NCBI GenBank assembly: GCA_949752735.1
Contig: OX457053.1
Coordinates: forward strand, 5,366,281-5,430,280
Length of the DNA stretch: 64,000 nucleotides
Source: Lumbricus terrestris
Lineage: Eukaryota > Annelida > Clitellata > Crassiclitellata > Lumbricidae
Direction of reading: 5' to 3'
The position numbers and the translations under genes are program-made. This document shows, one piece after another, positions 1 through 64,000 of this stretch. Positions within the stretch are counted from its first letter, which is position 1. Every line of letters begins with the position of its first letter. The notes under the pieces are model-generated. The model was not told the origin of the DNA and did no database searches. It saw nothing but the letters and a program-made list of their open reading frames with translations.

Positions 1-1076
1 TCTTCGAAAGCAGCCAAAGGTACGTCGAAAACATTGTTCTATCTTTCTATTCTAGCCTCAACTTATGTGTGGCCAGCCCTCTTCCTCACCACCTGATCTT
101 TCCACTGACACTGACTAGCGGACGCAGGTGGAGCAGAAATCGCAAAGCAAATTTCTTTCCTGATCGGGACTTGAAACCTATGAACCCTATGGTTGACTGT
201 CCATCAAGCTTGCAATCAGGGATGTAGCCAGCATCGGACTTGGGGTCTTAAGCCCCCACCCCCAATGAATCTGAAACCCCCAAATATGCTTCAGCCTCTC
301 AGGGCCGCTACAGACTCATGCTACTGCTCTTGAAATTCACAATCCCCCCCCAAAACTAGAAGTCGTAGTTATGTCAATGCTTGACAGTAAACTATTGCAC
401 ATCATCCCAAGCATACTTAAATCATTAATATTGCATCAATCAGTGACACCCAAAACCCAAACAGTTTTGTCAACAATCTCAATGTGGGTCGTCAATTGAC
501 AGTCCAGTTGAGCTATTAAGGATGCTTTCTTAAATGTCGGTTATTGTATTGTATTGAAGCATTTATAAAGCGCCTCTACTAGGATAAACCGTTCAGAGGC
601 ACTCCCATTGCGCAAGGCCACGAGAAAAGAAATAGGTTTTGAGAAAAGAAAATGAGGAGGGATTACCAGTCAGAAGTTGAGATCGAGTAGGAGACAGCTT
701 ATTCCAAAGAGAGGGACCAATTGATGTGAAGAATCGACACTGAGCCACAGCCGTTCTATTATGAGGAACTGAAAGAACTAGAAGATCAAATCTATGTGAA
801 GAACGAATTGGACGATGTGAGGATGCTGAAAGAGACCGGTGAATTTCATACGCTAGATATTTTGGGGTTGTATGCAGTGATCTGTTCTTTCGTTTAGGAA
901 AAGAAAGCACATGAAGTCGTGAAGGCTGAGGACAAGGAGACCGTGCGTAGAGAGTACGAATACCAGAAACTGGAGAAGCTGTTGGCGATGGTGCGCCAAC
1001 CGGATTCAAAGGAAAAGAACGCCGCTGTCCCCGCCTCCGCCAAGGTCACCTCTAAAGATGCGAAGAAGGCCGACTG
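1..1076 (+). CDS. 3' end (last two exons) of an unrecognised lysine-rich protein gene
   Basis: The window opens inside an exon that ends at base 19, followed by a good donor (gtacgt). The last exon runs 897-1076. It follows a pyrimidine-rich acceptor (ttctttcgtttag) and stays open to a TGA at 1074-1076. The reading frame joins across the intron in phase 0. The last exon encodes a charged, probably helical segment including RREYEYQKLEKLLAMVRQ, then a Lys/Ala-rich end (SKDAKKAD, stop). I do not recognise the family. The charged helix plus basic tail would suit a small structural or chaperone-like protein, but that is only a guess. The intron (20-896) contains a minus-strand LINE fragment that ends close to the acceptor. 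The first exon piece is only 19 nt, so its frame is inferred. Confidence 0.6.
541..880 (-). mobile_element. 5'-truncated CR1/L2-like LINE, 3' end of ORF2
   Basis: The minus strand encodes a LINE ORF2 C-terminus with the same block order as the longer copy at 16117-17492 (SSHRPIRSSHRFDLLV, then IGPSLWNKLSP, then FFSRGLAQWE). It is followed by the shared 3' tail (gcgcctctactaggataaacc) and an ATTGT microsatellite at 541-556. The 5' break falls near 880, just before the acceptor of the last exon of the first gene. Confidence 0.8.
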
Positions 1077-1159
1077 ATTTTAGACTGCATTGTTTGCGAA
1101 ATACTGCAATGTTCCTTTCTAGTCACAGTTCAATGTTGTTGTGATGTTGCAAAATTACG

Positions 1160-1165
1160 ATTAAA
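1160..1165 (+). terminator. Probable poly(A) signal ATTAAA
   Basis: ATTAAA lies 84 bases after the stop codon of the preceding gene fragment. It is the commonest variant of AATAAA and sits at a plausible 3' UTR distance. The cleavage site cannot be seen directly. Confidence 0.4.
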
Positions 1166-1284
1166 CATGAATGTTACTGGCAGTTGATTCATTATAAATT
1201 ATTTTTTATTATTGAGACTAATTTGCTCTGAGAAAGATTTGCATTTATTACCTGTATGTCGTCTTACCCTTGTCATTGTAATCG

Positions 1285-1455
1285 TACATTTATATAGCAC
1301 CACTTCAAGAGAACTCCTCAGAGGCGCTCCTGACCTGACACCAAACAGAGAAGGTTTTCAAACGCTTGCAGAAAAGGGGCAAAGAAAGACAAAGAAGTTC
1401 ATTACGGAGACTAGTAGGTAACTTATTCCAGAAAGACGGACCGACTATAGCAAAG
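1285..1455 (-). mobile_element. LINE 3'-end fragment
   Basis: Minus-strand LINE tail: atttatatagcaccacttcaag followed by cctcagaggcgctcc, then degenerate ORF2 end sequence (an attccagaaagacgg block equals the SLWN-coding block of other copies). No intact frame. The rest of 1166-2300 shows no gene. Confidence 0.5.
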
Positions 1456-2309
1456 CTTCTGTACAGTGCAGCACTGTGGAATATCGAGCCATAGGGACAA
1501 CCTTGTGATGGTATTGTATTAGTAGCGAATGTTCAAATTCTAGATACGACCCATCAGAACCATTCAACCATCTAACTACCTGTTTTGACTGAGCACCTGT
1601 GAATTGTTGACTTGTTACGACTTTGCTTCAAGTGAGTCACTTGAAGCAATAATAAAATTATTAACATTATTTCATTTCAGGGGTGTTCAAACACCAAAAC
1701 ACCCTCTAGCTACGGCCTTGTTTATTACCACTCCTAATTGTTACTGCAATCTGTGAGATTTCTACAGTAGGCCTACTCCGTTGAAGGCTAGGATCAGAGT
1801 ATAAATAATCTATACTGTGCTATGATACACTTTGGTAACTGTGTTACGGCTTTATTGAACGAATATTTCTGACGAAATAATAAATAGTATGGGAATTCCC
1901 AATGGAAATTCCGTAATCGCATTTTCATATTGGATGATCGGTGATGCCAAAGCTAGGTTTCTCCACTAGATCTGGGTTTTTGGCCTTCGTCTCGGTTTCC
2001 CGGTGTTTTGGGGCAATATCTAGGTTTATTTGGCGAGTTGATATTTCCAACACATGAATATTCTGTGAAAAAATTTCACAGAATATTCACTGAAATTCAA
2101 TGTAAATGGTTGTAATACATACTTTTTTCCACTAATTTTAATTTTAAACTCCACAATCAAGATCCCGCGTTGTCAATTCACAAATAATAAAATATTAAAA
2201 TTTATAACCTGAAGAATATAGCTCTTCACAGAAATAAACCATCTTGATATCTCAAAATAGGTCAGGTCACTCGACCCTCACTTCTTGTTAAGCCATTTTG
2301 ACATCTATT

Positions 2310-2400
2310 ATTTATTTATTTATTTCAGAAATTTATATAGCGCCTCTTGAATGTAGGCTAGTCAGAAACGCTCCCGGCCCAACCACGGCTAAATAAAAAG
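2310..2400 (-). mobile_element. LINE/SINE 3' tail
   Basis: TTTA microsatellite followed by the shared tail in reverse (aatttatatagcgcctcttg, then cgctcccggcccaaccacgg). Same tail as in the LINE and SINE copies of this window. Confidence 0.5.
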
Positions 2401-2405
2401 TTTTT

Positions 2406-3260
2406 GTAATGTAATGTAATGTAATGTAAATCTTCGAGAATTTCTCAGCGCCCACAAAAGCCACGTCAGGGAGACCAGCTTATTCACCGGCGCTATATCA
2501 AATCAAGTCCGCAATAGCCAGAGCTGCCGTTTTCGTTCCGGTGCCAGGTCAAAATCCGGGGAGGTCAAGCCGAGGAGACAGCGTGGTGCTACGGTGGTTG
2601 TCGGTGATGGTGGTGGTTGGGTGATGGAACCTGATTGGAATCGGGATAGGATAGGTTGAAGAGTTCGGTTTTCAGTCGTGAATGGAATGCAGCAGAGGAG
2701 AGTGCAAGCGGAGGAGAGGTTGAATTATTATCTGGAGGTGAGACTGCAGGAGAGATAGGAGGGTGAGCGAACATGCGGAGGTATGTTGGGAGTCCGTTCC
2801 AAAGAGCTGGTGCAGCATAGACTAAGGAGCGGTCGCAGAATTTCAGAGAGGATGATACTGGAGGCCGAGAGAGAGAAAGATATGATGATGAGCGCGTAGA
2901 CCTGTGCGGTTGGATGGTGATTAGTTGACGAATGTAGGAGGGCTGAGAGGTTTGAAGAGCGTTGTAGGTTAGAGAAACAATTTTGTAATGGATGCGCTGA
3001 GAAACTTTTAGCCAATGAAGAGACTTGAGAACAGGGGTTATGTGGTGATGTTTGGGCGTCTTAGTGACTGCGCGGGCAAGAGCATTCTGGATAGTTTGGA
3101 GGCGTTTAATTTGAAGAGAATCTATTTCATGGAAGAGCGAATTGCAGTAGTCGAGTTTGGAATGAACTATTGAGGTGGCTATTGTGCAGGCGGTCTTGTA
3201 ATTTAGAATTGGACGCAATCGACGGAGGTCGCGGATGTGCATATAGCAGGTGCGGGATAG
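2406..3260 (-). mobile_element. Non-LTR retrotransposon fragment (second LINE family)
   Basis: A minus-strand frame at 2589-3242 (217 codons) encodes the ORF2 C-terminal region. Characteristic pieces are SIVHSKLDYCNSLF, IKRLQTIQNALARAV, LKSLHWLKVSQRIHYKI and YAAPALWNGLP. The block order is that of CR1/L2-type LINEs, but the sequence differs clearly from the 16.1-kb copy, so it is another family. An ATGTA pentanucleotide repeat at 2406-2430 looks like its 3' tail. The copy is 5' truncated; the reverse-transcriptase catalytic core is missing. Confidence 0.8.
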
Positions 3261-4021
3261 CTAAGTGATGTGGTCAGAAAAAGTAAGGTTTTTAGGTTCT
3301 TAAGCCACATATGCATGTGCTGGTAGGCAGGACCCGCTGCGCATGCGCACACGATTGTATCGATTAAGCTTATTGTCAGTATGGATGTCGAGTATCTGAC
3401 AACTTTAACAATTGATATGTTTAAAGCTGTAATTACATTTTATTCGACTCTATTGACGAACATTTTGTTAACCCTCATACGAACAAGCGAAAACCCAACT
3501 TAATTTGAGGAAAGGGGTCTAAAACAGCTGATATGAATGTCTGTGTTTTTCTGGGGTTTTCCGAAGGAAATCTGGGTTTATTTCTGAAACCTCAGTGGCA
3601 ACACTGTGGGCGATAATAGGAACCTCGGAGGTAGTCAAGATAACGAATAATTTGTGTTTGCGAAGTAAAAATTGCTTGTGCAGATTTAAAACATCATATT
3701 TAATGTTGGAAACAAAACTGGAAGTAAGCGAATATATTTTTAAGAGTGAAACGGAATGATATTTTACTGTAACTTACTTTAATAATTATTATCACTTCTA
3801 TATGTAATAGTTGGGACTATCGAATAGGTTATACTGTATTATTTCCCTATGTCCCAGTGTGCAGAACTTGCAAATGGAATAATAAAGGCTATACTCGATA
3901 ACCTACTCGATTACTTACTTATGTCTTGTGCGTCGAGTCACCGTCATTGGTCATCTGATACATGGGCGTTTTGATATACCCATGGAGGTTTTAATAAGTA
4001 AAATCTGGGGTGGTTACATTA

Positions 4022-4478
4022 CACATTTTTGCTTGTTTGTATGTGCACTTGTTGTAGCGCCCCCTCAATCTCGCGGCGAAACTATAGTATCCGGGACCGA
4101 TGTTTATAACATTGTCTTAGTATAGTATAGTATATGGAATCTATTGACGACACTAACCCTAACACTAACCCTAACCGACCCTCACGACGCTTAACCTGAC
4201 CCTAACCGACCCTCACGACGCATAACCTGACCCTAACCGAATTGGAAATGTCCAATGTTATACACATCGGTCCCGGATACTATAGTTTCGCCAATCTCGC
4301 TACTCAGAGGCGCTCCCGACTACAGCGCAGACACTGCATCAGAGTTTCATGCTGAAGCACTGAGCAATTGCGAGTGAAGGACTTGCCCAAGGTCTCTACG
4401 CCGCGACTTGAGGTGGATTCGAACCTGCAACCCTTCGGCTGCAAGGCGACGAACATACCCACTACACCACCGCTCCCC
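4022..4478 (-). mobile_element. tRNA-derived SINE, split by a nested inverted-repeat element
   Basis: Reverse-complement copy of the SINE seen at 33.99 kb. The tRNA-like head is at 4430-4478 (box B core ggttcgaatcc on the minus strand), the central domain holds the complement of gacttgcccaagg, and the LINE-like tail lies towards 4022. The element at 4075-4292 is inserted in its tail, as the 8-base duplication AATCTCGC on both sides shows. Confidence 0.75.
4075..4292. mobile_element. 218-bp inverted-repeat transposon carrying a telomere-like minisatellite
   Basis: The ends are inverted repeats of about 28 bases (GGCGAAACTATAGTATCCGG at the left, its complement at the right). The element is flanked by a perfect 8-bp target duplication AATCTCGC (4067-4074 and 4293-4300), as for hAT-type insertion. 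The middle holds tandem 31-bp units built from CCCTAACCGACCCTCACGAC plus a CGC-TTAACCTGA remainder. There is no coding frame. Confidence 0.8.
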
Positions 4479-4802
4479 GTAAATTCACGGCGCTAAATGC
4501 ACGTTTGCCATTAATTTTTTTTCAAGTTGATTGCCAAGTGCTCTCTACGCTCGATTGATAGTTTAAAATTACACCGAAATTAGAAAGTTCAGGCTTGCGA
4601 TAAAAAATTCAGATTTATCATATATGCTCATGATGATATATTGCTTTGTATTCGGATAGTCATTTAGTGCCTCTAGCAGTAGTAACTATTTAAAGTCACT
4701 CCCACATTGAAGTCACTCCCACACCAAAGGATAAATCAGTCAAGCAATTTGTGCAGTTGGGAGAATGTGAAGGAATGCACAATGTCGTAGTTAACATGTC
4801 TA

Positions 4803-4935
4803 GGCATTATTTCAGTATTGGGGACGATGAGTGTCGGTGAGGTTCAGGTTGCGCATCGTGAGGCATCATGAGGGTTGGTTATAGTTAGTGTTTGTCATTG
4901 AATACTGTCCAAAGATACTGCATAATGCTTTGATC
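4803..4935. mobile_element. Degenerate copy of the telomere-motif inverted-repeat element
   Basis: Left end aggcattatttcagtattgg and right end gatactgcataatgcttt are inverted-repeat related. The interior is a decayed GTCGGTGAGGTTCAGGTT type sequence matching the minisatellite of the 4075 and 63612 copies. No clear target duplication. The rest of 4480-5600 shows no gene. Confidence 0.5.
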
Positions 4936-5639
4936 CCTAACACTGCAATTACGCCCCAAGTTTACTGCAATTTTTTAAGCATCCTAACAAATATCTAAAT
5001 GGTAACTACTAACTTTCAAGTAGTCAGACTGTGTATATAGCAGTGGGACAGGTGTGGCCGAATCTCTTAAACTTGAATCACTGAAACGAATATCTACCAG
5101 ATTCCCGAAATCGATTTTAGATTTTGCATCACAATCAGCCTAATGATTTTTGGATTCTAAACTGTGTTATCAACAACACTAACAGGACTAACGCTGACAT
5201 TATCAGGCTCAATATGCTAATATAGGATTTTATCATCTCATGTGGATTGCATGGACTCTGATTACATGATTGTTTTGAGATCCACACTTGTGGCTGGTTT
5301 GCTTTACTCATCATCTTTATGGTTTGGAATCTGTTGGTGCTGGTGGTCGAAGAAGGCTACGAGCTGTATTAAACTGACTTTGTCGGACGGGATATGTACC
5401 TGAGGAAACCCCATCTTTTGAGCAGATGTGCTCAGGGGCTGACAAAGCACTATTTGCTTTGATGATGCTCAACCCTGAACAAGTATTGTTCTAATACTTG
5501 CCCTCAATAAAGCAGTCAGAGTGCACTCTCTTTGACCAAAGGCAAATGATAGAGTAGGCTGACGATTGAATGTGACGAACCTTTTTTTTTTATTCGAATG
5601 CTATGATCTGATTATTCTTGTCTTTGAATGTACCGTACA

Positions 5640-6025
5640 TTGGCTCCATTTCTCACAGAGGGTCACTTGCCGGATATCTTCTTTGGTTTGGCACTGTCTC
5701 GCGGGTGTGACCACTGTTTATTTGCAGGAGCTCTGTTGCTCCACCCTGAGCATCCAGCGCCATGGCTCTCTCCGCTCTTCTAAACAGGCTGAGTTTCTTG
5801 TCCCCCGGTCGCGCACTTCTTTTAATTACGCAGCGCTGTGCCTTTTCTGTCACTGACCCTGTGACCTGGGATGGACTCCCTGTGGAATTACGTCTAATGC
5901 CTAGAGCCTTTGAGACAACGTTCTACTCTACTCTTAAGACTGTTCTCTTTGGCCTTTTTAGTTCGGGCACGTCTGAGTAGATACTCTTGAAGAGGCGTTA
6001 TATAAATGTCTGAAATGAAATGAAT
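5640..6025 (+). mobile_element. LINE ORF2 C-terminal fragment with tail
   Basis: The plus frame 5762-5980 ends in the typical LINE C-terminus (SVTDPVTWDGLPVELR, then LKTVLFGLF). It is followed by the tail (gaagaggcgttatataaatg) and a GAAAT/GAATG repeat. A frame change separates it from the piece at 5640-5760. Confidence 0.65.
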
Positions 6026-6891
6026 GCAGTGACAAACTTAAATGTGCTTATATGTGTGATGTCGTTTGTAACTCAGAATGCGTTCTGCAACTGAGAATTT
6101 AAGGGAATACTTACTTACCTACTATTATGCCATGTATTCAATTGAAATCTGAATAGTTTTTGAGAGTTCAGTCACTTTCTTTAAAACTGTTTTAGGGAAA
6201 TAGGGTTTTTATGTATTTTGTGTTTTGGGGATACAGGTTGACCCCAGGTTCGGTTGGATGGGTGTCAATCGTAAGCTCCAATTTTCTAAAGTGCTGGTTT
6301 AAAGCTAACACAAGTCACCATAGATGCCAAACATGGTGACTTTTGTATGTATCCTGTTGTTTATATGGCACTTTTAATCACTATGGTATAGCATATACAT
6401 GTATATCTTTGTATATTCAAAAAATCATGTTGTCACACCGCAACATGCTACACATCATGTAAGAAGTTGACCAGAGAATGAAAACAAATAAGAAGACAAG
6501 GCAATTGCAAAATGTAAAATGTAGGATTAGCATGATGATAAGGCAGCCGATAACGCAAGTGAGGGTGTGAGGACAACCGCTGAAAAAAATGCCACCAGGA
6601 TGTATGTCTGTTTGTCAATTGATAATAGTTCTATGACTCGATTGTGGGCTAGGATAATATTGATGCTGCTCCGAGCAGATAGGTGTCAGTTGTTACATTC
6701 GTAAATTTGAGTGATTTGTATGCATTTCATTATTGCATGTATTTTTAAGCAATTAAGACACCCAAAGTTTTTTGATCATTTTTTTATTGAATAATTTATT
6801 TACTTTCATTGCTCATTTGCCAATCCCTATGTGATGAAGTGTTGAGATCGTCCATTTCTCTACAAACTATGCTTAATTTCTTTACTTTTTT

Positions 6892-7121
6892 GTGGGACGC
6901 GGTGGTGTAGTGGTGGCGTCGTTGCCGTGAAGCCGGAAGGTTCGAGGTTCCAATCCACCTCACGTCGCCATGTAGGGACCTTGGGCAAGTCCTTCACTCG
7001 CAATTGCTCAGCGCTTCGGCGTGAAACTCTGCTGCAGTGTCCGCTCTGCAGTCGGCAGCGCCTCTGAGTAGGGAGAGCTTGAAGGGGCGCTATAACAAGT
7101 GCACTTACAAACAAACAAACT
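6892..7121 (+). mobile_element. tRNA-derived SINE with LINE-like 3' tail
   Basis: The head carries a pol III box A (TGGTGTAGTGG) and a box B-like stretch (GGTTCGAGGTTCCAATCC). The central domain contains GACCTTGGGCAAGTCCTTCA, resembling the CORE/V-type domains of other SINEs. The tail (gcgcctctgagtag, then gaaggggcgctataac) ends in CAAA repeats. Close copies lie at 33992-34215 and 52282-52492, and in reverse at 4022-4478. Confidence 0.85.
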
Positions 7122-7313
7122 TCACTTTTCCTGCCAGATAGGTATCTAAACATATAAGCCAAACCAAACTGTTAGATATGTACTTGTATGCATAATTAAT
7201 TTTGATTATATATTATGTGGAATTCACGTAAATAAACAAATGAGTTTGACAGCACGTCATATTACGATGATGCCGGCAAATTGAAATAACCTTTTTCCTT
7301 TCAGAAAACTTGG

Positions 7314-10300
7314 ATGTCCGGAATGTTTTGGGTCGTTTTTCTAACAGCTTATCTGGCCCAGCAGTCAGTTTCAGCACCGCCATGTAACTCGCCCACAGTT
7401 TGGCACACGGATGGCACAGACAGTCGATGCTGTCGGGCGTTTGACTGCGCTCCGGGTAAATTATCTGTCCTAGTGTAATAATTTTTATTGATTTATTTAT
7501 TAGTAGCATTTATGTAGCAACACTGCAGGACTATTTTCTCAGAAATGCTCCTGACCCAGCATGAAGGATTTTTGTTTTGATGTATTACAAATCCTTATAC
7601 TACACACTGTGGTTGTCAGAATGTGGTTCTCAAAAGTAATTTACCATTCGAAACAAATTAATATGATGTATTAATGATTGATTTATTTGTGGTAATGATA
7701 CTTTATGATTTTTACATCGCTAGTGTACTGTGACTGAATGCCCAGTTTCAGCTTTGGTTCATATGTTGTTGGCATTTTTAATGTATCTCTGCTATCCTGT
7801 AGCATAATAAATTATTTTTCCGAAAACAGGTGATGCCGAAAATAGATGATTACGTCACCATCATCAGGCTCTCAGATGCATACATCTTCTCTCAAATGTA
7901 TTTATTCTCAGTCTTAGCAGCTCTGAATAATGACAGTTTCAGAATTGGTGAGAAGGTTAGATCATGCCCATTATATAATACAGTAGTCCATCAGATTAAA
8001 GGCCTTTACTAGTGTGTCATAGGCAACTCGAGTTGAACATTCAGCATATGGGCTGTATGCTGAAAATGGAAGTGCCAGGTGTAAAGGTCATGGGAGATTA
8101 CTGGCTGCCCACGTGTTTACAGTTATAGAAAAAGTGAAGTAGTTGACATCGGGTCTTTTGAAATTGGTGTTGTGAGTAATGAAATGCTGATCTTCACATT
8201 TTATAGTAACAGCTCTATACAATTTATTTATGTGGCGTATTTAATGTTATTTACAGGCTCTCAGCCAAACATCTGTATCACTGAATTTACTGTGGCAACT
8301 TGCGCCCCATGTCCTGATGAAAGGTTCAATGACATAATTCTGTCATCAGCTCCACCAACTGGGAAAATGGAGTCGTGTAAGGTGTTCACCAGATGCGACC
8401 CAAAATGTAAGTACAAATCTTTTGTTGATATCGTCTTATTGCCGATTTATGTAAGGACCTTTTCGAGAGTGACTCATCCGAAGAGGTTACAACCTGACAC
8501 TGGAACCATGACATCAAACAGACTGGTTTTTCAGAAATAGAGGTCACTTTAATAGTGAGTTTAGCTATATTCTTATTTGACTGGCATTTATGGGCGAAAA
8601 TCAGTTGGCTGTATGCGATATTTCTTAAAAAGATCCACGTAATTACCGTATAGGATTTACTGAGCAGAACTCTGTTGAGAGTTAAACGATAATCGGAAAT
8701 CTGATTATTGGTTTCGAAAACGATTATCGGTTTTACTGTTTAGAAACCGATAATCAAATTCATTTTTAAAAATCATTGTTTTGAAAATTATGTGAGGCGA
8801 TTCATGTGTTTGTGCTGACTATATGCTTAGCGGTTGCCGTGAAAATAAACTTATTGCAAGAAGTAAATGGTGTGACTCTGCATTACCCACGTCCCGTTAT
8901 ACATAAGAGGTGGTTGACCCAAGGTACTATAGATATGAATGTGCAACTGTTCGAAAGCAGCATTGTCACACATTTCATCATATTTTAGCATTGTGTGAAG
9001 GTGAAATAAGCTAATTAATTAAAAGACAATGCGGTAATTGGTTTAAAATTAAAGTTCTAAAACGAAAAATGGTTTTCCCTAACAAAGCAAAAAAGATTTA
9101 AACCCTAGTTGAAAGACATATTCCAGACTTTTAATTGAGCAGTTGACACATAAAGCAAAAATGATGACAGTAAGAAATTTCTTTCCATTCATTTTGCTGT
9201 TTTGATGTCAAACTTGTTTTTAAATACAAAATTTTCTTAACAATACTCCATGATATCATTTTGCTGAACATTGTGACCCTGTGACTTTGAAGTCAGTGTT
9301 GTCAATGGCTGTAATTAATTTTGCTGACATCGTTTGTGATCGTTCTCACAGTTTGCGCATGTGATAGTCTGTCTTGTATATTTTGTCCTTTGTTTTTCGA
9401 TTGCAAGACCAAAAGGTAGTGAGTGATGGAAACGCAACCCACGATCGGATATGTGAATGCTTGGATGGTGACTTGCTGGGCGCCGATGCAAAGTGCTATT
9501 CACCATGTCCACCTGGAGAATTCTGGGTGAAAGATGAGAGTGAGAACTCTCATAATTTTACGAAACTTGGTGTTTGTTGATTTACAGCGACTTTAGGGAT
9601 AGAAACAGAGTGACCTATTCGATATTTCCACTTCCTGGAGTATAACCACATATTCGGTCTTACTTAGCAGTTTATTGATGCGAGTGTACTAACGACGACT
9701 GGGGAAATGAATGCAGCACATCTTTAAATTGTTAATAAATAGCTTGTCATTCATTCGTGGAATAGCACCTACTGTTTAAAAATTATAATTTGTAAAATAG
9801 TATCCTCTCACCCCTCTTTCTTTCATCAGGTGTGTGTCAACAATGAGGTTTCTACAAGAGTGCTCAGTCTCTTTCTGTCTCTGATAGCGTCCGGTGCCAT
9901 TCTTGTGTATACGGCTTTTCTGCAAGATCCTGTTAAATAGCGTTTTCTATCCATGTCTTGGATTGTCTTTCTCGAATCCGTGATCCCAGGTTCTAAATTG
10001 ATAGTATGCATGCATGTTTTGTGTATGCATGCATGCATGTACGTATTGATGTATCAGGGCATGACTCACACAAACATGCAAGCATCATATGACGTTCAAT
10101 CTGAAAGATCAAAGTAAAACTACTAGAATGTTGTCTTTGTCTTTCAGGTACATGCAACTCTTGCCCCGAGGGAACCTTTAAAGACGCTCCAGGAGGACAG
10201 ATGTGTTCGCGCTGCACCGTGTAAGCTTGGAACCTAATCTGCTGACTTCTGTTGTGCCATTTTGACATAAAAATTACCTATCTTTATTTTTATCATCTAT

Positions 10301-11375
10301 TTCTTCTCTCGGGTTCTCGCAGTGGAAGTGCTACTGAATGGCCATTGCTGTGAGTGTTGAGATTGAAATTACTAATTACCAGGGTTGTACTGGTAAATTT
10401 TGAGGTAAATACATGCTGGCCGGGAGAAAAACCGACTTCTTTGGGGGCCCGAAAATTCTGATGACCCTTTTTTTATTCATCCGACCCAAATCTTCAGGAA
10501 ATGTCCACAATCTTCTATCCGAAAACTCTGATGACCTTTTTTTAGTCATTCGCTCCGAACTCCATGAAAAATGCACCTAAATACCCGCGTATACCCTAGT
10601 TCCCTAGTTTACCACCGTATACTCTGGTTTTCAGGAGGAATTATACAATGCCATTTTTTCCCTGGAAGACTGTTCTTAAGAGGCTTCTTTTTATTTAAAT
10701 TGTAAATGTAGTTGTTAATTGCTTCAATTTCTCATAAAGACTGCCTCGAGTGAACCAACTACTCGCCAGTGCTATATAAAAATATAAAAACAGGTCTTCG
10801 AGAATCGACCTCATTTCGATTAGTCTTGCTTCAGCATCTTTCAGTTGTGTGCTCCAAAACACTTACATAGCATCCAAAAACTGTACTGTTAACTTTAAGA
10901 ATTTCTCAGAATCCAATAATGAGCCCAGAATTTAATTTTTCCTATGTTTAAAATTTAGTAGATTTTAGAAGTGGGTATTTTCAAGCTTCTTTAAAAGAAT
11001 TTTGACTTTTTTTGGACAATTCTTGCCCCTGCAAGTTTATTGTGGCCAACTCAATGGTGTGCCCACAAATCAAGGGCTGCAGTGGTATGACCTGCTTACC
11101 TTTTGGATTTACTATTGCGGATGCTGTTGTAAGTCCACACCGTGTAAAAATCTCTACCAAAATGCAGGCACATCTTTGCATCTCCAATTCGAGGAAGGTA
11201 CTTCCCTATGGTGAAAGACTTTATATCCACCTGACATCATGAAGAAATCATCATACATTGACGATATAAATGGAAGATAATCAAATAATTTATCGGATGT
11301 TGCACGTTGTTTCTTTCAGGTGCAACGCAACTGAAACGGCATGCAGTCCAACAGGCGATGCAGTTTGTGTGCGAG
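7314..11375 (+). CDS. Ectodomain exons 1-5 of the receptor (signal peptide and TNFR cysteine-rich domains)
   Basis: Exon 1 (acceptor tttcag at 7299-7304, ATG 7314) encodes a hydrophobic leader, MSGMFWVVFLTAYLAQQ, then the first cysteines (TDGTDSRCCRAFDCAPG). Exon 2 adds TVATCAPCPDERFND and ESCKVFTRCDP. Exon 3 gives SDGNATHDRICEC, the classic end of a TNFR repeat, then YSPCPPGEFWVKDE. Exon 4 gives TCNSCPEGTFKDAPGG and CSRCTV. Exon 5 gives CNATETACSPTGDAVCV. The Cys spacing and the CPxGxF and T-x-DRxCxC signatures are those of TNFR repeats; I count about three to four repeats, one incomplete. Exon 3 must use the donor at 9540 (gtgaga) rather than the one at 9528 to keep phase. NAT motifs suggest N-glycosylation. 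Confidence 0.85.
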
Positions 11376-14300
11376 GTAATTAGGGTACAAAATTGTTAGC
11401 CTCTGAAGATGGTTGTCCATTAAATTTCTAATAGCTCTTCGATAGTTGTCCGATGGCATTTTATTGCATTATAATTAAATTCTATTCAGATCTACATAAT
11501 AAACCATTTCAATTAATAGAGTTTGGCTAGCAAATTGTGTTAACAAAAGTCAATAATAGCCTATGATAGAATGAATGTTTAATAGATGACTTTAGTTGTG
11601 GTAATTATCTTTTGTAAGGGATGGAGTATCTTATTTGTACATGCGCATGGGTGGGTTCAACAAAATGTACGAGTTGCAACAGGGGAGGTGGTCGAAAATA
11701 CGATTGTTTGTGTATGCAATATTTGGATAGGCCCTCATCAAGTGTGTTCGAGTGTTCTGTTCATAATACACAGGTACTATGCGCCTGAGGTGTGGGGTAT
11801 GTTCGGTGCCTTGGAGCCAGAAGGCTGCGAGTTCGAGTCCACCTCAAGCTGCCGTGTTGTGACCCTCAGCAAGTCCTTCACTTGCAATTACTCATGCGCT
11901 TCGAGTTACCGCTTTTCTTTAAATTTATTTGACGTGGACTTGTGGGTGCATGAGTATCGAGTATGTATTCAAAATTAATTAAATTTATGCAATATGTGAT
12001 CCAATATCGAAAATTAGGATGATTATTTGAATAAATATCTAAAAGTATTGCATATGTTAAACATTTGTAGAAAAGAAAACAGAATCTGTAGCAGATCCTG
12101 GAGGTGGATTTCCGGGATGGGCAGTTGCGTAAGTGCTGCTCTATGCATTCAGATAATTAACGTACTCATCGTTCCACGTCGTAGATTCCTTCACTCTGCC
12201 ATGCCAGGTGACGTGGTGATACCTATGGTTCGAACTTCTACGGTGCTGCATAAAAGCTTCACTGTGATCAGTCCGTCTTTCTGGAATATGTTACCTAGCA
12301 CTCTTCGTAATGAATTTCTCGATCTTTTTTTGCCACAATTCCGAAAGTGTTTGAAAGCCATTCTCTTTGTTCGTGGTTTAATGTTTGTCAGGTTGAGAGT
12401 GCCTCTGGTCAGTTTCTCTGGTGCTATATAACTTTACATTTCTCTCGTATTTAAACGGAACATATTATTGAACACTTTCATTGACTAAACTTAACTGCTC
12501 AGTTTCTGTATAAAATTCTCTTTCTTACCTCTAAGATGTTTTTGGCTCAAGCTCCTCACTACCCCTGATCTTATAAGGCGGACTATCTCAGCTACCAATG
12601 GACGTCCTCCACTCTTTCGGCCGTCATGACCTTCTTGTTCCACGGTCTCGGGCTGCCACAGCCCATCATTGTGGCTTTGCATCTACTGGCCCTTTGCTGT
12701 GGAATGACCTTCCTGCTATAATTCGTGCTCAGATCTTATCTGGGGCGCTACTTTTTCTGCCCGTTGTCTTAAAACTTTTCTTTGCTGAGTGATTCTTTGC
12801 ACTCTGAGTGCCTCTGATTAGCTTGTACTGTGAGATGCGCTAAACATGAATTTGCAGATATTTAGAAGAGAATTCAGAGTTTCGTGAAAACTTAGATTCT
12901 AGAATTAAATGCCTGTTTATATTTGTAAATGAGTTAATTGTTTTTTTGTTATGTTTCAGTCTGATTGTGTTCCTATTGCTGTTGTTTGTGGTTGTGTTGG
13001 TACTTTGTATTGGCAGAAAGAAGTATGGAAAATGGTTCTGTGAGTCAAAAAATTGTTTTCTTTTACTTGCCACTTTGATATAGTCATGCTACCATTCACT
13101 CCGTGCATCGTTAGAGCAACGCATCAGCAAAATGTTGATGTTTTTACATGCGTCCACCACTAATAATATTTTAATAATCTTTTAATTTCAAACGTTCACA
13201 GCGCTGTATGATTACAATTAGTAGCACGAATGGATGATCACAAATTATTACAGGGGTCAAAATGAACTGTCGTCGCATCATCACATCCTATTGTTCTGTT
13301 TACCGACGCCAGCTGCCAAATGGAGGATTGAGTGGACCTTTGGGGGATAGCGGAAATTGACCTCACTTCTGTGTGCTTTTCGTGCCCAAATGTATACAAC
13401 TACCATAAACGCTCTTTGCAAGTGACTCATCCAGTCCTTGGTTTTACTGACTGATATGAAAACCTATTGCTAAACGAATCCTAGCACAGAGAGCTCCATT
13501 GATTTGTGTTGCTCTTCGACCGGTGGCATATTAATATCTTGTTAATTATTGTGCACTTATTGATACTCCACGCCCAATTTAACGATAGTTCGCTATTAGG
13601 TTAACAGACTTAGGTTTTGAGGAGTACCATTCCGTGCAAATTCATAGATTGCTAGCCACATGTCACATTGCATATCTTTGTGACTATATAATTTCATAAT
13701 GAGAAATAATATTATTGATGCATTTATTATATGCCAATATCTTACGAAAAAGCGAAAATGAATGGCACATGAAAGCCCAAGGTTTATACGCTGTAACCAT
13801 CTCAAAGGAGCCTGAAACCCGCTAACTATGTGGTATGTGACAAGTGGTGCTCAAACTACAGGGTGGGCCAGCATAAATGTCCCGACTTTGCAGGCGTATA
13901 ACTTCGCCAATTTTTAACATTTATTTATACTTGATGCATCAAATTAAAGGTATTTCACTCTAGTATTAACTCTAAAAAGGTCGAACTGATACTAGTTTAG
14001 GTTTTAATTATATACTTGGATCAACGCTAGCTACCGTTTTTTGTCATTACTGACGCATTATGACGCCGTTTCCCGGGAAAATTCTATTGTTTTTTGCTAA
14101 AACGCGCGTAGACACGATCATTTTGAGTGTTTGTAGGGTCCCTACCATGAATATATTCTAATCGCAAAACCGCGTCCTTTCAATTTTGCCAACAGCCGTG
14201 CACTGCCATGCGCTGCTTCAGACGCTTGCACGCTGCCAGTCGTTTCTTTGCGTAAGAGCTGGAGAGTTCGTGGGACTTCTCGTCGACAAATTACTTTAAC

Positions 14301-17300
14301 TTTAGGTCTATAATCTTTTCCAATACGCTATTCAGTGCTTCTAAGACGGCCTGTTTTGCGCTGAATTTGCATGCAGGGCCTGCCCTGGTCATTGTCTTGA
14401 CTGCAAATGTACGCGGACACACGAGCAATGTTAGCGGATGTGAGCGCCGTGCGCTCCGATTCCCATGGTTTGCAAGTAGAAAGTCCTGTTTTATTAATTT
14501 TCCGTAGCAGATAATACAAGGTATTGTTTATTCCATCCTCTGTTAGAATATTCGTTAATCATTTCAAACGAATTAAATCCCTTACCAGTTCGTAAAATTA
14601 AGATCGAAACGCGATCATCGTATGTCAACGGCGCCAGGTTGCGTCACAAATGACAGCAAAATATGGTAGCTAGCGCTGTTCCGGGCATATAATTAAAACC
14701 GAGACTAGTATCAGTTCGACCTTTTTAGAGATAATACTAGAGTGAAATACCTTTAATTTGATGCATAAAGTATAAATAAATGTTAAAAATTGGCGAAGTT
14801 ATACGCGTGCAAAGTCGGGACATTTATGCTGGCCCACCCTGTAATTGTGCAGCATTATAATGCTAAGAGTGGCTCTGTCAAGAAATGGTCACAATGTTGT
14901 CACAATTTATTGTAGCGAAAAAGTAGGCACAGAGCTGTAGTAGTCTTTGCAGCCAATTCAGGTTTCAGATTGTGCACTTATATGCTCTTAAATGTTCACT
15001 TAGGGTGTCGAAAGTGCAGTCCTTCGTCTTACAATCCAAGATCTTCCTCCGGTCCAGCACCTTCCTCTGGAACTAATGGAACTAGTGAGTGCTTTCATCT
15101 TTTCAAGCAGCACTGTCTTGGTCAAGGACTTATCTCTTCGCCAAGTGTTTGTCACAGGTGATGCCGTTGCATTATGAATTCTGTTGCAGCCATTAGTGCC
15201 CTAATTTAAACTCGTGGGACTTTGTAGGGCAGTGGTTTTCAACCTTTTTCTAGTGGCGGAACCTTTCTCAAAGCACTCATTTGCTCGCGGAACTCAGCGC
15301 ACTTCACCTGTCTAGTATTTCTGGAATTTCATGCAGTTGTAACTTGTAAAATGAGATAATATTTATATTGATAGTTTTAAACTTTTAATGTAGCTTGTGT
15401 GCACTTCTGGTGCAGCCTATGATTGTAGGTCTACATTGCAGACCTGTACATGTTTCAGAGCTGTAAAAGTGTATAGGAGACCATAGGCCCAGAACAAAAA
15501 ACACTCGGAGAACAACTGCATTTCTGCTGTTTTGCCAACAACCATCAATCCACCTAATAGATCGTTGCCTCAGAATAATCTTCGCGTATCTCCATTTTTT
15601 TTCAAAATCGAGTCTATGCTTGATTTATAGCAAAAAATTGTTTCTCTTTCATCACTTTTAATCGTTAGGAGATAAGACAAGTCGTTTTAAAGATATTCAC
15701 CGAAGCTAATTGTCGTATGTCCATGTTCAGGAATGTTTTGTCGTATCTCCAATTTCTTGTATATTTTTCGGAAAATTTTACCAAACTTCAACCTCGATTA
15801 TCTCAATGGGGTGGAGATAGGTGAAGATAATTCTCAGGCAACGAGGTTTGAAGCAGTAACAGGCTACTGTAGAATTGGATATACGACAACATGATACTGA
15901 ATTACTGATGGACATACGACAGAACTTTTTTATAAATTCGAAGCTACAGTACCGTTGTCCATTTTTTAAAACATTTTCCAAAATTTCACAAAAAACATTC
16001 TAAGTTTCAATTTAATTTTAATGCAACATTCTTTAATCAATGCCGAAGTTTTAATATGACGTCTTTGTCTGAAGTTTTATTGCACTGAATATCTTTTATT
16101 TGCGTCCATAGTTCCGTCTCGTCTCTCTGCAGTTTCTACCCTACCTTGAGCAATCTGGTCTCCTTCCTGCAAATCAATCTGGTTTTAGGGCCCACCATTC
16201 CACCGAGACTGCTCTCCTTTCTCTTCTTTCTGAAATCTATTCTGCCGTTGATAGGTCTGAGCTCACCCTATTGGCTCTCTATGATGTCTCTTCAGCCTTT
16301 GATATGGTTGATCACGATATCCTTCTCAAGCGTCTTGAAACCTCCTATGGCGTTAAGGGCCTGCCCTTATCTTGGTTTCAGTCGTACCTTTCTGAAAGAA
16401 CCCAAATGATTATATCTGGTGACTCTCGAACCAAATGGGTTGATGTTAATCTGGGTGTTCCTCAAGGTTCAGTTCTTGGGCCTCTCCTATTTATTCTTTA
16501 CACAGCTGACATTTCTTCTCTTTTTCCGATCTGTAGTGCTGCTGGCCATCTCTTTGCTGATGACGTCCAGGCATTTGTCCATGGTCCCCCCTCTTCCCAG
16601 CTGCTTCTGGTTGGGCTTATTGAATCTCTCACTAATCATCTCCACTCTTGGATGTCTTCTAATCGCCTTTCTCTTAATACTTCAAAGACTCAATTTATCT
16701 GGTTAGGTACTCCTCAGCAGCTCCATAAGCTTGATCTTATTCTTCTCTCTGCAAAATTCCCATTGTTTTCCTTCTCTTCAAGTGTGCGGGATCTGGGTGT
16801 AGTACTTGATAGCTCACTTACCTTTACTGAGCATATTTCCAATCTGACACGCTCATCATATTTTCATTTAAGACGCCTCAGAGTCATTCGTCGCTCTGTC
16901 TCCTCCTCCATCTTCACTACCTTAGTTCATGCTTTCATATGCTCTCGTATTGACTATTGCAATTCTCTTCTCATTGGTCTTCCTAAAGTTCGACTTTCAC
17001 CGATTCAGTCAGTTCTCAACTCAGCTGCTAGATTGATTGCCCGCCTTCCCAAGTACTCTCACATCTCTACCTTTATGTTTGATGAACTTCATTGGCTTCC
17101 TCTACGTGCTCGCACACAGTTCAAGATCCTCACTCTGATCCTAAAGTCTCAACGGGGTCTTGCCCCAAAATATCTGACTAAAACCTTACTTCGTCCTCAC
17201 TCAGCTTCCTCCCACCGTCCACTTCGCTCATCCAACAGACTTGACCTATTGGTTCCCCGGTCTAGAACTTCTATGGCTCAGTCTCGGTCTTTTGTCTCAA

Positions 17301-18394
17301 TTGGTCCTTCTCTCTGGAATTCTCTTTCTCCTTCTGTTCGCTCAACTCTTCTGTCTGTCAGTCTCTCCTCTGCCCTGTCTCTTCTCAAAACCTGCTTCTT
17401 CTCGCGGGGCCTTGCGCACTGGGAGCGCCTCTGAACGGTTTACCCTACTAGAGGCGCTTTATAAATGTTTAAATACAATACAATACAATACAATAGTTCC
17501 GAAACTTCTACCTCGTTTTTCTCGGAATTCCCGAAAGTGGAGATACGTGAGAATAATTCTGAGGCGACGAGATGGATAGAATGCTTAAGAATGAAAATAC
17601 GCCATATTCTGGAACAATGCTATGAATAATGGACATGTTGTGTTGAGTTACAGCATCCTTCATCAAGTTTACTGCACAATGTGTGCTTTATTTAAGTCTT
17701 GGATGATTGGTAGATAGACATGCATAGGCTGACGCATAGGCCTAATGATTCATTCTCAATGGAAACAAATTGATTTCTTTTTTAAATTTTATGGAGAGCG
17801 GTAGAAAATCCTAACTCACATAGTGGTGTAACTGGGACTTTTGTTCAATTTTGGGGGGTTCAAGGGACTTCAGTTTATTTGGGGTCTCAGCTTCATTTGG
17901 AGACAAGTCCCAGACCCAACGCTGGTTGCGTTATTGAACCTGGAAAATACTTATGTCACAATTACCGACCGTCTGAGTCTTGTTGTACACATCTTAAATA
18001 TAACATGTATGTGATCTTTGAATAGTATCGGTTAAAGATTCATGATGCAGACTTAGGCTTTACTTTTGCCAAAACTTGAAAATCTGCTACCTTTGGCTGA
18101 GAAATTTAACCACTGGCTCTTCAAACTGAACTGATCCCAAGAAGACTACACCAAATCAATAGTTAGCCTGGAGCTCAACAAATTCTGATGGAAAGTTGGC
18201 GTAATTGTTAGAACGAAGCATCCAGATAGCTCAAAACCAATTATAAAAATTCATTGTTAGTCTGAACAACATATGAAAATGTAGACCACTATTATTATAG
18301 ATACCCATTTGATGCATAGTTCTACCAAATAACATGCAATGAGCAGATTAATTCTTACATGGCCACAATACAATACATTATATATATGTATATA

Positions 18395-18430
<36 letters not shown>

Positions 18431-21400
18431 AACAGCTACTTATACTCGTAAATGTGTCATTTAAACGAGAATGACTGAAAGCTGTCAAAGAATTCTACTT
18501 ATTGCCAAAACATTAGTGATTTCAGTTGGTGCCATTACATTATGTATACATCAAACTGCCGCAGAACCCATGGCCGACGCCCACGGAACCCTTGTTGAAA
18601 ATCACTGTTGTAGGGCGTTAATGTCGATCAGCAATATTGGTGATTATGTATTGTATATACGTTTAATTTAAATCAGACAATTCCTGGTGACACACCGCAC
18701 CCGGTTACATGTCAAAAATGTAAAATAAAACACAGAAATAATAAAGTATAGTAATAATAAAGTTAAAAAATAAAGTAGCAGCAGCCATAAACAGGCGTCA
18801 ATCTGTCTGGTTGTTGGTGTTAAATGCTAAAGGAAAAGGTTTCTTGAGTAAACATTATGTCCTGCTAAAGATGTACTCGGAAGGAAAAATGCCAGTTATT
18901 CTCCTGCCAAGATGATCGTAGTAAAAGATGATGAATGTTGTAATACGCGCATAGATTAGTCCAATGCTGCAGCCCTACAGCGAAACTCTTGGATGACGTG
19001 ATTGACGCGGTTGATCATTGTAAACACACAAGCGACAGTCATGCTGTGAAGATCGTAGATGTTGAAATCGTCCAAAATGCGCAAATTGTTCACGGCTTCC
19101 TTGGAAGGCATCAAAGAAACAGACCAGGACCGGTGGCATGATATAGAATCCAAGTAGTAAAGTCTTGTCTTGCTGTAGTGCTATTGTCCAATTCTGAAAG
19201 TCTCCAAAAGAAGTAGAAACACAGGCGGTTTTTAGTTGTTACGATAAACATTACTGTCATGTGTTTCTTAGAATAAAATATCGTTCTTGAACACGTAATT
19301 CCTCGAAAATAACTCTGCGGGCATCACAGAAACGGGCTAGGACGCATTATTTACACGTACACAACATTTTTTAGTCAGAAAACGGCTGAAAATTCAAGAA
19401 AATGTCACATTTTCTCTAAACGAGTGCAGACTGCTACCGGAAGCACGGCCATGCAAGAACCAAACTATTACCCCAGTACCTGGAATCCCACTAGGTCTTA
19501 CCCTGATGCTCAATCAAGCTGCCTATTAATTTGTGATTTCAGTCCGTTAACGACAAAATGGATCTTTCTTCCAGTGGCTCTTAGTAATTATTAGTAATTT
19601 AGTAACGAGTTGAAGCCCTGATGCGTAGCCTGACTTTTGGTTTTCTTAATCCAACTGATTTTGACCGGGCTTCTGCAAATGATTATGAACTTTGCCATGT
19701 CTCTTGAAGCAAGCACTAATAATTAACCGATGCCTTTGCTGTGAAACAACGGTATTATCAGTGCAGAGCAGAATAATAGTAGCTAAATTAGCAGCCTTTG
19801 CAAGTACTTTCGATTAGTGCGCATAAAAAAACTAAACTTAAAACTGTTCTTTTTGGGCATGCTGGAGTCGAGAGCACCTCTGAGTATTTTTTTCTTGAAG
19901 GAGCGCTATATAAATGTCCGAATGAATGAATTAATAAAATTTATGTTCCTCTTGTTTCCAGGTTATCCCAGCAACAGGACCATGGAATATTGAAACATAC
20001 TACATGAAAACTGATGTTTATGCATGGTGCTTATGTTTTGGTGCTGTATGTTATGCCAATGTGTTTTGCATTTAGATATATATATGTATGAGCACAAGAT
20101 ACGGCTATGTTAGATGTGACATTACATAATTTAAATTGACATTTTACTGTATTATTCATGTTTTCATTTATTACAGCTCCTAGTACTGAAGAGACAGTTG
20201 CGTGTAAGCATCCTTTCGTGTAGCTCTCTTCATGCTGAATCATTTCTTGTTCGTTCAGTTATTTATTTATTCATTAGCAGCATTTATTTTGTACTTCCTC
20301 AAGATTCATTCAAGAATTAATCCCAGTCCCAGCTACGGGAGTGTCTCTGAGTAGAAATCTTGAAGGGGCGCATAAACAAACGCTCGTACAAAGCAAAAAG
20401 CGATTTGGAAACGAGCACATCTGTCAGTGAAGTGTTATTTTAAAGTGTTCATGATGGGTCCCCAACGTTACATTACTAAATGACACCCACCATAACTCTA
20501 CTCTGCCCCTCTAGCAACCAGACCCAGACCTCCTTCTGACTACTCTTTGAAGTGCCCCCTGACTCGATGCAGGGCTCGTGAATAGGCTGGTGCCTTTGAT
20601 TAACTTTTCGAGTATTGCCTTAGAAGTTTAGAAATTACAATTGTAATTATATAGAAGTAACTAGAGGGAGCACTTGCCCCTGGAAAACAGACACCTATTT
20701 TTCATTCATTTATTCATTCAATCATTCTATGGACTTATTGTGCCCCTTCATAAGCCTGATTTTTAACTAGAACTTTTTGTTTTTAACAAATTTCTTTGCA
20801 CTAAAACTATTCATATGGAAAAATTATAATAAGTGAAACTGAGAAATTTGCATTTAGAAACTTCTTTGAAAAATACCGATGTAGATTCTTAATTTCCTAT
20901 TTCCTGGCTACCTCTGGGCACAAAAGAATTTGTAATTGTCGTGTTTTGACCCCTCCTGTAAAAATTTCGGCAGGCACCCATTTGTGTGTACAACTGTGCA
21001 TGGGTCCATACTTCTGTACATGCCATACTTATGTTCCTCAACGTATTGGTTTCTTCAATCCAGTATTTTGGTCAGGAATGACATACTGTTTAATTGCTAA
21101 TAATTCACAGTTGTTTCTGGATGGAACACCTGCTTTCAGTGTTGGTTGTGTGTTTTGTTGCTTCAGTGTCTGTAAGTGGCAGTACTAATGCAGACAACAA
21201 TGATATATCACCTAGCAGCAGACAATCACAGAGCACGCATGGCTTTTCCAGACGTCTTGCTAAATACTGTTGTTGTAAACAAAGTAGTCATTCGTCGGCT
21301 AATGTGGAACAACCTGAGTCTAATGGACCTGATGCGACGACACCACTTAATCGTTCTAGCTCTGAACAAACGGACGACGAAATCCAACAGTCGGATTCGC

Positions 21401-24400
21401 CATCTGGTGGAAACAATGGTCGCCTTGATCATAATCAACTTGAGGGTGGTGGTACAACAGAGACTCATACCATTACGATTCCACTTACTACTCCGATAAC
21501 ACAATCTGATAACTGTAATGGTCATCCTCCAACCGACGTTCCACCCACAGTTGGCAGCGGGGTTCAATCTTCAGGTGATGGATCATCCCCTGATGGGCCA
21601 CCCCCGGGTGGCAGCGGGGGTCAACCAGCCAGTATCATAGACCAACCTAATGCCAACGAGGGTCAACCTTCTGGTGCCACAGCGCGGAGTGATCCCGCCA
21701 ACAGTGGTGACCGTGGCAGTGGTGAAGACCAGGGACCTCGCTCAGTAAATGGTAAACTACTTCTAGTATTTCACAAATTTCCGGAGTGAGTTGTTATTCG
21801 TAAGTGCATCATTCTGAAGTGTGCTAGTCATGTGTTTCACTGATCAATCAGAATATCGACGGGGATTCCCGTTGATTATACCCTTGACTATAATGGTGCT
21901 ATATAAGTTATTAAGTGATATTTAACTGTCTGGCTGTTGTGGTGTAATCCAGTGAAAGCTGTTTGTATAAAATTGCAGAGCCTGTCTTCTCTCTCTCTGC
22001 CACCAGGGGGCTTGTTTTTTGTACTGTTTCTATCTAAACAATCCTTCTGACTTGGCACAGTGCTTGTGCCATGCACCTAACTTTTAGGTATTGCATTGTA
22101 TTGAATTTGAATATATATATATATATATATATAAAGCGCTTCTCTCTGCAAGTGCCTTAGAAGCGCTCCCAGTGCGATCGACCTCAAGAAAAGGGGATTT
22201 GAGGTGAGAGAAAATGAGAAAAGACTACTAGAGGATCAGATGACTGAGCGAACTGAAAGGGATGTTCATTCCATTGAGATAGTATGTAGCGACGTATAAC
22301 TACGCTACGGGTCGCTAATATTATTTTATTTAATTTTTGATCGATTATGGGGTTTCAGGGATCTGATATATTTGTTTTATTTCTGTATTTTTGAGCTGCC
22401 TTGTGTGACCTATATTTTAATGTTGATTTGCGCTTGTCACGGGTCACAGCGACCGCTGACGTAGGCAGCAGTCGTTGCTGTTCCATTAATTGGTATATGT
22501 TCACACGCTCTCAGCGATCGTCGGTCGCTGTCTTCAAAGGCCGTGCCGCTTGCAGTCGATGAGGGTAATTAAACTTTCGCACGCTCTCTGAGGTGGTCTG
22601 ATGATCAGAGTGAGCGAGGAATACAGCCAGCCAGACAAGCACAGGCAGGGACACGGATTGAGAAGGAAACACCGTTGGCGTGTGGGTCTGTGTACGTGTG
22701 TTTTCGCAAGGTTAAACTGGTGCATTTGATGCCTACGTGATCAGCGGCAGATGGCGCCTTTCAGAAGGAGAGATAGAAGGAGAAAGATAGTGAGCTACAG
22801 ACAGACGCAGAGATACACAGGAGAGGACGCACGTGGCAGCTGATTCTTGCCGCCTTGAGACAGCTGCACAGCTGCTGGTTCGGCGCGCTCGGCTCTTCAG
22901 CTGCGCATGCGTAGTAGAGGGACGCTCTCCTTGTCAGGCAGTAATAAAAGAGCAGCGCAACGCTGAGAGAGGCAGTTGCGCATAGGATCTCAGGGCGGTC
23001 GGATGTATAGTGAGTTGCGCACAGGATCTCAGGGCGGTCGGATGTATTGCGGCGGTTGGTAGTTTTAGGCTCGATCAAGTTGGTGAAGCATGGCCAGGAT
23101 AAGCGCCTGCTTGCACTAGTTGCGCATACACGGATTCTGTCGGCGATTCATTCTCTTTCGACATGGAGTCGATTTAATAAAAGAGTTAGTTTGTTGCGAG
23201 AAATATATCAGCGTTGTTGCGAGTTTTGCCTGCGCTTTCGCATTGGATCTACTCCTGGATTACTTGTCAAGGCCATTCTACGCCCTGTCACATGGAGTGA
23301 TTTATCGTGGGCTTCGAATCGTCAGCGCTCTGTTCTCGTTCTTCGGAATTGTGTTGCGAAGCGTTTGTTCGTATTATTTGCCTAAGGGCGTCTTTCTCAA
23401 ACGGCTTGGATACATAGCCGAAATTGTTGTTCATTGCGAGAAATCAGCATCGGATTTAGCTGATCCTTTCGGGCGTTTCAAACTCGACGCCTTTCTGTGT
23501 GGATATCATCTTCGTCGCTGTTCTTCGCGCACGATCGGCTTTGTCTCTTGTCTTCGGACATAAGGTACGCTTTATTGGGGAATTAATACGATCGGTTATT
23601 AAGATATTTTGGGCTGAACTGAAATTGGCTGTGGGACTTGAGAGTCAATCGGGATTTAATTTAGGCATACTCCGGTTGATAGGTGTTTGCATTGAATTGT
23701 TGCATTTGATTTTCATTGAATGTCTTTACAAAGGATAGGAACTGATAATTGAACTTACTGACTTTTATGTTTGATTGCGTTGAACATAATTGATGTCAAT
23801 TGAAGATTCAATTGATTGTGAATAATAAGAAATATTAATTGGACAACTGACTTTGATTATTGATGGCTTTGAATGTGACGGATGTGGATTGAATGCTTGA
23901 TTTGTTCATAAGAAAAACTACCTCGTTCATTGCTAGCGATATTGTCTGTGAGCTATAAAGATAGGAGTAATCTATTTAGCGCTATGGATAATTCAAGGGC
24001 TAGCACCCCGGCCCAGCCGTCTAGGCCTTCCTCATCATTGGAGGGAGTCATGGAGGCGATAACCTCTATGCACTCGTCGATGCAGACTAATGCTAAGTCG
24101 ACTCATGAAGCAATGACTTCTATGCAGTCTTTTATGCAGTCTTTTATGCAGTCGTCAATTGAGACTAATGCCAGAGACACGCAAGAGGCGATTGCCACGG
24201 TGGAGTTTAATGTCCTGGCAGTGCAATCAAATGTTAGCGATGCTATTTCCTCAGTGCAATCAAATGTTAGCGATGCTATTTCCTCAGTGCAATTAAATGT
24301 AAGAGAAGAGATCTCGGCGGTAAGAGATAATGTCAGGGAAGCGCTGACGGAAGTTGTATCACGCTTGGAAAGATTGGAGACATCGCCGGTACCCAAGCCT

Positions 24401-27400
24401 GCTGTGGATTTGAACCCTGGTTACCTCACCGCTATTACCACTGCGGACGCGCCATACCACTCGACCATCGGCCTGGAAGAAACTTTGGGTGCTAGGCCTA
24501 AAGATTTCGCACACCCTGGTATATTGCGAAGAAGTGATAGATTGGCTAGTAGGCCGCCAATTTCATATAGGGAGTCCGGCAGTCGAAATAACTGGCCGCC
24601 TTTCCATCGTTGGGATTCGAACCCGGAAGTCACCTCATCCTGTCCTCCCTCTATCTCTAGAGCTCGTCCACAGCAGCACGCGGTCCCATCAGGCGAGGAT
24701 CCGGAAGTGGCGACTCCGGGGAGGCCGATAGGGGCGGGCGTTACAATTGGTCCCAGCCAGTGGGGTCAAATTAGTTCTAGAGATTTTGGTGATGATAGGT
24801 TTGAAGAGGAAACTGACTATGCTAGAACAGGCGAAATGGCAATGTCTTTTGAAAGAAGGAAGGAAAGGGAATTTGCTGATAATGTGGAAATAATGTCTGA
24901 TGATGGTAGTGTAGACATTGAAATCAGCAAAATAATGGAATCTAGACCTAAAACTGTTAAAATAATGGATAACAGAATGCATGCAGCACAGCAACCGGAG
25001 TTTAGAAATTTGGATATGAATAAACCGATCGCTAATAAATTGTCACGGGAGGGGGGTGATAAGGTCAACCCAGCTCCTTTGGCCTCTTCGTCGCTCCCTC
25101 ACGTCGAGTATCCTCGACCTGATCCGCAATGGAGGCTGCAAGCGCCGCTCGCACACGTCGATCAACAAAGAGTGGAAATGGCACCGAGTCGGGTCGACTT
25201 TACACAACCAGCGTCGGTAATGCCGACCTATCAGTCAATGCCTGACTGCGTCCTCGACGGTCGTGCAACGTCGACCATGGTTGGTCGAGACTACGCTCGA
25301 CCCGACCTTCCTCCTGGACCAGCGGCGATGGCAACGGTCGACTGGATGCAACCATACGCTCGTCCCGACCATTCAAACATGCCGTGGAGGTATGCTCCGA
25401 CCTACACTCCGAGCGCTCTCTACGGTAGCAGCGACAACCGGGTTTGGGTCGACCCGCTTCGCTGTCCCGACTCGTTTCGACCAAGCGACGCCGTCTTTCC
25501 TCGGTGGCCAACGGTCGTGGAATCGGCGAGGATGAGTTCGTGCCTCGGCGCGCAAAACTTCGGATTTAGCCGTGATGCCGAACTACCGCGATGTCAGGCG
25601 GTAATGAAGTCGACACCTCTGGAGAGAAATGAAACGACGGCCGATAATAAAGCGACGTCTGCGGTTGGTGAAACGAACGCACTGGCGCCTACCTACGTTT
25701 CGGTCGGTCCTATCAAAATTGTCCCGACGACCACCGTCGCAACGCAAACGACCGGCGACTGGGAGCTACCGTCGATCAGTTCAAAGGGAACAGTCAAGGA
25801 ACTTGAACCGACCGCGTCTGCAACAGCTAAAGAGGGCGAGGTTAAACAGTCATCGACTTCTCCTCCTAAGCCAACACAATTCCTGAAACTCGGGTCTTTT
25901 AGCGGAAAGACGGACGTTGAAACATTCTTACGAAAATTCTCCGTGTGCGCCAGGAATAACAGATGGACGGACGAGGAGAGATTGAACCAATTAGTAGTCT
26001 CATTGGTTGAACCGGCGACTCATTTGCTGAGCGAGTCGAACGCAGATAGCCTGGACACTTGGACGGCTTTGGTCCAGCGACTTCGTGAACGATACGGCAA
26101 CGCTGAACAACAAGCCCTGTTCCAAACGCAGCTAAGCACCAGGAAACAGAAAGTCGACGAGGACATGGGCGTCCTGGTGGACGACATCCGACGTCTCTCC
26201 ACGCGAGCCTATCCGGGTTCCTCGACGGCTCACAGCGAAGCAATTGCTGTTCGGGCATTCTTGGATGCCCTGAGAGATAGAACGCTTGCTCTGAAAATCC
26301 GAGAGCGAGAACCGAGATCCCTCGACGAAGCCTACAAGGTAGCGATGCGATTGGACGGCTACCAGAAAGCAGAAGACGGTGGCCATGAGCAACAAGACCG
26401 ACGACACGGCCGTGTCAACGCAATTAAAGAACAGGAAGAAGAGTCGAAAGTAGAGGATCTGGAACGGCGGATGGAGCAAATGAGGAGACAAGTGGAGCGA
26501 CTAGAGAAGAAGGAGCGACAACCAGTGTCGGCGCCACAATACAGAGACAACAATCGCGGGCCGTGGAGAGGTCAGAACGGGTCAACAAGAAATGAATGGT
26601 CGAATAACAATGGAAGTTATGGACGGGGAACTCCGCGATGTTTCCTGTGTCATCGGCTCGGTCATTTGAGCTCGGCGTGCAGACTTCGGCCATATGTGGA
26701 AACAGAAACGGAAGCAGGACCTTCCGCGCGCCGATGCTTCGAGTGTTCTGCGACGGACCACATAGCGCGCCTCTGCCCTCTTCGACAACAGCAGCAGGCT
26801 CCACCTAGCGACAACCTTGGACAACCTGTGGGCGATAACCACGACAACCCCAGCGTCGGTCGTGTGTTCGCTGTTCGGTCCGCTCCAGCGCCGAGCAGGG
26901 ACCAGCGGAACGGGCAGAACCAGGAGCGTCGGTCGCGGAGGTCGCCATCATCGTCGAGGAGGCGAGACAGTGGTCGGAACTCACCAAGAGAGGAACGACG
27001 CTGTTTCTACTGTGACGACAGTTCGCACCTTTTGAGGAGCTGTCCGCTTCGCAATGGACCCCCTGAGGACCGGATCTGGAGGATGATGGGAGAACCGACC
27101 GGACTTCGTCCGCCTGAAAACTTGACGTCGGCTGGGTAACTCTGTTAAATGACCGCTTAATCGCGGCCGTTTTGAATGCAGAAGCATCTGTAACACTGTT
27201 TTATTTTGATTGTGATGAATACGTTTACTTTACATGTGGAAGTCTTTACATGTGTGTGTTACTGTGTAAATAACTGTATTCTTGCATCGTATGTTGTGCC
27301 TTCATATATGTATGGCATAGTATTAATATTTGTATTGCATTACCGACTGTCTGATTAATGTTCGCAATGGTGATATATATTAGTATTGTATTGCATTTGC

Positions 27401-30400
27401 AATGAAGCGATGGACGATTTTATTATTGCCTCTGCTGTAGACAGAAAACTGGACTGTCATTGCCTGCATTGCGCTATATAAATATTGGTTTTACCTGTTG
27501 ATGTATATATAAGGTTGCCTATTTTAGTTAAGGCCATTGATGACGATTATGTGACCTTGAACTTAGACTTGCAGTGGAATTAGCCATGATGATGTGATTA
27601 TGTGATATTATGGCCTTTGTTAAAATAGTAGGCCTATATGTTTCTGAGTTAATGCTCGGAGGGGAAATTTGCATTAGGCCTATATTCCGCTTTATCTATA
27701 ATCTGATTTATGAAAAATAATTTTAAGAGATTTGCACAGTTAAAGTTTAATGCTCCTAATTTCTGTGTATAGAGTTTTTATATGCGTAACTATTGTCATC
27801 GCATATATATATAATTGTATGGATGCATAACTGATGATTTAAAGAGGCGCTGAATGAATGCTTTAAGGCCTATTGCGCTTAACTGCAATCTGTCGGGATT
27901 AGGCCTCTATATATATATATAGTTTGCCGTGATGAGCCCATATAATTCTGAGGATTTGAAGACAAATTTCGGCATTTTATATCAATTAAAATGTAGGCCT
28001 ACATGTTTTAATAGCCTAACGCTGAGGAATAGGCGATAAGTTAGTTATGCTGTGTAATTTTTGCATTAGGCCTAGTTTTGCGGTTTTGCCTGATTCCGCC
28101 TGCAATGGAATTATATGGTTAAACTGCGAGGCCTAATAATATAAATTAGGGCTAGAAATAATAATAATAATTAGGATCCTTTTTGTGTATAATGAAAAAG
28201 GCTGGCCGTTCAATTTCCTATTTGAGCTATAGGCAAAACGTGCCATGTAAGGTTTATCGATAATTCTAGCTTTAAAAGGTTTTGCTAAGTTTTGTTGATT
28301 GACCTAGTTTTGAGGCCTAATTTGCTGTGCATGGACTAATTTTGGGCCGGGTTAGTATAACTGCCGGTCGTTCCCACGACTTCTACAGCTGCAATTGTAG
28401 AGAGAGGGGGAGAACGACGGCGACACAATAAAGGCGATCGCGCTCGTCCTTGGCCCTGATTTATCAGTGCATATAATGTCACTTTGGATGGCCAGATTAT
28501 TGATTGCTTGAACGTAAGGAAATCAGCGGAAATATAACCTTATATTTGATTTGTTGCATAGGACTGTAATATACAGTTTTAATGCATAGATTTTATCCTA
28601 ATTTTTAGAAGAGCTTAATTAGGATTATTTTCACTTTGCGCAGAGACAACGCGACCTCTGTCGTACGATGCACATGGGCCCACATGTATAGAGATGATGT
28701 TCAATTGCCTAATTCTCACAGCCAGACGCACGCTGTAGATGCACTGCGTGGGGGGGAATAGAGACACAGGAGTCGACGCATCAAAGAGCGGCGATTAATT
28801 AGCAATCGTTGTTTCCCAGGCGCGTGGGTGGTCCCGTTAGTCTCCGCTGCATCACTGATAGAATGAAGGAAAGATAATAGGCCTTGATGCTATGCAATGA
28901 TGCCTAAGGATTTATAGTAGACTAAAGCGGCCTAACTGTTGATTTGCGCCTTAGACTAAGATCTCATATTAAAATCATGATAATCCTTTTAGGCCTAGAA
29001 TTTTTACGATTATACAATGTGACTGTTTTGTAACGTTAATTGCAATAATATGTTACGTTAGCCTATGTTTAAATGGCCTATTTTAATTCTGTGCATAATC
29101 GGTTGCATTTTTAAGTAGGCCTACTGAAAGATGTTGGGAAGGGAGCGGCTTATTAAGCTGAAGTTAGGCTTGGTCTCTTACGGTAAGCTTTGATGGGGAG
29201 CCTACGGATAGTTATAATGAGCATTGGCCTTTGGAGACTTAAGCTGTGTGTGTAGTCTCAGGTAATTTGCTATGATAGCACCGTTGTTAATGGGATTAGA
29301 GACTTAGGTTTAACTGCTTAGATGAGTCTTTAAATGTAGACGTTTGCCTACAGTGAAATGCCTAAAGAAGTCTCGATGGTAAAGGCTATGGGTGGCCTAT
29401 TAATCAGATGACCTGTTGTAAAGGTAACGAAGGTCTAGTGGTTTTTGTGGCTGTCCCGTGGGTTCTTAAGTCAATGCTTGCCGTGGAGGACTTTGTGCTT
29501 AACTAAACTCAAGGAGACCTATATATAGAATTGCTTTTGAGCTTTACTGAACTATTAGCGATGGAGCTATATAATTATAATAATAATAAATGTTTCTTTC
29601 GCTTGAACTGACATTTAACGCTAAAATGTGAACTTTCTGATGCTTACGTTGAGGACTGTTCGTTGCATATATTTTTAATTCTTGCATTTGAATCATTGAT
29701 GTAAAAATTGGAGTATGGCCTTACTAACATTTCAGGATCCATTTTTCCAATTAAAAGGATCCTGAAATCAGGGAGGGCCGAGAATAGTGTAGCGACGTAT
29801 AACTACGCTACGGGTCGCTAATATTATTTTATTTAATTTTTGATCGATTATGGGGTTTCAGGGATCTGATATATTTGTTTTATTTCTGTATTTTTGAGCT
29901 GCCTTGTGTGACCTATATTTTAATGTTGATTTGCGCTTGTCACGGGTCACAGCGACCGCTGACGTAGGCAGCAGTCGTTGCTGTTCCATTAATTGGTATA
30001 TGTTCACACGCTCTCAGCGATCGTCGGTCGCTGTCTTCAAAGGCCGTGCCGCTTGCAGTCGATGAGGGTAATTAAACTTTCGCACGCTCTCTGAGGTGGT
30101 CTGATGATCAGAGTGAGCGAGGAATACAGCCAGCCAGACAAGCACAGGCAGGGACACGGATTGAGAAGGAAACACCGTTGGCGTGTGGGTCTGTGTACGT
30201 GTGTTTTCGCAAGGTTAAACTGGTGCATTTGATGCCTACGTGATCAGCGGCAGATGGCGCCTTTCAGAAGGAGAGATAGAAGGAGAAAGATAGTGAGCTA
30301 CAGACAGACGCAGAGATACACAGGAGAGGACGCACGTGGCAGCTGATTCTTGCCGCCTTGAGACAGCTGCACAGCTGCTGGTTCGGCGCGCTCGGCTCTT

Positions 30401-33400
30401 CAGCTGCGCATGCGTAGTAGAGGGACGCTCTCCTTGTCAGGCAGTAATAAAAGAGCAGCGCAACGCTGAGAGAGGCAGTTGCGCATAGGATCTCAGGGCG
30501 GTCGGATGTATAGTGAGTTGCGCACAGGATCTCAGGGCGGTCGGATGTATTGCGGCGGTTGGTAGTTTTAGGCTCGATCAAGTTGGTGAAGCATGGCCAG
30601 GATAAGCGCCTGCTTGCACTAGTTGCGCATACACGGATTCTGTCGGCGATTCATTCTCTTTCGACATGGAGTCGATTTAATAAAAGAGTTAGTTTGTTGC
30701 GAGAAATATATCAGCGTTGTTGCGAGTTTTGCCTGCGCTTTCGCATTGGATCTACTCCTGGATTACTTGTCAAGGCCATTCTACGCCCTGTCACATGGAG
30801 TGATTTATCGTGGGCTTCGAATCGTCAGCGCTCTGTTCTCGTTCTTCGGAATTGTGTTGCGAAGCGTTTGTTCGTATTATTTGCCTAAGGGCGTCTTTCT
30901 CAAACGGCTTGGATACATAGCCGAAATTGTTGTTCATTGCGAGAAATCAGCATCGGATTTAGCTGATCCTTTCGGGCGTTTCAAACTCGACGCCTTTCTG
31001 TGTGGATATCATCTTCGTCGCTGTTCTTCGCGCACGATCGGCTTTGTCTCTTGTCTTCGGACATAAGGTACGCTTTATTGGGGAATTAATACGATCGGTT
31101 ATTAAGATATTTTGGGCTGAACTGAAATTGGCTGTGGGACTTGAGAGTCAATCGGGATTTAATTTAGGCATACTCCGGTTGATAGGTGTTTGCATTGAAT
31201 TGTTGCATTTGATTTTCATTGAATGTCTTTACAAAGGATAGGAACTGATAATTGAACTTACTGACTTTTATGTTTGATTGCGTTGAACATAATTGATGTC
31301 AATTGAAGATTCAATTGATTGTGAATAATAAGAAATATTAATTGGACAACTGACTTTGATTATTGATGGCTTTGAATGTGACGGATGTGGATTGAATGCT
31401 TGATTTGTTCATAAGAAAAACTACCTCGTTCATTGCTAGCGATATTGTCTGTGAGCTATAAAGATAGGAGTAATCTATTTAGCGCTATGGATAATTCAAG
31501 GGCTAGCACCCCGGCCCAGCCGTCTAGGCCTTCCTCATCATTGGAGGGAGTCATGGAGGCGATAACCTCTATGCACTCGTCGATGCAGACTAATGCTAAG
31601 TCGACTCATGAAGCAATGACTTCTATGCAGTCTTTTATGCAGTCTTTTATGCAGTCGTCAATTGAGACTAATGCCAGAGACACGCAAGAGGCGATTGCCA
31701 CGGTGGAGTTTAATGTCCTGGCAGTGCAATCAAATGTTAGCGATGCTATTTCCTCAGTGCAATCAAATGTTAGCGATGCTATTTCCTCAGTGCAATTAAA
31801 TGTAAGAGAAGAGATCTCGGCGGTAAGAGATAATGTCAGGGAAGCGCTGACGGAAGTTGTATCACGCTTGGAAAGATTGGAGACATCGCCGGTACCCAAG
31901 CCTGCTGTGGATTTGAACCCTGGTTACCTCACCGCTATTACCACTGCGGACGCGCCATACCACTCGACCATCGGCCTGGAAGAAACTTTGGGTGCTAGGC
32001 CTAAAGATTTCGCACACCCTGGTATATTGCGAAGAAGTGATAGATTGGCTAGTAGGCCGCCAATTTCATATAGGGAGTCCGGCAGTCGAAATAACTGGCC
32101 GCCTTTCCATCGTTGGGATTCGAACCCGGAAGTCACCTCATCCTGTCCTCCCTCTATCTCTAGAGCTCGTCCACAGCAGCACGCGGTCCCATCAGGCGAG
32201 GATCCGGAAGTGGCGACTCCGGGGAGGCCGATAGGGGCGGGCGTTACAAGTAGACCTGTGCAGTAATGCATAACACATTTAAAGGTGATGATTAGTTGTG
32301 CATATATTAAACGTCAATGTCGTTTTAGCTTTGATGTTGACTCTTTTTAGCAAGCAATATGTCACCTCACAGTTTGAATTTTATCTGAAATCATGCTTTT
32401 TTCCCAAAATCGCAGGTTTCTATAGGTCACTCTCTCAGAGTAAAGCTTTCTGTCTGTTTTAACACTTATTTTACAAAATCAGTAAACTGACTGAGCAAAA
32501 TACCCTTGAGAAATGAGTAAAATCACGTACAAATGAGTAAAATCACCAAGAGAAATGAGTAAAATCAGCTACAAATGAGTAAAATCACCAAGAGAAATGA
32601 GTAAAATCAGCTACAAATGAGTAAAATCACCAAGAGAAATGAGTAAAATCAGCTACAAATGAGTAAAATCACCTAGAGAAATGAGTAAAATCAGCTACAA
32701 ATGAGTAAAATCACCAAGAGAAATGAGTAAAATCAGCTACAAATGAGTAAAATCACCAAGAGAAATGAGTAAAATCACCTACAAATGAGTAAAATCACCA
32801 AGAGAAATGAGTAAAATCACCTACAAATGAGTAAAATCACCAAGAGAAATGAGTATCATTACTTTGAGAAATGAGCAAAATCACCAAGAGAAATGAGTAT
32901 CATTACTTTGAGATATGAGCAAAATCAGCCAGAGGAATGAACAAATTTACGCTATTGCTACCTCTATTTTTTTCAAAGTACATATGAACCCTAAGGATTG
33001 CAGAAATTAGGGAGCATTGTTTTTGGAATGGGCATAGTCTTCACAAATTATTTTATTATTGTCATTGTTAAACATTATGTCATTTGAGGCTAGCATGGAG
33101 TGTGCCTGTGATTAGTTTCTCTTACAGAGGCGCTATATGAATTACTAATAATAAGTACAGACGGAAACTGCTGTTAGGGTTGCCTTTGGGAAGAGGTCTG
33201 ATTTTTCAAAGATAATCTTTCGATTCCTAGTCTAGTGTTTGATTCTTGGCAGATGTTTTCTAAAGCTTAACATTGAGTGGTAGTCACCGCAACCCAATGT
33301 CAACAACTCCGCCACGAAGGGGACACTTCGCACCGGTCCAAAGCCCGGATAAAGGGGGGAAGGTTGACCTGAGGAGAATAGACATCTCCCGGATCGTAAA

Positions 33401-36400
33401 AACAGCACTGTCCACAATCCAATGGTAGTCATAGTTCTGATAGTTGTTTCTGTGGGTGCCATGTCTTGTTTTATTACATCCAGCAGATGCTAGTCTTTGT
33501 GCTTACGATCAATCGAAGGCAGATCGATCAACATCAAAAGATTCTTTTCAGTCTTTCGCTCCACAGACAGGACTTAGACTGAATTCTGGTCCGAACACAC
33601 TTCCAGAAGCTCCGAATTACGACTTGAAAAGTGATGGTAAATTAGCCAGTTTGTCGACTTTTGCAAGGCATTATAAACTTGGTATGCACTGAGCGAGGAT
33701 TGAGAAGATGCTGTGAACTTTAGCTGCAGTTAAAGCTGACTTGTTGCGAAGTTACTGTAGCTTCTTACATATGTCTTTTTTATGTAAAAGTGTTACAATG
33801 AAACTGATGTTTTCTTGTTTTTATCAAACTGCAACCATCATCTTAAATATTGTCATAAATATCTCTTGACAAAAGAGAATGGCTTGCTTATCTTATCTAC
33901 GGTAATTGAAGATACCATATAGTAAGTTAGGCTACTTCAATATTCATGAAGCTTGGTAAAAGCAGATTGTTTTTTATAGCCGTATCATCGTGGGGCGCGG
34001 TGGTGTAGTGGTGGCGTCGTTGCCTTGAAGCCGGAAGGTTCGAGGTTCAAATCCACCTCGCCGCGTAAGGACCTTGGGCAAGTCCTTCACTCACAATTGC
34101 TCAGCGCTTCGGCGTGAAACTCCGATGCAGTGTCCGCTCTGCATTCGGGAGCGCCTCTGAGTAGAGAGAGCTTGAAGGGGCGCTATAACAAGTGCGCATA
34201 CAAACAAACAAACAATACAAACAATAACAATTTATTTGCATTTACACTTGTGTAGACGTGGTGTTTTGCATTTAACAACGCAACAATATTTAAGACGATG
34301 GTTGTGGTTTGATATCAATAGATTTTAAATGATGTGTTCAGGATTCAAACCTGAGTCATAAATATTAGGTGCTTTCAGATAAACGCTTATGTGATGTGCT
34401 CCATCTTTTTTCGAGGAGCTTTTCTTTCAATATCTTCCTTCCTTGGTCACAGATTTCTCTGCTCTGCTGTGTAGGACATCTCGGTTATACTCCACAGTCC
34501 AGCATATAAGTCTGACTGCAGTCGCCTCATTCTCCTCAAACCAGCTGCCCAGCTACTTCCCACATGAAATCCTCGACCTCCACTTTTCCACAGGCACACG
34601 AAGACCATTCTGTTTATTATTGGGCTGGAATCGCGTCTGATAAATCGCTCTTGAAGTACTACTGGGTAAATTTGCTATTATACAATTATGCTTACAACTG
34701 CAGTTTTTAATGGAGACTAGTTTGTTGCCATGTTTAATGTTTATAGACGAGAGCATCATCACGAAATACATCAGTAGGATGCAAAGGCACTACAACGACA
34801 TACTGAAGACGTTATACATTGGAGTTTTCTTCATTGGCCATCTGTATCAGGAGAAGGTGTTAACTCGTGATCAACAAGACGATATAATGGTGCGTCCGTT
34901 TGAATACCGTAGTTTTGAAATTGCTTCCACTGTTGTTTCATGGCGACATTGTACACGTTGCATGTTCTAGTTTAATATGTTATCCCATGTGGCATGGTAA
35001 ATGACTTGCTTTAGAAGATATGACTTTGTGTCATGCAGAATGGCGGAATGATGGAGTGCATCAACGAGTCCATACTGTTTTGCTGCCATGTCATATCGAA
35101 TTTATTGCCTTGTCGGTTGTTATTCACCATTTTCCAGGATTGTATTCTTCCCTGTGCTTGAGTTTTGTTCTGGGTTATTTAAGGAGTGAATGAGAAAAAG
35201 TCTTTCCTGTTTGCAGATACTAAAGGATCAGGTGAGTGGTAAAGCAAAGATCCTTTGCATAATACAAGACGCTTTGCTACGAAGCGGTGATAAAGCAGCC
35301 GAACCTTTCCTGAACGCCTTGGTTGATCCGGATTCAAGACAGGACGCAGTTGCGATGTTAATTGATCCGGAACGGGCTACGGAGCTTATCAGAATACGAG
35401 GTTGGCATTGTGCTTCTAACTAGTTGTTTATTAAGTGTTTAGAGCTTCTTACTTTGGGGAAGGCGATGGAATCGCTGCTTATTCGCAGGATGAAGGAATG
35501 AGCCAAACAGCTTACTACAGAACAGTGGTTCCCAACCTTTTTTTGACTGCAGGGGCACTTTCTTAAGGACATGTGGGGGCCACAAGGTTAAAATTTATTT
35601 TAAATTTAATTGTCAACCGATACAGTTGTCGGTTTATTTTAATATGTTTTATTCGACTATGGATTTACTAAAAGTATATATAATTGTTAAAATTGAATCA
35701 AAATAGAATGCTTGAATGTATTTTATAAACGTCAAAATAAAATAATTTGCTGTAGAAACTAATTATGTATTCTATTCTGTCCAAAATGCTAATTTTTGAT
35801 ATATTTTTAAAAATTCTTTGAGAGGTTAGGGGCCATTTTTGACACTTTTGACCCTTGGGCCACGGGTTGGGAATCATTACTATAAAATGACGTTAGCCGT
35901 GTATTTGTTATTTACGCTTTATGCCATGGTGGTTGTTGTGCTGGGTGTAAATGCTGAGTTTATAATATCGAATGGTTTGCATGCAATATTTCTATGTGTT
36001 TGCATATAAACTTTCTCTATATTTTGATGAATGGTGCCAAAGGAATTTGTTTGGTGCATATGCATAACTGCATATGTTAAGAACTTCAGATGATCAAAAT
36101 GGTCTGTGAGTAAAGAGTGCATTGCTGGTAACTTTATGATGCGTTTTGGACTGTTGGTAATTAATGTAGGTAATTCAAGGTATAGTCACTTTCTGACTTT
36201 ACTATTATTTGTCTCGTAATTTGGAAATTCTAGGTTTGAAATTCATCTTCTTTGTCTGGACTGCAGAATTAATTTCTGGTTGAAGCGAGCCATGACTATC
36301 GTGTACCTTAACTTTCAGTGCATGCTAATTTGAATGTATATATCACTGTTTAAAAACAGTTTGAAAAGAATTTAACCTGTTGAATGACTTCGTTACTACT

Positions 36401-37137
36401 CCGATCATGCTACCAATCTGCTTCGTGAAACCTGCAATGGCTGCATGTCACCCAGCGCATAGCATGCCTGATCACATATAAAATCACTGCATAGACTTAA
36501 ATGGTAGGCAACCGGCTAGGATCCTCGTCAAGTTATAAGTTCCACGATCATCTATGAGGTTCAGGACTCACTGCATGGAACAGTCTTCCTTACCATGTGA
36601 AGATGCACTGTCTCTGGAGGAATTTAAATCAAAACTCAAGATGTGTTTAAAACAATCTTTTAACTGCCATTATCTTTTTGAACTCATGTACAGCGCCGTT
36701 GGCTTCGACTGAGCTACGGCACTATATAAATATTTTTATTATTTTTATTATTATTGGAACACGATGCTTCTATTTCCTGTAACTTGAATTGAGCAGTAAG
36801 GAAAAATTTCATGGGCTGTCTTAACTTTTCTGGTGGCCTGAATATTTTAGATGGTGGTGAAATTGCCAATGATGCTGAAGACTCCGGCCAACGTGTTGAA
36901 AGTATTCGGGATGATGTTGATTATGCAGCCGTTGTTTTGGGAAGTAATGCACCTAACCCAAATGAAACACCGGTCAAAGTTCCTGCCAGTGGTGTACATG
37001 ACCCAAACGAAACGCCGGTCAAAGATATTTTGGAGATTCCACAGATTGATTTGACGCAGAAGACAGGCGATGATGAAGATCAGTGGAATGATCCATGTGT
37101 TTCGGTAACTAAATGTGATCATCGGGACATCAGATGA
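7314..37137 (+). CDS. TNF-receptor-like transmembrane receptor with C-terminal CARD (14 coding exons)
   Basis: Coding exons: 7314-7455, 8257-8406, 9408-9539, 10148-10220, 11320-11375, 12071-12128, 12960-13039, 15004-15084, 20177-20203, 21167-21751, 33484-33636, 34747-34889, 35217-35400, 36851-37137. The lengths sum to 2151 nt (716 residues plus stop). Every junction has AG/GT and matching phase. Layout: signal peptide (about 1-21), TNFR cysteine-rich repeats (24-183), transmembrane helix (about 204-222) with a basic stop-transfer end, Ser/Gly/Pro-rich tail, CARD (about 513-613) and acidic C-terminus. TNFR proteins bind trimeric TNF-type ligands outside the cell; CARDs self-associate in apoptotic and inflammatory assemblies. 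By inference this is a cell-surface receptor that signals by CARD-CARD contact. The start was chosen because an acceptor lies 9 bases upstream and a clear signal peptide follows. The weakest points are the exon 13 donor (gttggc) and the 11.7-kb intron 10. Confidence 0.85.
11790..11935 (+). mobile_element. Degenerate copy of the tRNA-derived SINE
   Basis: Gcctgaggtgtggggtatg through gcgagttcgagtccacctc keeps the box A/box B spacing of the other SINE copies, then ctcagcaagtccttcacttg matches the central domain. The tail is lost. It lies in the receptor intron between exons 5 and 6. Confidence 0.6.
12071..13039 (+). CDS. Stalk exon 6 and transmembrane exon 7 of the receptor
   Basis: Exon 6 (12071-12128) encodes a short Gly/Pro-rich stalk (EKKTESVADPGGGFPGWAV). 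Exon 7 (12960-13039) encodes an uninterrupted hydrophobic run, ALIVFLLLLFVVVLVLCIG, then RKKYGKW, a typical single-pass helix with basic cytoplasmic residues, giving type I topology. Both exons have strong acceptors (cattttgtag type and atgtttcag) and donors (gtaagt, gtgagt), and the phase 2 junction between them fits exactly. Confidence 0.85.
12166..12440 (+). mobile_element. LINE ORF2 C-terminal fragment
   Basis: The plus frame ending near 12431 encodes SFTVISPSFWNMLPSTLR and FLPQFRKCLKAILF, the usual LINE end blocks, followed by gtgcctctggtcag and ggtgctatataac, the tail. Intronic in the receptor gene. Confidence 0.6.
12570..12850 (+). mobile_element. LINE ORF2 C-terminal fragment
   Basis: Encodes RHDLLVPRSRAATAHHCGFA and GPLLWNDLPAIIRA, then gagtgcctctgattag and gagatgcgctaaac, a decayed tail. 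It is a second, separate truncated copy directly after the one at 12166. Confidence 0.65.
13859..14841. mobile_element. 983-bp mariner/Tc1-like non-autonomous element with about 200-bp inverted repeats
   Basis: The ends are CAGGGTGGGCCAGCATAAAT and its complement, flanked by TA (13857-13858 and 14842-14843), the Tc1/mariner target duplication. The inverted repeats remain nearly identical for roughly 200 bases (through the cgctagctacc block on both sides). The interior of about 500 bp has no transposase frame. It lies in the receptor intron between exons 7 and 8. Confidence 0.85.
15004..21751 (+). CDS. Cytoplasmic linker exons 8-10 of the receptor
   Basis: Exon 8 (15004-15084) encodes a CxxC-containing, Ser/Pro-rich piece (WCRKCSPSSYNPRSSSG). 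Exon 9 is only 27 nt (20177-20203; TPSTEETVA). Exon 10 (21167-21751, 585 nt) encodes a low-complexity tail rich in Ser, Gly, Asn, Gln and Pro. It has a membrane-proximal Cys triplet (LAKYCCCKQSSHSS) and Gly/Pro repeats (SSPDGPPPGGSGGQPAS). No folded domain is visible. The Cys triplet could be palmitoylated. All three exons are symmetric (phase 1 to phase 1), so each could be skipped without a frameshift. The assignment rests on phase and splice sites, not homology. Confidence 0.7.
15231..15519. mobile_element. Probable decayed hAT-type MITE
   Basis: Starts CAGTGGTTTTCAACC and ends GGAGAACAACTG, weak inverted repeats of the type used by the 35523 and 41916 elements. I could not find a matching 8-bp duplication, so the ends are uncertain. 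Confidence 0.35.
15560..15850. repeat. Fold-back repeat with a third arm beyond the LINE
   Basis: The sequence cctcagaataatcttcgcgt (about 15567) is the inverted form of gtggagataggtgaagataa (about 15808). A third arm, gtggagatacgtgagaataa, occurs near 17537 in the same direction as the second. The pattern looks like nested or broken palindromic DNA elements that the LINE at 16117 later entered. Confidence 0.5.
16117..17492 (+). mobile_element. CR1/L2-like LINE, 5' truncated, with reverse transcriptase core and target duplication
   Basis: The open frame to 17434 covers reverse transcriptase motifs: ALYDVSSAFDMVDHDILL, GVPQGSVLGPLLF, and the catalytic FADDVQAF. The C-terminal blocks follow (SRIDYCNSLLIGLPKV, IGPSLWNSLSPSVRS, FFSRGLAHWERL, stop). 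The 3' tail is gagcgcctctgaacgg, gaggcgctttataaatg and an ACAAT pentamer repeat. A 9-bp duplication, ATAGTTCCG (16108-16116 and 17493-17501), marks the insertion. The endonuclease and 5' part are missing, so the copy is dead. Its tail is the prototype of many fragments in this window. Confidence 0.9.
18375..18426. repeat. TA dinucleotide microsatellite
   Basis: A run of alternating TATATA inside the receptor intron between exons 8 and 9. The remainder of 17600-19800 shows no gene or clear element. Confidence 0.9.
19828..19940 (+). mobile_element. LINE tail fragment
   Basis: Aactaaacttaaaactgttc, then gagcacctctgagtat and ggagcgctatataaatgtcc, then a GAAT repeat. The same arrangement occurs at 59265-59350 and 44240-44320. 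The segment at 20330-20390 is a similar but shorter tail. Confidence 0.6.
22125..22284 (-). mobile_element. LINE 3' end interrupted by the LTR element
   Basis: Minus-strand LINE tail (aaagcgcttctctctgcaag, agaagcgctccc) and ORF2 end. It appears to continue after the LTR element at 32253, so the LTR element landed in an older LINE copy. An AT microsatellite precedes it at 22112-22132. Confidence 0.6.
22285..24745 (+). repeat. 5' long terminal repeat (contains the Gag start)
   Basis: Starts TG and ends CA. It contains a TATA-like taataaaagag near 22941 and, just after it, a duplicated block (gcgcataggatctcaggg and gcgcacaggatctcaggg, about 22978-23046) at the likely transcription start. The Gag ATG at 23984 lies inside the repeat, so the first 254 Gag codons are LTR sequence. 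Confidence 0.85.
23984..27139 (+). CDS. Gag-like polyprotein of the LTR element
   Basis: 1,051 residues. The first ATG with good context is 23984 (MDNSRASTPAQPSRPSSSLE). Residues about 20-135 form a long coiled coil built from repeats (AISSVQSNVSDAISSVQ). Residues about 240-600 are disordered and Pro/Arg-rich. About 630-790 is a Ty3/Gypsy-type retrotransposon Gag domain (SFSGKTDVETFLRKFSVCAR, then a T-W-x-x-L-x-x-R-L-R-E-R-Y-G pattern). A second coiled coil follows (about 820-845), then three CCHC zinc knuckles at about 886, 918 and 1007 (CFLCHRLGHLSSAC, CFECSATDHIARLC, CFYCDDSSHLLRSC), each C-x2-C-x4-H-x4-C. Gag assembles particles and packages RNA. The frame is long and intact and is followed by no pol frame. 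Confidence 0.9.
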   Translation: MDNSRASTPAQPSRPSSSLEGVMEAITSMHSSMQTNAKSTHEAMTSMQSFMQSFMQSSIETNARDTQEAIATVEFNVLAVQSNVSDAISSVQSNVSDAISSVQLNVREEISAVRDNVREALTEVVSRLERLETSPVPKPAVDLNPGYLTAITTADAPYHSTIGLEETLGARPKDFAHPGILRRSDRLASRPPISYRESGSRNNWPPFHRWDSNPEVTSSCPPSISRARPQQHAVPSGEDPEVATPGRPIGAGVTIGPSQWGQISSRDFGDDRFEEETDYARTGEMAMSFERRKEREFADNVEIMSDDGSVDIEISKIMESRPKTVKIMDNRMHAAQQPEFRNLDMNKPIANKLSREGGDKVNPAPLASSSLPHVEYPRPDPQWRLQAPLAHVDQQRVEMAPSRVDFTQPASVMPTYQSMPDCVLDGRATSTMVGRDYARPDLPPGPAAMATVDWMQPYARPDHSNMPWRYAPTYTPSALYGSSDNRVWVDPLRCPDSFRPSDAVFPRWPTVVESARMSSCLGAQNFGFSRDAELPRCQAVMKSTPLERNETTADNKATSAVGETNALAPTYVSVGPIKIVPTTTVATQTTGDWELPSISSKGTVKELEPTASATAKEGEVKQSSTSPPKPTQFLKLGSFSGKTDVETFLRKFSVCARNNRWTDEERLNQLVVSLVEPATHLLSESNADSLDTWTALVQRLRERYGNAEQQALFQTQLSTRKQKVDEDMGVLVDDIRRLSTRAYPGSSTAHSEAIAVRAFLDALRDRTLALKIREREPRSLDEAYKVAMRLDGYQKAEDGGHEQQDRRHGRVNAIKEQEEESKVEDLERRMEQMRRQVERLEKKERQPVSAPQYRDNNRGPWRGQNGSTRNEWSNNNGSYGRGTPRCFLCHRLGHLSSACRLRPYVETETEAGPSARRCFECSATDHIARLCPLRQQQQAPPSDNLGQPVGDNHDNPSVGRVFAVRSAPAPSRDQRNGQNQERRSRRSPSSSRRRDSGRNSPREERRCFYCDDSSHLLRSCPLRNGPPEDRIWRMMGEPTGLRPPENLTSAG
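24746..24765 (+). other. Candidate primer binding site inside the Gag frame
   Basis: Immediately after the 5' LTR the sequence is ATTGGTCCCAGCCAGTGGGG. TGG shortly after the LTR end is the usual start of a site pairing with the 3' CCA of a tRNA. I could not match the tRNA. It is translated as part of Gag. Confidence 0.4.
27140..29787 (+). other. Non-coding interior of the LTR element
   Basis: 2.6 kb with no frame of note on either strand, AT-rich, and unusually dense in the palindrome AGGCCT (about eleven copies). No pol remnant is visible. It ends with an inverted repeat (TTTCAGGATCC at 29730-29740 and GGATCCTGAAA at 29757-29767) and a purine-rich stretch at 29769-29787, the likely polypurine tract. 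Confidence 0.7.
29788..32248 (+). repeat. 3' long terminal repeat with a truncated Gag start
   Basis: Copy of 22285-24745 at an offset of 7,503 bases. The Gag start is repeated at 31487 and stays open only to about 32266, where flanking DNA gives a stop after 259 residues. Confidence 0.85.
32500..32945. repeat. Minisatellite, about 42-bp composite unit
   Basis: About ten alternations of gagaaatgagtaaaatcacc and tacaaatgagtaaaatcacc type half-units, with a variant end (gagtatcattactttgag). It starts about 250 bases after the LTR element, in receptor intron 10. Confidence 0.9.
33484..35400 (+). CDS. Exons 11-13 of the receptor: linker and CARD domain
   Basis: Exon 11 (33484-33636) is a Ser/Pro-rich linker. 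Exon 12 (34747-34889) and exon 13 (35217-35400) together form a six-helix CARD pattern: ITKYISRMQRHYNDIL (helix 1), then GHLYQEKVLTRDQQDDIM with the helix 3-4 turn typical of CARDs. SGKAKILCIIQDALLRSG then matches the G-x-A-x-x-LL-x-x-L core, and AAEPFLNALVDPDSRQDAV matches the F-x-x-L end helices. The order and spacing resemble caspase-recruitment domains rather than death domains. CARDs pair with CARDs of adaptors or caspases. The split between exons 12 and 13 is phase 0. Confidence 0.85.
33992..34215 (+). mobile_element. tRNA-derived SINE (best preserved copy)
   Basis: Box A TGGTGTAGTGG and box B GGTTCGAGGTTCAAATCC, spaced as in a tRNA. A central domain with GACCTTGGGCAAGTCCTTCA follows, then the tail gcgcctctgagtagagagag and gaaggggcgctataac, then a CAAA repeat. 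In the receptor intron between exons 11 and 12. Confidence 0.9.
35523..35879. mobile_element. hAT-type MITE (decayed)
   Basis: Starts CAGTGGTTCCCAACC and ends GGTTGGGAATCATTA. The flanks ctacagaa and ctataaaa match at 6 of 8 bases, a worn 8-bp duplication. The interior is related, in reverse, to the element at 41916-42234. It follows the CARD exon. Confidence 0.65.
36500..36760 (+). mobile_element. Non-LTR retrotransposon 3' fragment
   Basis: Encodes the typical end block (HCMEQSSLPCEDALSLEEFK, then SKLKMCLKQSF) followed by ggcactatataaatattttt and a TTATTA repeat. It lies just before the last receptor exon. Confidence 0.6.
36851..37137 (+). CDS. Last exon of the receptor: acidic C-terminal tail
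   Basis: The acceptor (gaatattttag) leads into a 95-codon frame ending in TGA at 37135-37137, in the phase required by exon 13. The tail is rich in Asp and Glu and carries two copies of an eight-residue motif (NPNETPVK, then DPNETPVK) sixteen residues apart. PxExT loosely resembles the PxQxT TRAF-binding motif of CD40 but does not match it. An alternative end exists: reading through the weak exon 13 donor gives a stop at 35421-35423 after WHCASN. Confidence 0.6.
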
Positions 37138-40100
37138 CCACATCCATTCCATGACTTGCTGGTGAGTGAACGATAACCGACGAAGTACAATTGATTTCTA
37201 AAACACTCAAGTTACTAGATTGTAGCGGGTGTGTCATAGTATAGTGGTTAACATTGTTATTTTTATAATTATTATTATTATTTAGAATATTGTGAATTGT
37301 GATTGTAGTGCGACATCTGATTAGATTAGATAGGAATATTTCTCGGGATACAAGCAATTTATGGGAGAGCAAAAATTTATCATTTTCAAAATTGTCTGAC
37401 GGTAAAAATTGAGTTTTTTTATTTGTCTGTTGAACTTCAGCGAGCTATGACGGCCACAAACAAAAGGCTACACACAAAGACATCGGTTGACATCTACTTA
37501 TTTCCGTGAAAAAGTAAAAAGAAGAAACCAAACACTGATGACATTGCTCAAGACTAGCTGCTTGTGAATTTTCAGCTCAATGATTGTATGCTGCTTGATG
37601 ATGTATTATATCAAATTTAATCGAACTTCATTTAATCTCTGGTCATGTTTGTTGAATTGCTCAGGTCTTCTGCGGTGTGTGTATTAAAATCAATGCGAAT
37701 TGATGTTGGCATGATTTAAAGTAGGGCTGGTACTGATTAAAATAATTTTAATCGAGTAATCCAAATTTAATCACCTTTATCAATTAATTTTGAATAATTT
37801 GGTCTGCCTTAAGTAAGTGTGAAAACTGAATAATGTAGTCACTGATTCAATTACTTTTCTTTGTACAAGAATCCTCAGTCTAAATGAGCATTATTAAACA
37901 GTAGTTTTTTGCCATTGTGAATTTTACCATCAGCATTTACATGTACCTTGAATGTGAAATGATCGTTTAATTTTTCACTCAAAAAGCTTCACATTATCAT
38001 CGTTCACCATGAAGTTTACTGTGGAAATGTCTGCTTGACATCGTGAAATAAGTAAATGAAATTAGTAGAAAATTGACAGAGCTAGCCAAAAATTAATTGA
38101 TTAAATTTTAGAGATTAATCGTTAAAATTCGGAGCCCTAGTTTAAAGTTTCTGCTTTCATTGAACGTGGTACTTTTCTGGATGATTGGTGTTTGCAGAGA
38201 ACAGTGCAGCTCAATGAAAATTGGCAGTAAGAGGCAGAATTATAGTTCAAATCAGGTTTTGCTTTTGATTGCATTCTGTTTTGCATCTGTGGGCATTTTG
38301 GGACTTGCTATGGACTTTTTTGCTGCAGTACATGTTGAACCTGCTCAGTAAGACTGTGTTGAATTGATATAAAATGCACCTACCGATTTTGATGTTTTAA
38401 GACTTTGTAATAGCATTTAAGAGTTTTCAAAGAGATTTCCAAAATGAGAGAAACTATGCAATTTGAGATTAAATCTGCAGATACAGTTGATGGTGCTGGC
38501 TGGACTAGACCTGCATAAATTTATGAATGAATGAATGAATTTGACGAACGAGTTGGCAAGCAGTAAGTGCATGCAAGGTCGAACTGCAAGAAAGGTGAAA
38601 TCAATTCCGGTGCAAGATTGAATTTTTATTCTGTGGTTCAGTGGTTTTGTTGTACATCAGGTGTTTACTCAGGCCTGCATAAAGTTTTAGTATAAGATTC
38701 TCATTATTTATGGTTTTAAATTGTAATATAAGAGATGAATTGCAACTGAAATTCTGCGATAAATACTGCTATTGCCAGATGTTGCTACTTTTTTTCTCTC
38801 TCACTTTGCTGGGAAGCTGTTCTGATGCAATTTAAAAGTGTTTCCGTCACAGTTTCAGCAGCAAGACTTACATGTATTGTAGCATCAGAGTTACTCCAGA
38901 CATTTTCGCTGAATTTAGTACTTTTATATGCTTACTTTGAATGCTTTGTAGTTACGCTTTTCCATGATGAGTCTTTGGTCGGAATTTAGCAAGAACATGG
39001 TAAGGTGCAAGGAGTGGAGATGTGTTGCCATGTTCTCATGTGATTCCAAATAGCTTGACCACCATGATATTAACCATTATTTACTTGTGTTCTGCAGTAT
39101 TAAGTTTGGCTGCTGTTTGTTTGAGCTGTTAATGGGTATAGTCTCAGGTGCTGGTTATATACAATGTCATCTGGCAAGGACTCTGTGTTACAGGCCTGGT
39201 TACTTGTGAACATTTTGTGGTCTTCCATTTCACTCTCAGCCATAGATGTCGACCCACTCAAAATTTCGTTTATAATGCTATAGATTCTGCTTTCAATCTC
39301 CATAGGCATTTTATTTTATTTTGCAAACATAATTATTCGTCAATCTGCCTTCATAGATGTAACTAATAATTATTGAATGCCTTTATTTTGTAAATAAGAT
39401 TTGAAATTTTCCGGAACTTCGATTATCGTCCAAATATTTGTGCTAGGTGGTTAAAGAAGAAGAAACCGGTCCTGCGTATACAGAGTCATCTGGTTAACTT
39501 TAATTTTAGGACAGATTTAATTCCTCTCTGTAGCAACAATGGTTGAATCAAGTTCATTAAACGATTGTAAAGTTTTTATCTGTGTTTCTGAACAAGGCTT
39601 TTATGGTAACAATGCTCCAGTGGGTTTATCAGTAACGGAGGTGAGAAAATGTTTGGTTCGCAGTAATCATAAATTTTAGCATATAGGAATGCACCTGCTT
39701 TGTGTGGTTATTTGGGTGTAATTGAAATCAAACTGCTATGAAAAGAGCTGGAAAAGATATTTTAAATTTTTTCTTCTAATTTTCAATGTTGTTATTTAAG
39801 TAATTTTGGGTCATTATAATTAAATAAAAATTTCACTGACATTTTTTTTATCAATTTTACAGAAATCCATATATTTTATAAAGCAAATAGTTGCTGGTAA
39901 ACTTATTGAATTTTGTTAAAGGTTGTACGAAACTGTGTTCTAGATTCTTGCGATATGAAGACGGCTGCATGCGAGGGCAAATGTTTCATACCAAGGTTCT
40001 GACAAAGAAGAGTTATTGTGGTGTAATATATTTTTCGATTGCATGTTATGATCTGTCAGTTAACAAACTTGTACAAAATTTAAAAGAGTTTTCTATCATG

Positions 40101-41360
40101 GTTGATTTTTAGCGTTGTGCTGTTTTTCATAACGTTGCACAATCTGCCGTGTGCCATTGTTCAAGTGCCTTCATTGTTACGCAGATTCTTTGAAAGATCA
40201 TTTAATTGGGATTCTTTCACAAATCGTTTTCTTAGAAGCAAGCCAAGGATGTTATGTGCCTAAATTTTCTCGTGCTTTACCATTTAACATTGCAGCATAA
40301 GAAAATAAACATTTTATAACATCTGTGCTGATTGTGTGTGTGTTAGCTTCGGTTGTCTGGTCTTATGTGTTATTTTTTTATGTATCACTGGGGCCTTGTC
40401 GACTTTGCCTCATTATTTAAGTTCAGAAATCCATTTTTGTTAAGGTTAAAGGGAACATCATTATCTGATCTACCACTAATCATAAACGTAATTTTGAGAT
40501 CTCTACAACGTCAAATAGAAAGCCGTGTTGCAGAGAACCAAATTATTTACTTGTGCTCACCATGCTTGCATGCCTTTTAACTAACGTTTCGGTGTCTATC
40601 GCTAGTGTAGGCAGTGTAAGCAGATTTTTCGGAATATACAGTGTAGTGACTGTACCACAGAATATACAATACATTGCATAGTTCTATAATTACAGTGTAG
40701 TGCACAGCTTGTAGCACATTGCACATGCGCTCTGGTTATCGTTATTGACTGATGAACCCATTGTTCGTAGTATTATGGAAAGTGTTCGTGCCGATTAGAA
40801 AACACCTTACAAGCTGACTTGGTATGTTGGTGTGATTTGTGTGATATTGGTTGGCTTTCATTGTTACATGTTGCTGTGATTTATTGTTCTGTTACCAGAG
40901 ATCTGCAATATATTTCCATTGTTACGATTTAATTGAGAATCATAATTTCAAATCTAGCTTAAATTTACATACTTTGATTGTCTCCGCAATTAAAATAATA
41001 TGGAATTTTCATTACTTTTGATCAGTGTCTTAGGCAAGTTGTTTTTCTCGGTTAGGTCCGTGAATGTTTTTCTTTATTATGTGTGTGGTCATGGCAGCAA
41101 TAGAGTGCAAGGTTTTGAGACTTGCATGATAATGCTGCTGCTCTTTACAAATACTACTTTCCTGTGTAAATTGCTGGCGATCAGACTTGAATAGTTTCTA
41201 TGTTAGTAATGGGATCACGCTTTGAATAGTTTTATGTTCTCTTTGAATGCATAACATTATTTTATGAAAGCAATACACACGGAAACTCTTTAACTATGTA
41301 AATTGCCTTCTGTTCAAATTTACAGCATCGAGTGATTTAAAAATTTTGCTATCATCTCTG
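37138..41360. other. Intergenic or 3' UTR stretch without recognised genes
   Basis: AT-rich DNA with only short frames that show no domain, coding bias or splice context. It may include the 3' UTR of the receptor. A GAAT microsatellite lies near 38523. Confidence 0.5.
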
Positions 41361-41371
41361 ATTTATTTATT

Positions 41372-41720
41372 TATTAGGAGCACTTTCATGGCACCCCTTC
41401 ATCAGAAGTGCCTCTGACTCAACTTTGGCTAAATAGGACAGTCTTAAGACTGGAATAGAACATGGTGGAGTGACTCCTGGGGAGTAGGCGAAGTTTAACA
41501 AGAAGCTCACTGCAGGGCCAGCGACTGAGAAATCTTGGCACTGCATTGAGGATGTCCGTACAGGTGAATAAAGGAAGTGTCAGCGTTGATCATCTCAGGC
41601 AGAGCAGCAAAGCTGGGGATGCAACGCCACACCAATGCAAAGATCCGGTTTTATTCCGAGGTGAAGGGAACCAATGAACGACAGAAATAGATCTAGTGGA
41701 ACTTCTAAACTTCCATTTTG
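41372..41720 (-). mobile_element. LINE 3' fragment
   Basis: TTTA repeat, then aggagcactttcatggcacc and gaagtgcctctgactcaac, a reversed tail. Decayed ORF2 end sequence follows, with no open frame. Confidence 0.5.
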
Positions 41721-41915
41721 TGCAGCTGCAAGCTAGAATCCATCAACAAATGTAAGTGTGTACAAACTAGTTCTCTGTGGTCAGCAATCTGCTGAGAATG
41801 CCAAGGAACTTTACCTGCTTTAACTCTCATTAGATGACTGAGAACTACATCAGCCTAGCATAAACACTGATACGAATATGAGCCCGTACCACTCAATACA
41901 GCAAGAGCTCTAACT

Positions 41916-42234
41916 CAGTGGTTCCAAACCCTTGGCCCGCCAGGCCTAAAAAATGGCCCTCATCTCTGAAAGAATCAAAAAATATATGCGAAGAAAATGA
42001 CAATTTGGACAGGATAGAGCACATAATTATTTTCAATTACAAATTATTTTATTTTTGATGTCTATAAATAACTCAAACATTCTATATTGATTCAATTATC
42101 ACAATTTTATATGCTTTTAGCTAATTAAATTTTAGCCTTGTGGGCCCTAATGTCCTTCAAACTAATTAAAAGTGGACCTCGTGTCCTCCAACTTAAAAAG
42201 TGACCATAAAGTCAAAAAAGGTTGGGAATCACTG
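41916..42234. mobile_element. hAT-type MITE with 8-bp target duplication
   Basis: 319 bp, from CAGTGGTTCCAAACC to GGTTGGGAATCACTG, flanked by perfect CTCTAACT duplications (41908-41915 and 42235-42242). No coding capacity. Confidence 0.85.
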
Positions 42235-42499
42235 CTCTAACTAGTTATAACTACCTTGTCCGACAGCAGCAAGGTTTACACCTTTGAATGAATGATTGAA
42301 ACAGGAACAACAACATTCTTGTCATTCAAGCAATTCAATTTTCAACCATACATCACATAGATCTGCATCACACACACATAACAAAACAATAGATAATATA
42401 AAAAAAACAAAGAGATAAGCCGAACGTCATTGTTAGCAGTCAACCCGCGACCAACTGGTCCCGATATTGTTTACTTAAAATCCTCCAATAACGAGGTTC

Positions 42500-43055
42500 A
42501 GGCAATAATAATCTGATGATTTTGCTGACAATAACAGAGACATGTTATCACTTTGTAACGACAAAAAAATAACTATAACTTTAAACGTAGAAATCTACAA
42601 CTACCGTAAGCACCCAAAAGTAAAACAAAACAAGTTGCTGCATTAAAAGACGAACAAACTTCACGAAGCGAGTTTAGACAATTTACCCTTGCCCATGGGG
42701 AGTTAATCTACCCAAATGATCTCCTGCAAAATGTAGAGGATGCATTTGACCCTTGCTCATAGGTCATTTTATCAATTGCTGCCTCAAACTAATTCTAATT
42801 ACTTCTCTAGCGCCATTGACCCAGTTCCCAAGGTACCCGCCTCAAGCAAAACCATAAATGAGAAATCAGTTAAAAATCCAATGGGGTAAGCAAGTTGATA
42901 AAGACAAATTGTAAGCTTAACAATAATTTGATGCTTCTTTTTTGACAATAGCAGAGACATCACTTTGCTACGATGAATATAACTAACCTCAAACGCAGAC
43001 ATCTACAGCTAAGCACCCAAAACTAAAACAAAATTCACTGCATTAATCCCTTTTA
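42500..43055. repeat. Diverged direct duplication, period about 400 bp
   Basis: The block with tctgatgattttgctgacaa, aacagagacatg and gtaagcacccaaaagtaaaa (about 42507-42640) returns as tttgatgcttcttttttgac, agcagagacatc and ctaagcacccaaaactaaaa (about 42913-43045). No gene is seen in 42243-44240. Confidence 0.6.
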
Positions 43056-44239
43056 CCCTTGAATTTCTAGTCCTTTATTACCATTACTTTGATCCAACAC
43101 ACACATAGGCAGGGAAACTGATGTTTCTTGGGGGGGCAGGTAACAGATGCACAAACTAATAAATCGGTTTCTCAGGGCAAGAGGTAAATCGACTGCTGCC
43201 TATAATACAAGCCTTACCCTACCAAAAATTTTCCAACGACAAACATCAAGCACCATTCTTCAATTTTCAATCAAATGACGACAGAGGCCAATTCAAAACG
43301 CTGTATCAAGTCAAGCTGTAAACGAAAATCTCACAAAAGTCATGCATTTTAACAATTTGGATGCTTTTCGTATAAACTTGTTTGGGTTATAATGTACTGC
43401 CAGTTTAGATTCTAGCAACACTGCTCATCACAAGCATTGGCATATGCAACCATCATCTAGAAAATTTACACCTAATTTGTCAGTACTGCATTTTGGTTTT
43501 TAACTAAATTTGCACTAAAGATTACACAAGGTGAAACTCAGCAATTTTATTTTAAGTCATAACGGAAAATGGTCTAAATAAATCTGCATAAACATATTTT
43601 CTAAAATTATGATGGTATACTTTATTATGGCGCATCTGTTAAGACATAGTTTTGATATTCTTTTAAATATTTTCAAATATTACAATGAAAAACCTCCACG
43701 GAAAATTCCCATGGTCTTAATTTCTAGTTCTGCATGTTCAAGTGCTCTTGCCTAAAAAATGTGACCATAAACCATTGTGCGTTTCCCCGCCTGCAAAAAT
43801 ATCTCTGGTGCCCGTGCTCAAAAAAGTCTTATGAAACTGCCAATCTAAAATCTATCAATGCTCTATTCTCCAATCACCCATAGAGATATTGTTGTGCAGC
43901 AGGTTTGCACTGCCTCATTATTTGGCTTGCCACAAAATATGCATTGCAAACAAAAAACAAAAAAACAAAGAAAAATCGTAACAACCGTCAAAGAACCAAC
44001 CATGATGACATTAACAACAAATCTAAGTTCATTTTTTAAATACATCAGAACACAACGTGCATCATCGCAACAGGAATTCTGATATAAAGCAGCTAGGTAT
44101 GTGGATCACAAATTTATTTGAGATGGACCACCTTCTAGAAGAAACTGAACACAGTCATACACCAAATGCCATCATATAATGAGACTGCGTAATAATGAAA
44201 TGAGGTTCGCAAGATCTATTACTCGCATACAATGCATCA

Positions 44240-44325
44240 TGTGTGGCTGTGCTGGGAGCGCCTCTGAGTAGGTTTCTTGAAGAGGTGCTATATAAATTCT
44301 CGAAATGAACGAAATGAATTAATGA
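44240..44325 (+). mobile_element. LINE tail fragment
   Basis: Gtgctgggagcgcctctgag, then gaagaggtgctatataaatt and a GAAT-type repeat. Confidence 0.55.
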
Positions 44326-44364
44326 ATGCATAAGATGTTCAACAACTGCACAGTACCAAACAGT

Positions 44365-44495
44365 TCAGCCAGCCAGCCTAAAGAATACCAACAGTTTAGC
44401 CAGCCTAATGACTATCAGAAGTTTAGTCTGCCTAAAATATACCAAAAGATTAGTCAGCCTAAAGAAAACACATCAGTTTAGTCAGCCTAAAGCAC
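44365..44495. repeat. Short tandem array, about 30-bp unit
   Basis: Five imperfect copies of a cagtttagtcagcctaaaga type unit, with tattaccaa or tataccaa spacers. Confidence 0.75.
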
Positions 44496-44643
44496 TAGTC
44501 AAGCAGTTACTTACAAGAGAAAAAAACAAGTGACTAAAAATTAACAAACGAAACAATAACAACGTTACTTCTACTGTTAGTACTCACTGCTTTTTCATTC
44601 AAAGATTGTACAGTACAAAACAATCCAACTGTCTTTGCTTTAA

Positions 44644-45350
44644 CCCCTTTCGTGTGCGGAACGTAATATTACGTTTGCGCCAAACCGGCCGTCATTGTGG
44701 GGAACGTAATATTACGTTTTCATAAGCCTTTGACTTCCACGCACTGTGATGGCCGTAATATTACGTTCTAACATCGTTTTTGCGTTTTGATTCGGTAGAT
44801 GACAGCAGTGGTTAGTAAAATTTCGACAAACAACAGCAGCTTTTGGTGTATTTACTCTTCAACATCGTCGGACACACTTCCGAATTTTGTTGTGGAGTTC
44901 GGGCGAATATCTATTCATATTACTGTTTTATTATACAACAATCTGACTTTTTTTAGTGACAGTTATGTCTAATACGGAGACTTTGAATAAAAAAAGAAAG
45001 CTCAGCGCCTCTGAACTAGCTGCTGCTTTGCAACATATTACAAATTCTCACGAGGAAGATCTTATAGATTCTGATGATGACGAAAGTTCCGAAGATGAGT
45101 TAGAAGGTGACGATGAAGACAGTGACAACACTGTTGATTACGATGTGGGTGTGGATGATGACTGACAAGATCACGACTGAATAACTGGACGGACACTAAT
45201 TCGGGTGAGATAAAGGTGCTTCTGGCACTAATTCTCTATCAAGGTATAGTCCAGAAACCGGAAAGTGCAATGCATTGGAGTACCAAACCTGGGAGAAATA
45301 ATTCCACAAGGACGGCGGGTTTAGAAAAATTTAATTCCACACGAAAGGGG
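44644..45350 (+). mobile_element. Internally deleted piggyBac-like element
   Basis: 707 bp flanked by TTAA (44640-44643 and 45351-45354), the piggyBac target. The 13-bp inverted ends are CCCCTTTCGTGTG. Frame 44956-45165 encodes an N-terminus with the acidic run usual in piggyBac transposases (EEDLIDSDDDESSEDELEGD), but it stops. Decayed transposase follows out of frame (EIKVLLALILYQGIVQKPES from 45206). The catalytic part is gone. The left end carries three copies of the palindrome CGTAATATTACG. Confidence 0.9.
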
Positions 45351-45414
45351 TTAAAAGTTCAAAAGTGCACCTACGTCCATATGACATAATGTGAAGTTGC
45401 AATGATAATAATAA

Positions 45415-45600
45415 CAATTTATACGGCAACATAAAGAACTTTACAAGTGCGCCTCACGTACAACTAACAGCAGGGTAGGCCTTAGAACATAAATAAGTCT
45501 TGAGTCCAGATTTGAAGGAGTCACTTCAATGGGTGGATAGAAGACCATTCCAGTATTTTGGGCCAGACTCTGAGAAAGCATGGTCTCCAAGCAGGTTTTC
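45415..45600 (-). mobile_element. LINE 3' fragment
   Basis: Reverse tail (aacaatttatacggcaacat, aagtgcgcctcacg) and the attccagtattttgg block that corresponds to the FWN/LWN motif. A TA/GTATAT microsatellite follows near 45750-45825. Confidence 0.45.
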
Positions 45601-46344
45601 ATCCACCTTACACAAAGATCACTTTTCTCGAACGACACATTTTTATCGATACGGTAAATATTAGCAAAGTCATTCACATCTGAACACGTTACACTACAAG
45701 CGTAATGTACTTCAATGAGCATTCTGCCTCTAATGCCCCTCCAGCAATGCATATTATATATATAAAATATATATAATCTATATAAATATGCAAATACGTG
45801 TATATATATATATATACACGCATATGCAATATTATCAACTGTCTTCATGACCAAGACACCTTATTACAAGCATTTATCAGCACAGTTCAACAAACATTAC
45901 AATTTTGAGGTCAATGTCCTATAAAAGCACTGGCTAGTGTGGCCAGTGTGTGTGTGCGCCAACATTTACAACGTTATCTGAGCATAGTCACTGTTGCCTG
46001 CAACCAGACATTCTCTTCAGCACTTCAAGGCCACATTAACGTTGGTCAACAACAGAACTGACGCTACCAAGTTTCTAGGATCCTGCTCAAAAGTCTTACG
46101 CACCGTAAAGGACGTCACAGATAAAAAATATTCATACAAAGTCGAGCCAAGTTGAAAACCATTTTCGAATGTTCAACACTCGTTTCACCAATGTTTCATC
46201 CAATGGGTATTGCACAGCACATCAGTGGTATCAAATTGTTCTCCACGGAGGATCTAATATCCCATAATGCAATATTTATTTAGCCCAAAACAACCTACTC
46301 ACTAATAATTTTTACCTATTCCGGCCCATATTATAACTAAGGAC

Positions 46345-46625
46345 TTTTAAAATTTATATAGCACCCCTTCACAGATCTACTCAGAAGCGATCCCAGTCCA
46401 ACTACCGCAAAATAAGTTTTTAAGTTCATAAGGAACACAGTGGTGTGACCTCTAGGAACCAGGCGAAATGCAACAGGGACCCGTTCCAGGTCGTAGGGTC
46501 AGCAACAGAAATAACGCCGCTACATAATACCAATCCGCAATCGAGGGATTAAGAGTATCAGCCTATCAGAGAGCAGATCGACATTGGACATCATAGATGA
46601 GAGACAGCGGAGCTCCCGCAGCCTA
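46345..46625 (-). mobile_element. LINE 3' fragment
   Basis: Aaatttatatagcaccccttc, then gaagcgatcccagtccaac, the reversed tail, followed by decayed ORF2 sequence. It lies just downstream of MEF2. Confidence 0.55.
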
Positions 46626-47031
46626 CGGATCTTATTAATTGGTCTTTTAAAGGTTCTATTCATTGCCATATGGCTCGCAAATGGTCCATAGAGAAACGTT
46701 GGTGACAAGGACAAATAACTGTTCCTCCTTCTTGCAAACGTTTCATATGGCTATGCCGAACAACACATACTGTACACAACAAATTCAGCAAACTCACTCA
46801 CTACTACTTCAAAAAACTGGAAAGTCGCACACGGAAAAAAACGGAAAACACGCGTGGATTACTGAAGCTACGTCATGCAAGGGTCGACAAAGCGGAGCGA
46901 GCGACGACGTCGTCATTGACGCTGCTCGTGTAACGGAATCCGCTCGGCAAGCAACGACACCGCTCATCATCGGTTAGTGGCGTCTTGTTAGTAGCAAATT
47001 CTGTCAGCGTCCAACTCCGATCCACGGTCCC

Positions 47032-54864
<7,833 letters not shown>

Positions 54865-55127
54865 CTAGAGGTGACAAGAGAGAAAGAAAACTTTATCTTT
54901 TTCATAAAACCACAGATACTTTGTGGTTTCATTTCAAACATAAAAAACAGAGTATCCTAAGTACACCTATTAATTTTAGAATTCATGATCACACACTGAA
55001 GATGCTTTGCCAAAGTCTCTGAAATGTATCTACACAATCACAACACTGTAACAATTATTGCAACGGCCTTGTATTGTGTTTACAGCTGCAGTCCAATACA
55101 ACGATAATTATCACAACGTCCTGGTAA

Positions 55128-55920
55128 GGCCCAAAAAAAATAATGCTGTGTTTCCGGTAACAGAGCTCTAAAAAATTGGGTAGGTAGGTCGAAAAATATT
55201 TTTATTTTGGTAAAATATTTTTATACAATGACTATCAGAAAAATTATACCCAACTACTCTTTTTTGCATAAAGGTACACGCTGCAACAAAGTACGTGTTC
55301 TAAGCAAGTATAAACTGCCTATTTCCTGACTGTCTGTACCTAAAATTGCTCTAGAAAACAATTCTATTAATTTCATTTTGTTGACATCTTTTCTGGTAAG
55401 ATAAAGTGGGAAGGGAAGGGGAAGATGAGTGCGAACAGAATATCACTGCAAGGGGTCGTTCCAGACTGGCCAAGCCAGTGACTAGTTACACCTAGAGGTT
55501 GCTAGATTTATTTTCCCTAGTCACCGTTAGAGGTGGCTCAAGAATGATAAGGCTAGAGGTTTTTCAAGACTGGCAACCAGGAAGTAGTTAGGCGGGCGTG
55601 AAACTCTAAGGCAATGCCACTGTAAATAAAAAAAATTGCACAAAATTTTCCGAGTCTCGGCAATAAAAGTGAGTCAGTCGGGTTACCAGAAACACAACTT
55701 TTTTTGGCCTAAGATCCAATTTTTACGGAAGGCAATGTCACCATACTATGTCAATAAAAGTTTTGTTTAAAAAGTTAGAAAAATTTGGAAATTTTTTTTT
55801 ATTAAATTTTTTTTTAAATAAAAATATTTTTTAAATAAATTTTTTACAAAATTATTTGAGTCGCGGCAATAAAAGAGGGTCAGTCGGGTTACCGGAAACA
55901 CAACATTATTTTTTGGGGCC
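55128..55920. mobile_element. Harbinger-like non-autonomous element with a third internal end
   Basis: Ends GGCCCAAAAAAAATAATGCT and, in reverse, GGCCCCAAAAAATAATGTTG, both continuing into GTGTTTCCGGTAAC. Flanked by TAA (55125-55127 and 55921-55923). A third copy of the end (gttaccagaaacacaacttt) lies at about 55682. No coding frame. Confidence 0.7.
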
Positions 55921-56688
55921 TAATAATTCCTATTATTGCATTTCGTAGCCAATGGTTAGTTCAGTCGGAACCAAAAACTAACTATTATGAGCAGCTATAG
56001 GTACCTGAGGCTAGAAAACCATACTACACACCACAATAAATAAAAATAATAATAATATAATAATAATATTTATTATCAAGTGTGACAATCCAACCACTTC
56101 GTCACCTTATCTTGTTTTATTGATTGATGTCAAGGGCTTATCAACATAAAAATGGTCGCAGACTTTTCACTTATAAGACACACCACAACAGCAATGAACT
56201 TAGTACATACACTCAAAAAATCTAAATTTGTCAACAGCCAGTCAAATCTCGGTCTAGCATAGACGGTCATGCTCATCAAGTTTAAGTATCACAGATAAAT
56301 CAAACTGATATAAAAACCACATAAAATCCACGATAAATTCTCGAAATGAATTGCCATACAACGCTCGCTGCGAACAGTAAACTTTAATTACTCATCTGCC
56401 TTTTCTTTTCTCTCTCATATTACCTGAGAAATAATCGTAAACTGGTTTCTTACGGCACTGGATGGCGTGATCAGAAACCATAGGCCTATCTGCAAGCAAC
56501 TTTAACTATCAAAACGAGAAATTTTAAAGCCGAAAGGTGATGAAAACACCTGAAATATCTTGTTTATGTCTTGAAATCTCCTTATCATGTTGTGTGTTTC
56601 TGATGCAACCTACAGTGCCTCTGTCAAGATCCTTATCTATGTTATCATCTGTCTCTCTCTGTCTGTCTGCCAATCCTATAGTCTGAAA

Positions 56689-56855
56689 CAGTGGTGTAGT
56701 CCTAAAAAATGAAGTGGGGGGACGCCTGGAAATTGAAGTGGGGGGACGCCTGGAAAATTGAAGTAGAAACTGTAGCAAAAAGTGCAATCTTGCAAGAATT
56801 TTGCAAAAGGTGGGGGGACGGCGTCCCCCCGCGTCCCCGCCCCACTACACCACTG
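56689..56855. mobile_element. 167-bp hAT-type MITE
   Basis: CAGTGGTGTAG to CTACACCACTG, with the perfect 8-bp duplication GTCTGAAA (56681-56688 and 56856-56863). The interior has G-runs (tggggggacgcc twice) and C-runs that could pair. Confidence 0.85.
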
Positions 56856-57429
56856 GTCTGAAAACAACTTAGAAACAGCTAATCAATGATCCATAGATCT
56901 GCTGTAAACATTATTTCCATCCCTTCCTCTTGTTTTCCCTTTCCTCCCACCCTATGTTTCTCCTCTCTTGCTTGCACCTCTGTCTGTCACATCCTTTCCA
57001 TCCCTTCCGCCCACCTTCCTCTTTACCTCCCTCCCCACTTCTTCCACTCTCCACCCCTCTGTCCATTCGTTTGTCTGTATCCGTCTGTCTTTCAGTCTGT
57101 CTGTGTTACTTGCTTTCTCTCTACGTCTCGTACTTTCTCTTACCTACAGAAACCCACGCAGCACACTAACTTATAACCAATGTACTGTATACAGCAACAT
57201 GTCATATAAATCTGAACTAATTGCAGTGTGCATATAATTCTCCAAACAGCTGATAATCTAAGGTCAACAAGTCCTGTAATCGGCTCGAATCACTCACACA
57301 CATTATAACGTTGTCATCATTTCCAACGCTGGCGGGTAAAACAAGAAAACACAATTAGCATGAATTAGAAGCAAGCCGGCAATGACAGCTTCTCAAAAAC
57401 CTTGCCTCAAGCAGTAACAGTGAACAAAA

Positions 57430-57625
57430 AGAGGCATTTGGTAGTGCAGTGGCTAGCATACTCGACTGTAAATCGATAGGTTGGAATTTCAGATCCCTGC
57501 CAGGGCAGAAATTTGGTTCAAAATCTCTGCACAGCCTACAGTGCCAATTCAGCCACAATGTGTACACTGATTGTACAGTGTTGGTGGGAAGGTGGAATGA
57601 CAAGGGAGAGGACTGGCCACCTAAA
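57430..57625 (+). mobile_element. SINE with tRNA-Tyr-like head
   Basis: Gtagtgcagtggctagcat followed by cgactgtaaatcg, which mimics a tRNA-Tyr anticodon arm (GTA), and ataggttggaatttcagatc in the box B place. It differs from the other SINE family. The body has gacaagggagaggactggcc. Confidence 0.45.
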
Positions 57626-58204
57626 TGCTGAGGCTGAGAAAATGAAGTCGTTTAAATAACACATGGCTGCCTTTAAGAGGTTAAACAGCAAATACAAAAA
57701 AAACACTAACTAGTGCTGTCAAAACCTGCAGTAGGATCTGTTAGAATCTCATTTTTTATAACTTAGTATCTGTTTTGTATCACTTAGTATCACTTACGCA
57801 TCTAGCTGGCCCAATTGGTCTCAACTCTTGGAACAAAGTCTTTGCATGCAGGACATGGGAATACACAATTTTGTAAAATAATTTAACAAACTGCCTGCTA
57901 TCACAAACTGCTTGTACACAATAAAATAATAATTTAACTATGATCATAATGATCATGATAACTGTGTACAAAAGCAGTCTAGTCACATCTGAGTCCTTGA
58001 TTTGCATGTGCCATGTGTCTGTGCCTACATAAATGTCTGATGTTCCAGCACATTTGACACTGCCTATACCAGACAATACTTCTGCCTGATTACCACAAAA
58101 GCCTGCAATGATATCCCTATTTTGAGGTGTTCTGTGATACGACGCTTATGTCTGTTAACATCCTGTGTACAACAGTTTCTGCTACTTCCAGTCATCACAT
58201 TAAT

Positions 58205-58550
58205 TTAATTTAATTTACCAGTCTCATTCTGGCCTGGCGCTCAAGTATCTTCATTATCTCATCCACCTGCCGACTTCAGCATCCTCTCCTCATTCACTAC
58301 GCTCACGTGACAGACATGATCTCCTTGTCCCGCGAGCAAGGACTACTTTGGCCAAAACTCGAGCTTTTGCCTTCATTGGTCCTACACTCTGGAATCAGTT
58401 CTCTCCTTTGACATGTCCGTCGTTATTAACTGGTAACCGAATCACATCTCTACGCTATCTCAAAACTACTTTCTCTTCTCCGAGTCTTTCGACCTGTTAG
58501 CACCTCTGATTGGTGCACACTGTGAGAGGCGCTTTATAAATTTATATATA
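58205..58550 (+). mobile_element. LINE ORF2 C-terminal fragment
   Basis: Encodes RHDLLVPRARTTLAKTRAFA and FIGPTLWNQFSP, then the tail gcacctctgattgg and gagaggcgctttataaattt and a CAACA repeat. Confidence 0.7.
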
Positions 58551-59099
58551 CAACACAACAGAACTCAATACAATTAAATGCAGCGGATATGACTCACCCA
58601 AAATAAAATCGGGAACAGCTGGCGCAATTCTTTACATGCAAGCCATAATTACTGCTTTTACAATGTTGTGTCGCCCACACAATTTAGCGCATCTTGCGAC
58701 CTGTTTACCAACAACCCATTGCCGCACTAATGGCCGGTAGAGCAGTTTCATGTGACCCCTAATAAGAGAAGCTAATATTCTGGACAGAGAAGCACACGTG
58801 ATGGATTGCTTTGATGTTGAAATTATACCGAACGCCACAGAAAGAGTCTGAAAACACCCGAGGCAATGAAAGGTCCGCTGCTACTTATATATATATTCTG
58901 TGGCTCATCCCAAGCTGAAATCTGCTGCTGATGTGAAAGCCCAGTTATCGGTTGTCATGTTTTCTGAGAAAGCTGAACTATGTAATCCTAGAGTGGCCAA
59001 CAAACAGGAGTTGCAGTGCAGCATCCGTAAGTTTCAAGATTAAACAATTAAGCCCAAGACAGAGCTACATGCATTGAAGTGGGTGGTCGCCTGGTACAG

Positions 59100-59350
59100 T
59101 GGACACAGTTCATTCACTTACTCACTCACTTACTTAGTCTCACTCACTTACTTACTTAGTCTCACTCACTCATAACTCACTCCCTCACTCACCCACTGTA
59201 TTCATTCATACACTCTGAGCACTTTTTGTACCAAACTTGCTAGTCAGCATAAATGAGACTAAACTTAAAACTTTTACTTTTTGGGCGCACTTGAGTCGGG
59301 AGTGTCTCTGAGTAACTTCCCTGAAGGGGCGCTATATAAATTTCTGAATG
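59100..59350 (+). repeat. CTCA/TTAC microsatellite followed by a LINE tail
   Basis: Cactcacttacttagtctca type repeats (59110-59200), then aactaaacttaaaactttta, gggagtgtctctgag and ggggcgctatataaatttct. Confidence 0.65.
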
Positions 59351-59879
59351 AATTAAATCTTTCGAATATCATACAGGGATCCGAATCTCGGACCTCTACG
59401 TAGACAATCTCGTACACTAACCCTAATCCTCTCACACACACCCTAAGACCACCACCACTAGCATCATAAACCAGTATGTACTAAAGTACAACAAAATTTA
59501 CGGTAGTAATAATAATAACAATTATAATATTCATCATTTCAACATAACTAAATAAAATACAAGATCTTTTCAAGAATTCTTCCAAATAATAAACCTTAAT
59601 AAATGCATGCTTTTAACACTCAACGCAATCCTGTGCACATGAATCGCTCAGCACTCGTGAATAAGCTGGTGCCCTGCGCCCAGCTTCTTAGCATCATTTT
59701 AGAAATTTGTAGCATTCTTTAATCACGATTCAAGGTTCACTGGTTTGATTTTTCTGCATTTTTAAACATCTTTTAAATACAGAATGTAATTTATTGCACA
59801 GGTCTGACAAAACCACATTAATCAAATCTGCAGCACAGAGCTGCAGATTTTGTTAATGTGATACAAAATCGTATCATAT

Positions 59880-60070
59880 ACAAAAAACGCCTCTCGTAGC
59901 ATAGACTATTCAGAGTGCTTTCGGCACAGAAGTCCTGGGAAAAATAAACGTCTTGAGAGAGCGAGAGGATGCAGGGAAGAGTCCAGACATGAGCTTAGCA
60001 CGCATAGAAGAGGAAGGCCTTTCCATGTGGAGGGATCTCTCACAGCAAATGCCCTGCCTAGACAAAATTT
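59880..60070 (-). mobile_element. LINE 3' fragment
   Basis: Aaaacgcctctcgtagcatag, then cagagtgctttcggcac in reverse, followed by gaggaaggcctttccatgtg, the LWN-block equivalent. A similar short piece lies at 61690-61800. Confidence 0.5.
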
Positions 60071-60284
60071 ATTTAGAGTAAACCCACACCATACACGAAG
60101 TGCAAAGACGTCGGCTAGCTTCTTATATAAAAAAACGACATAAATATATACAGAAGGAAACAGTTAAAGCTGTAGTATGCAGAATACAAGTGCCAAAGTG
60201 TTCTGCACATTGGAGATACGGTCAAGCTCAGAAACAATAACGATCGCCGATCGTAAACGTTTATATTTTCTCAGTTGTCAGAGA

Positions 60285-60740
60285 TAAACAATATGGCTGC
60301 CCCAGATTGGGAAAGAATAGAGAGTGCTCACTCTGACCTACATCCCTACAACAGTCTAACAGTTTGTGAAGGCAAAAGAGTGAGCAAGACTGCAAGTCCA
60401 TGAAAATGGCATTTGATTATTAAAGCTTACTATTATTAGGAAATATACAATAGAAAAAATTTATGGACGAAAGAAACCGTTCAACTGATGGCTATTCAGA
60501 AGTGCAATTCGCAATCTCTGGAGCATATTTTAGTGCTATGGCGCTTTACTTGGTATCAATGTATGTGCATATGTGTCCGTGCCCTATGAGTGCCACGAAA
60601 CATTTATAGAAACCGTGTCAGTGCACACTAACTTATTCACTCACTTACATATTTTCGCGGTAATATAAAGCATTTGCAGGAATGTAGGTCAAAGCACACT
60701 ATTCTTGCCCAATCTGGGTCAATCACATTGTTTACGTCCG
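60285..60740. repeat. Imperfect inverted repeat, arms of about 60 bp
   Basis: Left arm aacaatatggctgccccaga and gggaaagaatagagag; right arm, in reverse, aacaatgtgattgacccaga and gggcaagaatagtgtg, both ending in tgacctacat. Probably a DNA transposon remnant; the ends were not resolved. The rest of 60070-62370 shows no gene. Confidence 0.5.
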
Positions 60741-62374
60741 TTATATCGACGACCGACCCGATGTAAACTTTTGCCTAGAGTTCTAAATCCACACATCAAT
60801 AAAGAATTCTTTTATGATTTCACGTGCAGCACAGCCAGGCGGGGCAATAAAATTATTATTTGATGGGCATACTCAATCGAAATGTAATAACGTTGCCCCT
60901 TTGTAAACAACGGAATAATTAAATTACAAACGGAACAATTTTCAGAGCTTCCATCAAAACATCGATCTTCATCTCGTCGTAAAATCACAACCGATCAGTA
61001 TTGGAAAACGATAAAGGAAACTTGGGTCAGGTATAATTTTCCAAAGTGCTCTTCAACACAACGCCGTATGGCAGCACCTCTTGATCACGAATCCGTCATT
61101 GAAAAAATAACATTTGCAGAATCTGTGCAGACTGCATTATTCTGTAATAAATCTCTTGAGCTGTATCTTCAGTCGTCAAATTGTCTTATTTACAAGCTGA
61201 GTAAAATTTAATAATCGATGCTGAGATGTTGCATTTTATTACCAGAAAAGATTAGATCTATTACCAGCAGCAGCACAAGCCATACAACAAGCCCCACCTC
61301 CTCCTTCCTCACCGGAACGCTACTGCCACTCGTCAGAAAATGATTAATCGCTGTTGAAGAAACCGCTTAAACTAGAAAGCGACAGATCTTACCTGCTTAC
61401 TAATTAATATTTGAGAATTATGATAGAGATTCCTCGATTAAAAGATCTTAGAGAGGGTTAAATGCGTCCTCGTTCGTCAATAATTTCAGGCTAATTCTCT
61501 TCGGAGATTGAAGCTGAATTTTCGCCACCGCATCACTTACGCTGCTACTGCGTATCGCTCCGCAGAGGTTGTTCCGATGAAATTATCTAGCGCAGCCATA
61601 TCGACTGAATCACCGACGCACTAAATTGTAAAGTCAGTGTAATCACGCTTTATCTAATCTAATCTAATCTAATATAATCTAATCTAATCAAATAAAGCAT
61701 TTGTAAAAACGCTTCTCGCAGCAGAGCTATTCAGAAGTGCTCTCAGTGTGACAGGCCCATGAAAAGAGAAAAATCTTCAAGCAACGAAAAGATGCAGGTG
61801 ATATAATCTATGCTATGATCTATACCTTTTAAGGAGAATGTATGTATGTTTTTCCAGAATACACGCCCACAGTTTTTTCGCCGCTATTGACTTGAAACCT
61901 TGCATCTATAGACAGAGGGCCACCAGGACCAACCATTGGAAGAGGCTTCAGAACACTAACTTACTCACTCACTTGATCACATACTTTCACCCTACGGGCG
62001 GGGTGGGGCAAAAAGACCAAATTTCACTAACAAAACCACCCCATTTCCATACCTTAATTGGCCACATTTCCCCAACTTGAAGCCGTGCATTTGGACCCGG
62101 CCTCACTTCGCCTCACACTCTTCACCCTGGGGTCGGGGCATGGCGGTGAAAAGCGTAAATCTCCCTGCCAATGGGTCACGGCCAATGCCGGTTTCGGCAC
62201 GGTTTCTTACCTATTCACTTCAATTTTTTCATCTAGACAGAGGATCACCAAGACCGCCCCGCCCCAAAGGAGGCCAATGAAGTTTTCATTTCACATGGCC
62301 GCATAGGCTATAGGTCTGAGTACGGGTTCAGTATTGACATTATTTTTTCGGCAGTTAGGCTATTCATTTCGTGA

Positions 62375-62800
62375 GGGGCCGTCCATAAAGTACGTCACGC
62401 TCCAGGGGGGGAGGGGTGTAAGAAAGTGTGACAGTCTGTGACAGGGGGAGGGGGTCAGGCCATGTATGACGTCACACATTTTTAAAAATTCTTTATTATA
62501 TTTTTTGTTCTTAGTACCTAAAATCCGACCCGGCCCGGCCAGGCGTGTCTAAAACCCGGGATGGCGGGATAAAAGTTGATTTCCCGTCACTATCAAAGCG
62601 TTTAGGGACACACGTCACTATCAGAGGGATTAGGGATAGTATCCTAGGGTTTAGAGGGTTAGGTAAATGGTTGTTTTTAAAAAAAAATCGAAAGTGTGAC
62701 GTACTTTAGGGGGGGGTCCGAGATTTGTGACAGTTTGTGACAGGGGGAGGGGGGGTCAAAAATGGTCAAAAATAGCGTGACGTACTTTATGGACGGCCCC
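62375..62800. mobile_element. 426-bp MITE with 26-bp perfect inverted ends
   Basis: Ends GGGGCCGTCCATAAAGTACG plus TCACGC on both sides, flanked by TGA (62372-62374 and 62801-62803), a 3-bp duplication close to the Harbinger type. Subterminal G-runs and a repeated gtgacaggggga block. No coding frame. Confidence 0.8.
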
Positions 62801-62937
62801 TGATGGGAATGTTTGGCTTGGCGCATCTCCCGCCCCTACGAATCTACAACACGCCCATGTGCACCGCTGTACGTGTTAGGCTAAGTTTTGCTCTATATGC
62901 CTATAGCAATTTAGAGATTACGACTAGGCCTAGACCT

Positions 62938-63180
62938 CAGGGCTGTTTTTAAGGAATTTTTAGAACTGCACAACTAGCCTACTTCTTTCCTGTTCCATCT
63001 TCCATGGTAAATTACTTCCAATCGGAGGACAGTGACCTTTTTGCTAGTTTTAACTGTACAGAAGTGCTTCTACAGCAGCACAAATCCATTTAGAACTGCA
63101 CATTTTGTGTACAACTACAGCATAGCCTACATTAGATAACCAATTATACTGTGGCACAACTGCACGTTAAAAAAGCCCTG
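62938..63180. mobile_element. 243-bp hAT-type MITE with 8-bp duplication
   Basis: CAGGGCTGTTTTTAA to TTAAAAAAGCCCTG, flanked by CTAGACCT (62930-62937 and 63181-63188). Related in reverse to the piece at 54391. Confidence 0.85.
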
Positions 63181-63611
63181 CTAGACCTATAGGCCCTACT
63201 TACTATAACTATCCATGGCAACAATTTCAACCAGTCAGAACGGAATAAGATCGTGACGTCAGCCGGTAGAGTGACGTAACCAAGAGCGGCGTCATGAATA
63301 ATAAATCGTTGCATATCTGCCGTATAATAATACGCGCTGCCCATCAGCTGCTGGCTCGTCATCATCTCAGAAATAATTGGATTATTTATTGCGGATCGGA
63401 AAAATCTCGTAGCGTAAATTATCTAAAAAAATCATTCGGTCAGATACTAGGCCCATTATATCTGTTTCGGACTTACATCTTGCAAATGACGGGAGATCTT
63501 CTCTAAACTCCAGGTTTGATCAGAACGTAAACTAGGGCTAATTAAAAAATCTAGAACTAACCTAATCTAGAACTAATCTAGGCCAAACCTTGGCTACCTG
63601 CTAATCTTTCC

Positions 63612-63841
63612 GGCGAAATTGCAGTATCGGGGACCATGTGTGTCGGTTAGGATCAGGTAAGGGTGAGGGTCGGTTAGGGTCAGGTTAGACGTCGTGAGGG
63701 TCGGTTAGGGTCAGGTTAAGCGTCGTGAGGGTCGGTTAGGATTAGTGCTAGGGTTAGTGTCGTCATTAGATACTATATACTATAGTATAGGGCCTACTAA
63801 GATATTGTGTATGCTTCGGTCCTCGATACTGCAATTTCGCC
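63612..63841. mobile_element. 230-bp inverted-repeat element with telomere-like minisatellite (second good copy)
   Basis: Ends GGCGAAATTGCAGTATCGGG and nearly the same in reverse. Perfect 8-bp duplication ATCTTTCC (63604-63611 and 63842-63849). The interior repeats ggtcggttagggtcaggtta plus a gacgtcgtga or agcgtcgtga remainder every 31 bases, the reverse of the 4075 copy. Another piece starts near 63945 and runs off the window. Confidence 0.85.
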
Positions 63842-64000
63842 ATCTTTCCATGTAAGCTTATATCCTGTGCTATTCAATGATTCATTCGACCCATGTTGCC
63901 TCTTTATGGGTTCCACGGCAAACATATAGTAGACCTATATGGGACTGAATGACGATACTGACCCTAACACCAACCGACCGACATGGTGCCTAACCTAATC

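Follow-up and report, generated by a model that had tools for sequence, protein, structure and literature searches.

Death receptors such as Fas, TNFR1, DR5 and p75NTR combine cysteine-rich repeats and one membrane helix with a cytoplasmic death-fold domain. Other members of the family are built differently: osteoprotegerin (TNFRSF11B) is secreted, and the tails of CD40 and 4-1BB are short, bind TRAFs and contain no CARD. CARDs act as assembly seeds in RAIDD/CRADD, NLRs, MAVS and initiator caspases, and to our knowledge none of these lies within a TNF-receptor chain. The receptor proposed here has its nearest published counterpart in an amphioxus TNFR-caspase fusion, JGI model Brafl1_82667, whose architecture was reportedly validated by cDNA (PMC2575513). 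The role of invertebrate TNF receptors that lack death domains is listed among the open questions in a perspective article (PMC4979521).

We analyzed a 64,000-nucleotide stretch of Lumbricus terrestris DNA (hereafter the window) and consider it probable that positions 7314-37137 (+ strand) hold one gene, encoding a type I TNFR-CARD receptor whose clustered inner CARDs would recruit CARD proteins directly. The predicted chain would carry TNFR repeats outside the cell (four by eye), a membrane helix, a linker and a CARD, and perhaps an acidic tail at the end. Like the death receptors, it would unite cysteine-rich repeats, one membrane helix and a cytoplasmic death-fold domain; unlike them, it has a CARD replacing the death domain, placed after a linker of nearly 290 residues. 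By this analogy it would function as a death receptor does, with one module swapped for another, and it falls outside the death-domain receptors because no death domain was found. With the amphioxus fusion, as described in PMC2575513, it would share a TNFR ectodomain and cell-death machinery in one chain, with no need for a death-domain adaptor. The amphioxus protein carries the caspase itself, whereas the TNFR-CARD chain carries a recruiting domain and would still need a CARD partner. Given those fusions, doing without a death-domain adaptor is no novelty in principle for a TNF receptor.

An independent splice model built from GT/AG sites gave 14 exons and 733 residues with no internal stops; the earlier note had arrived at 716 residues. 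Its single in-phase chain with 13 phase-matched junctions was recovered in this rebuilding, as GT/AG sites and phase agreement were found at 13/13 junctions. By a rough score based on approximate consensus frequencies, 21 of the 26 splice sites are among the best 10% of the AG or GT sites present from 7 to 38 kb; the exceptions are four acceptors (exons 3, 6, 12 and 14) and one donor (exon 13). Codon usage was scored with a training set of 28 CARDs only, and the score favours exons 12 and 13 by construction because of that set. Exons 12-14 scored above 500/500 control segments and exons 3 and 11 above about 93-94% of them, while the remaining nine exons were inconspicuous; across exons 1-10, the fraction of controls that scored as well ranged from 0.07 to 0.82, which lends the TNFR exons no support.

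The first seven exons, all on the + strand, would encode the outer half. Exon 1 (7314-7455) holds the start codon, the presumed signal peptide (MSGMFWVVFLTAYLAQQSVSA, recognized by eye and staying under hydropathy 1.6) and the first cysteines of CRD1. Exon 2 (8257-8406) spans CRD1-CRD2 according to the splice model, the osteoprotegerin alignment and Pfam, and exon 3 (9408-9539), whose acceptor is among those outside the top 10%, spans CRD2-CRD3 according to the splice model, structure matches and Pfam. CRD4 begins in exon 4 (10148-10220), where residues 147-182 form the best TNFR_c6 stretch, and ends in exon 5 (11320-11375; splice model and Pfam). In the splice model, exon 6 (12071-12128), with its weak acceptor, encodes the juxtamembrane stalk, and exon 7 (12960-13039) encodes the membrane helix and a basic stretch (GRKKYGKWF), the former also visible in the hydropathy profile. 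There are 20 cysteines ahead of residue 183, which we grouped as four repeats by eye.

Two of the elements that the earlier note had placed in this half, the TNFR repeats and the single membrane helix, held up. In Pfam, TNFR_c6 scored 29.6 bits over 2 stretches in the whole chain and 32.5 bits over 3 stretches in the ectodomain piece alone, both over the cut-off of 29.4; the sole other cysteine-rich family listed, Ephrin_rec_like, remained under its own cut-off. Among solved structures matched at E <= 1, 19/20 were TNF receptors and 1/20 was an ephrin receptor, with osteoprotegerin (E 5e-6) ahead, followed by 4-1BB and CD40 and then DR5. Osteoprotegerin, 4-1BB and CD40 resemble the chain in being its best ectodomain sequence matches among solved structures. 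The membrane helix, at about residues 202-222, is the one stretch of the chain exceeding hydropathy 1.6 (peak 3.72 in a 19-residue window at 203) and is followed by the basic stretch. The outer half can safely be read as a predicted TNF-receptor ectodomain plus one membrane helix.

The splice model continues, also on the + strand, with four linker exons of phase 1-1: exon 8 (15004-15084), exon 9 (20177-20203; 27 nt, containing a STEE motif in the motif scan), exon 10 (21167-21751), which encodes a long Ser/Pro/Gly-rich segment, and exon 11 (33487-33636), also supported by an exon scan. The linker they form is low-complexity. Two donors in exon 10 score above the one used: that at 21574 retains phase 1 and makes the linker shorter by 59 residues, and that at 21785 loses phase 1. 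Unspliced read-through of exon 10 ends at a stop at 21789. In the cytoplasmic part, a loose TRAF-type pattern was seen 4 times against 1.1 expected, a count that 2% of 5000 shuffles reach, and 2/4 matches lie within exon 14; we place no weight on this excess because six patterns were tried. The strict TRAF2 pattern occurred once (0.74 expected), as did the caspase-site pattern (1.22 expected), and the pattern scan of the cytoplasmic part returned no TRAF2-minor, TRAF6 or RHIM pattern. TRAF-type signalling through the linker is possible, the loose pattern being somewhat over-represented.

The C-terminal CARD would be assembled from exon 12 (34747-34889, N-terminal part) and exon 13 (35217-35400, C-terminal part), both + strand and both assigned with a profile of host CARDs. 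This profile was made from 28 sequences, the 8 best and 20 hand-picked across several chromosomes, out of 150 scored host CARDs; it gave the C-terminal domain 29.2 bits over model positions 2-79, and the best of 5000 shuffles reached 13.6. A profile of the 8 best host CARDs gave 18.0 bits (maximum in 1000 shuffles, 10.9), and hhalign gave E 6e-5 with a probability of 65%. Exon 12 alone scored 20.9 bits and exon 13 alone 7.0, against 29.2 for the two joined, so the splice rebuilds a CARD domain. Exon 12 is one of the exons whose acceptor lies outside the top 10%. An alternative acceptor 9 nt downstream, which removes three residues, raises the host-profile score to 33.7 and lowers the Pfam score to 19.0, and the exact CARD acceptor is ambiguous because the two scores shift oppositely.

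The earlier note had named a CARD profile score below threshold as refuting its proposal, and in Pfam the domain did fall short, with 17.0 bits in the whole chain (E 0.0063) and 21.5 for the domain alone (E 2.4e-4) against a cut-off of 23.9; judged by that standard the proposal would fail, and the CARD itself was retained through the host profile. The Pfam cut-off is a threshold and no structural feature, and it is a poor judge in this host because the genome contains very many CARDs, with 659 first-look candidates in 1.056 Gb and all 150 of the 150 scored over the Pfam cut-off. The listed host CARDs lie mostly on C2 and C8 (also on C9 and C10) and are often close together. The proposal that a CARD stands in place of a death domain agrees with Pfam, in which the Death family had no match among those listed at E <= 1 for the whole chain or at E <= 10 for its pieces, in a search that drops most matches above E 0.1. 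By its profile match, the C-terminal domain is a divergent CARD.

The last part of the model is less firm. Exon 14 (36797-37137, + strand) would encode an acidic tail and the TGA stop, and its assignment is uncertain, as the donor (GTTGGC) and the acceptor of its splice are both weak. The acidic tail of the earlier note was not confirmed on these sites, though the codon usage of exon 14 exceeded that of 500/500 controls. A chain without exon 14 has its stop at 35423, after 627 residues. A near-perfect donor (CAG/GTGAGT) at 35231, 15 nt into exon 13, is the top-scoring of those listed there, and could act as a switch between a CARD form and a receptor form with a broken CARD or none.

The joint between the TNFR and CARD halves is the weak point of the model, and the single chain is a predicted gene. 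Intron 10 spans 11.7 kb, of which about 9,965 bp are an LTR retroelement (22285-32249, strand unassigned) with end repeats at 22285-24746 and 29788-32249. These repeats are identical across 2462 bp, so the insertion is probably recent, and exons 10 and 12 would then have stood 3.0 kb apart before it. By our own reading, AGTA flanks the element on both sides and looks like a target-site duplication. A gag-like ORF (23912-27139), starting inside the 5' repeat, has zinc knuckles over cut-off and a Ty3 capsid match below cut-off; pol was not seen, as no ORF of at least 70 aa lies wholly within 27230-29787. Next to the element, still in intron 10, a 42-base unit is repeated in tandem at 32508-32899 (9.3 copies, 96% match).

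Between the element and the CARD, exon 11 is the sole phase 1-1 open exon in 32250-34700 with sites at least as good as its own, in three overlapping forms. Single-base shuffles gave 0.14 such exons on average (50 shuffles), with a threshold taken from exon 11 and hence favouring it. Including or skipping exon 11 leaves the frame intact, because exons 8-11 all have phase 1-1 and exon 12 likewise begins in phase 1. A same-strand CARD would be expected downstream of a given point in about 0.1% of cases within 3.0 kb and 0.4% within 13 kb if the 659 candidates were evenly spread, figures that are rough in view of the clustering of CARDs, an uncounted set of TNFR genes and a window chosen as striking. 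No AATAAA or ATTAAA occurs in the 533 bp from exon 10 to the element, where 0.9 would be expected at the rate of introns 1-9, a weak observation; one poly(A) hexamer lies past the element at 32306, and five lie in the 1463 bp after exon 14 (2.5 expected). The locus is most simply read as a TNFR-CARD chain, a reading with partial support; good evidence, short of proof, leads from the predicted exons to one chain.

The same stretch could also be read as two neighbouring genes or transcripts, namely a TNFR ending after exon 10 (stop at 21789) and, from the ATG at 34710 or 34737, a small CARD protein. Both endings are open in frame, and since the two ATGs run directly into exon 12 in frame, a CARD-only product is possible. 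Under this reading, the TNFR half would have no death-fold domain and would signal via TRAF-type adaptors or act as a decoy, and the four loose TRAF-type matches, two of them in exon 14, can be cited in its favour. A stand-alone CARD gene nearby is plausible because CARDs are so numerous in the host genome, and a 10-kb LTR element now separates the halves. However, the recent look of that insertion places the halves 3 kb apart beforehand, and the only comparable phase 1-1 exon in the interval after the element leads in frame into exon 12, which led us to regard two genes as a possible but unlikely explanation. The insertion bears on a further reading as well, in which the gene has lost its function, or intron 10 has gone unspliced since the element arrived, and the TNFR half alone is made today. 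The identical end repeats of the 10-kb insertion and the 5/26 splice sites that are weak by the simple score would fit such a loss, but 14 exons persist without a frameshift or stop, and introns of around 10 kb are nothing unusual in comparably large animal genomes, which counts against an unspliced intron 10; we regard this reading as improbable.

The identity of the C-terminal domain invites a different doubt, as it could be a CARD-like but other helical domain. Its Pfam CARD score is under the gathering score, and when the CARD region was searched against solved structures (the query beginning with D for N), two unrelated proteins, the artificial repeat protein alphaRep (E 0.0033) and an entry named Lysozyme (E 0.031), ranked ahead of the nearest CARD, that of RAIDD, which reached just E 0.22. 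Against this, the host-CARD profile separates the domain clearly from its shuffles, and Pfam lists no death-fold family other than CARD for the pieces at E <= 10, most matches above E 0.1 being dropped by the tool. We give another helical domain very little credence. The resemblance to the CARDs of RAIDD/CRADD, NLRs, MAVS and initiator caspases would then lie in the use of a CARD as an assembly seed, RAIDD being the nearest, if weak, match among solved CARDs.

For the preferred reading, one TNFR-CARD gene, we infer a single transcript, a ligand, a CARD partner and an outcome, the last three by analogy with TNF receptors and CARDs in other animals. A trimeric TNF-family ligand would cluster the receptor, and the long linker would allow the inner CARDs to meet. 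The clustered CARDs would seed a CARD-CARD assembly, which would recruit a CARD caspase or CARD adaptor directly, bypassing FADD or TRADD, and the outcome would be cell death or NF-kB-type signalling. That a TNF receptor seeds a CARD assembly at the membrane in this way, directly linking an extracellular cytokine with CARD caspases or CARD adaptors in a host whose CARD repertoire is very large, is put forward tentatively. If true, it would add a further route of TNFR signalling beside death-domain and TRAF signalling, and a TNFR with its own CARD would be a concrete, testable answer for one invertebrate TNFR without a death domain. It would also demonstrate that a TNF receptor's death-fold module is exchangeable, in line with domain shuffling.

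Searches for relatives returned little. The protein database gave no match at E <= 10 for the whole chain (8000 candidates scored), the CARD region (94 candidates) or the TNFR region (first 266 residues, 255 candidates), negatives that say little on orthologues because the collection may contain few animal proteins. When the chain was compared by tblastn with the window and with L001-L012, of which L009-L012 are the 20 kb on either side, no tandem copy was found, and beyond the locus itself there were two chance-level matches, one in the window (E 4.6) and one to the CARD of L001 (E 5.1). In the literature, no TNFR-CARD protein was found among the titles and abstract openings returned or in the available portions of PMC2575513, PMC3196919, PMC8195603, PMC5787515, PMC5752451, PMC7654579 and PMC3308963, and an earlier description may exist.

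The surrounding sequence was also surveyed. Rfam at gathering score and a tRNA search with bacterial settings returned nothing. In a Pfam scan of 36 translated chunks of the + strand (1-22202 and 31501-47402), a reverse transcriptase was the single match at E <= 0.01; as the exons of the TNFR and the CARD escaped it too, the scan is insensitive to split domains. A reverse-transcriptase ORF of 440 aa (RVT_1, 76.1 bits) lies in intron 8 at 16112-17434 (+). Intron 7 contains an element at 13854-14846 that resembles a small DNA transposon, its 190-nt inverted ends showing 93% complementarity across a spacing of 613 nt. A SINE-like repeat whose head resembles a tRNA was seen by eye in two copies, just before exon 1 (6900-7120) and in intron 11 (33990-34210). 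On the opposite strand, 50501-54892 holds a MEF2-like neighbour with a MADS-box exon at 53632-53916 (SRF-TF, 73.2 bits); two further exons, a possible first one (54632-54892) and a C-terminal one (near 50501-51007), were placed by eye, without a Pfam match. Toward both ends of the window, at 4160-4240 and 63642-63740, lies a 31-base telomere-like minisatellite unit, in opposite orientation and near-identical when compared by eye.
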